Positions 1 through 64,000 of a stretch of 64,000 bases of DNA are shown here, piece by piece. The DNA lies in the NCBI GenBank assembly GCA_913060815.1, contig CAJXSZ010000009.1, forward strand, positions 1-64,000, written 5' to 3'. The notes beneath the pieces are model-generated. The model saw nothing but the letters and a program-made list of their open reading frames with translations, had not been told where the DNA came from and made no database searches. The position numbers and the translations under genes are program-made. Source of the stretch: an uncultured Sulfitobacter sp. Its GTDB lineage: Bacteria > Pseudomonadota > Alphaproteobacteria > Rhodobacterales > Rhodobacteraceae. The first letter of the stretch is position 1; each line of letters begins with the position of its first letter.

Positions 1-51
1 CGTGCCGATGTTGACGTGCGGCTTGTTACGTTCAAACTTTTCCTTTGCCAT
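1..51 (-). CDS. tuf: Elongation factor Tu, N-terminal 17 codons (partial)
   Basis: Only the first 17 codons lie in the window; the gene continues past the left edge. They read MAKEKFERNKPHVNIGT, the standard start of bacterial EF-Tu, the GTPase that delivers aminoacyl-tRNA to the ribosome. A GGAAGGG ribosome-binding site precedes the ATG. Because a lipoprotein gene and not fusA lies upstream, this is probably the second tuf copy (the one usually found near secE) and not the str-operon copy; that is inference. Confidence 0.93.
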   Translation of the reverse strand, partial: MAKEKFERNKPHVNIGT

Positions 52-72
52 GGTGGGCGCCCTTCCAAAGTC

Positions 73-92
73 AAAAGGCCCGAATTGGGCCT
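73..92 (-). terminator. Intrinsic terminator or leader hairpin between lipoprotein gene and tuf
   Basis: On the minus strand AGGCCC-AATTC-GGGCCT is followed by TTTT, a compact Rho-independent terminator shape. It would end transcription from the lipoprotein gene at 195-800. It also lies only about 22 nt before the tuf ATG, so any tuf promoter upstream of it would have to be read through. No tuf promoter could be identified with confidence in 93-194. Confidence 0.6.
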
Positions 93-194
93 GTATTACA
101 TATGGCGCGGCACATATTTGGTCTGGCAGGTAAAATCAAGCGAGTCTTGCATGGCACTAGCAGTTTCATGCGCGAATACACCTTGCGCGGCGGC

Positions 195-800
195 TCAACC
201 CTCAGTGGTTGCGTCCTCGGCAGGCAATTCAGTCGCCGTCCCGCCTGTCGAATTGAACCAACCTTCTTCGCGGTTCTTTTTGACCAGAAAGTTCTCGATC
301 TGCTTAACCGCATTCTGGCTCAGGTTCTTGAACTGCTCCTCGGCGTTTTTGGTAAAGCCCGAGCCGACCAAAGGCCCCTGATCGAGCGACTCAATCACGG
401 TGATCTGATGTGCCTTGGGGGTGAGCTTTTCGTTCTTCGCATCGTCCCAGACGGTGATACGGATGATCATTGCCGATTTCGGTGCCGCAACAATCGGAAT
501 ACCGGGAGGGGCGAGGCAGTAGCCCTCGATCGAAATCCCGAAATGATAGAGGCGCGCGCCCTCGTAGCGGTCAAACCTCTCGGCCACCGCATCACGCAGC
601 ATGGTGGTCATCACCTCTGTTTCGAGCGCGCGACAGAGAGGGATCTTCTGAACCTTGGGAGCTACGACAATATTATGCTCAAGGTTGAAGTCACCCAGCG
701 GCGTAGCAGGCCCGCCGAGGTCGGCAGCACCGTTGCAAGCAGCCATGAACCCCGCCATCGCAAGGACCGCTGCACCGCGTATCAATGTTGTCCGAGCCAT
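195..800 (-). CDS. Predicted lipoprotein, function unknown
   Basis: A 201-residue protein with a lipoprotein signal: basic start MARTTLIRG, a hydrophobic stretch and lipobox MAAC with the lipidated Cys at about residue 22. The start at 800 is chosen because a GGGAGG ribosome-binding site precedes it and because the signal peptide begins there; a longer frame reaches 875. The mature part has no motif I can name, and the C-terminus is charged and probably disordered. It is likely anchored in the inner or outer membrane facing the periplasm. It is upstream of tuf but separated from it by a terminator-like hairpin. Confidence 0.72.
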   Translation of the reverse strand: MARTTLIRGAAVLAMAGFMAACNGAADLGGPATPLGDFNLEHNIVVAPKVQKIPLCRALETEVMTTMLRDAVAERFDRYEGARLYHFGISIEGYCLAPPGIPIVAAPKSAMIIRITVWDDAKNEKLTPKAHQITVIESLDQGPLVGSGFTKNAEEQFKNLSQNAVKQIENFLVKKNREEGWFNSTGGTATELPAEDATTEG

Positions 801-926
801 GTTCAAGCCTCCCCGCATTTGTTCCCGAGGTATCTCATTCGCCGCACTGGTGCAATGCGGCCACCCTGATTGCAAATCAACGGCTTGAAACTATCTACAT
901 ACCGTGGCGATGCAAAAGGTGCCCCT

Positions 927-2279
927 ATGTCCGTAGCAAACCATCCCGTCCGTGTGCCCCTGCTCGACCATGATCCGGGATTTTTCAAAAGCGTCGCCAA
1001 CCTGCAAGATAACGTTCTGTTGGCTATCCCTGCACAGGCCTTGGAAGTCCCTGTATTTTCGGGGCGCACGATTGTGAGTTGGCATATGATCATGGAGCCG
1101 CAGGCGATCAAGCGCATCTTGCTGGACCGTTTGGATGATTATCCCAAGTCGCGCACGACGAAAACGTTACTTGGACCTGCCATCGGCGACTCGCTCTTTA
1201 TCGCGGAGGGCGCTCATTGGCGCTGGCAACGGCGTGCAACAGCGCCAGCATTCTCGCACCGAACCGTTACATCGCTTGCCCCAGTGATGAGTGCCGCCGC
1301 AGAAGCCGCCTGCACGCGCATTGCAGCCGCTGGTGTGCGCGCCGTCGACGTTGCCGAGGAGATGACAATCGCCACGTTCGATGTGATCGCGGATGTCACA
1401 TTCTCTGGCGATGACATGATGGACCGCGCTGCAGTACATGCAGCGATTGACGGATATATAAACGAGGCGGGCAAGGTGAGTGTGCTCGACATATTGGGCG
1501 CACCTTCATGGGTGCCGCGTTTGGGGCGTGGCCCCGCTATGCGCCTCATGACGCAAACCAAAAAGGTCGCCGATAATGCCATCACGCGGCGCAGGGCAAA
1601 AGGCGCGCGCGAGATACCTGACCTTCTGGACATGCTGCTGGCGGCCAAAGACCCCAAATCAGGGCGGTCCATGAGCACGGCCGAGCTGCGCGACAATCTG
1701 TTGACCTTCATCGTGGCGGGGCATGAGACGACGGCACAAACACTCGCTTGGGCGTTGTACCTGATGGGGCTTGACGAGGATGCGCAGGCCCGCGCGCGCA
1801 CGGAGGCGCAAACCGCGTTGGGCGGGCGCGTCGCCGGAGCGGACGACCTTGAACACCTGCCCTTTATCCGCTCCATCATTGACGAAACATTGCGCCTTTA
1901 CCCTGCGGGCGGGATGCTGTCGCGTACTGCCATGGCCGATGACACGCTGGCGGGCGCCCAGATCAGAAAGGGCGATACTGTGATGATCCCCGTCTATGCG
2001 CTGGGGCGGCACAGGGATTTATGGGACGAGCCCGACGCCTTTCGCCCCGACCGATTTGCCGACCGCAAGGCGATTGACCGCTACGCCTACCTGCCCTTTG
2101 GCGACGGTCCGCGTGTTTGCATTGGCGCATCCTTTGCGCTGCAAGAAGCTGTGATTATTCTGGCAACGCTTCTATCGCGGTTTGAATTCAAGGCTGTAAA
2201 AGGCCGGACACCCGACCCCAAAATGCTCATAACATTGCGCCCGCAGGGCGGCGTCTGGTTGACGGCCACGCCTGTTTAA
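927..2279 (+). CDS. Cytochrome P450
   Basis: A 450-residue soluble haem-thiolate monooxygenase. Three family signatures are visible: the I-helix oxygen-activation motif AGHETT (about 264-269), the K-helix ExxR as ETLR (about 320-323), and the haem loop FGDGPRVCIG (about 391-400) with the proximal Cys near 398. The start at 927 (MSVANHP) follows an AAAGG ribosome-binding site; an in-frame ATG at 870 is less likely. There is no membrane anchor, as expected for a bacterial P450 that takes electrons from separate redox partners; no ferredoxin or reductase gene adjoins it. The substrate cannot be inferred. Its stop overlaps the stop of the convergent M48 peptidase gene. Confidence 0.93.
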   Translation: MSVANHPVRVPLLDHDPGFFKSVANLQDNVLLAIPAQALEVPVFSGRTIVSWHMIMEPQAIKRILLDRLDDYPKSRTTKTLLGPAIGDSLFIAEGAHWRWQRRATAPAFSHRTVTSLAPVMSAAAEAACTRIAAAGVRAVDVAEEMTIATFDVIADVTFSGDDMMDRAAVHAAIDGYINEAGKVSVLDILGAPSWVPRLGRGPAMRLMTQTKKVADNAITRRRAKGAREIPDLLDMLLAAKDPKSGRSMSTAELRDNLLTFIVAGHETTAQTLAWALYLMGLDEDAQARARTEAQTALGGRVAGADDLEHLPFIRSIIDETLRLYPAGGMLSRTAMADDTLAGAQIRKGDTVMIPVYALGRHRDLWDEPDAFRPDRFADRKAIDRYAYLPFGDGPRVCIGASFALQEAVIILATLLSRFEFKAVKGRTPDPKMLITLRPQGGVWLTATPV

Positions 2280-3433
2280 TCTGCGGCGGGCGGCAGCCAG
2301 TCATCTGCGCAGACCCGCTTGAGATCGCGCCATTGGTCATCACTGATCACATCCATATACCTGAAATCAGGGCGCGCTATGGCGCGGGATCTGTCGATGC
2401 GGCTGGTCAGTGTCGGGTGGCTCAGGAAATGGGCCACAACCCCCTCGGCGTCACCATATTCGTCGCGCAGCCGCTCGAACATATCGCCAAGGGCTGCGGG
2501 GGAAACACCTGCTTCCTCCAGCACGCCATAAGCGAATTGATCAGCGCCTAGTTCCGCCCCTTGGCTATAGCGTGCGCTAATGAGCTGCTCGGTCAGAAAC
2601 AACACCGCAGCCCCACCTGCAAAGTCGCCAAACAACAGCCCCAGAATGCCGATGGACCCAGCAGAGCGGAGCGCATGGCGCGTTGGATCGCGGTTGACCA
2701 CATGGCCGACCTCATGCGCCAGTACGGCGGCAACCTCATTCGGGCCTTGGGCAGCATCGATCAGGCCACGAAAGAAGACGACATAGCCTCCAGGCAGCGC
2801 GAAGGCGTTGACCATCTCGTGATCGAGCACAAAGAGCTTGATCGCGTCGTCTGTCCCGCGCTCCACCCCCAGCGCCACAAGCATCTCCTCGAAGGCGGCC
2901 ATCCCCGCCTCCCCCTCACACACTGGCAGTGGCGGCAGGCCCGTCCCTGCCAGCGCTGTTCTGATCTGGTCAAATGTTGCCTCGCCCAGCGCACGTTCGC
3001 CTGCGGGCGGCACATAGGTTGCCAAACGGTCGGCCAACAACGGGACCAGCACGCCGATTTGCAGCGCCACCGCAGCCACAGCGCCGGCGGCCCATGCGGC
3101 TAGGCGTGCGCGGCCCTTGGGCGCTGGTACCGTCTTAAGCTTGGGCAGGTATTTCAGAACATTCGGATTGCGCAGGTAAAGCCGTGCCAGCGGGTCGCTG
3201 TTCAGGCGCAGTACGACCCCCTCCTGCCCCGCGATATCAGGCAGCTGGCGGATATCGTTCACGGGCCAGCGCAGCCCTGCCCTGTCACTGTCGGGCAACC
3301 CGATCTCAAGCACACGCGCATCATGGTCCAACATCAGCGTCGCACGCTGCGGCACAGGTACATCCCCGTCGACCAACGTACTGCCCAGCGCATCATAAAA
3401 GCGCCCGTTCGGCATCTGCGGCGATAGGGTCAT
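2276..3433 (-). CDS. M48 family zinc metallopeptidase, membrane-anchored
   Basis: A 385-residue protein with the zinc-binding HEVGH motif at about 240-244, followed by downstream acidic and His-containing segments typical of peptidase family M48. A transmembrane segment lies at about 111-135, and the N-terminal 100 residues form a cytoplasmic domain of unknown fold. The start overlaps the stop of the DUF898 gene by ATGA, so the two are translationally coupled. The DUF898-M48 pairing is seen in other proteobacteria and suggests a joint envelope quality-control role, which is inference. The gene ends convergently against the P450 with overlapping stop codons. Confidence 0.88.
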   Translation of the reverse strand: MTLSPQMPNGRFYDALGSTLVDGDVPVPQRATLMLDHDARVLEIGLPDSDRAGLRWPVNDIRQLPDIAGQEGVVLRLNSDPLARLYLRNPNVLKYLPKLKTVPAPKGRARLAAWAAGAVAAVALQIGVLVPLLADRLATYVPPAGERALGEATFDQIRTALAGTGLPPLPVCEGEAGMAAFEEMLVALGVERGTDDAIKLFVLDHEMVNAFALPGGYVVFFRGLIDAAQGPNEVAAVLAHEVGHVVNRDPTRHALRSAGSIGILGLLFGDFAGGAAVLFLTEQLISARYSQGAELGADQFAYGVLEEAGVSPAALGDMFERLRDEYGDAEGVVAHFLSHPTLTSRIDRSRAIARPDFRYMDVISDDQWRDLKRVCADDWLPPAAD

Positions 3434-4746
3434 ATGGCGGCCCCCAGATCCAGTGCTTCGGCAAAGCCCTCTGCCTCGGCAAACTCATCGCGCGCACGCT
3501 GGCTCACCTGCGTCAGCGGGCCCACGTTTTGCAGGCTAAGCGTTACCGCCATGTGGCGCATCAACGGATAGGTGACAAAGACGTGGTGCAGCACACTGTA
3601 GAACAAAAAGACCGACAGATAGAGTAGCCCAATCACCCCAAGTGACAACCAGCGTGGCAGAAAGCCCAGCGGGTCTCCCATACCAATCTGCTCTTCCAGA
3701 AACGCCTCTGGCCCCAATAGCGATAGCGCCAGCCCAATAACAGCAATGACCCCCAGCATCAGCATGATGTAGGCAATGGTCGTGCCCAGCACATAGATCA
3801 TCGAGACGCGCAAACCCTTAAGATCGGAGCGCATCCGCACGCCTTGGGCGTGTTTGTGATTGGCCAGAATACGCTTGGTCACAAAGCGGTAGTGCACCGC
3901 GCCATAGATCATCAGGAGTGTCGTCGGTATCAGCAGCAAGAGTCGCCCGACCCCGTTCCAGCCAAACGGCACAAAACCGTATTCGACGGCATCTGCGATA
4001 CTGTCCATCGTGTCGTCGAATGATGCATCCATCTGTGGCATCACAGGATCAAGGTACACAAGCCAGACGCCCAGCGCGCCCAGCAGAACGACACCCGCCA
4101 CAAACGGCCACGTCGCAGGAATCAACATCTGCCAGCGCCCGCCCTGCACCAGTTTGGCAGAGCCAAAGAAGGTGCGATCGGTCTTATATTTCTCAAGCCA
4201 AAACGTCATGCGTGGCCACAAAATCCCTGCCGTGCAGATCGTGATGATCCAATGTACCAACGCGCGCCACGCATACCCCCACGCGCCCTTCTCCAGCCCA
4301 AACCGCACCCCGCGCCATCGCGTGCGACCCAACACATAGCGCCGCGCACGGTACTGCGCGTAAAACCAGATGGGGATCACACCCAGAAAACTGGCCGAAT
4401 AGCCTAGAGCCGAGCTTTGAAAGACCGAAAAGCTCACAAACATCAGCGCAAGGTTCACGATGCCGATGTAGAAGGTCAGCACAACGACTGCGATAAAAAA
4501 GCCCAGCAGCTTTTCCAGCGGGTCGCCGACATATTCCAGCGGATGCCCGCCTGGCCTGATCGCAGACCAATACCAGCGCCTGAGCCGCGTCTTCATCCAG
4601 AAGCGGTAGAACCCCAGCGATAGAACCGTCCAGAACCCTGATTTAAGCGCCAACCAGAACAGCGCTGAACGGGAGCCGACAAATGCGACTTCCATCCCCT
4701 GCTCTGGCAGGGGCGGCGGCAAGGTGTCAGGTGAATTTATTATCAC
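3430..4746 (-). CDS. DUF898 (YjgN-type) multi-pass membrane protein
   Basis: An inner-membrane protein of about 438 residues with two repeats resembling the YjgN/DUF898 unit: a short FxGS element, a hydrophobic helix, and a motif of the form LGFYRFWMKTRLRRW. Several further hydrophobic helices follow. The start is uncertain. GTG at 4746 has GAGGG seven bases upstream and overlaps parC by 20 nt; ATG at 4695 begins just before the conserved region; an in-frame ATG at 4803 would overlap parC much more. It is coupled to the M48 peptidase downstream by ATGA. Function is unknown. Confidence 0.78.
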   Translation of the reverse strand: MIINSPDTLPPPLPEQGMEVAFVGSRSALFWLALKSGFWTVLSLGFYRFWMKTRLRRWYWSAIRPGGHPLEYVGDPLEKLLGFFIAVVVLTFYIGIVNLALMFVSFSVFQSSALGYSASFLGVIPIWFYAQYRARRYVLGRTRWRGVRFGLEKGAWGYAWRALVHWIITICTAGILWPRMTFWLEKYKTDRTFFGSAKLVQGGRWQMLIPATWPFVAGVVLLGALGVWLVYLDPVMPQMDASFDDTMDSIADAVEYGFVPFGWNGVGRLLLLIPTTLLMIYGAVHYRFVTKRILANHKHAQGVRMRSDLKGLRVSMIYVLGTTIAYIMLMLGVIAVIGLALSLLGPEAFLEEQIGMGDPLGFLPRWLSLGVIGLLYLSVFLFYSVLHHVFVTYPLMRHMAVTLSLQNVGPLTQVSQRARDEFAEAEGFAEALDLGAAI

Positions 4747-7030
4747 GCGGGAACCCTCGGGGCGCCATACGACCCGCGCTCGCGCGCTTGCCCGTCCATT
4801 CATCCAGCGCTGTCTCGGTGCGGGTACGGCCTGCAGGATCGAGCCAGCTCAACCCTTCGGCACGGGTAAACGTGGTTGCATCCGATAGCCCGCCATCTTT
4901 GTACTTTTGCAAACGCACGCCCTTGCCGCGCCCCATCTCGGGCAGCTCGTCGAGCGCAAAGACCAGCACTTTGCGGTTCTCGCCTACCACGGCCACGCTA
5001 TCTCCTTTAACTGGCTTGCAAATCAACGCCTGTGTCTCGCCGCGCACATTGAGCACCTGTTTGCCCGAGCGGGTTTGCGCCACAACATCATCCTCGGGCA
5101 CGACAAATCCGTCCCCGCTGGAGGAGGCAAGGAGCAGCTTGCGCCCCGCCTTGTGAATGAACAGATCAACGATCTGCACCTCGTTGGGCAGGTCCACCAT
5201 CAGGCGCAGCGGCTCCCCCATCCCGCGCCCACCAGGCAGGTTTGCGGCTGAGACCGTGTAGAAGCGCCCGTTGCTGCCGAACGCAAGCAGGCGATCCGTC
5301 GTTTCCGCATGAAAGACAAAGCGCGAGGCATCGCCATCCTTGAATTTCAGCTCACGGGTCAGATCGATGTGGCCTGTCATTGCGCGAATCCAGCCCATCT
5401 GGGAGCAGACAACCGTGATCGGCTCACGGTCGATCATCGCCTCCAGTGGCACCTCTTCGATCTCGCCAGCTTCGGCAAAGGTGGAGCGACGCGCACCGCC
5501 CTCATACATCTTGCCAAACTGCTTTTTCGTCTCGCGCAATTGCTCGGTGATGCTATCCCATTGCAAGCTGTCGGTCTCGATCAGGTCTTCAAGGGCCGCG
5601 CGCTCTTCCATCAACTCGGACTGCTCGCGCAGCAATTCCAACTCTTCGAGGCGGCGCAAGGACCGCAGACGCATGTTCAGGATCGCTTCGGCCTGAACTT
5701 CGGACAACTCCCCCTCACCTGCTGGGGGGCTGATGTAATCTTTCTCGTCCATAGCGCGGACATGGTCCTTGCCCCAATCCTCTCGCATCAGCGCGGCTTT
5801 GGGCTCGTCATCATAGCGGATGATGTCGATCACGCGGTCGAGGTTGAGGAAGGCCACGATAAAGCCCTCAAGCACCTCCAGACGGTGGTCGATCTTTTCC
5901 AGACGGTGCCGGGAGCGGCGCAGCAACACGTCACGGCGATGATCAAGAAAGGCACGCAGCACTTCCTTCATCGAGCAAACCTTCGGCGTGACCCCGTCGA
6001 TAAGCACGTTCATGTTGAGCGAGAATCGCACTTCCAGATCGGAGTGGCGGTACATCATGCCCATCAGCACCTCGGGGTCCACGTTCTTCGAGCGCGGCTC
6101 AAGCACCATGCGGATGTCCTCGGCGCTTTCGTCGCGGATGTCAGCAAGTATGGGGATGCGCTTGGTCTGGATCGCTTCGGCAATCTTCTCGATCAGCTTG
6201 GACTTTTGCACCTGATAAGGGATCTCAGTCACCACGATCTGCCACTGACCACGGCCCAGATCTTCAACCTCCCAACGGCAGCGCAGGCGGAAGCCGCCTT
6301 TACCTGTGCGATAGGCCTGCGCGATATTCTCTGGCGGCTCGACAATGATACCACCCGTGGGAAAGTCAGGACCAGGCACATAATTCAGAAGCGTATCATC
6401 ACGTGCATCGGGCGTTTTGATCAGGTGAATACAGGCGTCACAAAGCTCCGCAATGTTATGCGGCGGAATGTTTGTGGCCATACCAACCGCAATACCACTT
6501 GAGCCATTGGCCAGCAGGTTGGGGAATTGCGCAGGCAGCACTGACGGCTCTGTAAGGCGACCATCATAGTTGTCGCGGAAATCGACGACATTCTCCGACA
6601 GGCCCTCCAGCATCGCCTCGGCTACGGCGGTCATACGCGCTTCGGTATAGCGGGAGGCCGCAGGGTTATCCCCGTCGATGTTGCCGAAATTCCCCTGCCC
6701 GTCGACCAGCGGGTAGCGAACGTTGAAATCCTGCGCCAGACGCGCCATCGCATCATAGATCGCAGCATCGCCGTGGGGGTGGAAATCCCCCATTGTGTCG
6801 CCACTAATCTTGGCCGACTTCAGGAAGCCTCCCGTGGCATTCAACTTCAGACGGCTCATCGCATAGAGGATTCGGCGGTGCACAGGCTTCAACCCGTCAC
6901 GCGCATCAGGCAGCGCACGGTGCATAATCGTACTCAGCGCATAGGTCAGATAGCGATCGCCCAGCGCGCTGCGCAACGGCTCTGTTGTTTCTTCAAAACG
7001 TGGGGGCACTGGGGGTTTTGTATCTGGCAT
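4727..7030 (-). CDS. parC: DNA topoisomerase IV subunit A
   Basis: A 767-residue type IIA topoisomerase A subunit that cuts and rejoins DNA to decatenate daughter chromosomes, working with ParE. The N-terminal breakage-reunion region contains [14 protein letters not shown] and the catalytic Tyr in SRYTEARM near residue 128. The C-terminal part has the degenerate blades of the DNA-wrapping domain. The shorter, ParC-like C-terminal domain and the N-terminal sequence favour ParC over GyrA. ATG at 7030 is preferred; a GTG at 7051 is possible, and neither has a clear ribosome-binding site. parE is not in the window. Confidence 0.93.
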
Positions 7031-7244
7031 ATCTGTTGTGTAGCCGCGCACCGCACAGGCGGCAAGCGCCCGAAGCAGGCTTTCTCATTCAAAGCCGTGC
7101 AATCATCGCCGGACGGCTGCAACGGCAGCACACTATGAGAAGTTTTTGCATTTTTCCCCTAAAATAGAATCGTTTTCCTTGATAGGAACCAACGGCGGGT
7201 TGAGGTCGTTTTATAGCCTCAGACATCAAGCGGGGGCTGCTGCC

Positions 7245-7847
7245 ATGAAAACGTTTATTCTTTTGACCTTCGGCTTTCTGGGCTTTGCCTTGTACGAGAT
7301 GAGCGGTGGGGCAGATTTCGAACCCGCAAGCGCACGTTTGGCCACGGCAGAAACCGAGGTTGCCGCGACCGAGGTCGTAGCCCAAGCAAAGACCGAGCAG
7401 GAAGCGCCCGTTCAAGCAGCGTCCATCGTGAAAATCAGCAACACTCCCAACGTGACCCGCGTTGCGCTGAACCTTACAAATGTGAGCGAAGCGGCAGAGG
7501 CAGCAACAGTCGTCACAGCAGAACCCGCGCCAGAGCCTGAAAGCGCGATCGCCACCACAGCGCAGATCGTAGACAGCACCGAGACGCCACAGATCATCTT
7601 GCCAAGCCTGATCGCGACAACAAACACGGCAGACGGCGCTGTTCTGGGAAGTGACATCCGCAGCGTATCCGGCAACCGCGTCAACGTCCGCGGCGGCCCT
7701 TCCACCAGTTACGGCGTGGTGAGCAAACTCACACGCGGCACCGAAGTGCGTATCCTTGAGGACAACGGCAACGGTTGGGTCCGCATGCAGCCGCTCGACG
7801 GTGGCGAGACGGGCTGGATGGCCGATTTCTTGCTCACATCGGGCTGA
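7245..7847 (+). CDS. Exported SH3-domain protein
   Basis: A 200-residue protein with an N-terminal hydrophobic signal or anchor (MKTFILLTFGFLGFALY), a low-complexity Ala/Glu/Thr-rich linker of about 100 residues, and a C-terminal bacterial SH3 domain (about 140-200) with the characteristic VNVRGGPSTSY and GWVRM elements. Such SH3b domains usually bind peptidoglycan or other envelope ligands, so a periplasmic envelope role is likely. The start at 7245 is supported by an upstream GGGGG and by the signal sequence. It is divergent from parC and followed by an intrinsic terminator. Confidence 0.85.
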   Translation: MKTFILLTFGFLGFALYEMSGGADFEPASARLATAETEVAATEVVAQAKTEQEAPVQAASIVKISNTPNVTRVALNLTNVSEAAEAATVVTAEPAPEPESAIATTAQIVDSTETPQIILPSLIATTNTADGAVLGSDIRSVSGNRVNVRGGPSTSYGVVSKLTRGTEVRILEDNGNGWVRMQPLDGGETGWMADFLLTSG

Positions 7848-7890
7848 TCGCTTCAAGGCGATTGCAAACCCCTGAAAAACATCGCATCTG

Positions 7891-7922
7891 AGGCCTTGTC
7901 ATTCCCGTACGAGGCCTTTTTT
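7891..7922 (+). terminator. Intrinsic terminator after the SH3-domain gene
   Basis: AGGCCT at 7891-7896 pairs with AGGCCT at 7912-7917, followed by a run of six T (7917-7922). It ends the SH3 gene. The ATG of the next gene is only two bases beyond the T run, and the GAGG at 7911-7914, its only candidate ribosome-binding site, lies within the downstream arm. Confidence 0.75.
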
Positions 7923-7924
7923 GC

Positions 7925-8755
7925 ATGAACAAACCAACCATCCTGATCACCGGGTGCTCGTCGGGCATCGGGTATGCCGCCGCTTACGGTCTGCGCGCGC
8001 GCGGCTGGCAGGTCTATGCAGCCTGCCGATCCGAGCTTGACTGCGCGCGCCTGCGTGATGAGGGGTTTGATAGCCCGCGTATCGACTATACCGACCCTGA
8101 CAGCATCATTACCGCCCTTGCCGATGTGCTTGAAGACACCGGAGGCACGCTGGATGCGGTTTTCAACAATGGTGCACACGCCACCCCTGGCGCGGTTGAG
8201 GATTTGCCAACAGAGGCACTGCGCGAGATTTTCGAGGCGAACTTCTTTGGCTGGCACACTCTGACCCGTGCGATCATCCCGATCATGCGCGCCCAAGGGC
8301 ACGGGCGGATCGTGCAGTGCTCCTCGGTGCTGGGATTCGTGGCCCAGCCGTGGCGCGGGGCCTATAATGCGACCAAATTTGCGCTCGAAGGGCTTACAGA
8401 TACGCTCCGCCTCGAGATGCGCGGCACCGGCGTACACCCAATCCTGATCGAGCCAGGCCCTATCACCTCGAAGATCCGCGCCAATTCCATCCCCCATTTC
8501 GAGCGCTGGATAGACTGGGAAAATTCCGCCCGCGCAGAACAGTATGAAACCGACCTTGCCGTCCGTCTATATGGCGAAAAGAATGGCCCCGATAAGTTCG
8601 AGCTACCGCCAGAAGCTGTGGTGAAAAAACTGATCCATGCCGTCGAGGCCAAAAAGCCGCGCCCGCGCTATTATGTAACTACGCCCACGCGCATCGCAGG
8701 GGTCCTACGGCGGCTCCTGTCTACGCGAATGCTGGACCGCATTCTATCACGCTGA
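7925..8755 (+). CDS. Short-chain dehydrogenase/reductase (SDR)
   Basis: A 276-residue classical SDR oxidoreductase. Visible motifs are the cofactor-binding TGCSSGIG near residue 9, the structural NNGA near 80, and the catalytic Ser (QCSSV) with YNATK (Tyr-x3-Lys) near 142-146. The substrate is not predictable; sequence style resembles the broad group of SDRs acting on ketones, sterol-like or lipid substrates. The start is fixed by the Rossmann motif, which follows at once. Its only candidate ribosome-binding site (GAGG, 7911-7914) is inside the preceding terminator stem. Confidence 0.9.
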   Translation: MNKPTILITGCSSGIGYAAAYGLRARGWQVYAACRSELDCARLRDEGFDSPRIDYTDPDSIITALADVLEDTGGTLDAVFNNGAHATPGAVEDLPTEALREIFEANFFGWHTLTRAIIPIMRAQGHGRIVQCSSVLGFVAQPWRGAYNATKFALEGLTDTLRLEMRGTGVHPILIEPGPITSKIRANSIPHFERWIDWENSARAEQYETDLAVRLYGEKNGPDKFELPPEAVVKKLIHAVEAKKPRPRYYVTTPTRIAGVLRRLLSTRMLDRILSR

Positions 8756-8818
8756 CAGGGGTTGTAAGGTCCGCGATGGCAGCTACATCGCACCAAAGCA
8801 CGCAAAGGGAGCACTTTC

Positions 8819-9016
8819 ATGGCCGATCCGTTTTTCATTCTTGTCGTTGTCGCGATTGTCGCGGTGGTCATTGTATTGATGCTCGGCTTGGGCGGCTTCG
8901 CAAGCGGCGGCGCGTTCAACAAAGCCAATTCGAACAAGCTTATGCGCTGGCGCATCATTGCGCAGTTTGTCGCGGTCATCCTGATTGTGATCTACGTCTA
9001 TTTTATCAGAGGTTAA
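8819..9016 (+). CDS. Twin-transmembrane HIG1-type small membrane protein
   Basis: A 65-residue protein with two hydrophobic helices (about 5-27 and 45-62) joined by a short basic loop. The loop and second helix read LMRWRIIAQF, which fits the (I/V)x(H/R)xRxxxQ signature of type-2 HIG1 domains except for Leu in the first position. HIG1 proteins in mitochondria stabilise cytochrome c oxidase; in bacteria the role is much less known. It has an AAGGGAG ribosome-binding site and ends four bases before the adenosyltransferase gene, so the two are co-transcribed. Assignment to HIG1 rests on this motif and topology. Confidence 0.78.
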   Translation: MADPFFILVVVAIVAVVIVLMLGLGGFASGGAFNKANSNKLMRWRIIAQFVAVILIVIYVYFIRG

Positions 9017-9020
9017 CCCC

Positions 9021-9593
9021 ATGGTCGTACTCAACAAAATCTACACCCGCACTGGTGACAAGGGCGATACGGCCTTGGGCAATGGCGACCGCGTGGCCAA
9101 ACATGATGTTCGCGTAGAAGCCTACGGCACCTCGGACGAGCTGAACTGCTTTGTCGGCGTGGCCCGCCTGACGGCTGAGGGTGAGACAGATGACGCGCTG
9201 TCGCGCATCCAGAACGACCTGTTTGACTTGGGCGCAGACCTCTGCCGCCCTGACATGGAAAAAGACGCCGAGGCGGAATACCCGCCGTTGCGCTTGGCCC
9301 CCGCGCAGGTCGATCGCCTCGAGGCAGAAATCGACGTGATGAACGCCAACCTAGAGCCGTTGCGCAGCTTTATCTTGCCTGGTGGCACAGCACTTGCCGC
9401 CAATCTGCACGTCTGCCGCACTGTCGCCCGCCGCGCCGAACGTTTGGCAACGGAGCTTGCAACCAAGGAGACCGTGAATGACGCTGCCGTGCGCTACCTT
9501 AACCGGCTAAGCGACTGGTTCTTTGTGGCGGCACGCGTGGCCAATAACGGCGGCAAGGATGACGTGCTCTGGGTACCGGGAGCGAACCGCTAA
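9021..9593 (+). CDS. Cob(I)alamin adenosyltransferase, PduO type
   Basis: A 190-residue enzyme that transfers the adenosyl group of ATP to cob(I)alamin, making coenzyme B12. The N-terminal ATP-binding segment YTRTGDKGDTAL, the YGTSDELN motif and the CRTVARRAER helix identify the PduO family. Adenosylcobalamin is needed by the mutases of the ethylmalonyl-CoA pathway, whose dehydrogenase mcd is also in this window, and cobC at the right end is another cobalamin gene. It is coupled to the HIG1-type gene upstream. I looked for a cobalamin riboswitch nearby and did not see one. Confidence 0.93.
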   Translation: MVVLNKIYTRTGDKGDTALGNGDRVAKHDVRVEAYGTSDELNCFVGVARLTAEGETDDALSRIQNDLFDLGADLCRPDMEKDAEAEYPPLRLAPAQVDRLEAEIDVMNANLEPLRSFILPGGTALAANLHVCRTVARRAERLATELATKETVNDAAVRYLNRLSDWFFVAARVANNGGKDDVLWVPGANR

Positions 9594-9843
9594 AACCGGT
9601 AAGGCGCCCAGAGAGGGTGAGCACGGAGATTTGACGCTCCCATCGTCCGCTCCCACGCCAAAATCTGAAACAGTGGCGCAACAATCGGTCCCTACAGCAA
9701 CGCAAAACGGTGTAACGTGACGTGCCCTATGCTCCATGCGGCGATTTTGCTCTGTTTTAGGCGGGCACGCTTCGTTAGACATGTGCCAGATTTACTGACT
9801 GGCCCCTGTCGGGCCTGAGTCGCAACCAAGGAGATAATCGCTC

Positions 9844-10602
9844 ATGAAGGTGCTCGTACCTGTAAAGCGCGTGATCGACTATAACGTAAAAGTTCGCGTC
9901 AAAGCGGACGGTTCCGGTGTCGATCTTGCCAACGTCAAAATGTCCATGAACCCGTTCGACGAGATTTCCGTCGAACAGGCGATCCGTTTGAAAGAAGCGG
10001 GTCAGGCGGATGAAATCGTCGTCGTCTCCATTGGCGTCAAGCAGGCGCAAGAAACACTGCGCACTGCGCTGGCCATGGGTGCCGACCGCGCGATCCTCGT
10101 TGTTGCAACCGACGATGTGCACAACGACATCGAGCCGCTGACCGTTGCCAAAATCCTCAAAGCGATTGTGGACGAAGAGCAGCCCGGTCTCGTACTTTGC
10201 GGCAAGCAGGCGATCGACAACGACATGAACGCAACGGGCCAGATGCTGTCCGCGCTCATGGGTTGGTCACAGGCAACATTTGCTTCTGAAGTGGCGATTG
10301 ATGGCGACAAAGCCGTGGTCACACGCGAAGTCGACGGCGGATTGCAAACGATCAAAGTCAACATGCCCACCGTGATCACCGTGGACCTGCGTCTCAACGA
10401 GCCGCGTTATGCGTCCCTGCCCAATATCATGAAGGCAAAGAAGAAGCCTCTCGATGAGAAGACGCCCGCTGACTACGGCGTGGACGTGTCGAACCGTCTG
10501 GAAATCGTTAAGACAGAAGAGCCTGCAGCACGTGCCGCAGGGATCAAGGTTGGTTCGGTTGACGAGCTGGTATCGAAACTCAAAGAAGCGGGGGCTGTGT
10601 AA
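9844..10602 (+). CDS. etfB: Electron transfer flavoprotein subunit beta
   Basis: A 252-residue ETF beta subunit, which binds AMP and pairs with EtfA to carry electrons from acyl-CoA dehydrogenases to ETF:ubiquinone oxidoreductase. The start [18 protein letters not shown] and the segment [12 protein letters not shown] are typical of the alphaproteobacterial and mitochondrial type (group I). An AAGGAG ribosome-binding site lies ten bases before the ATG. The TAATG junction couples it to etfA. A 250-base upstream region (9594-9843) holds no gene; it has a GGCCC/GGGCC hairpin at 9801-9815 just before the ribosome-binding site. Confidence 0.96.
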
Positions 10603-11528
10603 TGGCTGTTCTACTCCTTGCAGAAGTAAACAATGGCGAACTGGCGATGGACGCAACGGCAAAAGCCGTAACCGCAGCCGCGCAATTGGGTGATGTGGTT
10701 GTTCTGGCCGCAGGTGGTTCTGCCGCCGCAGCGGGTGAAGCTGCCGCCAAAATCACAGGCGTATCAAAGGTCCTCGTGTCCGAGGACGACAGCCTGAGCC
10801 ACCGCATGGCGGAAACTACAGCGGCGCTGATCGTGTCGCTTGCAGATGACTATGACCATATCGTCGCCCCTTCCACTACAGATGCGAAGAACGTCATGGC
10901 GCGCGTTGCGGGTCTGCTCGATGTGATGATCATCTCTGACGCGACTGCTGTGATTGACGCCGACACGTTCGAGCGTCCGATCTATGCGGGCAACGCCATG
11001 CAGACGGTCAAATCATCCGACGCGAAGAAGGTCATCACCTTCCGTACGTCCACATTTGACGCCGCGGCCGAGGGTGGTTCGGCTTCAGTCGAGACTGTCT
11101 CCGCAGCCGCCAACCCTGGCCTGTCCGAGTGGGTCGAAGACAAAGTCGCCGAAAGCGACCGCCCCGAGCTGACATCGGCCGGTGTGGTCGTATCTGGTGG
11201 CCGCGGTGTTGGTTCTGAAGAGCAGTTCAAGCTGATCGAGGATCTCGCAGACAAGCTTGGCGCTGCCGTCGGGGCTTCCCGCGCTGCGGTCGATTCAGGC
11301 TACGCACCCAACGACTGGCAGGTAGGCCAGACAGGCAAAGTGGTTGCTCCTGATCTCTATGTCGCCGTCGGCATCTCTGGCGCGATCCAGCACCTCGCTG
11401 GTATGAAGGACAGCAAGATTATCGTCGCAATCAACAAAGACGAAGAAGCACCGATCTTTCAGGTTGCCGATTATGGTCTGGTTGCCGACCTCTTCGAAGC
11501 TGTACCAGACATGATCGAAAAGCTCTGA
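10602..11528 (+). CDS. etfA: Electron transfer flavoprotein subunit alpha
   Basis: A 308-residue ETF alpha subunit. The C-terminal FAD-binding domain contains [10 protein letters not shown], the segment [20 protein letters not shown] and the GAIQHLAGM signature. With EtfB it forms the heterodimer that accepts electrons from flavin dehydrogenases, probably including methylsuccinyl-CoA dehydrogenase encoded at 24-25.7 kb. The start overlaps the etfB stop by one base. A strong intrinsic terminator follows. Length and composition are normal for the family. Confidence 0.96.
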
Positions 11529-11549
11529 TCAGAGCCTGACATCTAGTTC

Positions 11550-11577
11550 AAAGGCCCGCCTGAAACGGCGGGCCTTT
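11550..11577. terminator. Intrinsic terminator, bidirectional, between etfA and DUF6473 gene
   Basis: AAAGGCCCGCC pairs with GGCGGGCCTTT around the loop TGAAAC. The stem is followed by T on the plus strand and by T (from the leading AAA) on the minus strand, so it can serve both convergent genes. Confidence 0.88.
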
Positions 11578-11582
11578 TGCGT

Positions 11583-12407
11583 TTACATCAAACGGTCCAG
11601 AACGGGGCGCAAGGCCTGTGAGGCCGCTTGATGCACAGCAGGGCCGTGTACCGCGCGCGCGGCAGGTTGCTCCATAAGGTCAAACACCATTCCGGCACCT
11701 AAAGGCTGTGGCCCGCCCTCTTGGGCGCTCACATCGATAACCGCACTCACTGTGCCGCCCAATTCGTCCAGCATGCGGTCTGTAATCATCGCAGCAGCAC
11801 CACTTCCTTCCTCCATCCACCGCTCGGCAGACTCGCCGCCTCCAAAGCGGATCAGCACCACCTCGGGCGAAAGGTGGAGCGTAAGCTCGCGCATTTGCTG
11901 CATCCAAAGCGCTTGGATATCCTTTTGCAGTGCCGAGAATCGACGCGCGTCCGCATGATAAAGATGTCGCAACATGTGGCGCACGAAACTGAACTGCGAA
12001 AAATCGACGTCGGGATATAATCGCTCTAATCGCTGTTCGGGCCGCAGAAACCGGTCATTTCGGCGTGGATGTACACGGTAATAGGGATTGCTCGTGTTTG
12101 TCGCCCCGAGCACCTCTAGCACAGTAACCCGCGCGTCTTTCGCAGCTTCAAGAACGCATGGTTCATGCGCGAAAACGTCGAGCCCCGCGTTCACCTGCCC
12201 GAAGTTTACAGATGTCACACCAGTCTGATGCTCCACCAACAGCGGAAAGGGCTGTTCGATGAACTTTCCGAATGTCGTGGTGCCCCCGATGAAAGCAACA
12301 TAGGGGTCCGCAAGGGACCGCTTTGGCCCGCGAAACACAAGTTTTGAAGTGCCGTACTTGCACGGCACATAATCCAGAGGCCCCCGCCCCAGTATATCAT
12401 AGGTCAT
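11583..12407 (-). CDS. DUF6473 family protein
   Basis: A 274-residue protein that I recognise as the DUF6473 family, common in Rhodobacterales. Its N-terminal part includes GPLDYVPCKYGTSKL and IGGTTTFGKF, and a middle HPRRNDRFL segment. The glycine-rich GGTxTFG start with a following NFGQVNAG resembles an SGNH-hydrolase or sulfotransferase-like fold, but this is speculation. No signal peptide or membrane segment is present. It stands alone, convergent with etfA and divergent from the 3-hydroxybutyryl-CoA dehydrogenase gene. No function is known to me. Confidence 0.75.
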   Translation of the reverse strand: MTYDILGRGPLDYVPCKYGTSKLVFRGPKRSLADPYVAFIGGTTTFGKFIEQPFPLLVEHQTGVTSVNFGQVNAGLDVFAHEPCVLEAAKDARVTVLEVLGATNTSNPYYRVHPRRNDRFLRPEQRLERLYPDVDFSQFSFVRHMLRHLYHADARRFSALQKDIQALWMQQMRELTLHLSPEVVLIRFGGGESAERWMEEGSGAAAMITDRMLDELGGTVSAVIDVSAQEGGPQPLGAGMVFDLMEQPAARAVHGPAVHQAASQALRPVLDRLM

Positions 12408-12568
12408 AAACCCACCCTTTTTAACTCACCCGAACCGAGCATGGCCGAACTGCCGTTACGATTCGTTTAAAGAGTGGATTTGGAATAGTTTTTAGACAGT
12501 CTCGACCCTTGCGGCGCGCCGCTACTCCACCGTAAGCTGACAGCATCCAGAGAGAAGAAAGATTTTCA

Positions 12569-13444
12569 ATGCAGATTCAGACAATCGGTATCGTTGGCGC
12601 AGGACAGATGGGAAATGGCATCGCCCATGTGATGTCGCTGGCGGGGTATGATGTCATGCTCACCGATATTAGCGCCGACGCGTTGACGAATGCGATGGAG
12701 ACCATGCGCGGAAATATGTCACGACAGGTCGGCCGTGGCAAAATCCTGGAGGCTGATATGGAAGCAGCACTAGGTCGCATCAAAACAACAACAACGTTAA
12801 CCGATCTGGGGCCTTCTGACCTGATTATCGAAGCCGCGACCGAGCGCGAGACCGTGAAGCAGGCGATCTTCGAAGATTTGCTGCCGCATCTGAAACCCGA
12901 CACGATTCTGACATCCAACACGTCGTCCATTTCCATCACTCGACTGGCCAGCCGGACGGACCGCCCCGAGAAGTTCATGGGCTTTCATTTTATGAACCCT
13001 GTGCCAGTGATGCAGCTGGTCGAGTTGATCCGCGGCATTGCGACAGACGAGCCGACGTTTGCAGCCTGTAAGACTGTCGTTGAGCGGTTAAACAAGACTG
13101 CGGCGTCGGCGGAGGATTTTCCAGCCTTTATCGTTAACCGCATCCTGATGCCCATGATCAATGAGGCTGTGTATACCCTCTACGAAGGCGTGGGGAATGT
13201 GCAATCAATCGACAGTTCCATGAAGCTGGGTGCGAACCATCCGATGGGGCCGCTGGAGCTTGCGGATTTTATCGGGTTGGATACCTGTCTGGCAATTATG
13301 AACGTGCTGCATGACGGGTTGGCAGATACCAAATACCGCCCATGTCCCCTGCTCACGAAATACGTCGAAGCGGGATGGCTGGGCCGCAAATCACAGCGCG
13401 GTTTCTACGACTATCGCGGCGATGTTCCTGTACCTACGCGGTAG
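12569..13444 (+). CDS. 3-Hydroxybutyryl-CoA dehydrogenase
   Basis: A 291-residue NAD(P)-dependent dehydrogenase interconverting 3-hydroxybutyryl-CoA and acetoacetyl-CoA. The N-terminal dinucleotide-binding motif is GAGQMGNGIA (about 8-17); the catalytic region has TSSISITRL and GFHFMNPVPVM, containing the catalytic His, and the C-terminal domain carries NHPMGPLELADFIGLD. This length and single-domain form match PaaH/Hbd and not the FadB fusion. It fits polyhydroxybutyrate or butyrate metabolism and feeds the ethylmalonyl-CoA pathway, consistent with etfBA and mcd in the window. Confidence 0.94.
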   Translation: MQIQTIGIVGAGQMGNGIAHVMSLAGYDVMLTDISADALTNAMETMRGNMSRQVGRGKILEADMEAALGRIKTTTTLTDLGPSDLIIEAATERETVKQAIFEDLLPHLKPDTILTSNTSSISITRLASRTDRPEKFMGFHFMNPVPVMQLVELIRGIATDEPTFAACKTVVERLNKTAASAEDFPAFIVNRILMPMINEAVYTLYEGVGNVQSIDSSMKLGANHPMGPLELADFIGLDTCLAIMNVLHDGLADTKYRPCPLLTKYVEAGWLGRKSQRGFYDYRGDVPVPTR

Positions 13445-13450
13445 CTCAAA

Positions 13451-13513
13451 GGGGGCCAGCCCCCGCCTTTCACTTATGCGAAAGCCCCCCCGGGATATTT
13501 TCAACCAAAAGAA
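13451..13513. repeat. Composite intergenic repeat, copy 1 (G/C hairpin plus CCCGGGATATTTT element)
   Basis: Between two convergent genes lies a hairpin GGGGGC-CA-GCCCCC (13451-13464), and after about 20 bases the element CCCCCGGGATATTTT followed by ACCAAAAG (to 13510). A second copy with the same parts in inverse orientation is at 57142-57198, also between convergent genes. It may act as a terminator; similar CCGGGATATTTT elements are, to my knowledge, scattered in Rhodobacteraceae genomes. Confidence 0.6.
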
Positions 13514-13520
13514 GATGCAG

Positions 13521-14411
13521 TTAGCTGCCTAACGCCAGTGTCCGCGCGCGTAGCCATGCCATGAAACCTCTTGGATCATCTGCCCGCGCATCAATTTCCG
13601 ACTGCGGGATTGGAGCACCCACGATGGGTGCTTGTGGCTTGTTGCAGCTGTGCACGATCTCATGCAGCAACAGGCCCTGTCGCAGCATGGGTGATATCTG
13701 GTTTGCGATCTGGTAAGCGCGGCTGTTTGCGCCTGGGAACTTGATCGGGACGACCTGCGCGCCGGAACGGCGGATCATCTTGGCGGTAAATACGTTCCAT
13801 TCGGCCTCGATCGCAGGCCCCCACCATGTGTCGGAAGCGGCGACTACACCCGACGGGAAAAGTGCGACCACGCCGCCTTCCTTGAGATGTGCCATGGCCT
13901 TTGCGCGCATCTCGACGCCCTTGCGCTGTGCATCGGGGTCATGGGGAAAGGGTACGGGTATCATGTAGCTGCCCGCGACTTCATCGATTGAAGTGAGCAG
14001 AGAGCGTGTCAGGATGCGGTAGTCAGGACGAACCCGCCCGATGAGATCGGCAAAGATCATGCCGTCGACCATGCCATGCGGGTGGTTGGCCACCACGATC
14101 ACTGGCCCCTCCTTGGGGATCAGGTCGAGTTGGGCTTGGGGCGTTTGAAGCTCGATTCCCATTGTATCAAGGGCTGCACGCCAGAACGCCTGACCTGACG
14201 GGGTGCCGCGAGCTTCGAATTTCTTGATCATGCGAAGAATTTTGAGCTTGCCGGTGAATAGCTCCATCACGGAGATCATCCGCGCCTTCCACGGGTCCTC
14301 GAACGTCGAGGCATAGGACAGATTGCTCCTGTCGTATTTCTCGAAAGTGACCGTATCACCGGCACCTTCGTGCTGATGCTGCGATGCTATGGACTGGTTC
14401 TGTTCAACCAC
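13521..14411 (-). CDS. Lysophospholipid acyltransferase family protein (PlsC-like)
   Basis: A 296-residue acyltransferase of the PlsC/glycerophospholipid-ornithine acyltransferase superfamily. The catalytic block is ANHPHGMVDG near 108-117, the variant in which five residues separate His and Asp, and the phosphate-binding block reads LFPSGVVA near 190. It probably transfers an acyl chain to a lysolipid at the inner membrane; the exact substrate (lysophosphatidate, lyso-ornithine lipid or other) cannot be told. About 36 bases separate it from the upstream HPr gene, so it may be the last gene of the PTS cluster transcript. Confidence 0.85.
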   Translation of the reverse strand: MVEQNQSIASQHQHEGAGDTVTFEKYDRSNLSYASTFEDPWKARMISVMELFTGKLKILRMIKKFEARGTPSGQAFWRAALDTMGIELQTPQAQLDLIPKEGPVIVVANHPHGMVDGMIFADLIGRVRPDYRILTRSLLTSIDEVAGSYMIPVPFPHDPDAQRKGVEMRAKAMAHLKEGGVVALFPSGVVAASDTWWGPAIEAEWNVFTAKMIRRSGAQVVPIKFPGANSRAYQIANQISPMLRQGLLLHEIVHSCNKPQAPIVGAPIPQSEIDARADDPRGFMAWLRARTLALGS

Positions 14412-14447
14412 CGGGCAACCTCACTGATACAAAGGGCTGGCCGCGCC

Positions 14448-14717
14448 CTACATACCTTCGCCAAATTTATCAGCCACCAGCGCTGTAAGGGCACCTGCAA
14501 GGGCATCCGCGTCTGGGCCTGAAGTTTCGACGTCAATAAAGCTTCCCTTCGCTGCTGCCAACATCAAAAGGCCCATGATGCTGTCACCCGATGCATTCAT
14601 GCCATCCTTGGTCACTTCTGCGCTGGCATCGAAACCTTCGACAACTTCGACCAGTTTTGCCGAAGCCCTCGCATGCAGGCCTTTTTCGTTCACGATCTCT
14701 AGGGTGATATGGGTCAT
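14448..14717 (-). CDS. HPr phosphocarrier protein
   Basis: An 89-residue HPr. The active-site His is His15 in KGLHARASAK, phosphorylated by EI, and Ser46 in SGDSIMGLL is the regulatory site that HPr kinase modifies. Both sites are intact, and hprK is four genes upstream in the same operon. No sugar permease is nearby, so this is the regulatory PTS typical of alphaproteobacteria, linking carbon/nitrogen status to the ChvG/ChvI system. Some annotations use ptsH or ptsO for it. Confidence 0.93.
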   Translation of the reverse strand: MTHITLEIVNEKGLHARASAKLVEVVEGFDASAEVTKDGMNASGDSIMGLLMLAAAKGSFIDVETSGPDADALAGALTALVADKFGEGM

Positions 14718-14729
14718 GGTCAGGCCTTG

Positions 14730-15122
14730 CTATTCGGTGCTGATGTTCTGGGCATCGATGTACTTCTTACCCGCCTCAAGTGCAGCGCGCACCGCATCGG
14801 GTACAGATTTGTGGCGGCTTTTGGCAAGCTTGATCAACATCGGCAAGTTCGCGCCATATAGGATGCGGCGCCCCGCAGGCTGGCAAGCCAGAAGGCTCAG
14901 GTTAGAGGGGGAACCGCCAAAGAGGTCCGTTACAACGACCACACCTTGACCCGTGTCTACCTCGTCCGCCACATTGCAAATCTCGGCCTGCTTGGCTGTG
15001 CGATCATCGTCAACGCGGATTTCAACCGCTTGCACGCCAATTTGCGATCCTACGACATGCTCGATCGCCGCGAGGTATTCGCTGGCCAATCCACCATGTG
15101 CTACGATCACGATTCCTATCAC
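14730..15122 (-). CDS. PTS EIIA component, mannose family
   Basis: A 130-residue EIIA of the mannose (IIA-Man) superfamily. The active His is His9 in IVAHGG, and VVTDLFGGSPSN is the family signature. It starts with GTG, whose bases overlap the rapZ stop (GTGA). No IIB, IIC or IID gene adjoins, so the phosphoryl group is probably used for regulation and not sugar uptake. It accepts phosphate from HPr, encoded directly downstream. Function is by analogy to the same cluster in other alphaproteobacteria. Confidence 0.92.
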   Translation of the reverse strand: MIGIVIVAHGGLASEYLAAIEHVVGSQIGVQAVEIRVDDDRTAKQAEICNVADEVDTGQGVVVVTDLFGGSPSNLSLLACQPAGRRILYGANLPMLIKLAKSRHKSVPDAVRAALEAGKKYIDAQNISTE

Positions 15123-16015
15123 GTTTCGGACGTCCCTGTGCGTTGTCTTGCGCTAAGCTCTCGGTGCCTAATTGACACTTGCCAGCCCTCCTGTGCAAGG
15201 CGCAATGCGTGGCTTTCGGCGAGGGTGACGGAACGGTGTTGCCCGCCCGTGCAACCGAATGCGATGGAAAAATGGCTTTTCCCCTCCTCGCGACAGGCGG
15301 GCAGAATCAGCAAACTGAGATCGAGCACCTTTTGTGCAAACTCGGCATATCGCGCGTCTGTGGCAACATGCGCCGCCACCCGCGCATCGGTGCCGTTGAG
15401 GGCGCGTAGATCAGGCTCCCAATATGGGTTTTTCAGAAAGCGGCAGTCATAGACCATGTCTACAGACCGCGGCAGGCCGCGTTTGTAGGAAAAAGATTGT
15501 ACAGTCACCGAAAGATGCCGCTTGCCCCCAGGGGCAAACCATTGCTCAACCTCGGCACGCATCTCGTGCACGTTCAGATCGGTGGTATCGATCAACACGT
15601 CCGCGCGGGCGCGTAGCGGCGCCAGCAGTTCTTGCTCTGCCTGAATACCTTCGGCGGGACGATCTGCGGGGGTCATCGGATGACGGCGGCGCGTCTCCGA
15701 GAATCGACGTAGCAAGACATCAGTACTGCAATCGACAAACAACAGCTCCGCCACGATCCCTGCGCGCATGGCAAGCCGGCCCAGTAGATCAATCACGGTA
15801 TTGGTCGAGAAATCGCGGTTGCGTGCATCAATACCAAGGGCGAGCGGGCGCGGCTGATCCGCCTCCTCAAAGAGCATCGGCATCAGGCGCATCGGTAAAT
15901 TATCGATCACTTCAAACCCCGCATCCTCCAGCACATTGAGCGCAGTGGATCGCCCTGCACCAGAAGGACCTGTTACAAAAACAATACGGCGCATTGTTGG
16001 ATCTGAATCAGTCAT
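15119..16015 (-). CDS. rapZ: RNase adapter protein RapZ (YvcJ family ATPase/GTPase)
   Basis: A 298-residue nucleotide-binding protein of the RapZ/YvcJ family. The C-terminal signature FGCTGGQHRSV, which forms the metabolite/RNA-binding region, is intact. The P-loop at about 16-24 is GPSGAGRST, with Arg where Walker A normally has Lys; Walker B-like segments follow. In enterobacteria RapZ directs RNase E to the GlmZ small RNA, but in alphaproteobacteria its task within the HPr/EIIA/HprK operon is not settled. The start overlaps the hprK stop by one base. Confidence 0.92.
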   Translation of the reverse strand: MTDSDPTMRRIVFVTGPSGAGRSTALNVLEDAGFEVIDNLPMRLMPMLFEEADQPRPLALGIDARNRDFSTNTVIDLLGRLAMRAGIVAELLFVDCSTDVLLRRFSETRRRHPMTPADRPAEGIQAEQELLAPLRARADVLIDTTDLNVHEMRAEVEQWFAPGGKRHLSVTVQSFSYKRGLPRSVDMVYDCRFLKNPYWEPDLRALNGTDARVAAHVATDARYAEFAQKVLDLSLLILPACREEGKSHFSIAFGCTGGQHRSVTLAESHALRLAQEGWQVSIRHRELSARQRTGTSET

Positions 16016-16443
16016 TAAACCTCAATTCGGTTGCCGCTGAGATAGGCATGCACTGCCGCGGGGAAATAGGATGCGTCGACCTTGTGCAAGCAAGGCAGAG
16101 CTATGTCCAGCAGTGTGATCTCCCGCGGCTCTGGTAAGCGCGCTATCTCTTCGTTTGCCATGTCGATAACCAGCGATATATGCACTGATGGCAAATAATC
16201 CAGCCGCAAAAGACCAACGCCACGGGCCTCAATCATGCCGGCGATAGCAGACGGGGCCGAGGCGGCTAGATGATTACCCTCCCGCTTTATAAGTGTGCGG
16301 TCATCAGCAACTAATACTGCACCAAGCGCTATAAGCTCGAGCGCCAACGCAGATTTGCCACTTGCCGATGGCCCCGTGAAGAGCACCCCGCGTCCCATGA
16401 CAGAAACGCAAGTCGCATGCAGGGTCATTTCAGGGTTCGCCAT
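16015..16443 (-). CDS. hprK: HPr kinase/phosphorylase, short alphaproteobacterial form
   Basis: A 142-residue protein equal to the C-terminal catalytic domain of HprK; the N-terminal domain of Firmicute HprK is absent, as is usual in alphaproteobacteria. The P-loop GPSASGKS is at about 24-31, and VADDRTLI and GVGLLRLDYL follow. It phosphorylates Ser46 of HPr using ATP. It sits three bases after chvG and overlaps rapZ, so the sensor kinase and the PTS regulators are one transcription unit. Confidence 0.9.
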   Translation of the reverse strand: MANPEMTLHATCVSVMGRGVLFTGPSASGKSALALELIALGAVLVADDRTLIKREGNHLAASAPSAIAGMIEARGVGLLRLDYLPSVHISLVIDMANEEIARLPEPREITLLDIALPCLHKVDASYFPAAVHAYLSGNRIEV

Positions 16444-16446
16444 GAA

Positions 16447-18162
16447 TTACAGCGGCAGGCCCACTACAAAGCGCGCGCCAAGCGGATCAGAGGTGATGTC
16501 CGCCTCTGTGGGGCGGATATTCTCCGCCCAGATCACGCCACCGTGCGCCTCGACGATTTGCTTGGAGATCGCAAGACCAAGGCCCGAGTTATTGCCGAAG
16601 TGCTCGTCGGGGCGCTGTGAGTAAAAGCGTTTGAAAATCTTGGCCAAAGCCTGATCAGGAATACCGGGGCCGGTGTCCTCAACGACAATCAGAATGCGGT
16701 TTTCACGCTTGCGCGCCCAAACGCGGATCGCATCACCGTCTTCACAAAACGAAATCGCGTTGGTGATAAGGTTTACAAATACCTGCGCCAACCGCGCCTC
16801 AAGGCCCTGAACCGTGACAGTCTCATCAGGCATATCCACGATAAAGTCGATGCCCTTTCCCTTCGCATCCTCACCCAGATACTGGCCCAGATTGCCCAGC
16901 ATCTTGATGAGGTTGAACGGCTCTTCCTCTTCCTTGACCAGCTCACTGTCGAGGCGCGAGGCGTTTGAGATATCGCTGACAAGACGGTCCAGACGGCGCA
17001 CGTCATGGTCGATCACATCCAGCAGCTTTTCGCGCTGGTCCTCACGCTTGATCATGCGCAACGTGCCAACAGCCGAGCGCAGCGAGGCGAGCGGGTTCTT
17101 GATTTCATGGGCCACATCGGCAGCGAACTGTTCGTTCCCTTCAATGCGGTTGTATAGAGCGCTCACCATGCCGCGTAGGGCACCCGATAGGCGCCCGATC
17201 TCGTCAGGGCGGGCCGTCAGGTCGGGAATACGAATACGGCCCGGATTCATCTTGCGCGCATCTTTGTCGCGGCTCAGCTCGGCCGCTGCAGCCAGATCAG
17301 CAAGCGGATTTGCGATGGTCGACGCCAGAACAAGGCTCAGACCGATGGAGACAAGCGTGGCAATGATAAACATCTGCAGAACGCGCTCGCGCTCGCCGCG
17401 CACAAGGCGATCAATCTCGCCGCTCGCACTAGCGATTGCAACAGCACCGACGGCAATGCCGCCCTGTTCAATCGGTGTGGCAACAGCAAGCAGGGTTGCG
17501 CCCGCATCGTCCCGCTCTTCCTTGATCTGCGCCCCCTCGGCCAGGGTCGCCTCGATCACAGGCTTCAAACGTTCCTCAATGGTCAACGCTTCACTGGCCG
17601 TTTGAAACGGACTCGACACCGCATTCCAGAGCCAATTCAGGCCATCCGTCAGAATCGTTTTGCTTTCGCCTGCTGACCCGCCCAGCGCCTGCGCATCGCT
17701 ATTTCCCTCGAACTGCGAAATCAGCGCGCCATCGGTATCAAAAACAAACACCTGAATGCCGCTCCGCAAATCGAGGCCCGACAGGGTCCGCTCGATATCG
17801 ACGCCCTCACCGACTGACAGGTCAACCGTCTGCCCATCTGGCAACTGCGCCTCGACAACATCGGCAATCAGCTCGGCCTCGGAAACGAGAGAGGCGGCAC
17901 GCTGCACCGCGAGGCTTTCTCGAGAGGAGTTGAGATACAAAATCCCCGCAACCAAAACATTCAACGCAATCAGGTTGAACGTGATGATTTTCCGCGTGAG
18001 CGGTGACGCACGCAGCGAGAACAGGCCCCGACGCTCTCGACGGGCCCGCAACTCATTCGGTGCAGCATTGTCCGGCGCGACCCAGTCGTCGCCCAGAACA
18101 ACATCGCCATCGCCTTTCGCAGGGGTCAGATCGCGCACGAAGTTCCTCTCGATAATCGCCAT
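16447..18162 (-). CDS. chvG: Sensor histidine kinase ChvG
   Basis: A 571-residue membrane kinase. Order: cytoplasmic N-terminal tail, transmembrane helix at about 57-79, periplasmic sensor domain of roughly 180 residues, second helix at about 262-284, HAMP, dimerisation domain with the phosphorylated His near 352 (AADVAHEIKNPLASL), and an ATPase domain with the N, G1 and G2 boxes (VEDTGPGIPD, NNSGLGLAISKQIV). In relatives ChvG (ExoS) senses acid or envelope stress and phosphorylates ChvI. It lies ten bases downstream of chvI. Confidence 0.95.
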   Translation of the reverse strand: MAIIERNFVRDLTPAKGDGDVVLGDDWVAPDNAAPNELRARRERRGLFSLRASPLTRKIITFNLIALNVLVAGILYLNSSRESLAVQRAASLVSEAELIADVVEAQLPDGQTVDLSVGEGVDIERTLSGLDLRSGIQVFVFDTDGALISQFEGNSDAQALGGSAGESKTILTDGLNWLWNAVSSPFQTASEALTIEERLKPVIEATLAEGAQIKEERDDAGATLLAVATPIEQGGIAVGAVAIASASGEIDRLVRGERERVLQMFIIATLVSIGLSLVLASTIANPLADLAAAAELSRDKDARKMNPGRIRIPDLTARPDEIGRLSGALRGMVSALYNRIEGNEQFAADVAHEIKNPLASLRSAVGTLRMIKREDQREKLLDVIDHDVRRLDRLVSDISNASRLDSELVKEEEEPFNLIKMLGNLGQYLGEDAKGKGIDFIVDMPDETVTVQGLEARLAQVFVNLITNAISFCEDGDAIRVWARKRENRILIVVEDTGPGIPDQALAKIFKRFYSQRPDEHFGNNSGLGLAISKQIVEAHGGVIWAENIRPTEADITSDPLGARFVVGLPL

Positions 18163-18171
18163 CGGCTCAGA

Positions 18172-18870
18172 TCACTCTTCGTTATATCTGTAACCGATAC
18201 CGTAGAGTGTCTCAATCGCGGAGAATTCATCATCCGCAGTACGCATCTTCTTGCGCAGGCGTTTGATGTGGCTGTCGATGGTGCGATCATCGACATAAAC
18301 CTGATCGTCATAGGCCACGTCCATCAACTGATCTCGTGATTTCACAAAACCGGGACGCTGTGCGAGAGCCTGAAGCAGCAGGAATTCGGTGACTGTCAGA
18401 GAGACGTCATTGCCTTTCCAGCTGACCGCATGGCGCAGCGGGTCCATCCGCAGATCGCCGCGCTCCATCACCTTGGTCTCTTCCGTCTCGCCCACTTCAT
18501 CCGTAGCGACAGCATCCTGACGGCGCAGCAATGCGCGAATCCGCTCGACCAGCAAACGCTGTGAAAACGGCTTCTTCACATAGTCATCGGCACCCATGCG
18601 CAGCCCTAGAACCTCATCAATCTCGTCGTCCTTGGACGTGAGAAAGATAACGGGCATGGCTGTTTTCTGGCGCAGGCGCTGGAGCAGGTCCATCCCGTCC
18701 ATGCGCGGCATTTTAATGTCCAGTACGGCCATATCGGGCAGACGCTTGTTGAATGCGTCCAACGCGGCCTGACCATCGTTATATGTTTCCACCTCAAAAC
18801 CTTCGGCTTCGAGAGTCATCGAAACGGACGTCAGGATGTTCCTGTCGTCGTCCACCAATGCAATTTTTGA
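18172..18870 (-). CDS. chvI: Response regulator ChvI
   Basis: A 232-residue OmpR-class regulator. The receiver domain has the acidic pair in LVDDD and the phosphorylated Asp near residue 52 ([12 protein letters not shown]); the C-terminal winged helix contains the [21 protein letters not shown] region. I choose the GTG at 18870, which has AAGGA upstream and begins the canonical [10 protein letters not shown]; a longer frame to 18981 lacks support. ChvI-ChvG lies next to pckA in many alphaproteobacteria, and the system affects pckA expression in Agrobacterium, so control across the 400-base divergent region is plausible. Confidence 0.95.
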
Positions 18871-19237
18871 CACTGCCTGTTTCCTTATGCTGCTCAATGT
18901 ATTTTTGTTTTTTCCATTATTGATCACTCCTTTTGCTGCCGAATCAATGCCAAACTGCGAATCGCGGGTCCGCACGGCCACATTTCAGCCATAATTTGTT
19001 TAGGAATGGCTAAATTGCCTCACTATCGCTGCTGCGCTGCTGCGCGCCCCTTTGATATTGGCGGCAAATTCCGACGCAATATCCCGTTCCTCGAAACCAA
19101 TCTGCCCCACATAACCTCAATCCGCGATCTGGTGGCGCTAACTGTGGCAAACGCGCTGTTCAAGCAGCAAATCATCGTGTTAAGAGGCCGATATTCCACA
19201 TCCGCCCGTGCGTTTTTTGGTACGGGTTTTTCCCACT
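18871..19237. other. Divergent chvI-pckA intergenic region
   Basis: This non-coding stretch separates the chvI operon from pckA and must hold both promoters. It is AT-richer than the genes near chvI. An imperfect operator-like inverted repeat AGCCAT (18987-18992) and ATGGCT (19006-19011) is spaced by 13 bases. I could not pick reliable -35/-10 hexamers. No small gene with a ribosome-binding site is evident. Confidence 0.5.
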
Positions 19238-19252
19238 CTGTGCGACGCACAG
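19238..19252. promoter_or_regulatory. Perfect palindrome in the pckA leader
   Basis: CTGTGCG-A-CGCACAG is a perfect 15-base inverted repeat ending 18 bases before the pckA ATG and five bases before its AAAGGAG ribosome-binding site. It could be an operator (for ChvI or another regulator) or fold in the mRNA leader. The binding protein is unknown. Confidence 0.55.
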
Positions 19253-19270
19253 CTCCAAAGGAGACGACAC

Positions 19271-20869
19271 ATGCAAACTGGACGGGTAAACCCGAACTTT
19301 AGCCTCGATCATCAAGGGATCAAAGGGCTGGGCAATGTGCACTACAACCTGATGGAGCCTGCGCTGATCGAAACCGCGCTCAAGCGTGGCGAAGGGACTT
19401 TGGGCAAAGGTGGCGCATTCCTCTGCACCACAGGCAAATTCACGGGCCGCTCGCCCAAGGATAAACACGTCGTCATAACCGACAGCGTGCGCGACACCAT
19501 CTGGTGGGACAATAACGCCGAGATGTCAGAGGCGGGTTTTGATGCGCTCTACACGGATATGCTGGCCCATATGGAAGGGCGCGACTACTTCGTTCAGGAC
19601 CTCACAGGCGGCGCGGATCCAAAACACGCGATCAACGTACGTTTCGTGACCGAGCTTGCGTGGCACAATCTGTTCATCCGTCACATGATGCGTCGCCCCG
19701 ACCGCGATCAGCTTGACGATTATATGGCCGACTTTACCGTCATCAACTGCCCCAGCTTTTCAGCCGACCCCGCAAAACACGACTGCCGCTCCGAGACGGT
19801 CATCGCGATGAACTTTGACCGCAAGCTGATCCTGATCGGCGGTACGGAATATGCGGGTGAGAACAAGAAATCAGTCTTCTCGCTGCTGAACTACCTGCTG
19901 CCGGAAAAAGGCGTAATGCCAATGCACTGCTCGGCCAATCACGCGGTTGGCAATCCTGTTGATACGGCTATTTTCTTTGGCCTGTCCGGGACGGGCAAGA
20001 CGACGCTGTCCGCTGATCCAAACCGCACGCTGATTGGTGATGACGAGCACGGCTGGTCCGACACGGGCACCTTCAACTTCGAGGGCGGCTGCTATGCCAA
20101 AACGATCAACCTCAGCGCCGAGGCCGAGCCAGAGATTTACGCCACGACCGAGAAATTCGGCACCGTGATCGAGAACATGGTCTTTGACGAAGAGACAAAG
20201 GATCTGGATTTCGACGACGATAGCCTGACAGCCAACATGCGCTGCGCCTATCCGCTGCACTATATTTCCAACGCCTCCAAGAAGGCCGTGGGCGGCCACC
20301 CCAAGAACATCATTATGCTGACCTGCGATGCCTTTGGCACCCTGCCCCCCATCGCGCGTCTGACCCCTGCGCAGGCGATGTACCACTTCCTCTCGGGCTT
20401 TACCTCAAAGGTTGCGGGCACAGAGCGTGGCGTGACCGAGCCCGAGCCCACATTCTCCACCTGCTTTGGCGCGCCGTTCATGCCGCGCCGTCCCGAGGTC
20501 TATGGCAACCTGCTGCGCGAAAAGATCGCCGAGCACGGTGCTACCTGCTGGCTCGTGAATACAGGCTGGACAGGCGGGGCGTACGGCACAGGCTCTCGCA
20601 TGCCGATCCGCGCCACCCGTGCACTGCTGACAGCCGCGCTTGACGGCTCTCTCACAGCAGGCAAATTCCGCAAGGACGAGAACTTTGGCTTTGATGTACC
20701 CGTTTCCGTCGAAGGCGTGGCAGACATCCTGCTCGACCCGCGCCGCACTTGGGACGACCCAGAGGCCTATGACCGTCAGGTCGCCAAGCTGGTCAAGATG
20801 TTCTCCGACAACTTCGAGCAGTACATGCCACACATCGACGACGACGTGAAAGCTGCCGTCATCCGCTAA
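19271..20869 (+). CDS. pckA: Phosphoenolpyruvate carboxykinase (ATP)
   Basis: A 532-residue ATP-dependent PEPCK, converting oxaloacetate and ATP to phosphoenolpyruvate and CO2 at the entry to gluconeogenesis. The P-loop GLSGTGKTT lies at about 236-244, the kinase-2 region LIGDDEHGW follows, and [12 protein letters not shown] near 54-65 is in the substrate site. The start at 19271 has a good AAAGGAG ribosome-binding site. It is divergent from chvI and ends in an intrinsic terminator. Length is normal for the family. Confidence 0.97.
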
Positions 20870-20894
20870 AGCGAACAAAACATACGAATGAGAA

Positions 20895-20926
20895 AGAGCC
20901 GCAGATATACCTGCGGCTCTTTTTTT
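20895..20926 (+). terminator. Intrinsic terminator after pckA
   Basis: AGAGCCGCAG (20895-20904) pairs with CTGCGGCTCT (20911-20920) around ATATAC and is followed by a run of T. The convergent acyltransferase-like gene ends at 20943, and the reverse strand could also use the stem, though its T run is weaker. Confidence 0.92.
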
Positions 20927-20942
20927 GTTTCCGAAGAATTAC

Positions 20943-21659
20943 TTAGGCTGCCAATGCCATCAGCTCGCGCAGCGGCATGTCCAGCATGAAGCGGATATCC
21001 TCATTGCTCATATAGACCATGAAGCCCTCCAGCGGCCCCTCCTCACCACGGATGAACCACCGCAAACAGCCCGGCTCGGCATGCATATACCCCTGCCGCT
21101 CCGCGAACCCCTTGAAGGCAACAGGTTTGGGCATGAAGCCGATGACATGATCGGGGGCAAAGCGCTGCATCGCTGTCAGGAAAGCATAGCGACCAAGGAT
21201 GCACGACAGCCCTGTACCGCGGTACTGGCCGGGATCACCACCCATCCAGACTTCACCGTGATAGACGACCTTACCCGCAATCCGCTGCGCGCCTGGGCCG
21301 GGACGGTAGCGCGAGCGGGTATAGTCGATGTCCAATCCAGACGGCGGAAACTGCCGAAACCCGCGCCGCATATACTCGCTCAGCCTTTGCTGTTTGAGAT
21401 CTAGAACGCGTAAGGCCTGCGTGTGCATGATGCGATTTGTCGCGTCCCGACCGACCATCCAAACTGCGTTTGACTCGTTCAGATGATGCAATTCTGGGTC
21501 AAATGGCGCGCCAACCTGATGATCGGGCCTTCCTTCGGCAAGCAGCGCTTTATACTCTTCAAAATCAGTCCCGATCGTAAGCTGAACAGAGTTACGTTTC
21601 AGGATATCAAGGCTTGCCGCCATGAAATGCGCATCGGTGTTGGCCGAATAAAGGGTCAT
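20943..21659 (-). CDS. GNAT-fold acyltransferase, autoinducer-synthase-like, function unknown
   Basis: A 238-residue protein with no clear family name. Its layout resembles the GNAT fold shared by LuxI-type and FeeM-type N-acyl synthases: FDPELHHLNESNAVWMVGRDA then QALRVLDL near 50-85 (the strand pair after the substrate loop), a VVYHGEVWMGGDP strand near 130-145, a GTGLSCILGRYAFLTAM helix, and HVIGFMPKPVAFKGFAERQGY near 170-190. LuxI's invariant residues are not clearly conserved, so AHL synthesis is not claimed. It follows an atypical LysR-type regulator by 53 bases in the same direction, a regulator-synthase arrangement. Confidence in the gene is high, in the fold moderate. Confidence 0.6.
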   Translation of the reverse strand: MTLYSANTDAHFMAASLDILKRNSVQLTIGTDFEEYKALLAEGRPDHQVGAPFDPELHHLNESNAVWMVGRDATNRIMHTQALRVLDLKQQRLSEYMRRGFRQFPPSGLDIDYTRSRYRPGPGAQRIAGKVVYHGEVWMGGDPGQYRGTGLSCILGRYAFLTAMQRFAPDHVIGFMPKPVAFKGFAERQGYMHAEPGCLRWFIRGEEGPLEGFMVYMSNEDIRFMLDMPLRELMALAA

Positions 21660-21712
21660 GTAGGTTACTCCATAAACAAGGGATTCTCCTGCTATTATAG
21701 AACAACTTATAG

Positions 21713-22633
21713 TTAATGCCCCTGATTAAGTCCTACCTCGCCCAGATCCATCACCAACTCGGGAGCCATCATGACATCCGGAGTGCCTGCAATATCGATC
21801 CCGTTGTGGCGATCAACGATAGAGACCAACGCGAAAGACCCATCTGGAAAGCGACACCCCAAAAGCAATCGCACATAACAAATCTGCTCAAGCTGCCCGT
21901 CAGGCCCACGCACAATCTGGGTGTATATGTGGTCCACGCGGGCGTTTTGCTCCTGCTCCACCTCGTGAAACGGCATGCTCAGCAATCGGCCAAAGTCTGG
22001 CCCACCTGGCAACTCACCTAAGACGCGCCCGACACTGCTGCGCGCATTCGCAAGACCGAACCACGACACATATGAGGACTGCTCCCCCAGCTCGACGCAA
22101 ATCCACCCGTTTGGAGAATTGCGATACACCATCGCATAGGGCCTGATATGTTGAAATTCAGGGCTATCCAGTTCGCCCTCCCCCAGTGCCCATGCCTTAA
22201 GCGCAGCAGCATGCAAAGGCCTGTCCGACGTCCAGACCGTGTTGATCGGCTTTTGCTGCTGGTAGAAATTCCCGCCATTGGGGAAATTCGCGGCGTAAAG
22301 TGGCATCCCGTCCTGATGGCGTACTTGCCCGCGTGCCCAGACGTTACACCGTGCGAGGATATTCTGCGCCTCTGGCAGCGCTTCCTGACCCGCATCCGTC
22401 AATTGATAGCGACGGTCATCAATCACAAACAACGCCTCGCCCGCCATATCTTCCAATTGGGCGATGTGACGGCGCACGGTCTGGCGCGTGCTTTTGAGTT
22501 CGGCAACCGCATGGCTCAGGTTCAATGTTTGCGCCAACATCACAAATGAGCGCACCATTTCGTAGAGAAGGGGCGGTATTTGCGTATCCGTAGCTCTGGA
22601 TCCGAGGGGCGTTTTGGTCATGGGTCCATTCAT
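21713..22633 (-). CDS. LysR-type HTH regulator with an atypical C-terminal domain
   Basis: A 306-residue regulator. Residues about 20-85 form a LysR-type winged helix-turn-helix (FVMLAQTLNLSHAVAELKSTRQTVRRHIAQLE, shown here only by its ends: FVMLAQTLNL and TVRRHIAQLE, then YQLTDAG). The rest does not look like the periplasmic-binding-protein fold of ordinary LysR proteins; it has LLSMPFHEVEQEQNARV and CRFPDGSFALVSIVDR, closer to a PAS-like sensing domain. Start may be 22633 or the in-frame ATG at 22621. It is transcribed with the GNAT-like gene downstream and divergent from the XRE regulator. Confidence 0.7.
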   Translation of the reverse strand: MNGPMTKTPLGSRATDTQIPPLLYEMVRSFVMLAQTLNLSHAVAELKSTRQTVRRHIAQLEDMAGEALFVIDDRRYQLTDAGQEALPEAQNILARCNVWARGQVRHQDGMPLYAANFPNGGNFYQQQKPINTVWTSDRPLHAAALKAWALGEGELDSPEFQHIRPYAMVYRNSPNGWICVELGEQSSYVSWFGLANARSSVGRVLGELPGGPDFGRLLSMPFHEVEQEQNARVDHIYTQIVRGPDGQLEQICYVRLLLGCRFPDGSFALVSIVDRHNGIDIAGTPDVMMAPELVMDLGEVGLNQGH

Positions 22634-22785
22634 GCACCCGCACTGGTAAACAAATCACCCAGCAATGCAACATAAATCACACCTTATGTGTACATCTATT
22701 TCACAAAAATGAACGAAACTATCCAATTGATCGTAAAGTCTAATTTTCCCAAGGTTGAAAAGTACACAACCAGAGGTTTTTAACG

Positions 22786-23148
22786 ATGGCACATCCAGTA
22801 GACGTTCATGTAGGTCGCAAGCTTAAAGAAATACGCACTCAGCGGCGCTTATCCCAAACGGACGTCGCACAAAAGTTGGGGCTTTCGTTTCAGCAGGTCC
22901 AGAAATACGAGATCGGTTCAAACCGGATCGCCGCAAGCCGACTTTTCGAGCTTGCACAGATATTTGAGGTCTCGCCTGCCTATTTCTTTGATGGTCTCTA
23001 CGAGAACGCCCACACCGATGCTAGCCCGAGCGATTCGGGCAAAGATATCATGACCGCGCTCGATTCGATCGAAGACGATGCTGTGAAATCGCGGATCGTG
23101 ACGTTTATCGAGGACATCTCGGGCATGTCGGTCTCACGCCAATACTGA
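22786..23148 (+). CDS. XRE-family helix-turn-helix regulator
   Basis: A 120-residue DNA-binding protein with an N-terminal Cro/CI-type helix-turn-helix (residues about 9-65: RKLKEIRTQRRLSQTDVAQ, then FQQVQKYEIGSNRI) and an acidic C-terminal tail with a short helix. This compact form is common in alphaproteobacteria, where relatives regulate envelope or stress genes, but the target is unknown. The 152-base gap to the divergent LysR-type gene is AT-rich and probably carries both promoters. Its stop codon abuts the stop of the convergent TauE/SafE gene. Confidence 0.88.
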   Translation: MAHPVDVHVGRKLKEIRTQRRLSQTDVAQKLGLSFQQVQKYEIGSNRIAASRLFELAQIFEVSPAYFFDGLYENAHTDASPSDSGKDIMTALDSIEDDAVKSRIVTFIEDISGMSVSRQY

Positions 23149-23916
23149 TCATCCGAACCATGCACGGCGAATCAGGTTAAGCCCCGCGACCAACAAGACC
23201 AACAGCGTCATGCGACGAAACATCTGTTGGTCGATGCGGTCCATAACGGACATCCCGATCCACATGCCTAAAAAAGCGGTCGGGACCATCGCGAGCGAAA
23301 ACCCGATGGTCTCGGACCGCAACACCCCCGACCCGATATGCGCCACTAACAGCGCCACAGCACCAAGGCCGTAGATCACCCCCTGCACCCGCATCTGGTC
23401 ATGCTTGGGCGTATTCAGCGCCGTCAGATAGGCAACTGTGGGAGGGCCCCATATCCCTGATACGCCGCCCAACGCCCCTGCCACACTCCCAGCAATCACT
23501 TCAACGGGCACGCTACGACGTGGCAGACTGAAGGTAAGCCCGAACAATTGCAGACATGCGAAAAAAGTCACGGGGACACCGATCACGGCCATCATCACCT
23601 GATCGGGAAACAGACGAACCAATTGCGCGCTGGCAACCAACAAGATACCGCCCACGATCAGAAAAAGCCTGAACTCAACGGTCGACCGTATCGCAGCCCC
23701 AAGGCCCTGTCTGAGCGCCTGATGGGCATTTGTCACCAAGGTAGGCACGATCAATCCAGCCAGCGCCAGTTCGGGCGGCATAAAGATCGTGAGCCCTGAT
23801 ATAAAGACCAGTGGCATCGCGAATCCCACGACGCCCTTTACGAATCCGGCAATAACACCGACGAGGGCTGCAAAAAGCAAATCAGATGGTGTAATGAGGG
23901 GGAATAGTGTTTCCAT
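23149..23916 (-). CDS. TauE/SafE family sulfite/organosulfonate exporter
   Basis: A 255-residue polytopic inner-membrane protein of the TauE/SafE (former DUF81) family, with about eight hydrophobic segments and the family's GFVKGVVGFAMPL motif in the first repeat and the GGVSGIWGPPTV motif in the second. Members export sulfite, sulfoacetate or related anions. The ATG at 23916 directly follows a perfect inverted repeat (23918-23937) that contains its only candidate ribosome-binding site. It is divergent from mcd. Confidence 0.88.
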   Translation of the reverse strand: METLFPLITPSDLLFAALVGVIAGFVKGVVGFAMPLVFISGLTIFMPPELALAGLIVPTLVTNAHQALRQGLGAAIRSTVEFRLFLIVGGILLVASAQLVRLFPDQVMMAVIGVPVTFFACLQLFGLTFSLPRRSVPVEVIAGSVAGALGGVSGIWGPPTVAYLTALNTPKHDQMRVQGVIYGLGAVALLVAHIGSGVLRSETIGFSLAMVPTAFLGMWIGMSVMDRIDQQMFRRMTLLVLLVAGLNLIRRAWFG

Positions 23917-23917
23917 A

Positions 23918-23937
23918 GCCCTACATAACAGTAGGGC
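23918..23937. promoter_or_regulatory. Inverted repeat at the TauE/SafE translation start
   Basis: GCCCTAC-ATAACA-GTAGGGC is a perfect 7-bp inverted repeat two bases from the ATG of the TauE/SafE gene. On the minus strand the GTAGGG arm is the only candidate ribosome-binding site, so the hairpin could hide the site, or the repeat could be an operator. Confidence 0.5.
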
Positions 23938-24061
23938 GCGCGGGCAAAAGCAGATTCAGCAGCGTAATTTAAAACCAAATTGCCGCAGCGAAACGTATCT
24001 TTGTTGCGCTGCACCTGCAAAGTGATTAAGCCGAGCGCTAAGCAAAAAAGGATTTTGATAG

Positions 24062-25747
24062 ATGGCACATGACGGACAACTGAATATGGACGCGCCCGTT
24101 CTCCTCGATGACCTGCTGACACTGACCGCCGCTGCCGTCGGCCCTGTTGAAGCTATCCTTGCGCGCGCGACAGAGACGGTGCGCACAATGGTCACTGAGG
24201 GGGGCCGCGTGTCCAACGCGCTGGTCGAGCAGAATCAGACCGCTTCGCACGGCCTCGCGTGGCTCGCCACTTACGCCCAATCCCTGCGCCAGATGCAAAC
24301 ATGGGCCGAGCGGATGCAAGCGGAAGGCAAATTCGGCGAGACCGAAGCATTGATCCACCAAATCGCCTTTGGCGAGTACCTTTGGCAGGTATACGGCGGC
24401 ATCCAGATGAACCAAGGTGAAGTCGTCCGCCTTCAGGACCTCGGCCTTTCCCAAGAAGACCAGCGCGGCCTGATGGAGCCTGCGATTCAAGCACTCACAC
24501 AAGGCGGCAACACACAAGCCGCACGCAGCCGTCTGGTCGAGCTGATGCAAGAGCATTCCGCGAATGTGACCGTTGGCGCTTCCGGCCTCGATGACGAGCT
24601 GGAAATGATCCGCGACCAGTTCCGCCGCTATGCGGTTGAGAAGGTCGAACCCTTTGCACATGAATGGCACCTCAAAGACGAGCTGATCCCAATGGAAGTG
24701 ATCGAGGAGCTGGCCGAAATGGGCGTCTTCGGCCTTACCATCCCCGAGGAATACGGCGGCTTCGGCCTGAGCAAAGCCTCCATGTGCGTCGTCTCCGAAG
24801 AACTCTCGCGCGGCTACATCGGCGTGGGCTCCCTCGCCACCCGCTCCGAGATTGCGGCCGAGCTGATCATCGCAGGCGGCACAGAGGAGCAGAAGCAAAA
24901 GTGGCTGCCGCGTTTGTCGAGCGCCGAAACTCTGCCAACGGCCGTCTTTACAGAGCCTAACACAGGCTCTGACCTTGGCTCTTTGCGCACCCGCGCGGTC
25001 AAGGATGACAACGGCGACTACAAGGTCACAGGTAACAAAACGTGGATCACCCACGCCTCGCGCACCCAGATCATGACACTTATGGCGCGCACCGATCCTG
25101 CGACAGATAACTACAAAGGTCTGTCAATGTTCATCGCGGAAAAGACCCCGGGTGACTGCGCCAACCCCTTCCCCACTGAGGGCATGTCAGGCGGCGAAAT
25201 CGAAGTGCTGGGCTACCGCGGCATGAAAGAATATGAGATCGCCTTCGACAACTTCCACGTCAAAGGCGAGAACCTCTTGGGCGGCGAAGAGGGCAGAGGC
25301 TTTAAACAGCTGATGGAGACATTCGAGAGCGCGCGCATCCAGACCGCCGCCCGCGCGATCGGTGTGGCGCAATCCGCCCTCGACATCTCGATGCAATACG
25401 CCATTGACCGCAAGCAATTCGGCAAATCGTTGATTAACTTCCCACGCGTCACCTCGAAACTGGCGATGATGGCGGTCGAGATCATGGTCGCACGCCAGCT
25501 CACCTATTTCTCGGCCTTCGAGAAGGACGAGGGGCGCCGCTGTGACGTGGAGGCTGGTATGGCCAAGCTTCTGGGCGCACGCGTGGCATGGGCTGCGGCG
25601 GACAATGGCCTGCAGATCCACGGCGGTAACGGCTTCGCGCTGGAGTATAAAATCTCCCGTGTCCTCTGTGATGCGCGTATCCTCAACATCTTTGAAGGCG
25701 CTGCCGAAATCCAGGCACAGGTAATTGCACGCCGTCTCTTGGGCTAA
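24062..25747 (+). CDS. mcd: (2S)-Methylsuccinyl-CoA dehydrogenase, ethylmalonyl-CoA pathway
   Basis: A 561-residue acyl-CoA dehydrogenase-family flavoprotein. The first 170 or so residues are an extra helical domain absent from ordinary acyl-CoA dehydrogenases; this extension and total length match Mcd of Rhodobacter. The catalytic part has TEPNTGSDLGSL, GNKTWITHA, AIDRKQFGKSL and the C-terminal NGFALEYKISRVL with IFEGAAEIQ. Mcd oxidises methylsuccinyl-CoA to mesaconyl-CoA during acetate assimilation, passing electrons to ETF. etfBA and a B12 adenosyltransferase in the window fit this pathway. A TetR regulator follows. Confidence 0.87.
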   Translation: MAHDGQLNMDAPVLLDDLLTLTAAAVGPVEAILARATETVRTMVTEGGRVSNALVEQNQTASHGLAWLATYAQSLRQMQTWAERMQAEGKFGETEALIHQIAFGEYLWQVYGGIQMNQGEVVRLQDLGLSQEDQRGLMEPAIQALTQGGNTQAARSRLVELMQEHSANVTVGASGLDDELEMIRDQFRRYAVEKVEPFAHEWHLKDELIPMEVIEELAEMGVFGLTIPEEYGGFGLSKASMCVVSEELSRGYIGVGSLATRSEIAAELIIAGGTEEQKQKWLPRLSSAETLPTAVFTEPNTGSDLGSLRTRAVKDDNGDYKVTGNKTWITHASRTQIMTLMARTDPATDNYKGLSMFIAEKTPGDCANPFPTEGMSGGEIEVLGYRGMKEYEIAFDNFHVKGENLLGGEEGRGFKQLMETFESARIQTAARAIGVAQSALDISMQYAIDRKQFGKSLINFPRVTSKLAMMAVEIMVARQLTYFSAFEKDEGRRCDVEAGMAKLLGARVAWAAADNGLQIHGGNGFALEYKISRVLCDARILNIFEGAAEIQAQVIARRLLG

Positions 25748-25773
25748 CGTATCCGCAAAATTTCAACACAGCC

Positions 25774-25802
25774 AAAGGGCGCGCTCTTGTAGTGCGCCCT
25801 TT
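25774..25802 (+). terminator. Intrinsic terminator after mcd
   Basis: AAAGGGCGC (25774-25782) pairs with GCGCCCTTT (25794-25802) around an 11-base loop. It ends about 20 bases before the ATG of the TetR-type gene, so that gene likely needs read-through or its own nearby promoter. Confidence 0.8.
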
Positions 25803-25822
25803 GCACCTCTACGCTTCAAAGC

Positions 25823-26344
25823 ATGAGCAGTGCACGCCTTTCACCCGAAAAATGGATCACCGCTGGCTTCGAGGCGCTCTGCGCCGATGGTCCCGTGGCA
25901 CTGGCGGCAGAGCCGATGGCCCGCCGTCTTGGCACCACCAAGGGCTCTTTTTACTGGCATTTCAAAGACGTGCCGGCCTATCACGCCGCTATGATCCGGC
26001 ATTGGCACACAAACGCGCTCTCCGATGTGATGGCGCAACTCGGCACCACAGGTTCAGCCGAGGCGCGGCTGCGCAGTTTCGGGCACAGCATTCTCGACAC
26101 ACCCTCCGAGGCAGCCTTGCGCGTTTGGGCCCAAACAGACAACATCGTCTCGGCCAGCATGAGCGAAGTCGACGCCGAACGTCTTACTTACATCCAACAC
26201 CTGCTCAACCAGTTCAATCTGCGCAACCCTGCCTTCGCCGCAGCCATCCTCGCCACACTCGCGGGCCTGCCCCAGCTTAAGTGCAAGCCCGACACACACG
26301 CGGCATTCGACGCGATGATAGACACCGTGATTGCGCTTGCATGA
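25823..26344 (+). CDS. TetR/AcrR-family transcriptional regulator
   Basis: A 173-residue regulator with an N-terminal TetR helix-turn-helix (about 8-55; LGTTKGSFYWHFK is the recognition helix and following helix) and a helical C-terminal ligand-binding domain, slightly shorter than usual. It lies just past the mcd terminator on the same strand and is convergent with recO. Control of mcd or of the neighbouring acyl-CoA genes is a reasonable guess but unproven. Confidence 0.88.
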   Translation: MSSARLSPEKWITAGFEALCADGPVALAAEPMARRLGTTKGSFYWHFKDVPAYHAAMIRHWHTNALSDVMAQLGTTGSAEARLRSFGHSILDTPSEAALRVWAQTDNIVSASMSEVDAERLTYIQHLLNQFNLRNPAFAAAILATLAGLPQLKCKPDTHAAFDAMIDTVIALA

Positions 26345-26371
26345 CCTGCGCAGGCAGGGAGCAGATGCTCT

Positions 26372-27097
26372 CTACAGCGACCGACTGAAGGCTTCGACAA
26401 ACCGCGCGCGCGCTTGTGGTAGCGGCTTGCCGCCCAAATCAGCGGCAAGATGCGCGCTCAGGAAATATCCCGTGGTCCGAAACGCCTGCGCAATCTGCAC
26501 ATCCTCGCCCGAGCCCACACCGCGCAGAATATCAGGCAGCGGCAACAACCGCTCAGCCCATTCCCCCGCACCCTCGGTCGATACAGCACGCCCCGACTTG
26601 GGGCTGACATAGGCTAACCCCTCGGTCTTTCCAGTCACCGCACAGCGTGTCAGATCAAGCCCATACCCAAGCTCTTCCAAAAGGCTCAGCTCCCACCGCA
26701 AATAAGCCAGCGGCCAAACATCCGACTGTCCCAGCAAATCTAAAAGCGCCTCGGTTCGCTGGTACAGCGGCAAATGCGGCTCGCGTTCAGGCAGGCAAAA
26801 CGCCACCAGTGATGTCACCGCATTTAATCCGGCTAATGCCCGCCTGTCGCCCATCGCCACCGCCGCACGACTGCGCACAGGCTCGACATTAAAAGCGCCG
26901 ATGTGATCCTCTAACCGCGCGCGCCATGTCAGATCAAGCTGCGCACCAGCTTGCAGGATCGGCGCAATCTTGCGGCTGCTCCCACCGCGGACAACACCCG
27001 CATGGCGCCCCTGCGTCGGCGTAAACACCTCAATGATCGCCGACGTCTCCCCATGACGGCGCGAACTGAGCAATATCCCCTGATCGCGCCATTCCAT
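26372..27097 (-). CDS. recO: DNA repair protein RecO
   Basis: A 241-residue RecO, which loads RecA onto SSB-coated single strands with RecR. The N-terminal OB fold starts [17 protein letters not shown] and contains [16 protein letters not shown]; the rest is the helical domain with a C-terminal YFLSAHL segment. I use the ATG at 27097, whose first bases overlap the DUF1491 stop (ATGA); a longer frame to 27160 adds residues foreign to the family. It is the last gene of the conserved rsh-to-recO block. Confidence 0.94.
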
Positions 27098-27426
27098 CAG
27101 GCCAAACCCTCTTGATCCAACAGATGCCGCCCCGCGCGATCCTCGACCTCGATGACCCACAGGTCAGGGTCAAAGCCTCGTTGCCTTGCCACCGCATCGT
27201 CTACATCGCGCTCGGGTCCCTTGGCCAATTCAACCCAGACGCGCTCTCCGCTCATCAGATCGAACGAGCGCTGAAACAACACCGCATTTCCGTCCAGCGT
27301 GGCGAGCTTCACCAAGACCGCACCGCCAGTGTCATCGCCATGCGCCACGACGAATGCGGGAATATCAAACATCCGCAACCGCGCCAGATAGGCATCAACC
27401 CAGAACCGCGCTGTTAGACGAGGCAC
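27097..27426 (-). CDS. DUF1491 family protein
   Basis: A 109-residue protein of the DUF1491 family, restricted to alphaproteobacteria and often found between era and recO. It begins [17 protein letters not shown] and contains [13 protein letters not shown] and a final [12 protein letters not shown]-like segment (here VIEVEDRAG). No transmembrane helix, signal or catalytic motif is evident. The stop overlaps the recO start. Function is unknown; the conserved position suggests a link to DNA repair or ribosome maturation only by association. Confidence 0.85.
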
Positions 27427-27490
27427 GCCGTTCTCCGCGTCATTTTTCCTTTAAACTCACTGCAACACAGGCCACATGCGCCGCCCGCCC

Positions 27491-28402
27491 TCACTGGTTT
27501 CCGTCCTTGAACTCCAGCCCCATTTCGGAATACCGCTCGGATTCCTCAAGCCAGTTTGGTCGCACCTTCACCTGTAAAAACAGATGCACCTTGCGCCCCA
27601 TGAATTCCTCAAGCTCCTCACGCGCCGCTTTGCCAACCGCCTTGATCGTCTCGCCACGGTTGCCCAGCACAATTCCCTTATGCCCGTCGCGCACCACGTA
27701 AATCAGCTGGTCAATGCGGGCCGAGCCATCCTTGCGCTCTTCCCATTTTTCCGTCTCCACGGTCATCTGGTAGGGCAACTCCTGATGCAGGCGCAGGGTC
27801 AGCTTCTCCCGTGTCATCTCGGCCGCAATCATCCGTAGCGGCAGATCCGCGATCTGGTCTTCAGGGTAGAGCCACGGCCCTTCGGGCACCTGACCCGACA
27901 GCCAGTCCTTGAGCACATCGACCCCGTGCCCCCGTTCCGCCGAAATCATAAACGTTTCTGCAAAGGGATAGGCATCGTTAAGTTGCTTGCTTCGCCCCAG
28001 CAAAACAGGCGCATCCACGCGGTCAATCTTGTTGATGGCCAGCGCGACCCGGCCGCCCTCGCCAATCTCGTTCAACCGGTCGAGGATGCGCTGCACCCCC
28101 TCTGTCACACCGCGATTGGCCTCAACCAGCAAAACCACAATATCAGCGTCCGCCGCCCCACCCCATGCAGCAGCGACCATCGCGCGATCCAAGCGGCGGC
28201 GCGGCTCGAACAAGCCGGGCGTGTCGACAAACACAATCTGGCTTTGGCCCGCCATTGCGACACCGCGAATACGTGCGCGCGTGGTCTGCACTTTATGCGT
28301 CACGATCGAGACCTTGGCCCCGACCATACGGTTGAGCAGCGTAGACTTCCCCGCGTTCGGCTCCCCGATCAGCGCTACAAATCCGGCGCGTGTATCTGTC
28401 AT
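27491..28402 (-). CDS. era: GTPase Era
   Basis: A 303-residue Ras-like GTPase needed for 16S rRNA processing and 30S assembly. G1 is GEPNAGKST (about 12-20), G3 is DTPG, G4 is NKID, and a C-terminal KH domain includes [15 protein letters not shown]. The start overlaps the rnc stop (ATGA), the classical rnc-era coupling. Length and motifs are normal. Confidence 0.97.
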
Positions 28403-29085
28403 GTCTCTTGCTCCAATTGCGCCAGCAACAACTGTGCGGCGTCTTGTTCTGCGATGCGCTTGGCCCTCGCGGTGGCACTTGCCGTCTGCCCCGTCGACAA
28501 CTTGGCCGCGATGGTGAAGATGGGCGCATGGTCTGGCCCGCTGCGCTTGACCAGATCATAGGCGGGCGGCTCCAGCCCCCGCGCCTGCGCCCATTCCTGA
28601 AGGGCAGTTTTGGCGTCACGTGCGTCTTCCTTAACAGAAGTCGTCCGATCCCCCCAGAGCCGAAGGATCATTTCCCGCGCCGCGTCGAACCCGCCATCGA
28701 CATAGACGGCAGCGATCACCGCCTCCATCGCATCGCCCAGCAGCGCTTGCTTGCGCCGCCCGCCCGAAAGCATCTCGGAGCGTCCAAGCCGCAGCACCGC
28801 TCCGATATCAATCTCGCGGGCCACATCGGCACAGGCTTCCTTGCGCACCAGCGCATTGAAACGCGGCGCAAGCTGCCCCTCGGAGGCCCCCGTGTCCAAA
28901 TTCAATAAGGCTTCCGCCATCACAAGGCCCAGTACACGGTCGCCCAAAAACTCCAACCGCTGGTTATCGTCACGGTTCGGCGTTGACATCGAGGCGTGCG
29001 TGACCGCCTCGCTCAGCAGCTTGGGCGTCTGGAACTCATAGCCGAGCCGCGCCTGAAACGCCTTGAGTTCAGCCGACAGCTTCAC
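28399..29085 (-). CDS. rnc: Ribonuclease III
   Basis: A 228-residue double-strand-specific endonuclease. The catalytic signature [15 protein letters not shown] lies near 40-54, acidic residues in [17 protein letters not shown] form the rest of the metal site, and a double-stranded RNA-binding domain occupies about 155-225. It processes rRNA precursors and structured mRNAs. It overlaps era downstream and lepB upstream by four bases each. Confidence 0.97.
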
Positions 29086-29918
29086 TTGATCCCTTTAAAG
29101 AAACGGTCGCCGCGCCACGTCCAGAAGAACAGCATAGACCGCCCGCCGGAGCTGAACACGATGCGGTCTGCGCGGCCAATCAGGTTCTCGTAAGGAACAA
29201 ACCCGACGCCGCCAGCAGTCTGTGCCAAACGACTGTCCGCCGAGTTGTCGCGGTTGTCACCCATGAAGAAATAGTGGCCTTCGGGCACCGTATAGACACC
29301 CGTGCGATCGGACGCTTGCGGCCCGATATTAAGCACAGCATAACTCGCCCCATTGGGCAGCGTCTCGATTGCGCGCTCTTTGATACACATGCCGCCTTGA
29401 CCTACGGCACCATTCGCACAACGCGGACGCAGCCCCTGCGGGCCTTGCAGTTCCATCAGCTCCTCAAAGTTGCCATCAGGCTCTTGCGGGACGGGCTCTC
29501 CGTTAATCTGGATAACGCCGCCCGTAATCTGGATCTTGTCACCTGGCAAACCGATCAGACGCTTGATGAAATCACGGCCCGAAATCGGGTGGCGGAACAC
29601 GACAACATCGCCGCGCTCGGGCTCTCCTCCCCACAGGCGCGTATTGTCACCGTCAAACACGCCACACAGCTTTTGCGCGTCAATGTTGAGGCCTACTGCG
29701 GGGACAATTACACTCGGGCAGGAGGCATAGGAATAGCCGTATGCCATTTTGTTCACGAACAAAAAGTCACCAATCAACAGCGTCTGTTTCATCGACCCTG
29801 ACGGGATCCAGAAGGGTTGGAAAAACAGGGTGCGGAACACGCCGGCAATCAGCAGGGCATAGACAATTGTCTTGATCGTTTCGACAATCGCGTTGCCTGT
29901 GGACTCACTCTTGGCCAT
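29082..29918 (-). CDS. lepB: Signal peptidase I
   Basis: A 278-residue membrane serine protease that removes signal peptides from exported proteins. One N-terminal transmembrane helix (about 12-34) precedes the catalytic Ser42 in IPSGSM; the catalytic Lys is near 119 in [13 protein letters not shown]; the C-terminal box is [11 protein letters not shown]. An insert with Cys residues between the boxes (TRLWGGEP region) is usual in Rhodobacterales. The gene overlaps rnc and is 54 bases from acpS. Confidence 0.96.
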
Positions 29919-29972
29919 GCGGCGCTCCTATTGAAATAGCTTGGGTTTACATGCGCAGGGTAGCCCCAAGTG

Positions 29973-30386
29973 TCAAGCCATGGTGGCCGCAACAGGCCGC
30001 GCCTCGATCACGACAAATGCCTGCGCCCAAGGGTGATCATCGGTCAGGGTCACATGAATGATGGCCTCATGCCCTGCTGGCGTCATCGCCGCCAACCGTT
30101 CCGCCGCCCAACCTGTCACAGCCATTACGGGCTGGCCTGTCTCGAGGTTGCTCACCGCCATGTCGCGCCAGCTGATCCCCATGCGCAGCCCCGTACCCAG
30201 CGCTTTGGAGCAGGCCTCCTTCGCGGCCCAGCGTTTGGCGTAGGTGCCAGCAATATCCTTGCGACGCTCGGCCTTGGCCTGCTCGATCTCCGTGAACACG
30301 CGGTTGCGAAAACGATCACCGAAACGGTCCAGCGTGCCTTGGATACGCTCGATATTGGCCAAATCTGTGCCAACGCCTAAAATCAT
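29973..30386 (-). CDS. acpS: Holo-[acyl-carrier-protein] synthase
   Basis: A 137-residue phosphopantetheinyl transferase that converts apo-ACP to its active form. The Mg-binding motif [12 protein letters not shown] is at the N-terminus, and the second motif [17 protein letters not shown] is near 48-64. Both are intact. It lies between the membrane alpha/beta-hydrolase gene and lepB on the same strand, in the usual acpS-lepB-rnc order. Confidence 0.96.
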
Positions 30387-30389
30387 GTC

Positions 30390-31868
30390 CTATCCCCCAG
30401 CCGCAAAAAGCGGAAAACTCACGCCCAGCGCATAAGCAAGGATCAGCCCCAGCGCCACACCCGATGTCGCAGGCCCCACCCGCGCGGCGACCCAACGGCC
30501 CATGAAACCATACACCACATAAAACAACACCATCACAGGGGCGATGAGCATAAGAAAGAACAGCCCCTCAAAATCCAGCACAACCGCCAAGACGAGCGAG
30601 GCAAAGAACCCTAGCCGCAGCACCATCCGCTGCCACAGCGGCGCCTTACCGCCTTGCGTGGCCAGCGCATCGGCCAGCATGAAGGGGAGCGTGCCAAGGC
30701 TGAGTGCGGCAATGACCCACCACCGCTCGGGGATGGGGACGAAATTGGCGCCATACCGATCAAGGGCAAGACCGAACACCGCCAGCCCCCAAGATAGCAG
30801 CGCGACGATCCCCAGCGCAGAGACGCGCAATCGTAGCAGGTCCAGCCGCCACAGCACGCCAAGCTGGAACACCCCAAAGAGGAACAGATGCAGCGCCAGA
30901 TAATCCGCAACAAGCACAGGCAGCACCTGCACATCCAGATAGGTCGCGATCGACGGCACACTTACCGCAGGCACCAGCGCCATGAGCCAGACCTCTTTGG
31001 CAGGCAAAATGTCCACCGCGATCTCACGCTTCGGCAACAATCCAGCCAGAGGTCGTGCCAGCCCCACAATCCCCGCGAGCAACCCCAGCAGCCACCAGCC
31101 CGATGCCGCAATCTCCACCTCGCCGTCCTGCTCGAACGCGCCATTGAACCAGTCAAGCGCCTCTTGCTGGCCCGTGCGGCTGTGCAGGATCGAGACATGC
31201 TCGATATAGGGAAGGCTCACCGCTTTGCGCACCACATCGCCATCGCGGACCAGATCACCCTCCTGCGCAGCCGGATCGATCATCCGCACCGCCTCCAGTC
31301 CAAAATCGCGCAAGCGTTGCTCCCACCCGCCCGCTATCATCACCATGTCGCGCGGCGCTTCCGCCGTCACAGCGCCAGAGAAAGCCGAGAGCAGCACCAG
31401 CGGCCCGATCTGCGCAGGCCGCTGCAACGCGGCGCGTACCAGCACATCCGTTGCCATCGAATGGCCCAAAACGCCGACAGGCTGACCTTTCTCGGCCACA
31501 GCCGCCACCACCTCCAACGTCTGGGCCACCAGCAACCGTGTGGTGCCGTCAATCGCGGTCACATCACCCGACATCGGCACAGGATTGCGCCCGTGACCTT
31601 CAAAATCAAACGCATAAACTCGATAATTCGCTTGCGCGAGGCTCAGCGCATAGGCCTGCATCATCTGCGCCGATCCTGCAAAGCCATGGGCGATCACGAT
31701 CACGGGCCCGTCCGCATCAGCCGCAGCATAGCGGATAACAGGTGTCTGGCCGACACTCTCATATGTGATATCAATCCCGCTGCGCATGCTCTGTAGCCCC
31801 CAGAGGGAGGTCAGGACGAGCAGCAGCGCCAGAAGGGCGCTCAGGCGATCAAACGCCGCGCGCATCAT
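30390..31868 (-). CDS. Membrane-bound alpha/beta-hydrolase fusion
   Basis: A 492-residue protein with two parts. Residues 1-25 are a transmembrane anchor; residues about 45-230 form an alpha/beta-hydrolase with IAHGFAGS (oxyanion region), FDFEGHGRN and the nucleophile elbow GHSMA (Ser near 145). From about 260 onward come eight or so hydrophobic helices. Such a catalytic domain joined to a polytopic C-terminal half is uncommon. Substrate is unknown; an envelope lipid or peptide is a guess. The start overlaps the pdxJ stop by 20 bases and the gene is three bases from acpS. Confidence 0.8.
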   Translation of the reverse strand: MMRAAFDRLSALLALLLVLTSLWGLQSMRSGIDITYESVGQTPVIRYAAADADGPVIVIAHGFAGSAQMMQAYALSLAQANYRVYAFDFEGHGRNPVPMSGDVTAIDGTTRLLVAQTLEVVAAVAEKGQPVGVLGHSMATDVLVRAALQRPAQIGPLVLLSAFSGAVTAEAPRDMVMIAGGWEQRLRDFGLEAVRMIDPAAQEGDLVRDGDVVRKAVSLPYIEHVSILHSRTGQQEALDWFNGAFEQDGEVEIAASGWWLLGLLAGIVGLARPLAGLLPKREIAVDILPAKEVWLMALVPAVSVPSIATYLDVQVLPVLVADYLALHLFLFGVFQLGVLWRLDLLRLRVSALGIVALLSWGLAVFGLALDRYGANFVPIPERWWVIAALSLGTLPFMLADALATQGGKAPLWQRMVLRLGFFASLVLAVVLDFEGLFFLMLIAPVMVLFYVVYGFMGRWVAARVGPATSGVALGLILAYALGVSFPLFAAGG

Positions 31869-32601
31869 CCATCAAACGGCGCATCTCGGCCATGGCAGTG
31901 GCGAGACCACGGAAAATAGCTTCACCAATCAGGAAGTGCCCGATGTTGAGCTCCATCACCTCGGGAAATGCCGCGACAGGCCCGACAGTGTCATAGGTCA
32001 GCCCGTGCCCGACGTGCATCTCCAATCCCAAGGAGTGACCGTAGGTCGTCATCTCGCGCAGTTTGGCAAGCTCCACATCGGCCTCGTCAAACCGCCCCTC
32101 GTGGTAATAGTCGCAATAAGCGCCCGAGTGCAGCTCAACCACCTGCGCGCCGATGCGGTGAGCGGCGTTGAGTTGATGCTCCTCCGCGCCGATAAAGATG
32201 GACACACGGCTGCCCGCTTCGCGCAGGGGGGCGATGTAATGGGCCAGACGGTTCTCGTCACGCGCCACGTCCAAACCGCCCTCGGTCGTGCGCTCTTCGC
32301 GTTTTTCAGGCACAATGCAAACCGCATGCGGCTTATGACGCAGCGCAATCGCCTGCATCTCCTCCGTCGCGGCCATCTCGAAATTAAGCGGAACGGTCAG
32401 CATCTCCATCAGGCCCTCGATGTCGGCGTCCTGTATATGGCGGCGGTCCTCGCGCAGGTGGGCGGTAATGCCATCGGCCCCCGCTTCTTGCGCAATCTGT
32501 GCGGCACGGAGCGGATCAGGTGTGGCACCCCCGCGTGCATTGCGCACGGTCGCTACATGGTCAATGTTCACGCCCAACCGCAGTTTGCCCAACTCACCCA
32601 T
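31849..32601 (-). CDS. pdxJ: Pyridoxine 5'-phosphate synthase
   Basis: A 250-residue TIM-barrel enzyme that condenses 1-deoxyxylulose 5-phosphate with 3-amino-2-oxopropyl phosphate, the ring-closing step of vitamin B6 synthesis. LGVNIDHVATVRNARGG at the start, ITAHLREDRRHI, and GHGLTYDTV with LNIGHFLIGEAIF near the end are the family signatures. It overlaps the DUF2062 gene by eight bases. The pdxJ-acpS proximity is conserved in proteobacteria. Confidence 0.97.
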   Translation of the reverse strand: MGELGKLRLGVNIDHVATVRNARGGATPDPLRAAQIAQEAGADGITAHLREDRRHIQDADIEGLMEMLTVPLNFEMAATEEMQAIALRHKPHAVCIVPEKREERTTEGGLDVARDENRLAHYIAPLREAGSRVSIFIGAEEHQLNAAHRIGAQVVELHSGAYCDYYHEGRFDEADVELAKLREMTTYGHSLGLEMHVGHGLTYDTVGPVAAFPEVMELNIGHFLIGEAIFRGLATAMAEMRRLMDDARGV

Positions 32602-33277
32602 TCGCTTCTTCCTTCTTCTTTGCCACTGCCAGCTTCTTCTCTTCCGCCTTGGCGGCGGTCTTGGCCTTAAGTGCTTCGAATTTCTGTTTGATCAAGCCGC
32701 GCCTGCGCTTTTGATAAGCGCGCAACACAGGCACAGAAGCATAATAGGCGATAGTTCCAAAGAAGATACCAGCAACAATGCCCCCCATCAGGTAGGGGTA
32801 AAATACATCGCGCGAGAAGATCGCGAGGCCAGACCAATCCATTTTCTCAGGCGTGAAAATCGCCAGAAAATTATGCCACAGATCACTGCCCGCATCCGCG
32901 AACTTGCGGCTCAGCGCACGCAGCTCGCCCTCTTCCAGTTCGGTCCCAAGCATCCAGTGGCCCGTCTTGAGCGAGGCCAGTGTGATGAACACAAAAGTCA
33001 GCGGATTGCCAACAAACGTTGCCATCAGCGACGCAAGGATGTTGCCCTTCATCGCCCGCGCAATCATCACAGCGCCTAGAAAATGAAACCCGAACAGCGG
33101 CGTAAAGGTGATGAAAACCCCTGCCCAGATCCCCCGCGCAATCCGCTCGGGGCTGTCGGGCAGACGGCGTACACGGTGTTTGACATAGTGAAAGGCACGG
33201 GCCCAACCGCCACGCGGCCACAAAAGCTCGGCCATCTTGCGCAAAAACGGCTTGGGGTCACGCCGCTTAAAAATCAC
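32594..33277 (-). CDS. DUF2062 membrane protein
   Basis: A 227-residue inner-membrane protein of the DUF2062 family. GIWAGVFITFTPLFGFHFL and FVGNPLTFVFIT are family features, with about three hydrophobic helices and a strongly basic, Lys/Ala-rich C-terminal tail (about 190-227). The start overlaps the rsh stop by four bases. Function is unknown; position next to rsh and pdxJ is common in Rhodobacterales. Confidence 0.88.
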   Translation of the reverse strand: MIFKRRDPKPFLRKMAELLWPRGGWARAFHYVKHRVRRLPDSPERIARGIWAGVFITFTPLFGFHFLGAVMIARAMKGNILASLMATFVGNPLTFVFITLASLKTGHWMLGTELEEGELRALSRKFADAGSDLWHNFLAIFTPEKMDWSGLAIFSRDVFYPYLMGGIVAGIFFGTIAYYASVPVLRAYQKRRRGLIKQKFEALKAKTAAKAEEKKLAVAKKKEEANG

Positions 33278-35421
33278 AAAACACTCTCCGCCGCTGACAT
33301 CTCGTTCAATTCTTTGCCCGTAAGGCGCTGGCGGGACAGATCTGCCACATGGCTCTCCGCTTCCAGCGTCAACATCAATGAATGAAGCTGCGCTGCATTG
33401 CGGAACTCTCCCAATACGCTCACCCTAAAGAAATCTGGTTTGCGATCGGTGAATTTCAAGTCGGCTATATTGGCGTTTGCCTCCCCGAAGAGGGTACAAA
33501 TACGGCCCAACACGCCGTGGTCATTGGCCATGGTCACGTTGATCGTAGCGCCATAAACTGCGGGGTGGCTCCCGTCGTGCCAGCGCAGGTCAAGCCAGCG
33601 TTCGGGCTGGTCCTCGTAATCACTCAGCTTGTCGCAATCAATCGAATGGAGCGTGACGCCCTTGCCGCGGAAAGTAATACCGACAATCCGCTCACCGGGC
33701 AGTGGCTCACAACAAGGGGCGCGGTCAAACGACTGGCCGGGCTCAAGACCGATGACAGCGCGCTTTCGGTCCACTTCCTCTCCCGAGATGGTGCCCAGTT
33801 CGGGATAGACGGCGCTGACAACCTCGCGGCCTGTCCGCTCTGCGCTGCCCAGTTGCTCCAGCACGTCATCGACACCGCCCAGCATCAGCGCGCGTGCAGC
33901 CGTCGCGAGCACTTTGTCCGTCGCTTTTTTGCCCACATGCTCAAACGCCGAGCGCGCCAGCTCGCGGCCCAGCTTCACAAACCGTTCACGGTCCGCCTCA
34001 CGTAGCGCACGACGGATCGCGGTCTTCGCTTTACCCGTGGTCGCAATGTCGAGCCATGTGACCTGCGGCGTTTGTCCCTCGGCGGTGATAATCTCAACCG
34101 ATTGGCCATTCTTGACCCGCGTCCAGAGCGGCACGCGGATGCCGTCGATCTTGGCACCGACACAGGCCGCACCAATGCGCGTGTGGATGGCATAAGCGAA
34201 ATCAATCGGTGTCGCACCACGGGGCAGTTTGATCACTTCGCCCTTGGGCGTGAAACAAAACACCTTATCGGTGTACATCTCCAGCTTAACCGCCTCGAGG
34301 AAATCCTGATGATCATCCTCGTCGTCAAACTGTTCGGTAAGCTGTGCGATCCACTTTGCAGGGTCTACAGCAAACGGGTTTTTGGAGCGCACACCATCGC
34401 GGTAGGACCAGTGCGCGGCCACACCGGTCTCGGCGACATCATGCATCTGTGCGGTCCTGATCTGGACCTCGACCCGCTTGCCGTCACGCCCCGACACCGT
34501 TGTGTGGATCGAGCGGTAGCCGTTGGTCTTGGGCTGGCTGATGTAATCCTTGAACCGGCCCGGCACGGCGCGCCAGCGTTGGTGGATCGCGCCCAGCGCA
34601 CGATAGCAGTCTTCCTCTGTCTCTAGGATCACCCGAAAGCCGTAGATGTCCGAGAGCCGCGAGAAGGATTGCTCCTTTTCCTCCATCTTACGCCAGATCG
34701 AATAGGGCTTCTTGGCGCGGCCAATGACTTCGGCCTTCATGCCCCGCAATTCTGCGCGCATGTCTGCTGCGATCCGCGAAATCACGTCGTCACTATCATC
34801 TTGCAACGTGATAAAGCGGCGCATGATTGACTTGCGCGCCTCGGGGTTGAGCACCTGAAACGCCAGATCCTCAAGCTCTTCGCGCATCCACTGCATACCC
34901 ATGCGGCCTGCCAGCGGGGCAAAGATGTCCATCGTCTCGCGGGCCTTTTGCACCTGCTTGTCGGGGCGCATCGCCTTTATCGTTCGCATGTTGTGCAAAC
35001 GGTCCGAGAGCTTGACCAGAATAACGCGCAAATCCTTGGACATCGCCATGAACAGCTTGCGGAAATTTTCTGCCTGCTTTGTCTCGGAGGAGTTGAGCTG
35101 TAGGTTGGTCAGCTTTGTGACACCATCCACCAGTTCGGCCACGTCCTCGCCAAAAAGATCGCGCACCTCGGTATAGGAGGCGCGGGTGTCCTCGATCGTG
35201 TCATGCAAAAGGGCGGTAATGATGGTGGCATCATCAAGTTGCTGCTGCGCGAGGATCGCAGCAACAGCAACGGGATGTGTGAAATAGGGCTCGCCAGAGT
35301 GGCGAACCTGACCCTCATGCATCCGCTCGCCATAGTCATAGGCAGCACGGATCTGGGCCTCGTTTGTTTTGGGGTTAAATCCCCGAACCAGAGCGATTAG
35401 CGCATCGGCAGTATTCGTCAT
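33274..35421 (-). CDS. Bifunctional (p)ppGpp synthetase/hydrolase
   Basis: A 715-residue RelA/SpoT homologue (Rsh). Order: HD hydrolase domain with LLHDTIEDT near 71-79, synthetase domain with YRSIHTTVSG near 300, TGS domain (TPIDFAYAIHTRIG), a zinc-finger-like Cys segment APCCEPLPG, and a C-terminal ACT domain. Both catalytic centres appear intact, so it should make and degrade the stringent-response alarmone. It is 43 bases downstream of rpoZ, the usual rpoZ-rsh order. Confidence 0.95.
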   Translation of the reverse strand: MTNTADALIALVRGFNPKTNEAQIRAAYDYGERMHEGQVRHSGEPYFTHPVAVAAILAQQQLDDATIITALLHDTIEDTRASYTEVRDLFGEDVAELVDGVTKLTNLQLNSSETKQAENFRKLFMAMSKDLRVILVKLSDRLHNMRTIKAMRPDKQVQKARETMDIFAPLAGRMGMQWMREELEDLAFQVLNPEARKSIMRRFITLQDDSDDVISRIAADMRAELRGMKAEVIGRAKKPYSIWRKMEEKEQSFSRLSDIYGFRVILETEEDCYRALGAIHQRWRAVPGRFKDYISQPKTNGYRSIHTTVSGRDGKRVEVQIRTAQMHDVAETGVAAHWSYRDGVRSKNPFAVDPAKWIAQLTEQFDDEDDHQDFLEAVKLEMYTDKVFCFTPKGEVIKLPRGATPIDFAYAIHTRIGAACVGAKIDGIRVPLWTRVKNGQSVEIITAEGQTPQVTWLDIATTGKAKTAIRRALREADRERFVKLGRELARSAFEHVGKKATDKVLATAARALMLGGVDDVLEQLGSAERTGREVVSAVYPELGTISGEEVDRKRAVIGLEPGQSFDRAPCCEPLPGERIVGITFRGKGVTLHSIDCDKLSDYEDQPERWLDLRWHDGSHPAVYGATINVTMANDHGVLGRICTLFGEANANIADLKFTDRKPDFFRVSVLGEFRNAAQLHSLMLTLEAESHVADLSRQRLTGKELNEMSAAESVL

Positions 35422-35464
35422 TCTCTGCCTCGGCCCTCAGGCAGGGCGTATGCGCCCGCCGCTA

Positions 35465-35818
35465 TTATCCTTGCCCCTGTGCCGCCATCAATTGGCGCAG
35501 CAGCATCTCTTCGGACATGCTGTCTTCTTCGGGTTTGTCCTGCTCGGCACCCATAAGGATCGCCATTGCATCCTCTTCGGGTTCATCGACCTCGATCTGG
35601 TGCTGGTTGCTCTCGATCAGACGTTCGCGCAGATCGTCAGCGCCTTGGGTCTCGTCTGCAATCTCGCGCAGGGATACGACAGGGTTCTTGTCGTTGTCGC
35701 GGTCCACAGTCGGCGCAGAACCTGCGGAAATCTCGCGCGCACGGTGTGCGGCCAGCATAACCAGCTCAAACCGGTTCGGGACTTTATCAACACAATCTTC
35801 GACAGTGACGCGGGCCAT
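35465..35818 (-). CDS. rpoZ: RNA polymerase omega subunit
   Basis: A 117-residue omega subunit that helps fold and keep the beta-prime subunit. [20 protein letters not shown] and AHRAREIS are standard. The acidic C-terminal tail is normal for alphaproteobacteria. The start at 35818 has GGAGCG upstream; an ATG four codons further out is less likely. Confidence 0.95.
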
Positions 35819-35888
35819 GGGACGCTCCAAAACTTTATCTGACAGAGTGCGTTACCTAGGCCTGTTGGCGCTGATTTACAAGCAGGTA

Positions 35889-36452
35889 TTACGCAAGCAC
35901 CACTTCCGCGCGCGCAGCCTCGGACAGGGCGTCATGCATCTGCCGCACGGTGCGTCCTGTGACGGGATGCACCCAATCAGGGGCCACATCCATCAGCGGG
36001 ACAAGAACAAAGGCCCGCTCGGCCAGTCGTGGGTGCGGCAGGATCAATTCAGTTGGTGCGGCCGTTTTTTGCACCTCCAGCGGCAATTCCCGCCAGTATT
36101 GATGGGTTTGCGCATCGGGCAGCACCACGGCCCCCATCGCGATCAGGTCCAGATCAAGCGTACGCGCACCCCAACGCTGCCTGCGCTCACGCCCCATCTG
36201 CGCCTCGACCACGTGCAACTGCGCCAGCACGGCAGCTGCGTCGCTGGCTGCCTCAATCGCGATGACCGCGTTCACAAAATCGGGACCACTACCCGCAGGA
36301 AAGGCGGGCGTACCGTAATTCCTACTCCGTGCCCGAATCACAAAACCCGCTGCCTTAATCGCTTCGACAGCAGCATCAAGCACTCCGGACGGCCCGAGCC
36401 CGTCAAACGTCTGATTTGACCCCAAGGCAACCAACGCAACACTTCCCGCCAT
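35889..36452 (-). CDS. folK: 2-Amino-4-hydroxy-6-hydroxymethyldihydropteridine diphosphokinase
   Basis: A 187-residue HPPK of folate synthesis, transferring pyrophosphate from ATP to hydroxymethyl-dihydropterin. It begins VALVALGSNQ, and the signature RTLDLDLIAMG with HPRLAERAFVLVPL is intact. It is divergent from the NYN-domain gene and about 70 bases upstream of rpoZ on the same strand. Confidence 0.95.
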   Translation of the reverse strand: MAGSVALVALGSNQTFDGLGPSGVLDAAVEAIKAAGFVIRARSRNYGTPAFPAGSGPDFVNAVIAIEAASDAAAVLAQLHVVEAQMGRERRQRWGARTLDLDLIAMGAVVLPDAQTHQYWRELPLEVQKTAAPTELILPHPRLAERAFVLVPLMDVAPDWVHPVTGRTVRQMHDALSEAARAEVVLA

Positions 36453-36589
36453 GATGTGACGCCCCTTACTTTTCCCCGTTACGGACTCTCATGAGACGTT
36501 AGGTTTTTGCACAAATGGTCACGAACACGACCACTGATTTACGAGTTCGCAATCCGGCAAGACCGTCCCAGATATTTTAAGGATGCACA

Positions 36590-37156
36590 ATGTTTTATAA
36601 AGACGAACGCCTCGCCCTGTTTGTAGACGGCGCAAACCTCTACGCAGCCTCCCGCACCCTCGGCTTTGACATTGATTACAAACTGCTGCGCGGCGAATTT
36701 ATGCGCCGCGGCAAGCTGTTGCGCGCTTTCTACTACACTGCACTGCTCGAGAATGACGAATACTCCCCCATCCGCCCGCTCGTCGACTGGCTGAACTACA
36801 ACGGCTTCACGACAGTGACCAAAGCGGCCAAGGAATACACCGACAGCATGGGCCGTCGTAAGGTGAAGGGCAATATGGACATCGAGCTGACCGTAGACGC
36901 GATGGAGCTGGCACCCCACGTGGATCATATCGTGATCTTTTCGGGCGATGGTGACTTTAAACCTCTGGTGGCCAGCTTGCAGCGTAAGGGCGTGCGCGTC
37001 TCCGTCGCCTCCACTATCCGCAGTCAACCGCCGATGATCTCCGATGATTTGCGCCGTCAGGCGGATAACTTCATCGACCTTAATGACCTAAGTGAAGTGA
37101 TCGGTCGTCCCCTGCGTGAGTCACGCGATGATGCCACACCCGTCAGTGTCGAGTAA
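36590..37156 (+). CDS. NYN-domain (LabA-like) protein
   Basis: A 188-residue protein of the NYN/PIN-like nuclease superfamily. Acidic residues of the presumed metal site are visible in LFVDGANLY near 10-18, [10 protein letters not shown] near 95, and [12 protein letters not shown] near 114-125. The family is thought to act on RNA, but the substrate is unknown. The ATG is preceded by AAGGA at eight bases. It is followed by ispH after 77 bases. Confidence 0.92.
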
Positions 37157-37233
37157 GGCCCGGTCGATTCTGGCCGCTTGATCTGGACGGAAGGGGTCTT
37201 AACCCTTACTTCTGCACCCAGCAGGAGATTCAG

Positions 37234-38184
37234 ATGAGCAAGCAGCCCCTTACCCTCTACCTCGCCGCCCCGCGCGGTTTTTGCGCAGGCGTGGACCGCG
37301 CAATCAAGATTGTCGAAATGGCGATCGAGAAATGGGGCGCGCCCGTCTATGTCCGGCATGAGATCGTGCACAATAAATTTGTTGTGGATGGCCTGCGCGA
37401 AAAGGGTGCCGTCTTTGTCGAAGAGCTATCGGAATGCCCCGACGACCGCCCCGTGATCTTCTCTGCCCACGGCGTTCCCAAATCCGTGCCTAACGCGGCG
37501 CAAGCCCGCAACATGGTCTATGTCGATGCCACCTGCCCGCTGGTAAGCAAGGTCCACATCGAGGCCCAGCGCCACGCCGATGCGGGCCTTCAGATGATTA
37601 TGATCGGTCATGAGGGCCATCCTGAAACCGTCGGCACTATGGGACAGTTGCCTGCAGGCGAAGTGATCCTCGTCGAAGTCCCCGAAGACGTGGCAAAGGT
37701 CGAGGTCCGCGACGAGAGCAAGCTCGCCTATGTCACCCAAACCACGCTCAGCATCGACGACACCGCCGATGTGGTCGCAGCGCTCCAGGAACGCTTCCCC
37801 CAGATCGTAGGTCCGCACAAAGAAGACATCTGCTATGCGACCACCAACCGTCAGGAAGCGGTCAAAGCCATAGCCCCAAAATGCGACGCCATGCTGGTGG
37901 TCGGCGCGCCCAATTCCTCCAACTCCAAACGGCTGGTCGAAGTAGGCTCCCGCGCAGGCTGCGCCTACGCCCAGCTCGTCCAGCGTGCAGAGGACATCGA
38001 CTGGCGTGCCCTCGACGGCATCACGAGCATCGGCATCACAGCAGGGGCGAGTGCCCCCGAAGTGCTTATCAACGAGGTCATCGACGCGTTCAAGGCGCGC
38101 TACGACGTGACCGAGGAACTGGTGGAGACAGCAGTGGAGAACGTCGAATTCAAAGTCCCGCGGGTGCTTCGGGAAACGGCGTAG
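37234..38184 (+). CDS. ispH: 4-Hydroxy-3-methylbut-2-enyl diphosphate reductase
   Basis: A 316-residue iron-sulfur enzyme of the non-mevalonate pathway that yields isopentenyl and dimethylallyl diphosphate. The three cluster-ligating Cys are in [21 protein letters not shown] and the later [10 protein letters not shown] segment; [11 protein letters not shown] is in the substrate site. An AGGAG ribosome-binding site precedes the ATG. In many alphaproteobacteria ispH lies close to rnhA; here rnhA is 17 kb further on, with the accessory sulfur region between. Confidence 0.96.
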
Positions 38185-38312
38185 AAGCGCAGGCGACGCG
38201 AACGGCGGCTGTGAGCAAAACGTCTCGTTTCTGCGCAATGGATGCACTTTTGCTCGAGAAACAAACGTTGTCCGAACCTAGCCCGCGATCCCCGCTGGAC
38301 TCACGGCGGATG

Positions 38313-38834
38313 CTATTTGGATAACCTATCCAGAGCGGACAGGAGGGCGCCTCGAAGGTTAGTCAAGTCGTGTTCCTCAAACGCTTTAGAAAACAATGTG
38401 GTATCCTGAAACATCACATCCGCCATCGCAGCTTCAGCGACTTCTGCACCGGAAGCGGTCAGTTTCACCAGTTTACTGCGCCCGTCACCGGGGTTGGGTG
38501 TCCGCTCGACCAAACCCCTTTCCTCAAGCTGAATGAGTATCTTTGTCGTTCCTCCAGACGACAACAGCGCCGACCGGTAAAGCTCTGTTGGTGTCACTTG
38601 CCTTGGCTCCGGCTGTGCGCGCAACGCGACAAGGATTTCAAATGCTGCGTGGGACAAGTCGAACGCAGCCAACGCCTTTTCAGTACGCATTCTGACTAAT
38701 TCGTGCAGCCTGAAAGTTGCGAACACGACGTCGGTTTCGACCGCTACGGCTTCTGGCCAGTTCACCTTGATGCGATCCAGTAGTTCCGAAACCGGTGTTC
38801 TGTCGGTCATGTCAGTTGTGCTCATGCCCGGCAT
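38313..38834 (-). CDS. MarR-family transcriptional regulator
   Basis: A 173-residue winged-helix regulator. The DNA-binding part contains VTPTELYRSALLSSGGTTKILIQLEERGLV, given here by its ends VTPTELYRS and IQLEERGLV, followed by the basic wing GDGRSKLVKLT. MarR dimers usually bind palindromes near their own start; two such sites are in the 73-base gap to the divergent deaminase gene. The start may be the ATG at 38834 or the one at 38825. It marks the left end of the accessory region. Confidence 0.92.
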   Translation of the reverse strand: MPGMSTTDMTDRTPVSELLDRIKVNWPEAVAVETDVVFATFRLHELVRMRTEKALAAFDLSHAAFEILVALRAQPEPRQVTPTELYRSALLSSGGTTKILIQLEERGLVERTPNPGDGRSKLVKLTASGAEVAEAAMADVMFQDTTLFSKAFEEHDLTNLRGALLSALDRLSK

Positions 38835-38844
38835 GATAATTTAC

Positions 38845-38856
38845 CTTTCTAGAAAG
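38845..38856. promoter_or_regulatory. MarR operator candidate 1
   Basis: CTTTCTAGAAAG is a perfect 12-base palindrome within TACCTTTCTAGAAAGACAA. The same extended sequence recurs 29 bases away, on the same face of the helix within roughly three turns. It is placed to block the MarR gene's own promoter or that of the deaminase. Confidence 0.75.
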
Positions 38857-38873
38857 ACAAGTAAGTGATATAC

Positions 38874-38885
38874 CTTTCTGGAAAG
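38874..38885. promoter_or_regulatory. MarR operator candidate 2
   Basis: CTTTCTGGAAAG lies within TACCTTTCTGGAAAGATAA, the near-identical second copy of the palindrome at 38845. It ends 22 bases before the deaminase ATG and so probably overlaps that promoter's core or start site. Confidence 0.75.
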
Positions 38886-38907
38886 ATAAATACTTTGGAG
38901 ACAGTTC

Positions 38908-39936
38908 ATGCCAGACCTGACGCAATCCCTAATCGACAATCTCCCAAAAGCCGAGCTTCACCTCCATATCGAGGGGACGTTAGAGCCGCAGATGATGCTG
39001 GACATGGCTAAAAGAAATGGGGTCGAGCTGCCTTATGCAAATGCTGAAGAGGTCGCCAAAGCCTATGAGTTTGATTGTCTACAGGATTTTCTCGATCTCT
39101 ATTTTCTGGGCATGTCGGTATTACAGACAGAAAAAGATTTCTACGACCTGACTTGGGCTTATCTGGAGCGGGTGCATGCTGATCGTCTGACCCACGTGGA
39201 GATGTTCTTTGATCCGCAAGCCCACACCGATCGCGGCATTGCCTTTGAAACTGTTCTGGGTGGAATCACTTCCGCCCTTGAGGATGCAAGAAAAGAACTT
39301 GGGATCACCTCTAAGCTGATCATGTGTTTCCTGCGCCATCTCCCAGAGGAGGAGGCCTTTGAAGCACTGGAGTGCGCGTGCAAGCACAAGGAACATATCT
39401 TTGGTGTCGGCTTGGACAGCACCGAAAAAGGCTTTCCGCCGGGCAATTTCGCCCGTGTCTTTGAGGCTGCACGCAAAGAGGGTTTCACACCTGTCGCCCA
39501 TGTCGGTGAAGAGGGAACAGCAGAAAACGTACGCGAAGCGCTGGACGTTTTAAAAATCGATCGTGTGGATCACGGCAACCATGCCTTGGACGACGCGGCA
39601 CTGACGCGGCGTCTAGCCGATCAGCAGACACCGCTCACGATGTGCCCGATTTCAAACTGGCGGCTAAAGGGCATCCCAACCCTTTCGGCAAGCCCTGTGA
39701 AAAAAGCACTGGATGCGGGTCTTTTGGTTACCGTGAATTCGGATGATCCATCCTATTTCGGTGGTTATCTGAATGATAACTATCGCGCAGTCGCAGAACA
39801 TCTCGATGTCAGCGAGAAAGAGATCGTCCAATTGGCGAAGAACTCTTTTGCCGGATCGTTTATGACCGATGCAGAAAAGCAGGGTCAACTCGACAGGATT
39901 GATAAGCAGATTGATAGCCTTCGAAAGTCGCAATAG
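38908..39936 (+). CDS. Adenosine/adenine deaminase family protein
   Basis: A 342-residue zinc amidohydrolase. Metal ligands are His18 and His20 in ELHLHIEG, a later His in HVGEEG (about 196-201, with the catalytic Glu), and the Asp pair in NSDDPSYFGGY. The SDDPxYFGGY form and overall similarity favour the adenine deaminase (Aah1-type) branch over classical adenosine deaminase, so I give no symbol. A TTGGAG ribosome-binding site precedes the start. It is divergent from the MarR gene and shares its two operators. A TCCCGA/TCGGGA hairpin follows the stop at 39937-39958. Confidence 0.88.
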   Translation: MPDLTQSLIDNLPKAELHLHIEGTLEPQMMLDMAKRNGVELPYANAEEVAKAYEFDCLQDFLDLYFLGMSVLQTEKDFYDLTWAYLERVHADRLTHVEMFFDPQAHTDRGIAFETVLGGITSALEDARKELGITSKLIMCFLRHLPEEEAFEALECACKHKEHIFGVGLDSTEKGFPPGNFARVFEAARKEGFTPVAHVGEEGTAENVREALDVLKIDRVDHGNHALDDAALTRRLADQQTPLTMCPISNWRLKGIPTLSASPVKKALDAGLLVTVNSDDPSYFGGYLNDNYRAVAEHLDVSEKEIVQLAKNSFAGSFMTDAEKQGQLDRIDKQIDSLRKSQ

Positions 39937-40124
39937 TCCCGAGAGCTTGCGTTCGGGAACCGTGCAGCGAACTCAACTGTCTTCGACGCCTAGGTGGCGA
40001 TTAGACCCCGCCCCCTAGGTGACCCCGCATACAATTCCCACCTTATCAGAGTAGCTTCAAAACTTTCTGAACCAAGGTCCACGCGATCTCCTTCCAGCCA
40101 TGCAAAAGCTAATGGCACGGTCCG

Positions 40125-40721
40125 CTATTCGGGTTTGCGGGCAATGAAATCAATCAATGCCGACATCCCGACGTGGGCCGAACCAGAGCGTTGCTCGGCG
40201 TCATATTCCTCGCAAACCAGAACATCGCAGTCCGCGAACACGTCGCGGAAATCTGCGCTGACGTACATATTCTCGGCATGTGGCGGGCCGCCCGTGCCGA
40301 ATTCCAACTGTTTCGGCGTGTAGCCGTGGATTATGATCAATCCACCTGGCCTTGTCGCGTCGCGCATCTTGCGCCACAGCACATCGCGCTCGGCAGGGCC
40401 TGTGAACTGGAAAAACAAGCCAAGCGTGATGTCAAAAGCGTTAACTGGCCAATTCCATTCGAACAGGTCGGACTGAATGAATTGCGGTGTCACATTGTTT
40501 TCACGCGCCAACTTCTGCGCTTTCGCGACTGCCGACGGCGCAAACTCCACGCCCGTGACATCAAGGCCCTTCTTGGCAAGATGCACGCCATTGCGGCCTT
40601 CGCCCTCCGCAATCGAGAGGACAGACTGCCCCGCCTCAAAGAACGCATCGTGCTTGAGCAAAAACGGTACAGGCTCTGTTCCGAACAAATACCCGTCTTT
40701 TGCAAATCTCTCTTCCCACAT
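40125..40721 (-). CDS. SAM-dependent methyltransferase, class I
   Basis: A 198-residue Rossmann-fold methyltransferase. The SAM-binding loop is SIAEGEGRNGVHLAKKG (about 36-52), followed by GVEFAPSAV and LFFQF. The form resembles the TehB/thiopurine-type small-molecule methyltransferases that act on thiols, tellurite or other soft nucleophiles; a thiol or sulfide substrate would suit the neighbourhood but is inference. It is the last gene of the leftward sulfur operon, 17 bases after SulP. The 188 bases before it (39937-40124) hold no gene. Confidence 0.85.
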   Translation of the reverse strand: MWEERFAKDGYLFGTEPVPFLLKHDAFFEAGQSVLSIAEGEGRNGVHLAKKGLDVTGVEFAPSAVAKAQKLARENNVTPQFIQSDLFEWNWPVNAFDITLGLFFQFTGPAERDVLWRKMRDATRPGGLIIIHGYTPKQLEFGTGGPPHAENMYVSADFRDVFADCDVLVCEEYDAEQRSGSAHVGMSALIDFIARKPE

Positions 40722-40738
40722 GTCGCAATTTCCTCGGG

Positions 40739-42457
40739 CTAGGTCACTCGTTTCGCTTTGAGATAGCTTGCCCCCTCGAACTGCGAAAGGAAAACCTTAC
40801 CAGTCAAATCCGACAGGAAATGCGCACGCTGCAGGCGGTCCATGACAGGGCCTTTCACTTCTGAAAGATGCAATTGCACATCCATTTCGCGCAAGCGTTC
40901 GTTGATCGCCTCAAGGGATTCCAGAGCGCTGAAGTCGATTTCGTTGATTGCGGAGCATTGCAGGATCACATGGCGGATCGCGCTGTCCTTGGCGACCCGC
41001 GCCTGAATTTTATCCTCCAGAAAACGGGCGTTGGCAAAGTATAGGCTCTCGTCAACACGCAGGCTCACGACGCTGGGGTCCGTGATCACATTGTGGCGCA
41101 GAATGTTCCGGTAATGCTCGGTGCCCGGCACCTGCCCGACTTCGGCGATATGCGGCTTTGAAGACTTATAAAGGTGCAACAGGACCGACAGTCCGACGCC
41201 TGCCGAAACGCCCGCTTCTACGCCAACGGTGAGGGTGATCAGGATTGTGGCTGCGACTGCGGCGAAGTCGGCTTTGGAATACCCCCAACTGCGTTTGAGG
41301 ATCGAAAAATCCACAAGGCTGAGCACCGCCACGATGATGGTGGCGGCAAGAGTCGCCTTTGGCAGAAAGTAGATGAGCGGCGTCAGCGCGAGGGCGGCAA
41401 TAGCCAGACCGATGGCCGTGAATGCCCCTGCGGCTGGTGTGGCAGCACCTGCATCGAAGTTGACCACTGATCGGGAGAACCCGCCCGTCACAGGAAATCC
41501 GCCTGTCAGCGATGCGCCGATATTCGCCGCGCCCAGTCCAATGAGCTCTTGGTCCGGATCAATCCTCTGGCGCTTTTTCGCGGCCAGTGTCTGTGCGACC
41601 GAGATGGACTCTACAAAGCCGATGATCGAGATCAGGAACGCGGGAAGCAGCAGTTGCCCCAAAAGTTCCAGTGAGAAGGACGGCAGTGTGAACGGGGGCA
41701 GGCTTTGGGGAACCTCACCGACGATTTGAACACCTCTATCGGCAAGGCCCAAGCCCCACACCGCCAGCGTTGTCGCGACAACGACGAACACAGGTCCGGT
41801 CTTGACCAACACACCAGTCAGACCTGCGCCGAGGCCAAGGCTTGTCAGCAGTGGCTTAAGCCCCTTACGAACCCAGAAAAGAAAACCCGTTGCCGACACA
41901 CCCAGAATTGCGGTGATCCAGTTGATCTGCGACAAATGCATGACCAGCGACACCACAAGGTCCAGCAGGTTATGCCCGTGCGCATCAATCCCGAGAATGT
42001 GCTTAAGCTGGCTCGCGGCGATGATTATGCCAGAGGCGGTGATGAACCCCGCAATAACGGGGTGGGAGAGAAAATTCGCGACGAACCCCAGCCGAAACAA
42101 CCCCATGGCAAGCAGCATCACACCCGACAGGCCAGCCAGCGAAAGCGCCGCAACGGCGTACCCCATCGTCCCCTGCTCCACGATGTTGCTCAGCGCTGCG
42201 GCCGTCATCAGGGAGACTACCGCCACAGGCCCGACAGCAAGCGCGTTGCTGGTGCCAAACACAGTATAAAGCAGGATCGGCACGATCGACGCATACAGGC
42301 CGGCCTCTGCCGGAAGCCCCGCCAGCAAGGCATAGGCCAGCGATTGCGGGATCAGCATAATGGTCACGATAAGGGCTGCCATCAGATCGTTTGACAGGGC
42401 CGTGCGGGTATAATCGCGACCCCAACTGAGGATCGGCAGGTATTGGGACAGGGTCAT
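40739..42457 (-). CDS. SulP-family anion transporter with STAS domain
   Basis: A 572-residue inner-membrane protein with about 12 to 14 helices, family motifs IVTIMLIPQSLAYALLAGLP (first 20 residues of the motif region) and VAQTLAAKKRQRIDPDQEL, and a C-terminal STAS domain (about 440-565). SulP members carry sulfate, bicarbonate or other anions, usually with H+ or Na+. Next to sulfide oxidation genes, sulfate or sulfite export/import is the likely role. The start at 42457 begins the conserved region. A stable hairpin (CCGCCT/AGGCGG, 42479-42503) separates it from the upstream SQR gene. Confidence 0.9.
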   Translation of the reverse strand: MTLSQYLPILSWGRDYTRTALSNDLMAALIVTIMLIPQSLAYALLAGLPAEAGLYASIVPILLYTVFGTSNALAVGPVAVVSLMTAAALSNIVEQGTMGYAVAALSLAGLSGVMLLAMGLFRLGFVANFLSHPVIAGFITASGIIIAASQLKHILGIDAHGHNLLDLVVSLVMHLSQINWITAILGVSATGFLFWVRKGLKPLLTSLGLGAGLTGVLVKTGPVFVVVATTLAVWGLGLADRGVQIVGEVPQSLPPFTLPSFSLELLGQLLLPAFLISIIGFVESISVAQTLAAKKRQRIDPDQELIGLGAANIGASLTGGFPVTGGFSRSVVNFDAGAATPAAGAFTAIGLAIAALALTPLIYFLPKATLAATIIVAVLSLVDFSILKRSWGYSKADFAAVAATILITLTVGVEAGVSAGVGLSVLLHLYKSSKPHIAEVGQVPGTEHYRNILRHNVITDPSVVSLRVDESLYFANARFLEDKIQARVAKDSAIRHVILQCSAINEIDFSALESLEAINERLREMDVQLHLSEVKGPVMDRLQRAHFLSDLTGKVFLSQFEGASYLKAKRVT

Positions 42458-42511
42458 GGGGGTCTCGGTCAGTCTTGGCCGCCTCACCCGATGGGCAAGG
42501 CGGCGAGGGAG

Positions 42512-44185
42512 TTATTCAGCAGCGATTTTTTCTGGCTTGGCCATCCATTCGCGCCCTTTCAGCATGCCTTTCCAATAGATTGGGGGCAGCATCTTTTCCT
42601 TGAGGAACCAAGCCGCTCGCGTAGGCTTCGTCCCGTCAACCAAGGCTTTCGGGAAGCTGGGCAACATCGTACCGCCATATCCGAACTCGGCCAGAACGAT
42701 CTTGCCGCGCTCGACTGTAAGGGGGCACGAGCCATAGCCGTTGTACTGTGCAACAGGCGATCCGCCGCGCATGTCGGCCACGATGTTTTCGGCAACAATC
42801 GGTGCCTGAATGCGTGCCGCAGCGGCGGTCTTGGCATTCGGGGCATTCATCACATCGCCCAGCGACCAGATGTTGTCATAGGTTTTGTGACGCAAGGTGG
42901 CTTGATCCACATCGACCCAACCTGCCGCATCCGCAAGCGGTGAGACACGGATAAAATCAGGTGCTGTCTGCGGCGGGCAAACATGCATCATGTCGAATTC
43001 CATCTCGACCCGCTCGACCTCGGTGTCTGGCTTGGCCACATCGAACCACGCTTTCTTCGCGGGCCCGTCGACAGCAACAAGGTTGTGGAAGAAATTCAGA
43101 TCAGCGTCGTATTTTTTCACGTATTCCATCAGCGCGGGGACATAGTCCTTCACCCCGAACAGCACGCCACCGGCATTGTTGAACTGGATATCGATATTCT
43201 TCAGAACACCTCTGCGGTGCCACGCATCACCAGACAGATACATCGCCTTCTGCGGCGCGCCCGCGCATTTGATTGGCATAGGTGGCTGTGTAAAGATCGC
43301 GCGGCCTTCTTTCATGCCCTTCACCAGCTCCCATGTGTAAGGCGCCAGATCATAGCGGTAGTTCGACGTCACACCGTTGTGGCCCAGCGTATCAACAAGA
43401 CCTTCGATCTTGTTCCAATCCAGCTTCAGGCCGGGGCATACGATCATACGGTTATACTTCACCACACGGCACCCATCGAGAATGACAGCGTTGTTTTCCG
43501 GCTCAAAGGCGGCAACCGCAACTTTGATCCAATGCACGCCTTGCGGGATCAACGACCCCATGGTGCGCGATGTCTGCTGCGGCTCGAAAATGCCACCGCC
43601 GACCATGGTCCAACCGGGCTGGTAGTAGTGGATATCAGCCGGATCGATGATCGCGATCTCAAGCCCCGGTTTGCGGGATTTCAGGCTGGCCGCAGCGGCA
43701 ATGCCACCCGCACCCGCTCCGACGATTACGATGTCGTACTGCGCATCGCCCGTATCGGTCGGGGTCTTGCCGCCGTTCACGATACGCCGCACGACGCCGC
43801 CCATATCATAGCCCGCAGCCTTGGTTGCCGCGAAGATATCGGCAACGCTGCGCCGTGTTGCCTGAGACAGCGACCAAAGCGTGGCCGAGCGTGTCCCGCT
43901 GCGACAATAGGCGAGCACAGGACCGGGTAGTTTAGCCACTGCTTCATCAAAATCAGCCGCATCCTCATTGGATACTTTGCCCGAAACAATGGGCTGATAG
44001 GCCGTTTCGATGCCAATCTTCTTGGCCGCCTTTTCAATCTCGGCAAAAGTGGGCTGATCGGCCCCTTCACCATCAGGGCGGTTGCAGATGATGGCACGAA
44101 ACCCTGCGTCCTTGATCGCCTGCATGTCCGATGCCGCAATCTGCGGAGTGACCGACAGATTGGCAGTCAGTGTTTTGATATCCAT
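42512..44185 (-). CDS. DUF442 phosphatase-like domain fused to sulfide:quinone oxidoreductase
   Basis: A 557-residue two-domain protein. Residues 1-110 form a DUF442 domain of protein-tyrosine-phosphatase fold with the Cx5R loop at Cys94 (AYCRSGTRSA). Residues from about 150 are an SQR-type flavoprotein: FAD motif VGAGAGG at about 155-161, Cys residues in IVCPGL, KCAGAPQ and VCPPQ that can form the redox pair and persulfide, and a C-terminal amphipathic membrane-binding end. It should oxidise sulfide and reduce quinone. The DUF442 domain may pass sulfane sulfur or act on thiols. The start at 44185 has GGAGA upstream. Confidence 0.88.
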   Translation of the reverse strand: MDIKTLTANLSVTPQIAASDMQAIKDAGFRAIICNRPDGEGADQPTFAEIEKAAKKIGIETAYQPIVSGKVSNEDAADFDEAVAKLPGPVLAYCRSGTRSATLWSLSQATRRSVADIFAATKAAGYDMGGVVRRIVNGGKTPTDTGDAQYDIVIVGAGAGGIAAAASLKSRKPGLEIAIIDPADIHYYQPGWTMVGGGIFEPQQTSRTMGSLIPQGVHWIKVAVAAFEPENNAVILDGCRVVKYNRMIVCPGLKLDWNKIEGLVDTLGHNGVTSNYRYDLAPYTWELVKGMKEGRAIFTQPPMPIKCAGAPQKAMYLSGDAWHRRGVLKNIDIQFNNAGGVLFGVKDYVPALMEYVKKYDADLNFFHNLVAVDGPAKKAWFDVAKPDTEVERVEMEFDMMHVCPPQTAPDFIRVSPLADAAGWVDVDQATLRHKTYDNIWSLGDVMNAPNAKTAAAARIQAPIVAENIVADMRGGSPVAQYNGYGSCPLTVERGKIVLAEFGYGGTMLPSFPKALVDGTKPTRAAWFLKEKMLPPIYWKGMLKGREWMAKPEKIAAE

Positions 44186-44201
44186 GAGAGTGCGTCTCCG
44201 T

Positions 44202-45107
44202 TCAGAATTTGTTGGCTGGAATTTTGAAATAGCGATGGCCGTCGTTTTCCGGTGCGGGCAACGCGCCACCGTTCAGGTTCACCTGCAAGGCCGCCAACAT
44301 GCGCTGTGGCAGCGAAAGCGTTGCGTCCCGTTTTTCGCGCAGCGCGACATAGTCGGCTTTCGACGTGCCACCACCAATGTGGATATTGTCGGCCTTCTGC
44401 TCGCCCACCGTGCTTTCCCAGCTCGGTTCATCACGGGTTTTGGTGCCATAGTCATGGCCGATGAAAACACGGTGATCAGACGGATGTGCGAGAATGGCGT
44501 GAATACTGTCGTATAGCTCGCTTGCCGATCCACCGGGGAAGTCGCAACGCGATGTACCCGCGTCCGGCTGCATTAGCGTGTCGTGTGCAAAGATGGCATC
44601 GCCGACGACGTAGCTCACTGAACCCAAAGTGTGACCGGGTGACAGCATGACCGAGACATCGATATTACCAAGTTTGAAGGTATCGCCATCGGCAAACAGC
44701 CGGTCAAAGCGTGCATCAACATCAAAGGCGTTTGGAAGATTATAAAGGTCCCGCCAGAGCAACGCGATATCGCGCACCTTCTCTCCGATGCCGACTTGAA
44801 CACCCGTTCGGGATTTGAGCCAGTCTGACGCCATCAGGTGATCGGCATGCGGATGGGTATCGAGAATCCACTCCAGCTCCAGCCCCTGCTCTTGCAGGTA
44901 ATCCAACGCGTACTGGCCATATGTTTGATCCGTGGCAAACGACTTGGGATCGAACGCCTGAACGATGTCGATCAGCGCAGCTTTTTGCGTTTCGGGATCG
45001 ACGCAGATGTATTGCGCACTTCCCGTCGCCGCATCGTAGAACCCGATCACTTCAGGGCTGCCTGTGCCAGTGGAGGATGAAGATTTCATTAGAATGTCGT
45101 TGGTCAT
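44202..45107 (-). CDS. MBL-fold hydrolase, persulfide-dioxygenase-like
   Basis: A 301-residue metallo-beta-lactamase-fold protein. The metal motif is DTHPHADHL (HxHxDH), with later ligands in SPGHTLGS, AHDTLM and IGHDYG. The layout matches the ETHE1/Blh persulfide dioxygenase family that oxidises glutathione persulfide to sulfite. It is a paralogue of the protein at 45728-46612; both share CDFPGGSASELYDSI. The gene is 16 bases upstream of the SQR fusion, so they are co-transcribed. Confidence 0.88.
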   Translation of the reverse strand: MTNDILMKSSSSTGTGSPEVIGFYDAATGSAQYICVDPETQKAALIDIVQAFDPKSFATDQTYGQYALDYLQEQGLELEWILDTHPHADHLMASDWLKSRTGVQVGIGEKVRDIALLWRDLYNLPNAFDVDARFDRLFADGDTFKLGNIDVSVMLSPGHTLGSVSYVVGDAIFAHDTLMQPDAGTSRCDFPGGSASELYDSIHAILAHPSDHRVFIGHDYGTKTRDEPSWESTVGEQKADNIHIGGGTSKADYVALREKRDATLSLPQRMLAALQVNLNGGALPAPENDGHRYFKIPANKF

Positions 45108-45208
45108 CGTTGCCTCACTGGCTCAATGGAGTGTTCATTTGCATGGAACGCAGCGGTGCAATCACTCAACGCGAGTAAATGCACCGCCAGAGTTGTTCGG
45201 TTGAACGG

Positions 45209-45694
45209 TTACGCGCCTTCGCTTGGGGCGAACGATACAAGTTTCGCGCTATAGGCCTTTTCGCCAATCCGTTCGATCAGATCCAACTGGAGCTCGAGCC
45301 AGCCTTTGTGGCCCTCTTCATCAAGGGCTATGCGCTCGAACAAGCTACGCGATCCGACATCGCCTGCGTCATATGCCTGCCGTGCAGCGTCGAGGTAGAA
45401 TTCAATTGCTTCCTCTTCATCTGCGAGGTCAGCTTCGAACACTTCGCGCAAATTTGTCGCGGCCTTGGGGGGCTTGGCGAATGCGATTTCGGGCGTTCCT
45501 TTGAGGAACAGAATGCGTTCAATGAACAAGTCCGAGTGGCCTAACTCCTCAGCCTGCTCCTCGCGCATTTTCTCCGCCATGACATTCAGCCCCCAGTCAT
45601 CAAGGACATGGGCATGCAGCTGGTACTGATGTGATGCGCTCATCTCCATTTGAAGGGCTTTGTTCAGGTTCTCGATGGTCTTTGTATTGTTCAT
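45209..45694 (-). CDS. Bacterioferritin-like ferritin, haem ligand not conserved
   Basis: A 161-residue four-helix ferritin-like protein. Iron-site residues are visible: Glu in LQMEMSASHQYQLHA, EEQAEELGHSD, and EEGHKGWLE near the end. Compared with E. coli bacterioferritin, where Met52 lies in DEMKHAD and binds haem, this protein has Leu in the matching EELGHSD, so it may not bind haem at that site. Start 45694 follows GGAGAGAG. It lies between two MBL persulfide-dioxygenase-like genes, suggesting it supplies or stores iron for them; that is inference. Confidence 0.85.
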   Translation of the reverse strand: MNNTKTIENLNKALQMEMSASHQYQLHAHVLDDWGLNVMAEKMREEQAEELGHSDLFIERILFLKGTPEIAFAKPPKAATNLREVFEADLADEEEAIEFYLDAARQAYDAGDVGSRSLFERIALDEEGHKGWLELQLDLIERIGEKAYSAKLVSFAPSEGA

Positions 45695-45727
45695 GTCTCT
45701 CTCCAACTTGGCTAGAATTGCATTCGC

Positions 45728-46612
45728 TCACAGCCCGTTGACGGGCACTTTGAGCATAGGGTTGCCGTCACTATCCGTGGGGACTTCGCCCGCGCGCATG
45801 TTCACCTGCAAAGACGGAATGATCAGCTTGGGCATGGCCAGCTGTGCGTCGCGCTCGGTGCGGAACTTGATGAAATCTTCGCGGGTCTTGTCGCCGCCCA
45901 CGTGGATATTGTTGGCTTTCTGCTCTGCGACTGTGGTCTCCCACTCGATCGCGCGGCCGTTCGGGCCGTAGTCGTGGCACATGAACAGGCGGGTCTCATC
46001 GGGCAGAGACAGGACTTTCATGATGCTGTCGTAAAGCTCGCTTGCCGATCCACCAGGAAAGTCACACCGCGCAGAGCCGCCATCGGGCATGAACAAGGTA
46101 TCACCTGCAAAGGCGGCATTGCCGATCACATGCACCATACACGCAGGCGTGTGGCCGGGGGTGTACATGGCAAAGCCTTGCATGTTGCCGATCTGGTAGG
46201 TGTCACCGTCCTTGAACAGCGCATCAAACTGCGATCCGTCACGCTGGAATTCGGTGCCTTCGTTGAAAACCTTTCCGAAGGTTTCCTGCACGACCATAAT
46301 TTTTTCCCCGACGCCGATTTTGCCGCCCAGCTTTTGCTGGATATAAGGGGCAGCGCTCAGGTGGTCGGCGTGGACATGGGTCTCGATGATCCATTCCAGC
46401 TTGGCGCCCATCTCAGTGATACGCGCGATCATTGCGTCCGCATGATCATAGGTGATCCGCCCGGCAGCGTAGTCGATGTCCATCACACTATCGATGATGG
46501 CGCAGGCGTCGGATGTGGGGTCTTTGACGATATAGCTGATGGTGTTTGTAGCCTCGTCAAAGAAGGCTTCGACCTCGGGCTTAACGCTCATGTCTACGGG
46601 ATAGTCTGTCAT
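45728..46612 (-). CDS. MBL-fold hydrolase, persulfide-dioxygenase-like (second copy)
   Basis: A 294-residue paralogue of the protein at 44202-45107. The metal motif ETHVHADHL, TPGHTPAC, AGDTLFMPD and CHDYGP give the ETHE1/Blh-type iron site; like its neighbour it ends SLQVNMRAGEVP. It should oxidise glutathione persulfide with O2 to sulfite. The start at 46612 has a TGGAGGAAA ribosome-binding site; a longer frame reaches 46654 and would overlap the upstream stop. Having two paralogues suggests different persulfide substrates or regulation. Confidence 0.88.
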   Translation of the reverse strand: MTDYPVDMSVKPEVEAFFDEATNTISYIVKDPTSDACAIIDSVMDIDYAAGRITYDHADAMIARITEMGAKLEWIIETHVHADHLSAAPYIQQKLGGKIGVGEKIMVVQETFGKVFNEGTEFQRDGSQFDALFKDGDTYQIGNMQGFAMYTPGHTPACMVHVIGNAAFAGDTLFMPDGGSARCDFPGGSASELYDSIMKVLSLPDETRLFMCHDYGPNGRAIEWETTVAEQKANNIHVGGDKTREDFIKFRTERDAQLAMPKLIIPSLQVNMRAGEVPTDSDGNPMLKVPVNGL

Positions 46613-46650
46613 TTCGTTTCCTCCAGTTTGCGGATTCGCGGGCCGCAGGC

Positions 46651-47229
46651 TCAATGGCTCGTGCCGCGCTCCATCATCATGTCATGCACGGCGTCCATGC
46701 CGCGTTCGGTCATAGCCGTCACTTCGGCGGCGTGGGTGTGTAGGGCTGCGATAACCTCCGCGTCATCCGAGGTCTGGACGACGACCAAGCCGTCATCGGT
46801 AATATCGATGCTTGATGTGATTGCCGCACCGCGCAAAAAGAAGATATCAAGCGTGGGGCTTTGGATGATGATCTTGGGGTCATCCAACTGATCCACACGG
46901 TCGATCATGCCGATCGAGTGGCTAATCAAGGCCTCCCGCACTGCGGGATCAGTAGATCGGGTGATGGTCCTGATCCCGTCGGGCAGGTTTTCGACCTCAC
47001 GTGTGATCGTCTCGAAACCTCTGAACAACACTGCGATCTCAGCACTTTCCTCGGCTGTTGCATTCTCTCCCCGCAAGCCCGGCATGTTGACCTCGTCATG
47101 CGCATGACCCGCACCGTGGCTATGTCCGCCACCGTGCTTGTGTTGCGCGAGTGTCACCGCTCCAGCGCTGGCAAGGCCAAGGGCCAGAACCATGGTCGCA
47201 ACACGCTTGGGAGAGAGAAGATTTTTCAT
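46651..47229 (-). CDS. Exported His-rich protein, function unknown
   Basis: A 192-residue protein with a signal peptide (MKNLLSPKRVATMVLALGLA, cleavage after about residue 28) and then a His/Gly cluster HKHGGGHSHGAGHAHD that probably binds metal such as copper, zinc or nickel. The rest contains LPDGIRTITRSTD, IQSPTLDIFFLRG and HTHAAEVTAM, which look conserved but match no family I can name. It is periplasmic. The stop overlaps the following gene region by four bases with the split transporter upstream, in one operon with the sulfur genes. Confidence 0.78.
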   Translation of the reverse strand: MKNLLSPKRVATMVLALGLASAGAVTLAQHKHGGGHSHGAGHAHDEVNMPGLRGENATAEESAEIAVLFRGFETITREVENLPDGIRTITRSTDPAVREALISHSIGMIDRVDQLDDPKIIIQSPTLDIFFLRGAAITSSIDITDDGLVVVQTSDDAEVIAALHTHAAEVTAMTERGMDAVHDMMMERGTSH

Positions 47230-47657
47230 CGGGCTGCCTTCGCAGATCCAGCAGGAGACAAAAGCCGTCGCACGTAAAATCCTGCAACCACTGCCACAAG
47301 GAACAGGGCAACTTCCCAGCGGCCCGTGCCAAGCGCCGGAATAGCAGCACCCGGACAGAACCCTGCGATGCCCCAGCCGATGCCGAACAGCGCCGAGCCG
47401 CCGACCAACTTCATATCGATGTCAGTGCCCGTTGGCACCTGAAAGCATCCGCCAAACAAAGGCGCATCGCGCTTCCACGCCAACCGATAGCCAAAGAACG
47501 TAATGACCAGCGCGCCGCCCATAACAAAGGCAAGGCTCGGGTCCCATGTACCCGCGAGGTCAAAGAAGTTCAGAACCTTGGCAGGGTCCATCATGCCGGA
47601 AATCGCGATGCCAGTTCCAAAGACAAGGCCAGTGATCAATGCAAAAATAAGTTTCAT
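47226..47657 (-). CDS. YeeE/YedE-type transporter half, DUF6691
   Basis: A 143-residue membrane protein with about four helices. GTGIAISGMMDPAKVLNFFDL at the start (motif core SGMMDPAKV) and GIGWGIAGFCPGAAI, with a conserved Cys, are the signature of the shorter subunit of split YeeE/YedE (PmpB-like) carriers. These move thiosulfate or other reduced sulfur through a path lined by Cys. It pairs with the gene at 47661-48098, three bases upstream. Confidence 0.87.
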   Translation of the reverse strand: MKLIFALITGLVFGTGIAISGMMDPAKVLNFFDLAGTWDPSLAFVMGGALVITFFGYRLAWKRDAPLFGGCFQVPTGTDIDMKLVGGSALFGIGWGIAGFCPGAAIPALGTGRWEVALFLVAVVAGFYVRRLLSPAGSAKAAR

Positions 47658-47660
47658 GTC

Positions 47661-48098
47661 TTAGCCTCCAAACACATGGCGGATCAGGAATACGGTGATC
47701 GCGGCGGTCGCCATGAATGTTGGCACAGCAACCAGCGACCGGATTGATAGTCGTGACAGCCCGCAGACACCGTGGCCTGACGTACAACCAGACCCGAGGC
47801 TCGCGCCCAGACCCACGATAACACCGCCAATGACGATCATCGCAGGGCTCACAGGAATGGTGAGCGCGGGCATTGAACCCGTGATGGCAAACAGCAGCAC
47901 AGGGCCAAGGATCATCCCGATCACAAGTGCCACCCGCCAGGACAGCTCTTCGCGATTCTCAAAGAATACGAGTCCGGACATAATGCCGGTCGCGCCAAAT
48001 ATCCGGCCCAAGCCAAGCATCAACAGAACGGCTCCAAGGCCGATCAGGGCCCCGCCACCAAGCGATTGAAACGGTGTGAATGCAGTCTCGAACATCAT
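47661..48098 (-). CDS. YeeE/YedE-type transporter half (PmpA-like)
   Basis: A 145-residue membrane protein with about four helices and GATGIMSGLVFF and GLGASLGSGCTSGHGVCGLSRLS, whose GCTSGHGVCG with two Cys is the hallmark of YeeE/YedE transporters. With the adjacent DUF6691 half it should form one sulfur-compound carrier. The start ATG at 48098 overlaps the DUF2892 stop (ATGA). Confidence 0.9.
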   Translation of the reverse strand: MMFETAFTPFQSLGGGALIGLGAVLLMLGLGRIFGATGIMSGLVFFENREELSWRVALVIGMILGPVLLFAITGSMPALTIPVSPAMIVIGGVIVGLGASLGSGCTSGHGVCGLSRLSIRSLVAVPTFMATAAITVFLIRHVFGG

Positions 48099-48307
48099 AG
48101 CTTGCATGTCCGAATGCCGAAGATGCGATACAGCGGGCAGAATTTCATGGCTGAAGTCCCGAGCATCACAAGGCCCGCAATTACCGAGATAACCGTCGCA
48201 GCTGTTCCGTTGAACATAGCCAACCCGCTTACAAACGGTGCGGCCAGTAGAACGATACCCAAAAGAGCGCGGAAGATGCGGTCAAGGGTGCCTAGATTCG
48301 TAGTCAT
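48095..48307 (-). CDS. DUF2892 small membrane protein
   Basis: A 70-residue protein with two transmembrane helices and a conserved end FCPLYRIFGIRTC. DUF2892 is also the membrane part of the rhodanese YgaP, so a role in membrane sulfane-sulfur handling is plausible. The start at 48307 has AAAGGAGACA upstream; the frame extends further but without support. It is the first gene of the leftward sulfur operon, and an NsrR-like site lies just before its ribosome-binding site. Confidence 0.88.
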   Translation of the reverse strand: MTTNLGTLDRIFRALLGIVLLAAPFVSGLAMFNGTAATVISVIAGLVMLGTSAMKFCPLYRIFGIRTCKL

Positions 48308-48324
48308 GTCGCTGTCTCCTTTAA

Positions 48325-48347
48325 AAGATACACCATGAATAGCCCTT
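48325..48347. promoter_or_regulatory. Candidate NsrR/Rrf2 site before the DUF2892 gene
   Basis: AAGATACACCA-T-GAATAGCCCTT resembles the 11-1-11 NsrR consensus (AAGATGCATTT, one base, AAATGCATCTT) with about 7 and 6 matches. The 12-base core TTAAAAGATACA is shared exactly with the region before the Rrf2 gene itself (49547-49558). Confidence 0.5.
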
Positions 48348-48363
48348 TTACGCGTAGGGTTCA

Positions 48364-48376
48364 GTGACTTTGTCAC
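48364..48376. promoter_or_regulatory. Short palindrome between the DUF2892 operon and the Crp/Fnr gene
   Basis: GTGAC-TTT-GTCAC is a perfect 5-bp inverted repeat spaced by three bases, about 57 bases upstream of the DUF2892 ATG and 18 bases past the Crp/Fnr stop. It may be an operator for the DUF2892 promoter or a weak hairpin. The half-site GTGAC is compatible with a Crp/Fnr-type protein but the spacing is short. Confidence 0.35.
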
Positions 48377-48393
48377 CAAACCGTCGGATTCAT

Positions 48394-49065
48394 TTAGGCA
48401 TTATGGTCCGCAAGGGTTTGAAGCTTGCTTCGGTCTTTGAGTGTCACGCTTCCACGCGCCTGCTCGATCCAGCCACGCCGCTGAAACTCCTGCAATTGGC
48501 GAGAGATCACTTCCCGCGCCGTGCCAAGTTCGACAGAGAGTTTTTGATGGGTCGTCGAAACTTTGTCAGCATCGCCAGAAAGCTTGATCAATTTGTCCGC
48601 AAGCCGCACATCGACCCGTTGAAAGGCGACCTCGTCGATCATCAGGAACAAATCCGTGATCCGCTTGGAAAAGGCTGCAAATACGAAATCCCGAAACGGC
48701 TTGGACCCAGCGACCAAATCGTCAAACACCTCGCGCGGCACAGCGGCCGCCTTCACGACCGATTCCGCGATGCCCTCTGCGGAATAGTCATCGTATGCCA
48801 AAAGGCAGGCCGTGGTCAGCACACAGCTTTGCCCCGCCTCGATCCGATAGAGGACGATTTGATGGCCCGTCTCCGAGACCTGCTGCACCCGAACGGTGCC
48901 ATCCAATAGAAACAGCATGTTTTCCGGCGATCGACCCGGACCGAATACCATGGTGTCCTTCGGCACGCTGACGATCGTGCTGCGGTTCGTCAGGAGTTGC
49001 TTCGTGGGCAGGTCAAGCCGTGACAGCCCCGGAAATCGCTCGACCCAATCGGCATCAGCGTTCAT
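48394..49065 (-). CDS. Crp/Fnr-family regulator with a Cys pair
   Basis: A 223-residue regulator: cyclic-nucleotide-binding-type sensor domain (about 15-125), dimer helix, and winged helix-turn-helix with LSVELGTAREVISRQLQEF. It has only two cysteines, Cys81 and Cys87 in GQSCVLTTACLL, so it cannot hold an Fnr-type 4Fe-4S cluster by four Cys. A Cx5C pair could form a disulfide or polysulfide bridge, which would suit sulfide sensing; this is inference. It overlaps the Rrf2 gene by ATGA. Confidence 0.9.
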   Translation of the reverse strand: MNADADWVERFPGLSRLDLPTKQLLTNRSTIVSVPKDTMVFGPGRSPENMLFLLDGTVRVQQVSETGHQIVLYRIEAGQSCVLTTACLLAYDDYSAEGIAESVVKAAAVPREVFDDLVAGSKPFRDFVFAAFSKRITDLFLMIDEVAFQRVDVRLADKLIKLSGDADKVSTTHQKLSVELGTAREVISRQLQEFQRRGWIEQARGSVTLKDRSKLQTLADHNA

Positions 49066-49526
49066 GTTGTAGCCGTTTCTGATCGCGGAACCTCAAGCGG
49101 TGCGATGCGGTCCATCAGCTGCCCGCGATTGGCGGCAATATCTGCAATTGTAAGATCGTCCAGAACCGCCATGAAAGCTGCGGTTGCTTCCTGCATTTTA
49201 CGGGACAGGATACAGACGCCTATCAAAGGACACGTATTCTTTTCAGGATTGAAACACTCGACCACATCCAGTGGTCCCTCCGTAATCCGGACAACCTCGC
49301 CCACGATGATCTCTTCTGGCGGACGGGCAAGACGGAAGCCCCCGTTACGGCCCCTAACAGTCTCAAGATATCCGGCTTTTCCCAATTCATGCACGATCTT
49401 CATAATGTGCGGCCGCGAAAGATTATGGATCTGCGCCACATCATCAATGCGCACAAGGTCGGGCGATTTAAGCGCAGCAAGCTGCAGCGAGCGCATCGCG
49501 TAGTTGGTATAGCTGGTCAGTTTCAT
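49062..49526 (-). CDS. Rrf2-family regulator, NsrR-like
   Basis: A 154-residue Rrf2 winged-helix regulator. LTSYTNYAMRSLQLAAL opens it, NLSRPHIMKIVHELGKAGYL is the DNA-binding part, and three Cys at 91, 99 and 105 (ECFNPEKNTC, then five residues, then Cys) match the cluster-binding pattern of NsrR, the NO-sensing iron-sulfur repressor. The start at 49526 has AGGATG upstream. A NsrR-like site lies 25 bases upstream, suggesting autoregulation. It is co-transcribed with the Crp/Fnr gene and divergent from the peroxiredoxin-cyd genes. Confidence 0.88.
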   Translation of the reverse strand: MKLTSYTNYAMRSLQLAALKSPDLVRIDDVAQIHNLSRPHIMKIVHELGKAGYLETVRGRNGGFRLARPPEEIIVGEVVRITEGPLDVVECFNPEKNTCPLIGVCILSRKMQEATAAFMAVLDDLTIADIAANRGQLMDRIAPLEVPRSETATT

Positions 49527-49550
49527 AGGTGCATCCTGTTGTCGCATTAA

Positions 49551-49573
49551 AAGATACATTCAAACTATTGCTT
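49551..49573. promoter_or_regulatory. Candidate NsrR site in the Rrf2/peroxiredoxin divergent region
   Basis: AAGATACATTC-A-AACTATTGCTT fits the first 11-base NsrR half-site at 9 of 11 positions and the second at 6. It lies between the Rrf2 gene and the divergent peroxiredoxin-cydAB genes, so it could control both. The core TTAAAAGATACA recurs before the DUF2892 operon. Confidence 0.55.
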
Positions 49574-49629
49574 TTGTAAAGACCCTGCGCTAGATCACCT
49601 CAAAGAACTATTTCAAATATAGGAAATAA

Positions 49630-50259
49630 ATGATGACACTCAGAATCGGCGACACCGCCCCCGACTTTTCCGCAGATACAACAACTGGTCCGATTAACTT
49701 CCATGACTGGATCGGCGACGATTGGGCGTTCTTTTTCAGCCACCCCGCTGACTTTACGCCCGTTTGCACAACCGAAATGGGCCGGACATCGCAGCTGTCG
49801 GAGCAATTCACACAGCGCGGCGTGAAACCCATCGGCCTTTCCACCGATTCGGTAGAAGAGCACATCAAATGGATCGACGATGTAAACGACACCCAGAACA
49901 CAGACCTGCGATTCCCTATTGTCGCGGATGCGGATCTGACCATCGCCAAGCAATACGACATGATCCACCCGAGCGAGAGCGAAACCGCTGCGGTGCGCTC
50001 AGTGTTCATCATTGATCCTGACAAGAAAATCCGCCTTACTATGACCTACCCGATGAGCGTCGGGCGCAACTTTGACGAAATTCTGCGCGTCGTGGATGCG
50101 TTGCAAACCGGCGACAAGCACAAGATCGCGACGCCCGCCGATTGGGTGCCAGGGCAGGAAGTCATTATTCCGCCATCGGTCTCTGACGCAGACGCAAAAA
50201 TCGCTTTCCCGCAGGGATTTGAGACCCTTCGCCCTTACCTGCGCAAAGTAAAAATCTAA
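49630..50259 (+). CDS. 1-Cys (Prx6-type) peroxiredoxin
   Basis: A 209-residue peroxidase. The peroxidatic Cys46 is in HPADFTPVCTTE, and no resolving Cys is present, matching the Prx6/1-Cys group with its extended C-terminal domain (TPADWVPGQEVIIPPSVSD). It reduces hydrogen peroxide, alkyl or persulfide species. Two ATG codons in tandem (49630, 49633) follow AGGAAATAA. It is the first gene of the rightward peroxiredoxin-cyd unit, 28 bases before cydA. Confidence 0.92.
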   Translation: MMTLRIGDTAPDFSADTTTGPINFHDWIGDDWAFFFSHPADFTPVCTTEMGRTSQLSEQFTQRGVKPIGLSTDSVEEHIKWIDDVNDTQNTDLRFPIVADADLTIAKQYDMIHPSESETAAVRSVFIIDPDKKIRLTMTYPMSVGRNFDEILRVVDALQTGDKHKIATPADWVPGQEVIIPPSVSDADAKIAFPQGFETLRPYLRKVKI

Positions 50260-50286
50260 ACCCTCCCAGCCCGATGGAGAACACTC

Positions 50287-51696
50287 ATGTTTGATGGCTT
50301 CACAGCAGAGACATTGGCCCGAATACAATTTGCATTCACCGTGTCGTTCCACATTATCTTTCCTGCGTTCTCCATCGGTTTGGCAAGCTATCTTGCCGTC
50401 CTGAACGGGCTTTGGCTGCGCACCCGAGACGAAACTTATCTGACGCTTTTCAACTACTGGAAAAAAATATTTGCCGTAGCTTTCGGCATGGGCGTCGTGT
50501 CGGGCATCGTCATGTCGTACCAATTCGGCACCAACTGGTCGGTGTTCTCTGACAAGACAGGTCCGGTGCTTGGGCCGCTTATGGCCTACGAAGTCCTCTC
50601 CGCATTCTTTCTGGAGGCGGGGTTCCTTGGCATCATGCTCTTCGGGCGCGAGCGTGTCGGCGACAAGCTGCATATGTTTGCAACAGCCATGGTCGCCTTT
50701 GGCACGCTGATGTCCGCGACATGGATCCTGTCGGTAAACTCATGGATGCAGACCCCTGCGGGTTACAGCATCAATGAGTTGGGGCAATTCGTACCCGAGG
50801 ACTGGTGGAAAATCGTCTTTAACCCCTCATTCCCCTACCGCCTCACGCATATGGTGCTCGCGGCCTACCTGACCACAGCTTTGGTCGTTGGCGGTGTGGG
50901 CGGTTTGCATCTTCTGCGCAACCGCGAGGACGCGCCCGCGCGGCGCATGTTCTCGATGGCGATGTGGATGCTTATCGTAGTGGCCCCGTTGCAGATCGCG
51001 GCAGGCGACTTTCACGGCATCAACACGTTGGAGCATCAACCCGCCAAAGTAATGGCGATGGAAGGCCACTATGACAGCCACCCTGATGGCGCACCGCTGA
51101 TCCTGTTCGGTATTCCCAATGCGGAAGAAAAGCGGATCGATTACGCCGTCCAGATCCCCTACCTGTCCAGTATGATCCTCAAGCACCATTGGGATGCCCC
51201 GTTGGACGGCTTGGATACCATCCCCGACGACGAAGAGCCCCCCGTGGCGATCGTGTTCTGGAGCTTTCGCGTGATGGTAGGTCTCGGCTTTGCGATGCTC
51301 GGGCTCGGGGCATGGGCGGCATGGCGCCGCTTTCGCGGGTCGCTTTATGATACGCCTCTGTTGCACCGCGCCGCGATCGTGATGGGCCCGATGGGCTTTG
51401 TTGCAGTTCTCGCAGGCTGGATCACCACCGAGGTGGGCCGCCAGCCATTCACCGTCTACGGCGTACTGCGAACCTCCGACAGTCTGGCACCGGTTGCCGC
51501 CCCCGCTGTGGCCGCATCGCTGATCGCCTTCATCGTCGTCTATTTCTTCGTCTTCGGCGCTGGCACCGTGTACCTGCTGCGGATGATGAACAAGGCACCC
51601 GCGACGCCAAAGCTTGGCCTGCGCGACGGGCCGATCCGCACCGCTGGCATCACCCCGATCGCCCAAACCAACCCCGACGCCGTCGCAGGCGAATAG
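50287..51696 (+). CDS. cydA: Cytochrome bd-type quinol oxidase subunit I, cyanide-insensitive type
   Basis: A 469-residue integral membrane subunit that binds the haems and oxidises quinol. FAFTVSFHIIFPAFSIG holds the His of the bd active site near residue 22; WSVFSDKTGPVLGPL, SVNSWMQTPAG and VGRQPFTVYG are family blocks. The quinol loop is short, as in cyanide-insensitive oxidases (CioA). This oxidase makes respiration tolerant of sulfide, cyanide and NO, fitting the sulfide genes on the other side. GATGGAGA provides the ribosome-binding site. Confidence 0.95.
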   Translation: MFDGFTAETLARIQFAFTVSFHIIFPAFSIGLASYLAVLNGLWLRTRDETYLTLFNYWKKIFAVAFGMGVVSGIVMSYQFGTNWSVFSDKTGPVLGPLMAYEVLSAFFLEAGFLGIMLFGRERVGDKLHMFATAMVAFGTLMSATWILSVNSWMQTPAGYSINELGQFVPEDWWKIVFNPSFPYRLTHMVLAAYLTTALVVGGVGGLHLLRNREDAPARRMFSMAMWMLIVVAPLQIAAGDFHGINTLEHQPAKVMAMEGHYDSHPDGAPLILFGIPNAEEKRIDYAVQIPYLSSMILKHHWDAPLDGLDTIPDDEEPPVAIVFWSFRVMVGLGFAMLGLGAWAAWRRFRGSLYDTPLLHRAAIVMGPMGFVAVLAGWITTEVGRQPFTVYGVLRTSDSLAPVAAPAVAASLIAFIVVYFFVFGAGTVYLLRMMNKAPATPKLGLRDGPIRTAGITPIAQTNPDAVAGE

Positions 51697-51706
51697 GAGC
51701 ACAGCA

Positions 51707-52708
51707 ATGTTTGAACTTTCCTTTATCTGGGCGGGCATCATCGCATTCGCCGTCCTGACCTACGTGATCCTCGACGGGTTCGATCTGGGCGTTGGCATCT
51801 TGTTTCCCCTTGCCGACGGGGAGCGGGAGAAGGCCACGATGATGAATTCCATCGCGCCCATCTGGGACGGCAACGAGACGTGGCTGGTTCTGGGCGGCGG
51901 CGGCTTGTTCGCGGTCTTTCCACTGGCTTACGCCGTCATCATGCCCGCGCTCTATATGCCGATCATCCTGATGCTGCTCGCGCTGATCTTTCGCGGCGTT
52001 GCCTTTGAGTACCGCTGGCGCACCAAGCACGGGAAATACATCTGGGATGCCGCGTTCTTTGGCGGGTCTATCGTCGCCGCCTTCATGCAAGGCATCGCAC
52101 TTGGTGCATTGGTGCAGGGCATCGAAGTTGCGGACCGCGCCTACGCAGGGGGCTGGTGGGACTGGCTCAGCGTATTCTCGATTCTGACGGGCGTCGCAGT
52201 CGTTGTCGGCTACGCCCTCTTGGGCGCGACTTGGATCATCCTGAAAACCGAGAACGCCCTGCAACGCCGCATGCAAAACTATGCGTGGTATCTGGGTGCT
52301 GGCACTTTGGTCTTTATCGGCGCGGTTAGTATCCTGACCCCGTTCCAGGACCCCGAGTATTTTCAGCGCTGGCTGAACCTGCCCGGAAGCATCTTCAGCG
52401 TGATTATGCCCGGCGCGGTTCTCGCGGCTGCTTGGGCACTGTTTGCAGGTCTGAACGCGGGCAAAGATGCGCAGCCGTTCCTCGCAGCACTGAGCCTCTT
52501 TGTGCTGTGCTTCATCGGTATCGGGATCAGCTTTTATCCCAACATCATCCCCCCCAGCCTGAGCATCGCCGAGGCCGCAGCCCCTGATGAAAGCCTGCGC
52601 TTTGCGCTTGTTGGAACAGTCGTGCTGGTGCCGATGATCCTCGCCTACACCGCCTACGCATATTGGGTGTTTCGGGGGAAAATCGATCCCGAAGAGGGGT
52701 ATCACTGA
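51707..52708 (+). CDS. cydB: Cytochrome bd-type quinol oxidase subunit II
   Basis: A 333-residue subunit with eight or nine transmembrane helices. VILDGFDLGVGILFPL and IWDGNETWLVLGGGGLFAVFP are family signatures. It pairs with CydA. The start follows AGGAGC ten bases after the cydA stop; its stop overlaps the small DUF2474 gene by one base (TGATG). Confidence 0.96.
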   Translation: MFELSFIWAGIIAFAVLTYVILDGFDLGVGILFPLADGEREKATMMNSIAPIWDGNETWLVLGGGGLFAVFPLAYAVIMPALYMPIILMLLALIFRGVAFEYRWRTKHGKYIWDAAFFGGSIVAAFMQGIALGALVQGIEVADRAYAGGWWDWLSVFSILTGVAVVVGYALLGATWIILKTENALQRRMQNYAWYLGAGTLVFIGAVSILTPFQDPEYFQRWLNLPGSIFSVIMPGAVLAAAWALFAGLNAGKDAQPFLAALSLFVLCFIGIGISFYPNIIPPSLSIAEAAAPDESLRFALVGTVVLVPMILAYTAYAYWVFRGKIDPEEGYH

Positions 52709-52818
52709 TGACCTACGCAACAGTGCGAAAGCTTGGATGGTTCATCGCGATCTGGGTTGCGAGCGTCGCAGCTCTCGGGGTTGTCGCATATGCCATCCGG
52801 CTCGCCATCCACACCTGA
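52708..52818 (+). CDS. DUF2474 small oxidase subunit (CydX-like), 36 codons
   Basis: A 36-residue peptide MTYATVRKLGWFIAIWVASV and onward, one transmembrane helix from about residue 10 to 32. Gene order and the pattern W-F/Y-hydrophobic-IW-x-xSV-x4-Gly with a final Ile-Arg match DUF2474, the small protein found after cioB/cydB in cyanide-insensitive oxidase operons, probably acting like CydX as a stabilising third subunit. Start overlaps the cydB stop (TGATG). It is easily missed because of its size. Confidence 0.85.
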   Translation: MTYATVRKLGWFIAIWVASVAALGVVAYAIRLAIHT

Positions 52819-52847
52819 AATTCCCAATGCAAACAAGGAGCAGAAAA

Positions 52848-53287
52848 ATGCGCCTCTCGAAGCTTTTTACATCGGCGGCATTGTCGCTGGGCATGGCAAC
52901 AGCAGCCCATGCCGAAGACCCTGCCAAGCTCATCACCATCCTGACCTCGGCAGAGCCACAAACACAGCTTATGGCCATGGTTTTGACAATGAACGCCAAG
53001 AACGCTGGCGCCGAGGCAGAGGTCCTGCTCTGCGGCCCAGCAGGCGACATTGCGCTTGCCGATGCACCCGCGTCCGCAACAACAGGTCAGCCCCCAAGGA
53101 TGCCAGCCCGCAGGGTTTGATGAAGATGCTCATGGCAAAGAAAGACCTCAAGGTTCAGGTCTGCGCCATCTACCTGCCCGGCAAAGGGATGGACGCCTCG
53201 GTGTTGCTTGACGGTGTAACTGCCGCCGCACCGGACGCCATGGGCGCAGCAATCGTCGACGCAAACACCACCGTAATGAGCTTTTGA
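52848..53287 (+). pseudogene. DsrE-family exported protein, frameshifted in a C run
   Basis: The gene opens with a signal peptide (MRLSKLFTSAALSLGMATAA, cleavage after AHA) and a DsrE/DsrF-like domain with TILTSAEPQTQL and LLCGPAGDIAL. The first frame ends at a stop at 53118-53120 shortly after CAGCCCCCAAGG. Adding one C to the run at 53091-53095 joins it to the second frame, which reads PKDASPQGLMKMLM to VMSF and stops at 53285-53287. Intact relatives have exactly that layout, so a single C is missing: a true mutation, a phase-variable tract, or a sequencing error. The product would be a periplasmic sulfur-carrier. Confidence 0.82.
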
Positions 53288-53293
53288 CAATCC

Positions 53294-53333
53294 GAACCGC
53301 TCCGCAGGGTGACAATTCCCAGCGGAGCGGTTC
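53294..53333 (+). terminator. Strong hairpin after the DsrE gene
   Basis: GAACCGCTCCGC pairs with GCGGAGCGGTTC, 12 perfect base pairs, with an inner GGG/CCC in the loop. There is no T run, only TTCCTCG, so it may be a weak terminator or mRNA-stabilising hairpin. It closes the peroxiredoxin-cyd-dsrE unit. Confidence 0.7.
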
Positions 53334-53474
53334 CTCGAATTGGCATACTTTGCCGATCCGACATCCTTGCAGTTTCCCGCCTCCGCGTGCAGCATCCCTA
53401 AGACCAGCCTGAGCAATAGGTCTGGCATTTTGCACAATGCTCCAAAGCCTGAAACACCAAGAGAACTGATTGAT

Positions 53475-53840
53475 ATGAGCGCCGAAATTCAGCGTAACAA
53501 ACAGCAGGCCGTGGTTCGCGGTTTCATGCTGCGATGCCCGTCTTGCGGCGTTGGAAAGACACTGCACAGATACCTTAAGGTGAAGGACTGCTGTGACCAT
53601 TGCGGCTTGGAACTGCATCATGCCAGCGTTGACGATGGCCCTGCATATTTCACACTGATGGTCGTTGTGGCGGTCATCTTCCCCTTATTTGCGATCATCT
53701 ATGCAAATTTTGACCCGAACCCGCTCGTTGTGGCGATCTCAATGATGGCGCTGGCCACAGCCCTTGCGCTTTTTCTTCTACCGCGTGTGAAGGGCGTGTT
53801 CATCGGATTGCAGTGGGCTTCGCGACTTCACGGCTTTTGA
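53475..53840 (+). CDS. DUF983 zinc-ribbon membrane protein
   Basis: A 121-residue protein: two CxxC pairs, CPSCG and CDHCGL, at about 22-46 form a zinc ribbon, followed by two transmembrane helices (about 60-82 and 85-105) and LPRVKGVFIGLQW. This is the DUF983 family, often near cytochrome oxidase genes. The start at 53475 is chosen by family length; the ribosome-binding site is weak. It lies 188 bases after the DsrE gene and probably has its own promoter. Confidence 0.9.
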   Translation: MSAEIQRNKQQAVVRGFMLRCPSCGVGKTLHRYLKVKDCCDHCGLELHHASVDDGPAYFTLMVVVAVIFPLFAIIYANFDPNPLVVAISMMALATALALFLLPRVKGVFIGLQWASRLHGF

Positions 53841-54022
53841 AACGCCTTCGCCCAAGTTCCGGTAATGAGGAAGGCGTTGTCAGACCCACAGATAAACGTC
53901 AGTGTTGGCGTCCTCCGCACGGAAGACGATATAAATCCTTCCTCCAAGCCAATTCGCGCCCTTCACATCCGTCATGTCTCTAGCGTAGCTTTATCTGACC
54001 AATCCTGAAAGAGAGCGTCCCG

Positions 54023-54637
54023 ATGATCACCCTCCAATTCCTTCTCACGGCCCTCGTGGTCGTGATCGCTCCGGGCACAGGGGTGATCTACACGCTGGCG
54101 CTGGGCCTGGGCCAAGGTCGACGCGCCGCACTTTGGGCCGCGCTCGGTTGCACTTTCGGGATCGTGCCGCATCTGGCGGCAGCAACACTGGGTCTGGCCG
54201 CGATCCTGCACACCTCCGCCGTGCTGTTTACAGTGATGAAATGGGCAGGCGTTGCTTATCTGCTCTACATCGCGTGGCAGACCCTCAAAGACGGCGGCGC
54301 GCTTAGCGTGGACGCCACCCGCAGCGCTCAATCGGGCTGGCAAATTGCACGGCGCGGGGCGCTCATCAACATCCTCAACCCCAAACTCTCGATCTTCTTT
54401 CTGGCCCTGCTGCCCCCATTCCTGTCAGGCACAGCCGCCACAGCCACAATCGAGATGGCCCTGCTGGGCGCAGTCTTCATGGCCATGACATTTGCCGTCT
54501 TCATCCTTTACGGCACTTTCGCTGCTGCCGCCCGCCATTGGCTGCTGGGCTCTGAGCGCGCCATGAAATGGCTCAGCCGCTCCTTCGCCACCATCTTCGC
54601 CGCCCTCGCGGGTCGCTTGGCACTGGAGCGCGCCTGA
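54023..54637 (+). CDS. LysE-family amino-acid exporter
   Basis: A 204-residue inner-membrane protein with about six helices and APGTGVIYTLALGLGQGRRA near the N-terminus and NILNPKLSIFFLALLPPF near 115, the LysE/RhtB translocator motifs. It exports an amino acid or derivative. It begins a tight operon of six genes ending with the TRIC-type channel; its stop overlaps the next start (TGATG). The preceding 182 bases (53841-54022) carry no supported gene. Confidence 0.92.
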   Translation: MITLQFLLTALVVVIAPGTGVIYTLALGLGQGRRAALWAALGCTFGIVPHLAAATLGLAAILHTSAVLFTVMKWAGVAYLLYIAWQTLKDGGALSVDATRSAQSGWQIARRGALINILNPKLSIFFLALLPPFLSGTAATATIEMALLGAVFMAMTFAVFILYGTFAAAARHWLLGSERAMKWLSRSFATIFAALAGRLALERA

Positions 54638-55089
54638 TGCCTCACATCCCCCGCTCACCGCTGATCCTCGGCCTCGCAGGTCTGCTGCCCTTCCTCTGGG
54701 GCGCGGCCGCCACCATGTCGCCTGACCTCAACCAATGGATCATGTCCGCGCTACACCCGCGCATGACCGCACCGCACGTACAACTGTTCTATGGTGCAAT
54801 CATCCTGTCGTTCATGTCGGGCGTGCTCTGGGGTTTCGCCACCAAAGCCGACGGCTCCCGCGAAACCCTCGGCTACATCCTATCGGTACTCCCCGCGCTC
54901 TGGGCTTTCTTCACTACGGGCGGCGGCCCCACGTCGGCGGCCCTCAATCTGATGATCGGCTTCGCGGCGCTGCTGATCCTCGACATGACCTTTGCCCGCT
55001 GGGGTCTGGCACCCCCATGGTGGATGCCCCTGCGCCTGCTGCTGACAGGGATCGTCCTGATCTGCCTTGCTGTCACGGCATTTGCATGA
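54637..55089 (+). CDS. DUF3429 membrane protein
   Basis: A 150-residue protein with about five hydrophobic helices. LILGLAGLLPFLWGAA and YGAIILSFMSGVLWGF are typical of DUF3429, a family of unknown function in proteobacteria. The gene overlaps LysE by one base and the following methyltransferase by four bases (ATGA). Confidence 0.87.
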   Translation: MPHIPRSPLILGLAGLLPFLWGAAATMSPDLNQWIMSALHPRMTAPHVQLFYGAIILSFMSGVLWGFATKADGSRETLGYILSVLPALWAFFTTGGGPTSAALNLMIGFAALLILDMTFARWGLAPPWWMPLRLLLTGIVLICLAVTAFA

Positions 55090-55679
55090 GCGATCCCGAC
55101 ACACTCAAGGTCTACGCTACCCAAGCCGCCGACTACGCCGCTTTTTCCAGCGATCACCTCTCCCGTGACCCGCTGCTCACCGCATTTATCGCGGCACTGC
55201 CCGCAGGCGGCCATGCCCTCGATCTAGGCTGCGGGCCGGGTGCTGCGGCCGCCGTTATGGCAGGCGCGGGCCTGCACGTCCACGCCACCGATGCCGTGGC
55301 GGAAATGATCGCGCTGGTCCCCGCACACCCACACATCCGCGCCGAAGTGCATACCTTTGACCAGATCAGTGGCACGGACCTCTACGACGGTATCTGGGCT
55401 AACTACAGCCTCCTGCATGCCCCGCGCGAACAGCTGCCCACTATCCTGCGCGCCCTGCATACCGCCCTCAAATCAGGCGGCCAGCTCCACATCGCCATGA
55501 AACTCGGCGACACTACCGATCGCGACAGCATCGGCCGCCAGTACACCTATGTGACCGAGGCCGAACTGCGCAGCCTGCTTACTGCCGCAGGCTTCACGCC
55601 CACCAAAAAGCACGAAGGACGCGACAAAGGGCTGGACGGCACCTATGCCGATTGGATAGCACTCGCCGCATATGGCTAG
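55086..55679 (+). CDS. SAM-dependent methyltransferase, class I
   Basis: A 197-residue methyltransferase with SAM loop [13 protein letters not shown] near 44-56 and the following [24 protein letters not shown] and [11 protein letters not shown] complete the core. The start [20 protein letters not shown] is typical of small methyltransferases near rnhA. Substrate unknown. It overlaps the rnhA start by eight bases. Confidence 0.9.
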
Positions 55680-56127
55680 ACTCTTCGCATACACAGACGG
55701 CGCCTGTTCAGGCAATCCCGGCCCCGGTGGCTGGGGCGCACTCATGCAAGCAATGGATGGCGATACTGTCGTCAAAGAGCGTGAGCTTAAAGGCGGTGAG
55801 GCCAATACCACGAACAACCGCATGGAACTGCTGGCGGCGATCCACGCGCTTGAAGCACTCGAGCGCGACACAGAGATCACACTGGTCACAGACAGCAACT
55901 ACGTCAAAAACGGTATCACAGGCTGGATCTTTGGCTGGAAGAAAAACGGCTGGAAAAACGCCGCGAAAAAGCCCGTCAAAAACGCCGAGCTGTGGCAGCG
56001 TCTGGATGCCGCGAACGCCCGCCACCGCGTCACATGGGAATGGGTAAAGGGCCACGCAGGCCACCCCGAGAACGAACGCGCAGATGCGCTGGCCCGCGCT
56101 GGCATGGCCCCGTTCAAACCCAAATGA
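55672..56127 (+). CDS. rnhA: Ribonuclease HI
   Basis: A 151-residue enzyme that cuts the RNA of RNA-DNA hybrids. Catalytic Asp is in [15 protein letters not shown], Glu in [10 protein letters not shown], Asp in [10 protein letters not shown] and the last Asp in [11 protein letters not shown], with the basic handle [16 protein letters not shown]. All four active-site carboxylates are present. It overlaps genes on both sides. Confidence 0.97.
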
Positions 56128-56513
56128 AACAGATCGCCTGCCCCGTGGCCCTGCACCCTGATGGGGCCACCCGCCGTATCGCGGTATACCAAGACCCCAC
56201 AGGTGGCCTGAAGCTCGCCCACACGATCACCCCCTCCCCCCAAGACGCCGCAGGCAAGGCCGCCCGCCTCCTCTTTGCCATGAGCGCGCTTGAAACCCGC
56301 GCGGCTCTTCCCATCGGCACGTTGGCGACCAGTAGCCAGATGTGGCACTTCGCCCTCTGCCGCATTGTGCCGCCTGTGCGGGAGCAATGGAAGCACCTGC
56401 ACGCTGATGCAGGCACACTCCTACACTGGACATGGATGCCCCTTGGTGCACCACTCGCAGGGCTAGGCCCCGCAGACACAAGCGCACTTGCGTGGATCAG
56501 GTCCACCTTATGA
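56124..56513 (+). CDS. Uncharacterised protein between rnhA and the TRIC-type channel
   Basis: A 129-residue soluble protein starting [20 protein letters not shown]. It overlaps rnhA and the channel gene by four bases each, so it is surely translated. No clear domain is visible; the C-terminal [20 protein letters not shown] resembles the ends of some Nudix-family proteins (the xxWHPL element), but no Nudix box (GX5EX7REUXEE) is present, so it would be inactive if related. It may be restricted to Rhodobacterales. Confidence 0.7.
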
Positions 56514-57133
56514 GCCTCATCGATTTCCTCGACTACGCCTCCGTCATCGTCTTTGCGATCACGGGTGCGCTGGTGGCCAGCCGCGCCCAGCTTGATCTGG
56601 TGGGCTTTGCCTTCATCGCCTGCCTGACTGCGGTGGGCGGCGGCACCATCCGCGACATCCTGCTGGACCGAAATCCCATCTTCTGGATCGCCCAACCCGC
56701 ATATCTTGCCGCCGCCGCAAGTGCTGCCCTCATCATCTTCTTTACCGCCCACCTGCTCCAATCCCGCCTACGCACCATCATCTGGCTCGATAGCCTCGCC
56801 CTCGCCGTGGCTGTGGCCGCAGGTACTGGCGTCGCAATCAGCCTCGAGCAAGGTCCCACAATCACCGTGCTCATGGGTATCGTCACGGGCTGCATGGGAG
56901 GTCTGATGCGCGACGTGGTCGTGGGTGATGTTCCGGTGGTCCTGAAACAGGGTGAGCTTTACGTCACTGCCGCCTTCGCAGGGGCCGCGACAACCGTGCT
57001 GCTCAACAGCTACTTTCCCGATATCCCGTACAGCCTGCTCATAGGTGCAGCTATCACGTGGACGCTGCGCGCTGGATCTATCTACTTCGGCTGGCATCTG
57101 CCCGTCTACAAAAGCACCCCGCCAAAATCCTGA
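56510..57133 (+). CDS. Trimeric intracellular cation channel (UPF0126) family protein
   Basis: A 207-residue membrane protein of seven helices with two repeats, each carrying a GGGTIRDILL and GCMGGLMRDVVVGDVPVVL motif. This is the TRIC/UPF0126 family, forming K+-permeable trimers in structural studies of bacterial members. It ends the LysE-to-TRIC operon and is convergent with the GlsB-type gene across the composite repeat. Confidence 0.92.
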   Translation: MSLIDFLDYASVIVFAITGALVASRAQLDLVGFAFIACLTAVGGGTIRDILLDRNPIFWIAQPAYLAAAASAALIIFFTAHLLQSRLRTIIWLDSLALAVAVAAGTGVAISLEQGPTITVLMGIVTGCMGGLMRDVVVGDVPVVLKQGELYVTAAFAGAATTVLLNSYFPDIPYSLLIGAAITWTLRAGSIYFGWHLPVYKSTPPKS

Positions 57134-57141
57134 GCCTGTTT

Positions 57142-57198
57142 CTTTTGGTCAAAAATATCCCGGGGGAATTGGCCAAAGGCCAAGGGGGCAGCGCCCCT
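57142..57198. repeat. Composite intergenic repeat, copy 2 (inverse orientation)
   Basis: CTTTTGGTC-AAAAATATCCCGGGGG (shown in two parts) at 57142-57166 is the reverse complement of the element at 13485-13510, and a hairpin GGGGC-AGC-GCCCC follows at 57185-57197. As in copy 1 it lies between two convergent genes. Confidence 0.6.
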
Positions 57199-57204
57199 AT
57201 TCCA

Positions 57205-57441
57205 TCACTTGCGCCAATGAAACGGCACAATGATCAATGCGCCAATCGACGACACAATCGCGTTCACTCCCGGCGAGGCAAACCCGAACCCGAACATCAA
57301 CCGCACGAAATAGAACACGAACGCGCCACCGATGCAGATAATGATCGACTGTAGAATCCCGTTGTGCGTGAATTCGGTCTTCTCGGCGAGGTAGCCAACG
57401 ATCCCCGCAATCACAACTGTGCCAATCATCGTGGGAAACAT
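57205..57441 (-). CDS. GlsB/YeaQ/YmgE family small membrane protein
   Basis: A 78-residue protein with three helices: MIGTVVIAGIVGYLAEK, ILQSIIICIGGAFVFYFV, and SIGALIIVPFHW. This is the transglycosylase-associated/YeaQ family linked to general stress. It sits between fmt (same strand, six bases upstream) and the composite repeat, and may be co-transcribed with fmt. Confidence 0.9.
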   Translation of the reverse strand: MFPTMIGTVVIAGIVGYLAEKTEFTHNGILQSIIICIGGAFVFYFVRLMFGFGFASPGVNAIVSSIGALIIVPFHWRK

Positions 57442-57447
57442 TGCGCT

Positions 57448-58362
57448 CTATCCTTTGCCTAGGTCTGTACCAACTGCAATCTGCATGCCGCGCTGGAACA
57501 CGTCCACATCCTGCGCGCCCTTGCCCGCCTTTTGCAAGCGCGTCAGCGCCACAGCACCCTGCCCGCACGCGACATGCAACTGATTATCCAGCACCATACC
57601 CGATGGCCCTGAACCATCTATAACGTGCGATCCCAGTACCTTGATGCGCACCCCGTCCAATTCAAACCACGCTCCCGGAAAGGGCGACAGACCACGGATC
57701 AGACGGTCGACCTCAGCTGCAGAACAGCTCCAGTCGATCCGCGCTTCGGCCTTGTCGATCTTCTCGGCATAGATCACGCCGTCTTCGGGCTGCATCTGCG
57801 GCTCCAGATCATCCAGCCCGCCCAGCGCTTCCACAATGAGCCGCGCACCCATGTCCGCCAGCCGGTCATGCAATTGCGCCGTGGTCTCTTGTGTCCCGAT
57901 ATCCAGTGTATCGCGCAGCAGCACAGGGCCGGTATCCAGTCCGGCCTCCATCTGCATGATGCACACACCCGTCTGCGCATCCCCCGCCATGATCGCGCGG
58001 TGAATGGGTGCTGCCCCGCGCCAGCGCGGAAGCAGGCTCGCATGAATGTTCAAACACCCCCGCGCAGGTGCGTCCAATATTGCCTGCGGCAGGATCAGCC
58101 CGTAAGCCACCACAACCGCAACATCGGCCTCCAGCGCAGCAAAGTCAGCCTGTGCCTCGACCGACCTGAGCGATACAGGTGTCCGCACTTCTAACCCCAA
58201 TGCCTCGGCGCGTGCGTGCACAGGCGACGGGCGGTCCTTTTTGCCCCGTCCCGCAGGTCTGGGCGGCTGGGAGTAGACGGCGGCAATCTCGTGACCCGCT
58301 TCCACCAATGCGTCCAGAACCCCCACCGAGAAGTCTGGCGTGCCCATAAATACAATGCGCAT
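57448..58362 (-). CDS. fmt: Methionyl-tRNA formyltransferase
   Basis: A 304-residue enzyme that formylates initiator Met-t[22 protein letters not shown] opens the Rossmann domain, the folate-binding and catalytic [14 protein letters not shown] is near 108, and the C-terminal OB domain is complete. It lies four bases downstream of the deformylase paralogues, the common def-fmt order. Confidence 0.96.
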
Positions 58363-58366
58363 CAGT

Positions 58367-58864
58367 TCACCCGTTCATCTTGCGTGCACGCTTGATGAGC
58401 ATGTCGCGCTTTACCTTGCTCAGGCGGTCAAAATACATCTTGCCGTCCAAGTGGTCGATCTGGTGCTGCACACTGGTGGCGTCCAACCCGACAAAGTCAC
58501 GCTCGATGATGCTGCCCGTCTCGTCGAGGTAGCGCACCCGAACGCCGCGCGGACGCGATACTTTCGCCGAGACACCCGACAAACAGGGCGAGGCTTCCTC
58601 GTGCACATTCATAATGGCCGAGGCGTCAATGATTTCGGGGTTGGCCAGCCTGATCCGCTTGTCGCGCGCCTCGGACGTGTCCACTACGGCAAGCCGCTGC
58701 ATCACGCCGATCTGTGGCGCGCCAAGACCCACACCCGGCATGGCGTCCATCGTCTCGATCATGTCGTCCCAGATGGCGCGTGTCTCGTCGCTCACTTCTG
58801 TGACTTCTTCGCACTTGGTCCGCAACCGCTTGTCAGGCCAGCTCAATATCTTGCGCACACTCAT
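58367..58864 (-). CDS. Peptide deformylase paralogue with substituted active site
   Basis: A 165-residue protein of the deformylase fold. Motif 1 is GVGLGAPQ (44-51). Motif 2, normally EGCLS, reads SPCLS with Cys94 kept. Motif 3, normally HExDH, reads HQIDH (134-138): the catalytic Glu is Gln135. The metal ligands Cys and both His remain, so metal binding is possible but deformylation should be strongly impaired. It is next to fmt, overlapping the second paralogue by four bases. It may be a regulatory or binding relative. Confidence 0.9.
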
Positions 58865-59355
58865 GCCGCATACTCCGCTTCCAATGCCGCACGGGCGTCC
58901 GCATCCAGATGATCGAAAGTCACCACCCCGTCGAGGTGGTCCAACTCATGCTGCACACATGCCGCGGCAAACCCGTTGAAACTCTGCACATACCGCCCGC
59001 CATTCAATCCTGTCCACACCATCTGGACCTGCGCTGGGCGCGAAATCTCGGCGCTCACACCCGGAATGCTCAGGCAGCCTTCCGCGTTACTCGCCCGCTC
59101 CTCGCTCACTTCCATCAGCATCGGGTTGATACAGACGATCGGATCGGGCTTGCCCTCTTTCCAGCCTGTGTCCATCACAAAAATCCGAACCATCGCGCCG
59201 ACCTGCGGCCCCGCCAATCCGCGACCGGGCGCGTCGTACATGGTCTCCAGCATATCCGCCGCCAGCGCTTCAATCTCGGGCGTGATCGCCTCGACTGGCG
59301 CACAAATCTCGGTCAATCGCGCATCGGGCCACTGAACAATCGGCAGCACGCTCAT
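58861..59355 (-). CDS. Peptide deformylase, second copy
   Basis: A 164-residue deformylase. Motif 1 is GRGLAGPQ, with Gly for the usual Ala; motif 2 EGCLS (92-96) and motif 3 HELDH (136-140) are canonical, so the catalytic centre is present. It overlaps both neighbouring deformylase genes by four bases (ATGA). Removes formyl from nascent chains with Fe or Zn; which of the three copies is the main enzyme cannot be told from sequence, but the copy at 59352-59870 is the closest to the standard. Confidence 0.93.
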   Translation of the reverse strand: MSVLPIVQWPDARLTEICAPVEAITPEIEALAADMLETMYDAPGRGLAGPQVGAMVRIFVMDTGWKEGKPDPIVCINPMLMEVSEERASNAEGCLSIPGVSAEISRPAQVQMVWTGLNGGRYVQSFNGFAAACVQHELDHLDGVVTFDHLDADARAALEAEYAA

Positions 59356-59870
59356 CCGCGGGCCAGCTCGCGCTTGAATTTAACCATCTTGCGCGTCAGC
59401 ATCTGCCGCTTGAGCGGTTTGAGGTAGTCGATGAAGAGCTTGCCATCGAGGTGGTCAATCTCGTGCTGCACACAAGTGGCCCACAAACCGTCCATCGCCT
59501 CCCGCTGCTCGTTGCCATCACGGTCGATCCACGTGACTTCGACTTCAGCAGGGCGCGTCACATCGGCAAACTGCTCGGGCAGGCTCAGACAGCCTTCCTC
59601 ATAGGTGTTCAGCTCCTCGGAGCTCGCCACGATCTGCGGGTTGAACATCACCAGCGGGCGCGGCTTCTCACCTTGCTCCTTGACGCAATCAAGCACGACA
59701 AGACGGCTCAGCACACCCACCTGCGGTGCGGCCAGCCCAACACCGGGCGCGTCATACATCGTCGCCAGCATGTCATCGGCCAGCGTGCGCAGATCATCGG
59801 TGATGTCCTCCACAGCGGCACAGGTTTTCTTGAGGCGCGGATCGGGGTGATAAAGAATAGGGCGTTTCAT
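59352..59870 (-). CDS. def: Peptide deformylase, canonical copy
   Basis: A 172-residue enzyme with all three motifs standard: GVGLAAPQ (43-50), EGCLS (92-96) and HEIDH (136-140), and MKRPILYHPDPRLKK at the start. It removes the N-formyl group from new proteins. It is the first gene of the def-def-def-fmt operon. The start at 59870 begins the usual N-terminus; a longer frame to 59921 is not supported. Confidence 0.95.
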   Translation of the reverse strand: MKRPILYHPDPRLKKTCAAVEDITDDLRTLADDMLATMYDAPGVGLAAPQVGVLSRLVVLDCVKEQGEKPRPLVMFNPQIVASSEELNTYEEGCLSLPEQFADVTRPAEVEVTWIDRDGNEQREAMDGLWATCVQHEIDHLDGKLFIDYLKPLKRQMLTRKMVKFKRELARG

Positions 59871-59968
59871 GCAAAACCATGTAGGCCATGGCCCCCTCTG
59901 CCGCAAGCAGGGCTTGCACATAAGTCTGGCACAGATACCTTGGCGCCAAACCCAGCAGGAGAGACAGT

Positions 59969-61138
59969 ATGAGCTTTGACACCCCCATTGAACGCCGCGG
60001 CACCCATTGTGTGAAATGGGACGGGATGGAGAGCATTTACGGCGTCCCCGCCGATACAGGCATCTCCATGTGGGTCGCGGATATGGATTTCGCCGCCGCC
60101 CCCGTAATCCAGCAGGCCGTGCAGAATATGGTCGATCACGGCGTATATGGCTACTTCGGCGACGACAGCAAATACCGCGCGGCGATCCAGTGGTGGATGA
60201 AAGAGCGCCACGGTTGGGACCTTGATCCCGCGCACATCTTCACCACCCATGGCCTTGTGAACGGCACGGCCATGTGCGTCGATGCCTTCACCGAGAAAGG
60301 TGACGGCGTGGTCCTCTTCACCCCCGTTTATCACGCCTTTGCCAAAGTCATTAAGGCGGCCGAGCGTGAGGTGGTCGAGTGTCAGATGGTCCGACGCGAT
60401 GGCCGCTACCACATGGATTTCGACGCCTATGACGCGCAGATGACAGGCAATGAAAAAATGGTCATGCTCTGCTCGCCGCACAATCCGGGTGGCACCGTCT
60501 GGACGGTAGAAGAACTCGAGCAAGTCGCCGCCTTCGCCAAGCGTCACGATCTGATCCTTGTTTCCGACGAGATTCACCATGATCTGGTGATGCCAGGCCA
60601 TAAACACACCGTCATGGCCAATATCGAGGGCGTCTCCGACCGCCTCGTTATGATGACCGCCACGACCAAGACGTTCAACATCGCTGGGTCACACTCTGGC
60701 AACGTCATCATCGCCGATCCCGTCCTGCGCGAGAAATTCGCCGCACGGATGGCAGCACTTGGTCTCTCGCCCAACAGCTTTGGTCTCTTTATGGCTACCG
60801 CCGCCTACTCTCCCGAAGGGGCCAAATGGGTGGACGAGATGGTGGAATACCTCGACGGCAACCGCCGCCTCTTTGATGAAGCGGTGAACGCTATCCCAGG
60901 TCTCAAATCCATGCCTCTGGCCGCAACATACCTCGCATGGGTCGACTTCGAAGATACAGGTATGAGCCGCGAGGAATTCACCAAACGAGTCGAGCAGGGT
61001 GCAGCCATCGCCGCCAATCACGGCCCGACTTTTGGTTCAGGCGGTGAGACATTCCTGCGTTTCAACATCGCCACACCCCGTGCACGGGTTGAGGAAGCCT
61101 GCGAACGGCTGGCTGAGGCCTTCAAAGACCTGCAATAA
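59969..61138 (+). CDS. PatB/MalY-type PLP-dependent C-S lyase
   Basis: A 389-residue aminotransferase-fold enzyme. WVADMDFAAAP near 32-42 and the PLP-lysine in TATTKTFNIAG near 234 identify the MalY/PatB cystathionine beta-lyase group; GVYGYFGD and LCSPHNPGGTVW are further family blocks. It cleaves cystathionine or cysteine conjugates, releasing a thiol and pyruvate. A GGAGAGACAGT ribosome-binding region precedes the ATG. It is divergent from def and followed by a terminator. Confidence 0.92.
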   Translation: MSFDTPIERRGTHCVKWDGMESIYGVPADTGISMWVADMDFAAAPVIQQAVQNMVDHGVYGYFGDDSKYRAAIQWWMKERHGWDLDPAHIFTTHGLVNGTAMCVDAFTEKGDGVVLFTPVYHAFAKVIKAAEREVVECQMVRRDGRYHMDFDAYDAQMTGNEKMVMLCSPHNPGGTVWTVEELEQVAAFAKRHDLILVSDEIHHDLVMPGHKHTVMANIEGVSDRLVMMTATTKTFNIAGSHSGNVIIADPVLREKFAARMAALGLSPNSFGLFMATAAYSPEGAKWVDEMVEYLDGNRRLFDEAVNAIPGLKSMPLAATYLAWVDFEDTGMSREEFTKRVEQGAAIAANHGPTFGSGGETFLRFNIATPRARVEEACERLAEAFKDLQ

Positions 61139-61143
61139 CAAGG

Positions 61144-61171
61144 AAGGGCGCTCTGGATCAGGGCGCCCTCT
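61144..61171. terminator. Hairpin terminator after the PatB gene
   Basis: GAAGGGCGC pairs with GCGCCCTCTTC (one bulged C) around CTCTGGATCAGG. It lies between the PatB gene and the convergent small gene at 61194 and can serve both strands, though the T run is short. Confidence 0.72.
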
Positions 61172-61193
61172 TCACTCCGCGGATGAGAAATCC

Positions 61194-61532
61194 TCAGCGC
61201 GGCGCAGCTGCCTGCGCTTCTGTTTCGTGCTCTGTTACCACAGCATATTTCACCGCAGCCGAGCGTTTGATCGTGAAGATATGTTCGCCCTTCTCACTCT
61301 CACAGCGGGTGATCAGACATTGGTGCAGGTGATCGGCCCCGTCATAAAGGTCTACTACGCCTTCCAACACGGGCACATCCACACCAGCAACCGCAAACCC
61401 CGATGCCCAACTGCGCAAGACGGGATAATAGACGCCCGCGGCCTTCACACACAGGTTGGATGCGCGCTCAGGATGGCGCATCCGCGGCTTGGCCAGTCCT
61501 GCCTCGAACCCTTTGGGCAAAAATACGTCCAT
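61194..61532 (-). CDS. Conserved protein of unknown function, 112 residues
   Basis: A soluble protein beginning MDVFLPKGFEAGLAKPRMRH with a central AAGVYYPVLRSWASGFAV and VLEGVVDLYDGADHLHQCLI, then KGEHIFTIKRS. No motif is recognised; the repeated pattern of short strands suggests a beta-rich fold. The start has GGGAGAAGAATC upstream. The gene stands alone, convergent with the PatB gene and divergent from the GST. Confidence 0.72.
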   Translation of the reverse strand: MDVFLPKGFEAGLAKPRMRHPERASNLCVKAAGVYYPVLRSWASGFAVAGVDVPVLEGVVDLYDGADHLHQCLITRCESEKGEHIFTIKRSAAVKYAVVTEHETEAQAAAPR

Positions 61533-61706
61533 GATTCTTCTCCCGTTGCTTGAAATAAGAGTTGTACTGAAAGTTATCTAAAGCAACCAATATTTGAAAT
61601 TTTGTTTCGTCTGTGTATTTCTGCACGCCTCCTGCGCGCGCAGCTCCCTTAGACTCCTAAACCCCGAAGGTTACATGTTTATGAAAGTTTGAAAGAGGAG
61701 ACGGAC

Positions 61707-62681
61707 ATGGGATTGCTGATCGACGGCGAATGGCACGACAAATGGTACGACACCAAAGAAACAGGCGGCGCGTTCAAGCGCTCTGAGGCTGGGTTTCGCA
61801 ACTGGATCACGATCGACGGCAGCGCAGGCCCCAGCGGCGAGGGCGGCTTCAAAGCGGAGGCTGGTCGCTACCACCTCTACATCAGCCACGCGTGCCCCTG
61901 GGCACACCGCACCATGATCTTCCGTACGCTCAAAGGGCTCGAAGACATGATCGACGTCTCTGTTGTGCACCCCGACATGCTCGGTGATGGCTGGACGTTC
62001 GGCTCGGATTTTGAGGGAGCCACAGGGGACCGCCAGTTCGACCTTCCCTTCGCGCGCAACATCTACACCCGCGCTGTACCAGATTTCACAGGGCGCGTGA
62101 CCGTGCCGATCCTGTGGGACAAAGAACGCGGCACCATTGTCTCCAACGAATCGTCCGAGATCATTCGCATGTTCAATAGCGCCTTCAATGATCTCACTGG
62201 CAACACCGATGACTACTGGCCCGAAGCGCTGCGCGACCAGATCGAGGAGATCAACACCCGCATCTACGACACGCTGAATAACGGCGTTTACAAATCAGGC
62301 TTCGCAACCACGCAAGAGGCCTATGACGCAGCAGTGCATCCCCTTTTTGAAACGCTTGACTGGATCGAGGAAATCCTGTCGCGCAACCGCTACCTGACGG
62401 GCGATACATTGACCGAGGCGGACTGGCGGATGTTCACTACCATCGTGCGCTTTGATCTGGTCTATCACCAGCATTTCAAATGCAACCGTGCGCGGATCGT
62501 GGATTACCCCAATCTATGGGGCCATACGCGTGAGCTGTTCCAGATGGACGGCATCGCGCAGACAGTGAATTTTGACCATATCGTGCGCCACTATCACTAT
62601 AGCCACGAGACGATTAACCCCAACCGCATCATCCCGATCAATCCAAAACCTGACTGGCAGGCGCCCCACGAAAGGGGCTAG
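61707..62681 (+). CDS. Glutathione S-transferase, glutathionyl-hydroquinone reductase type
   Basis: A 324-residue protein of the Xi-class GST group (YqjG/ECM4). The catalytic Cys is near 63 in SHACPWAHRTM, the thioredoxin-like part follows with VPILWDKERGTIVSNESSEI, and the helical domain ends YHYSHETINPNRIIP, a signature of this class. It reduces glutathionyl-hydroquinones with release of GSSG. The start at 61707 has GAGGAGA upstream; an ATG six codons earlier lacks such a site. Its stop overlaps the convergent response regulator stop. Confidence 0.92.
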   Translation: MGLLIDGEWHDKWYDTKETGGAFKRSEAGFRNWITIDGSAGPSGEGGFKAEAGRYHLYISHACPWAHRTMIFRTLKGLEDMIDVSVVHPDMLGDGWTFGSDFEGATGDRQFDLPFARNIYTRAVPDFTGRVTVPILWDKERGTIVSNESSEIIRMFNSAFNDLTGNTDDYWPEALRDQIEEINTRIYDTLNNGVYKSGFATTQEAYDAAVHPLFETLDWIEEILSRNRYLTGDTLTEADWRMFTTIVRFDLVYHQHFKCNRARIVDYPNLWGHTRELFQMDGIAQTVNFDHIVRHYHYSHETINPNRIIPINPKPDWQAPHERG

Positions 62682-63067
62682 CTGGCCTCACGCTCCGCAC
62701 CGTAATGCGCCACCATCGCCGCCAGATCTTCTGGCGGCGTACCGCTTTGAACAAAGGCCCGCGCATTGGCCGAATGGGCGAAAATGGAGCCGTCCGAGAA
62801 AAAGGTGGTATTGGTCACGAAAATCACCCGCGCTGAAGGGTGCCGATAATTGGCATAATCCGAGATAGCGAGCGCCGATCCGTCCTCGATCACCAGATCA
62901 AGAATGATGATATCCACTTCTGTCTCGCTCAAGTATTCAATCGCATCTGTCTGACCTCTAGCACTTTTGACCTGCATTCCCTGACGCACCAGATGCCGCT
63001 CCCAGACCGTGGCCAATTCGGCAACGCTCTCGACAATCAGAACACGTGTTGTATCGGGTGCCGACAT
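62678..63067 (-). CDS. Single-domain response regulator
   Basis: A 129-residue receiver-domain protein without an output domain. Phospho-acceptor Asp57 lies in DIIILDLVIEDGSAL, the Thr in VIFVTNTT and the later region RAFVQSGTPPEDL replaces the usual Lys-containing loop (Lys is Gln here, so signalling may differ). The first acidic pair, normally DD or ED, is reduced to a single Glu in IVESVAEL. No kinase is nearby. Start chosen at 63067 where the receiver fold begins; the ribosome-binding site is weak. Confidence 0.82.
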   Translation of the reverse strand: MSAPDTTRVLIVESVAELATVWERHLVRQGMQVKSARGQTDAIEYLSETEVDIIILDLVIEDGSALAISDYANYRHPSARVIFVTNTTFFSDGSIFAHSANARAFVQSGTPPEDLAAMVAHYGAEREAS

Positions 63068-63239
63068 AGAAAAAGAGGCCTTTCCACCGGAACAGAGGCA
63101 ATCGCTGAACAATAAAACTAGATATGCCACACTAGTGTCAGTAAAATCATACAGTGGCTAGCACCAACTTGGCACTTCACAGTTTCGGCACCCTGAAAAC
63201 AGGCTGATTTCAGCCGTCACAACAGCAAAGCACCAAATT

Positions 63240-64000
63240 TTGACCACAAAAACACGAGATCATGGCGGCGGTCTGGACGCCGCAGCACGCCAATTCGGCG
63301 GTGCGCGTGCTGAATGGATTGATCTTTCCACGGGTATTAATCCCGTAGCTTACCCCATTGGCGCGATTGAAACTGATGCATGGACAGCCCTGCCAGACCA
63401 CGCGGCGCAAACTGCACTCACCGATGCAGCGCGTCAATTCTGGGACGTCCCGCCGCAGGCTGCACTCCTCGCCACCCCTGGTGCATCTGCGCCGATTGCG
63501 ATGATTCCCCGCTTGCGCGAGACAGGCCGCGTCCACATTGCTTCCCCCACCTATAACGAACACGCTGCCGCATTTACCGCTGCGGGCTGGACTGCCACGG
63601 CGACACGACAAGACGCGGATGCCCAAGTCATCGTGCATCCCAACAACCCCGACGGCCGCCTGTTCACAGCAACCGATCTCACCGCTCCCCTGCGCATCAT
63701 CGACGAGAGCTTTTGTGACGTGACCCCCGCTGCCTCACTGATCCCGCAAGCCGCAACCGACGGCACGCTTGTTCTCAAGAGCTTTGGAAAATTCTGGGGA
63801 CTGGCGGGGCTGCGCCTTGGATTCGTGGTGGGCGATCCCGATCTCGTGGCGGAGCTGGCACAGATGCTGGGTCCATGGCCCGTGGCTGGCCCCGCTTTGC
63901 GCATCGGAGCTACGGCCCTGAACGATCCCGATTGGGCCTCTGAAACCCGCGAGCGCCTGACGGCGGACAGCGCACGCCTCGATACGCTCTTGCAAGGCGC
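63240..64000 (+). CDS. cobC: L-threonine-O-3-phosphate decarboxylase, 5' part (partial)
   Basis: About 253 residues of a PLP enzyme run off the right edge. DHGGGLDAAARQFGGA followed by DLSTGINPVAYP at the start is the CobC signature; VHPNNPDGRLF and the PLP-lysine in LKSFGKFWGLAGLRLGF follow. CobC makes aminopropanol phosphate for the nucleotide loop of cobalamin. No ATG precedes the conserved region in frame; TTG at 63240 is the best start and lacks a clear ribosome-binding site. The 172-base gap to the divergent response regulator shows no cobalamin riboswitch I could recognise. Confidence 0.87.
   Translation, partial: MTTKTRDHGGGLDAAARQFGGARAEWIDLSTGINPVAYPIGAIETDAWTALPDHAAQTALTDAARQFWDVPPQAALLATPGASAPIAMIPRLRETGRVHIASPTYNEHAAAFTAAGWTATATRQDADAQVIVHPNNPDGRLFTATDLTAPLRIIDESFCDVTPAASLIPQAATDGTLVLKSFGKFWGLAGLRLGFVVGDPDLVAELAQMLGPWPVAGPALRIGATALNDPDWASETRERLTADSARLDTLLQG

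Follow-up and report, generated by a model that had tools for sequence, protein, structure and literature searches.

A probable lateral insert with a sulfide module and a candidate persulfide-sensing Crp/Fnr activator in an uncultured Sulfitobacter

The window, a 64,000-nucleotide stretch of an uncultured Sulfitobacter genome, probably holds a lateral insert that combines a Rhodobacterales sulfide module, two divergent transcription units, passenger genes and a persulfide-sensing Crp activator. With less assurance, we lean towards a wider reading: a widespread, undescribed Crp/Fnr subgroup of Proteobacteria whose cAMP pocket has become a two-cysteine sensor of sulfane sulfur, and which would bring about class II activation from a 13-bp GTGAC-N3-GTCAC site. 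Its oldest client would be DUF2892; Rhodobacterales would have extended the operon to persulfide dioxygenase (PDO), sulfide:quinone oxidoreductase (SQR), sulfur transport and sometimes a bd oxidase.

Gene content of the block

Compared with Pfam and NCBIfam, the block contains the genes named in a preliminary description of this DNA: SulP, a DUF442-SQR fusion, two ETHE1-type MBL proteins, a ferritin-like protein and a His-rich exported protein, as well as Sulf_transp with DUF6691, DUF2892/YgaP-TM, Crp, Rrf2, a 1-Cys peroxiredoxin, CydA, CydB and DUF2474.

37234..38184, +, ispH, left native flank (PF02401)
38313..38834, -, MarR-family regulator, passenger (PF12802/PF01047)
38908..39936, +, adenosine deaminase, passenger (PF00962)
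40125..40721, -, SAM methyltransferase (Pfam: Methyltransf_25, weak TPMT/TehB), final operon gene
40739..42457, -, SulP anion permease with STAS domain (PF00916, PF01740)
42512..44185, -, DUF442 sulfurtransferase domain-SQR fusion (PF04273; SQOR-chain match)
44202..45107, -, MBL-fold persulfide dioxygenase-like protein 1 (9G8T 258 bits, 4YSK 226 bits)
45209..45694, -, ferritin-like protein (PF00210; bacterioferritin model below cut-off)
45728..46612, -, MBL-fold persulfide dioxygenase-like protein 2, the one conserved across loci (70/80 loci; 4EFZ 345 bits, 4YSK 334 bits)
46651..47229, -, exported His-rich protein of no family (no Pfam or NCBIfam match)
47226..47657, -, DUF6691, second half of split YeeE/YedE carrier (PF20398)
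47661..48107, -, YeeE/YedE Sulf_transp, first half (PF04143)
48095..48307, -, DUF2892/YgaP-type membrane protein, first operon gene (PF11127)
48336..48341, -, predicted -10 element (TATTCA) of the sulfide operon, placed by hand
48364..48376, no strand, candidate operator GTGACAAAGTCAC in minus-strand reading (palindrome in 73/80 loci)
48394..49065, -, Crp/Fnr regulator, C81-x5-C87 in a degenerate cNMP pocket (PF13545, PF00027)
49062..49526, -, Rrf2 regulator, C91/C99/C105, 4-bp overlap with crp (PF02082)
49550..49580, -, Rrf2-type dyad with TTTACA (-35-like) and TATCTT (-10-like), putative nsrR-crp promoter (dyad recurrence)
49606..49621, no strand, second AT-rich dyad at the prx promoter (7/25 nsrR loci and the window)
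49630..50259, +, peroxiredoxin, 1-Cys type, C46 (PF00578, PF10417; PRK13189 above cut-off)
50287..51696, +, cydA, short Q-loop type (PF01654)
51707..52708, +, cydB (PF02322; TIGR00203 above cut-off)
52708..52818, +, DUF2474 small oxidase subunit (PF10617)
52848..53288, +, DsrE-like exported protein (name from the preliminary description), frameshifted, unbroken in relatives
53475..53840, +, DUF983 protein, passenger or native (PF06170)
54023..54637, +, LysE-type exporter, right native flank (PF01810)

The two transcription units lie back to back, running apart from 49.53-49.63 kb, and not towards each other as the preliminary description has it. That all genes of the block belong together is likewise unsupported: it also includes marR and the adenosine deaminase gene, both passengers, and DUF983, a passenger or native gene, none of them obviously a sulfur gene.

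Residues 149-545 of the SQR protein match solved chains of human-type SQOR (332 bits). Its C34, C94, C239, C307 and C487 are kept in 55 of 55 sequences, and C307 and C487 align with cysteines of these chains that we take to be catalytic; by these features the flavoprotein classes as a sulfide:quinone oxidoreductase. Both MBL proteins resemble 4YSK, presumably a bacterial PDO (334 and 226 bits), and a persulfide dioxygenase activity is predicted for them. The Blh-likeness once ascribed to them holds for the dioxygenase half: only positions 139-423 and 138-422 of the Blh model are covered (402 and 367 of 625 bits), the DUF442 half sitting on SQR instead. A bifunctional Blh (ST-SDO) identity was rejected, since the two halves are on different proteins. 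Cysteines also recur in the first YeeE/YedE half (Cys108 and Cys115, 46/46 sequences) and in the DUF2892 protein (C57 in 70/70, C68 in 68/70). The His-rich exported protein has homologues in three of the 80 loci around close Crp relatives; the operon-end methyltransferase has no match in these 80 and has 46-47% relatives near the operon on two of nine plasmid loci (L188, L189).

A CydA with a short Q-loop, accompanied by DUF2474, characterises the cyanide-insensitive type of bd oxidase. The CydA alignment omits E. coli CydA 312-374, a short Q-loop, and cydA/DUF2474 fit this type; it is the short Q-loop pattern that suggests cyanide resistance. The Rrf2 protein falls below the NCBIfam cut-offs for both RirA (133/193 bits) and NsrR (115/182 bits), which leaves the NO arm of the earlier proposal weak. 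Its nearest solved chain is an NsrR (74 bits), and its three cysteines are kept in 26 of 27 sequences. An Rrf2-type dyad occurs in 15 of 25 nsrR loci, with no further copy on that strand in those loci, and also in the window. The gene described as DsrE is present, but it is frameshifted near 53088-53093 and neither piece has a Pfam DsrE domain, so the label rests on the earlier naming; in L038, L039, L066, L069 and L082, which represent three genomes, it is a single unbroken frame.

Insertion site and constancy of the module

In 60 of 62 genus genomes, ispH and rnhA lie on one contig and the same strand. They are 17,491 bp apart in the window genome and 64-8,207 bp apart in the 59 others with both genes on one contig. 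The long gap is thus confined to the window genome. The related genomes that could be compared do not have the ~15-kb block at the ispH-lysE site, which supports its reading as an insertion and runs against the refuting outcome named in the preliminary description (the same block at this place in all close relatives). Its right edge is not rnhA (55672-56127), as first described: lysE and a methyltransferase gene intervene, and both also stand at the junction in relatives, lysE in six of seven compared (L031, L032, L034, L035, L036 and L050; not L033).

The sulfide module occurs widely elsewhere in relatives and on plasmids, and we therefore regard the block as a probable lateral arrival of a known kind. 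SQR and IspH identities are discordant, at 92% against 88% to G008 and 78% against 96% to G081. An adenosine deaminase homologue occurs in one of 62 genus genomes (E 1e-30). Another genome, G016, carries a different insert at this junction, with 6,558 bp between ispH and lysE, so the site seems to be a repeat recipient. The block does not qualify as a mobile genomic island, marked by an integrase or flanking repeats: Pfam detected no integrase among the part of the window ORFs scanned, and 38151-38420 and 53601-54060 have no 10-mer in common.

At least one of PDO, SQR, SulP and YeeE is present in 78 of the 80 Crp loci. PDO occurs in 70, SulP in 63, SQR in 56, Rrf2 in 25, cydA in 16 and peroxiredoxin in 6; crp, PDO, SQR and SulP are found together in 51, and the seven-gene set in 24. 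Fifteen of the loci are shorter than 20 kb, and many come from close relatives, so these counts are not independent. The single coherent pathway of the preliminary description is therefore partly supported: PDO, SQR, SulP and YeeE recur with Crp, but the oxidase arm, judged by the cydA, Rrf2 and peroxiredoxin counts, is an optional addition. A Crp homologue does not imply an SQR: 30 genus genomes have the former and just 15 of these the latter too, though others keep PDO and YeeE.

Two other origins were weighed. An ordinary mosaic, made up of defence genes gained independently and under no common control, would agree with the unrelated genes inside it and with the rarity of the full set; we consider it very unlikely, because the core order crp-DUF2892-YeeE pair-PDO-SQR-SulP recurs with one shared palindrome on chromosomes and plasmids alike. 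About as improbable, and if anything a shade more so, is a module ancestral in the genus at the ispH-rnhA site and lost from the other genomes. Gene loss is frequent, and 19 of 62 genus genomes keep SQR somewhere; however, in 17 of the 18 other SQR-bearing genomes it lies away from a short ispH-rnhA junction (in the eighteenth, G077, fragmentation prevents a placement), and the discordance with IspH identities again argues for lateral arrival.

The Crp/Fnr regulator and its candidate operator

The regulator is a member of the CRP/FNR family, with PF00027 and PF13545 above cut-off and a fold that matches Crp/Fnr structures. C81 and C87 are invariant in 86 of 86 sequences and are the sole conserved cysteines. 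The hallmark of FNR is an N-terminal cysteine cluster; an FNR iron-sulfur sensor was rejected, only C81/C87 being conserved and the FNR model giving 21.8 of 228 bits. The positions of T85 and Y94 are occupied in M. tuberculosis CRP by a Glu and an Arg that we take to be cAMP contacts. With Thr/Tyr at these positions and 32 of 266 bits for the CRP model, a cAMP-responsive CRP was rejected as well, and an SqrR/BigR identity fails since those belong to the ArsR family. The closest solved chain, by sequence and by fold, is 3DV8 (25% identity, C-x5-C kept), whose source, Eubacterium rectale, presumably belongs to a different phylum from the window host. The predicted structure has its least confident part in the cysteine loop, with pLDDT <50 for residues 84-92. 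In the literature searched, we found no description of this subgroup.

A GTGA-N5-TCAC palindrome lies just 3' of crp in 73 of the 80 loci (-10 to +300 of the crp stop). Elsewhere in the same loci it occurs 25 times in 1,499 kb, five of these being displaced operators. Its spacer is 5 in 73 loci, 6 in one, and 2-4 or 7-10 in none. The classical CRP-type operator is GTGA-N6-TCAC, and was rejected here because the spacer is one base shorter, 5 and not 6 bp. Among the seven exceptions, five carry the palindrome ahead of the first gene of the operon and two are without an operon gene. The palindrome's centre lies ~41 bp before the point at which the sulfide operon is predicted to start, and in the -10 region T at +29 is found in 51/73 loci and A at +30 in 52/73. 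The exact sequence GTGACNNNGTCAC has two genomic sites, the operator and one within a long coding frame; it is not enriched genome-wide (two places, against seven for a reversed control pattern). Four loci with a sister Crp carry an extra palindrome copy in the cyd/prx-side promoter region, which supports joint control in these four. Neither the operator nor the cysteine-pair subgroup had been noticed in the preliminary description.

Regulator and palindrome travel together. Among genus operons, the palindrome is present in 14/14 where the genome has a Crp homologue and in 0/4 where it has none (18/18 concordant). In nine plasmid loci, crp and palindrome occur together in five and both are missing in three; L184 has the palindrome without an adjacent crp, and a Crp gene is located on the same plasmid. 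At L189, where crp and palindrome are missing, an ArsR with SqrR/BigR-type cysteine spacing occupies the place of crp; this swap is one case, and no SqrR-type site was found at that locus. Across the phylum, the palindrome is present in 18 of 30 loci (one of them that of the window), Crp and palindrome persisting at ~40% identity; 10 of 28 C-x5-C loci are without it near the crp stop. Three far loci, read gene by gene, have crp followed by DUF2892 alone, without SQR or dioxygenase, so that something other than sulfide may have been the ancestral signal.

From what is known of the families, SQR would oxidise sulfide and hand the electrons to quinone, the fused DUF442 domain would load the sulfane sulfur onto glutathione or another thiol, and the MBL dioxygenases would oxidise the resulting persulfide, giving sulfite. 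Transport of sulfur anions would fall to SulP and the YeeE pair, and cytochrome bd would take electrons while sulfide blocks other oxidases. Rrf2 may repress nsrR-crp through a site overlapping its promoter. We infer that Crp senses persulfide or sulfane sulfur via C81 and C87, which lie in what was once the cAMP pocket; bound to GTGAC-N3-GTCAC at -41, it would then turn on the operon that runs from DUF2892 to SulP, by class II activation.

The palindrome could instead be bound by a MatP-like or other protein, or form a crp hairpin or terminator, with Crp a bystander. It often lies within ~20 bp of the crp stop codon, and GTGACATTGTCAC is the E. coli matS consensus in the part of PMC8669397 consulted. 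We think this unlikely: PF06303, which matched the E. coli control, found no MatP in the window genome, there are only two exact genomic sites, and no T run follows the palindrome in the sequences inspected. Moreover, where crp and operon separate (five loci) the palindrome follows the operon, its spacing to the -10 element is conserved, and its presence in genus operons coincides with that of Crp. A more serious contender, though still a doubtful one, accepts Crp binding and lets C-x5-C sense general thiol oxidation, NO or a metal, the sulfide genes being one client. DUF2892 as sole linked target in the three far loci, the missing SQR in half of the Crp-bearing genus genomes, the same C-x5-C in 3DV8 (function unknown), the adjacent NsrR/RirA-like Rrf2 protein and copper or metal genes near two plasmid copies are all in keeping with it. 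Against it stand the sulfide/persulfide or sulfur-transport genes around Crp in nearly all of the 80 loci, weak SQR-like flavoprotein matches (19-27%) beside crp in far C-x5-C loci (L144, L151, L152, L153, L156) and the ArsR in Crp's place at L189. E. coli YgaP, namesake of the DUF2892 Pfam model, is moreover controlled by the sulfide sensor YgaV, according to the portion of PMC9774250 available. We retain (per)sulfide as the putative signal.

Relation to known persulfide-responsive systems

The following comparisons draw on the parts of the cited papers available to us. The bigR operon of Xylella and Agrobacterium (BigR, Blh = DUF442-ETHE1, TauE; PMC5823870) shares persulfide sulfurtransferase and dioxygenase domains, a thiol-controlled regulator and sulfide detoxification. 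Here, in contrast, DUF442 is fused to SQR with the dioxygenase separate, the YeeE pair and SulP replace TauE, and the regulator is a Crp/Fnr protein and predicted activator instead of an ArsR repressor. Acinetobacter baumannii has SQR, PDO2 and YeeE/YedE in common with the block, in FisR (SQR-PDO1-TauE) and BigR (yeeE-yedE-pdo2) operons that, unlike the window block, are separate sets; CydAB has been proposed as its electron taker (PMC7315123). Persulfidation of a Crp is thus already published, since the A. baumannii Crp acquires this modification when cells are treated with sulfide; that protein, however, is ~50% identical to E. coli Crp and has its cysteine opposite the ligand pocket (PMC7315123).

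SqrR of Rhodobacter capsulatus and YgaV of E. coli share two-cysteine control but, unlike the window Crp, are ArsR-family repressors with the site ATTC-N8-GAAT (PMC9774590, PMC9774250). RedB of R. capsulatus, from another uncharacterised Crp/Fnr subgroup, shares the family and Rhodobacterales; it is set apart by its description, not by sequence, with an AT-rich non-palindromic 12-bp motif, 451 genes affected and no cysteine mentioned in the text seen (PMC9603854). The sources consulted give ArsR-type proteins (SqrR, BigR), CstR and FisR as dedicated bacterial persulfide sensors; OxyR, LasR and OhrR respond too, but as general regulators.

To persulfide sensing, a Crp/Fnr protein that activates from a conserved operator of its own would bring both another fold and control by activation. 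It offers a test case of a Crp dimer reading an oddly spaced site, and would provide marine Rhodobacterales with a sulfide switch recognisable in genome sequences.

Gene content and position of the sulfide block

The genes named in the preliminary description are all present in the window, so that its observation is confirmed; the two transcription units, described there as facing each other, are instead arranged back-to-back. The minus-strand unit consists of Rrf2, crp, DUF2892, yeeA and yeeB (the halves of a split YeeE/YedE), a His-rich exported protein, PDO 2, a ferritin-like protein, PDO 1, a fusion of DUF442 with sulfide:quinone oxidoreductase (SQR), SulP and a methyltransferase, PDO standing for an MBL-fold persulfide dioxygenase-like protein. 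These genes are codirectional and spaced by short gaps or overlaps: Rrf2 and crp overlap by 4 bp, and 86 bp separate crp from DUF2892. The plus-strand unit comprises a 1-Cys peroxiredoxin, cydA, cydB, DUF2474 and a DsrE-like gene.

Features of the block, by window position
38908-39936, adenosine deaminase, at the insert's left end
40125-40721, minus strand, small SAM methyltransferase at the operon end
46651-47229, minus strand, His-rich exported protein
48364-48376, palindrome GTGA-N5-TCAC
48394-49065, minus strand, Crp/Fnr regulator (Crp) with C81 and C87
52848-53288, plus strand, DsrE-like gene for an exported protein, in the cyd unit

Human-type SQOR chains are the nearest match to the SQR domain, at 332 bits, and two of their cysteines have aligned counterparts in it. 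In Blh, the DUF442 domain and the dioxygenase form one protein, whereas in the window DUF442, with cysteine C94, is joined to SQR and the dioxygenase is free-standing and present in two copies. The DUF442 domain of Blh is a demonstrated sulfurtransferase, according to the available text of PMC5823870. With matches in 110 plasmid records (E 1e-80), 56 of them covering at least 80% of the query, the DUF442-SQR fusion is not rare. The alignment of the window CydA skips residues 312-374 of E. coli CydA, which we take to be the long Q-loop insert. A frameshift near 53088-53093 interrupts the DsrE-like gene, whose frame is unbroken in L038, L039, L066, L069 and L082 (loci of three genomes, L069 being from Roseobacter sp. 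GAI101); either a sequencing error or a true break may account for it.

Relatives of the methyltransferase, at 46-47%, adjoin two of the nine plasmid copies of the module read (L188, L189); it may be a sulfide or thiol S-methyltransferase. The adenosine deaminase adjoins a MarR regulator and occurs in one of the 62 genus genomes.

The block had been proposed to be an insertion between ispH and rnhA, and the genus comparison supports this. Both genes lie on one contig and one strand in 60/62 genus genomes (on separate contigs in G071 and G077). Over these 60 the median gap is 1,105 bp; the window genome has 17,491 bp and the remaining 59 range from 64 to 8,207 bp, leaving the window genome alone with so long a gap. 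At the junction of seven relatives fetched, lysE is present in six and a second methyltransferase in all seven. We found no repeats at the two ends of the block and saw no integrase among the frames scanned. In G016, the other genus genome with a long gap, the ispH-lysE junction (L031 2576-8728) holds a distinct insert, about 6.5 kb with LysR- and ABC-transporter-like frames named by eye; this suggests that the junction is a recurrent insertion place.

SQR was found in 19/62 genus genomes (E 1e-100), lacking the DUF442 part in G028 and partial in G077. Among the 18 besides the window genome, it lies away from the ispH-rnhA junction in 17, its position in G077 not being readable. SQR identity to the window is out of step with relatedness: G008 shares 92% in SQR and 88% in IspH, G081 78% and 96%, respectively. 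The module and Crp also occur on plasmids of Pseudosulfitobacter, Ruegeria, Chelativorans, Thioclava and Tritonibacter.

The Crp regulator and its predicted operator

C81 and C87 are invariant in 86/86 Crp sequences, inside the stretch SCVLTTACLL. The set comprises the window, L037, L043-L046 and the best 80 of 165 Crp loci; L038 and L039, copies of L066 and L069, are left out of this count. In the alignment with M. tuberculosis CRP, the stretch stands where that protein has its cyclic-nucleotide cassette; Thr85 and Tyr94 align with a Glu and an Arg, which are cAMP contacts in the pocket, and the recognition helix retains its Arg-Glu.

In 73 of these 80 loci, the palindrome GTGA-N5-TCAC lies between -10 and +300 relative to the crp stop. 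The rest of the same loci (1,499 kb) holds 25 copies, five of which are displaced operators. Near the crp stop, spacers of 2-4 and 7-10 never occur and a spacer of 6 occurs once. The seven exceptions are of two kinds: in L051, L055, L062, L075 and L084 the palindrome is found upstream of the operon's first gene, crp not adjoining, and no gene of the operon is present in L053 or L103. A TA step follows at +29/+30 from the palindrome centre (T in 51/73, A in 52/73). It is predicted to mark the -10 box, placing the centre at about -41, the class II activator position; in the window, this would correspond to transcription starting at about 48329.

Across the phylum, Crp relatives occur in 70/299 sampled genomes (E 1e-35). 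Among the 30 loci listed, window included, C-x5-C is kept in 28 and the palindrome is near the crp stop in 18; L148 and L149 have neither, and 10 of the 28 C-x5-C loci lack the palindrome there. The 18 palindromes, eight of which overlap the crp stop codon, are followed by DUF2892 in 17 cases and by yeeA in one, and T and A of the -10 box are each kept in 16/18. Three far loci (L169, L170, L173) show a minimal unit of crp, palindrome and DUF2892 with no other sulfide genes nearby. Weak matches to SQR-like flavoproteins (19-27% identity) adjoin far Crp relatives in L144, L151, L152, L153 and L156.

Other readings of the palindrome were considered. A terminator or hairpin is rejected because the site stays with the operon where crp has moved. 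The literal palindrome is reportedly also contained in a coronavirus small-RNA paper. It occurs as well in the available text of a MukBEF/MatP paper (PMC8669397); a matS site is rejected for the window genome, which has no MatP and two exact sites. The pattern GTGACNNNGTCAC occurs there at two places, at the operator and, within a long coding frame, at C3:216125, the latter taken as chance; the reversed control pattern occurs at seven, so that the site is dedicated rather than enriched. A looser 15-letter regulon pattern was set aside, since it matches in every one of the 62 genomes (26 strand-wise matches in the window genome).

Distribution of the pair and of other regulators

A Crp homologue is present in 30/62 genus genomes (E 1e-30), 15 of which have SQR. 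Eighteen of the 19 SQR genomes were readable: G017, with SQR at a contig end, was left out, and G028 and G077 were kept. The palindrome lies upstream of the operon in 14/14 genomes with a Crp homologue (G000, G008, G014, G016, G019, G021, G025, G029, G034, G035, G063, G065, G077, G081) and in 0/4 without (G020, G028, G067, G076). As a reduced PDO-SQR-SulP set and similar identity (79-81%) are common to G020, G067 and G076, their lack of both may be a single event. The outgroup G050, outside this count, has both.

Nine plasmid loci were read, out of 30 records listed of the 110 matching. Five carry crp and palindrome together (L183, L185, L186, L187, L191). On the Paracoccus plasmid of L184, the palindrome is at 8830 with no crp within the 20 kb fetched, and a Crp at 52% identity lies elsewhere on the plasmid (W01 246511-247155). 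In L188, L189 and L190 the palindrome was not found near the operon, nor Crp in a plasmid-wide search. OxyR-type genes (annotated as hydrogen peroxide-inducible genes activator) adjoin SQR-SulP in L184 (12690-13622) and L188 (7970-8890) and may represent a further, third kind of regulator of the module.

The gene order of L189, from Neotabrizicola shimadae, is nearly that of the window: cydAB, peroxiredoxin, Rrf2, regulator, DUF2892, YeeE pair, MBL, DUF442-SQR, SulP, methyltransferase. At Crp's usual place, between Rrf2 and DUF2892, stands an ArsR protein encoded on the opposite strand (5525-5848), matching NolR and HlyU (82 bits), then YgaV (74), SqrR-type (66) and BigR (65). Its cysteines 37 and 103 are 66 residues apart, the same spacing as the sensing pairs of SqrR (41, 107) and BigR (42, 108), as listed in the available text of PMC9774590. 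The SqrR-type motif ATTC-N8-GAAT gave no useful signal in the plasmid loci and is absent from L189. This swap, a single case, is the best pointer to Crp's signal.

In L045, L046, L186 and L191, whose sister Crp is 47-51% identical, a second palindrome copy lies in the intergenic region on the prx/cyd side. The window-type region has instead an AT-rich dyad between the -35-like and -10-like boxes of nsrR-crp, present in 15/25 nsrR loci (without the copies L038 and L039) and in the window; we read it as a predicted Rrf2 autorepression site. By eye, it fits poorly the NsrR consensus gATGyAT-N5-ATrCATc printed in the accessible part of PMC1274295. Assignment of the Rrf2 as a proven NsrR is rejected, the model scores being under cut-off; NO, iron or another signal is a candidate.

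Module constancy and the novelty of the pair

Among the best 80 of 165 Crp loci, 15 of them shorter than 20 kb, PDO is found in 70, DUF2892 in 64, SulP in 63, SQR in 56, the YeeE halves in 42 and 41, Rrf2 in 25, cydA in 16, peroxiredoxin and ferritin in 6 each, and the His-rich and DsrE-like proteins in 3 each. The oxidase arm is an optional part of the module, and the version in the window ranks among the fullest. The His-rich protein has no family match in Pfam or NCBIfam, and its structure model is of low confidence (mean pLDDT 59).

A Crp/Fnr protein of this kind that regulates sulfide genes did not turn up in the open-licence literature, a coverage that makes this absence weak evidence. 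The nearest published case, in the available text of PMC7315123, comes from A. baumannii, whose classical Crp becomes persulfidated; RedB of R. capsulatus differs, with an AT-rich, non-palindromic motif in the accessible part of PMC9603854. Both the kind of module and the group that carries it are known. The novelty lies in the regulator and its predicted operator, well supported as a pair by sequence comparison; that the pair would act as a persulfide switch is moderately supported.
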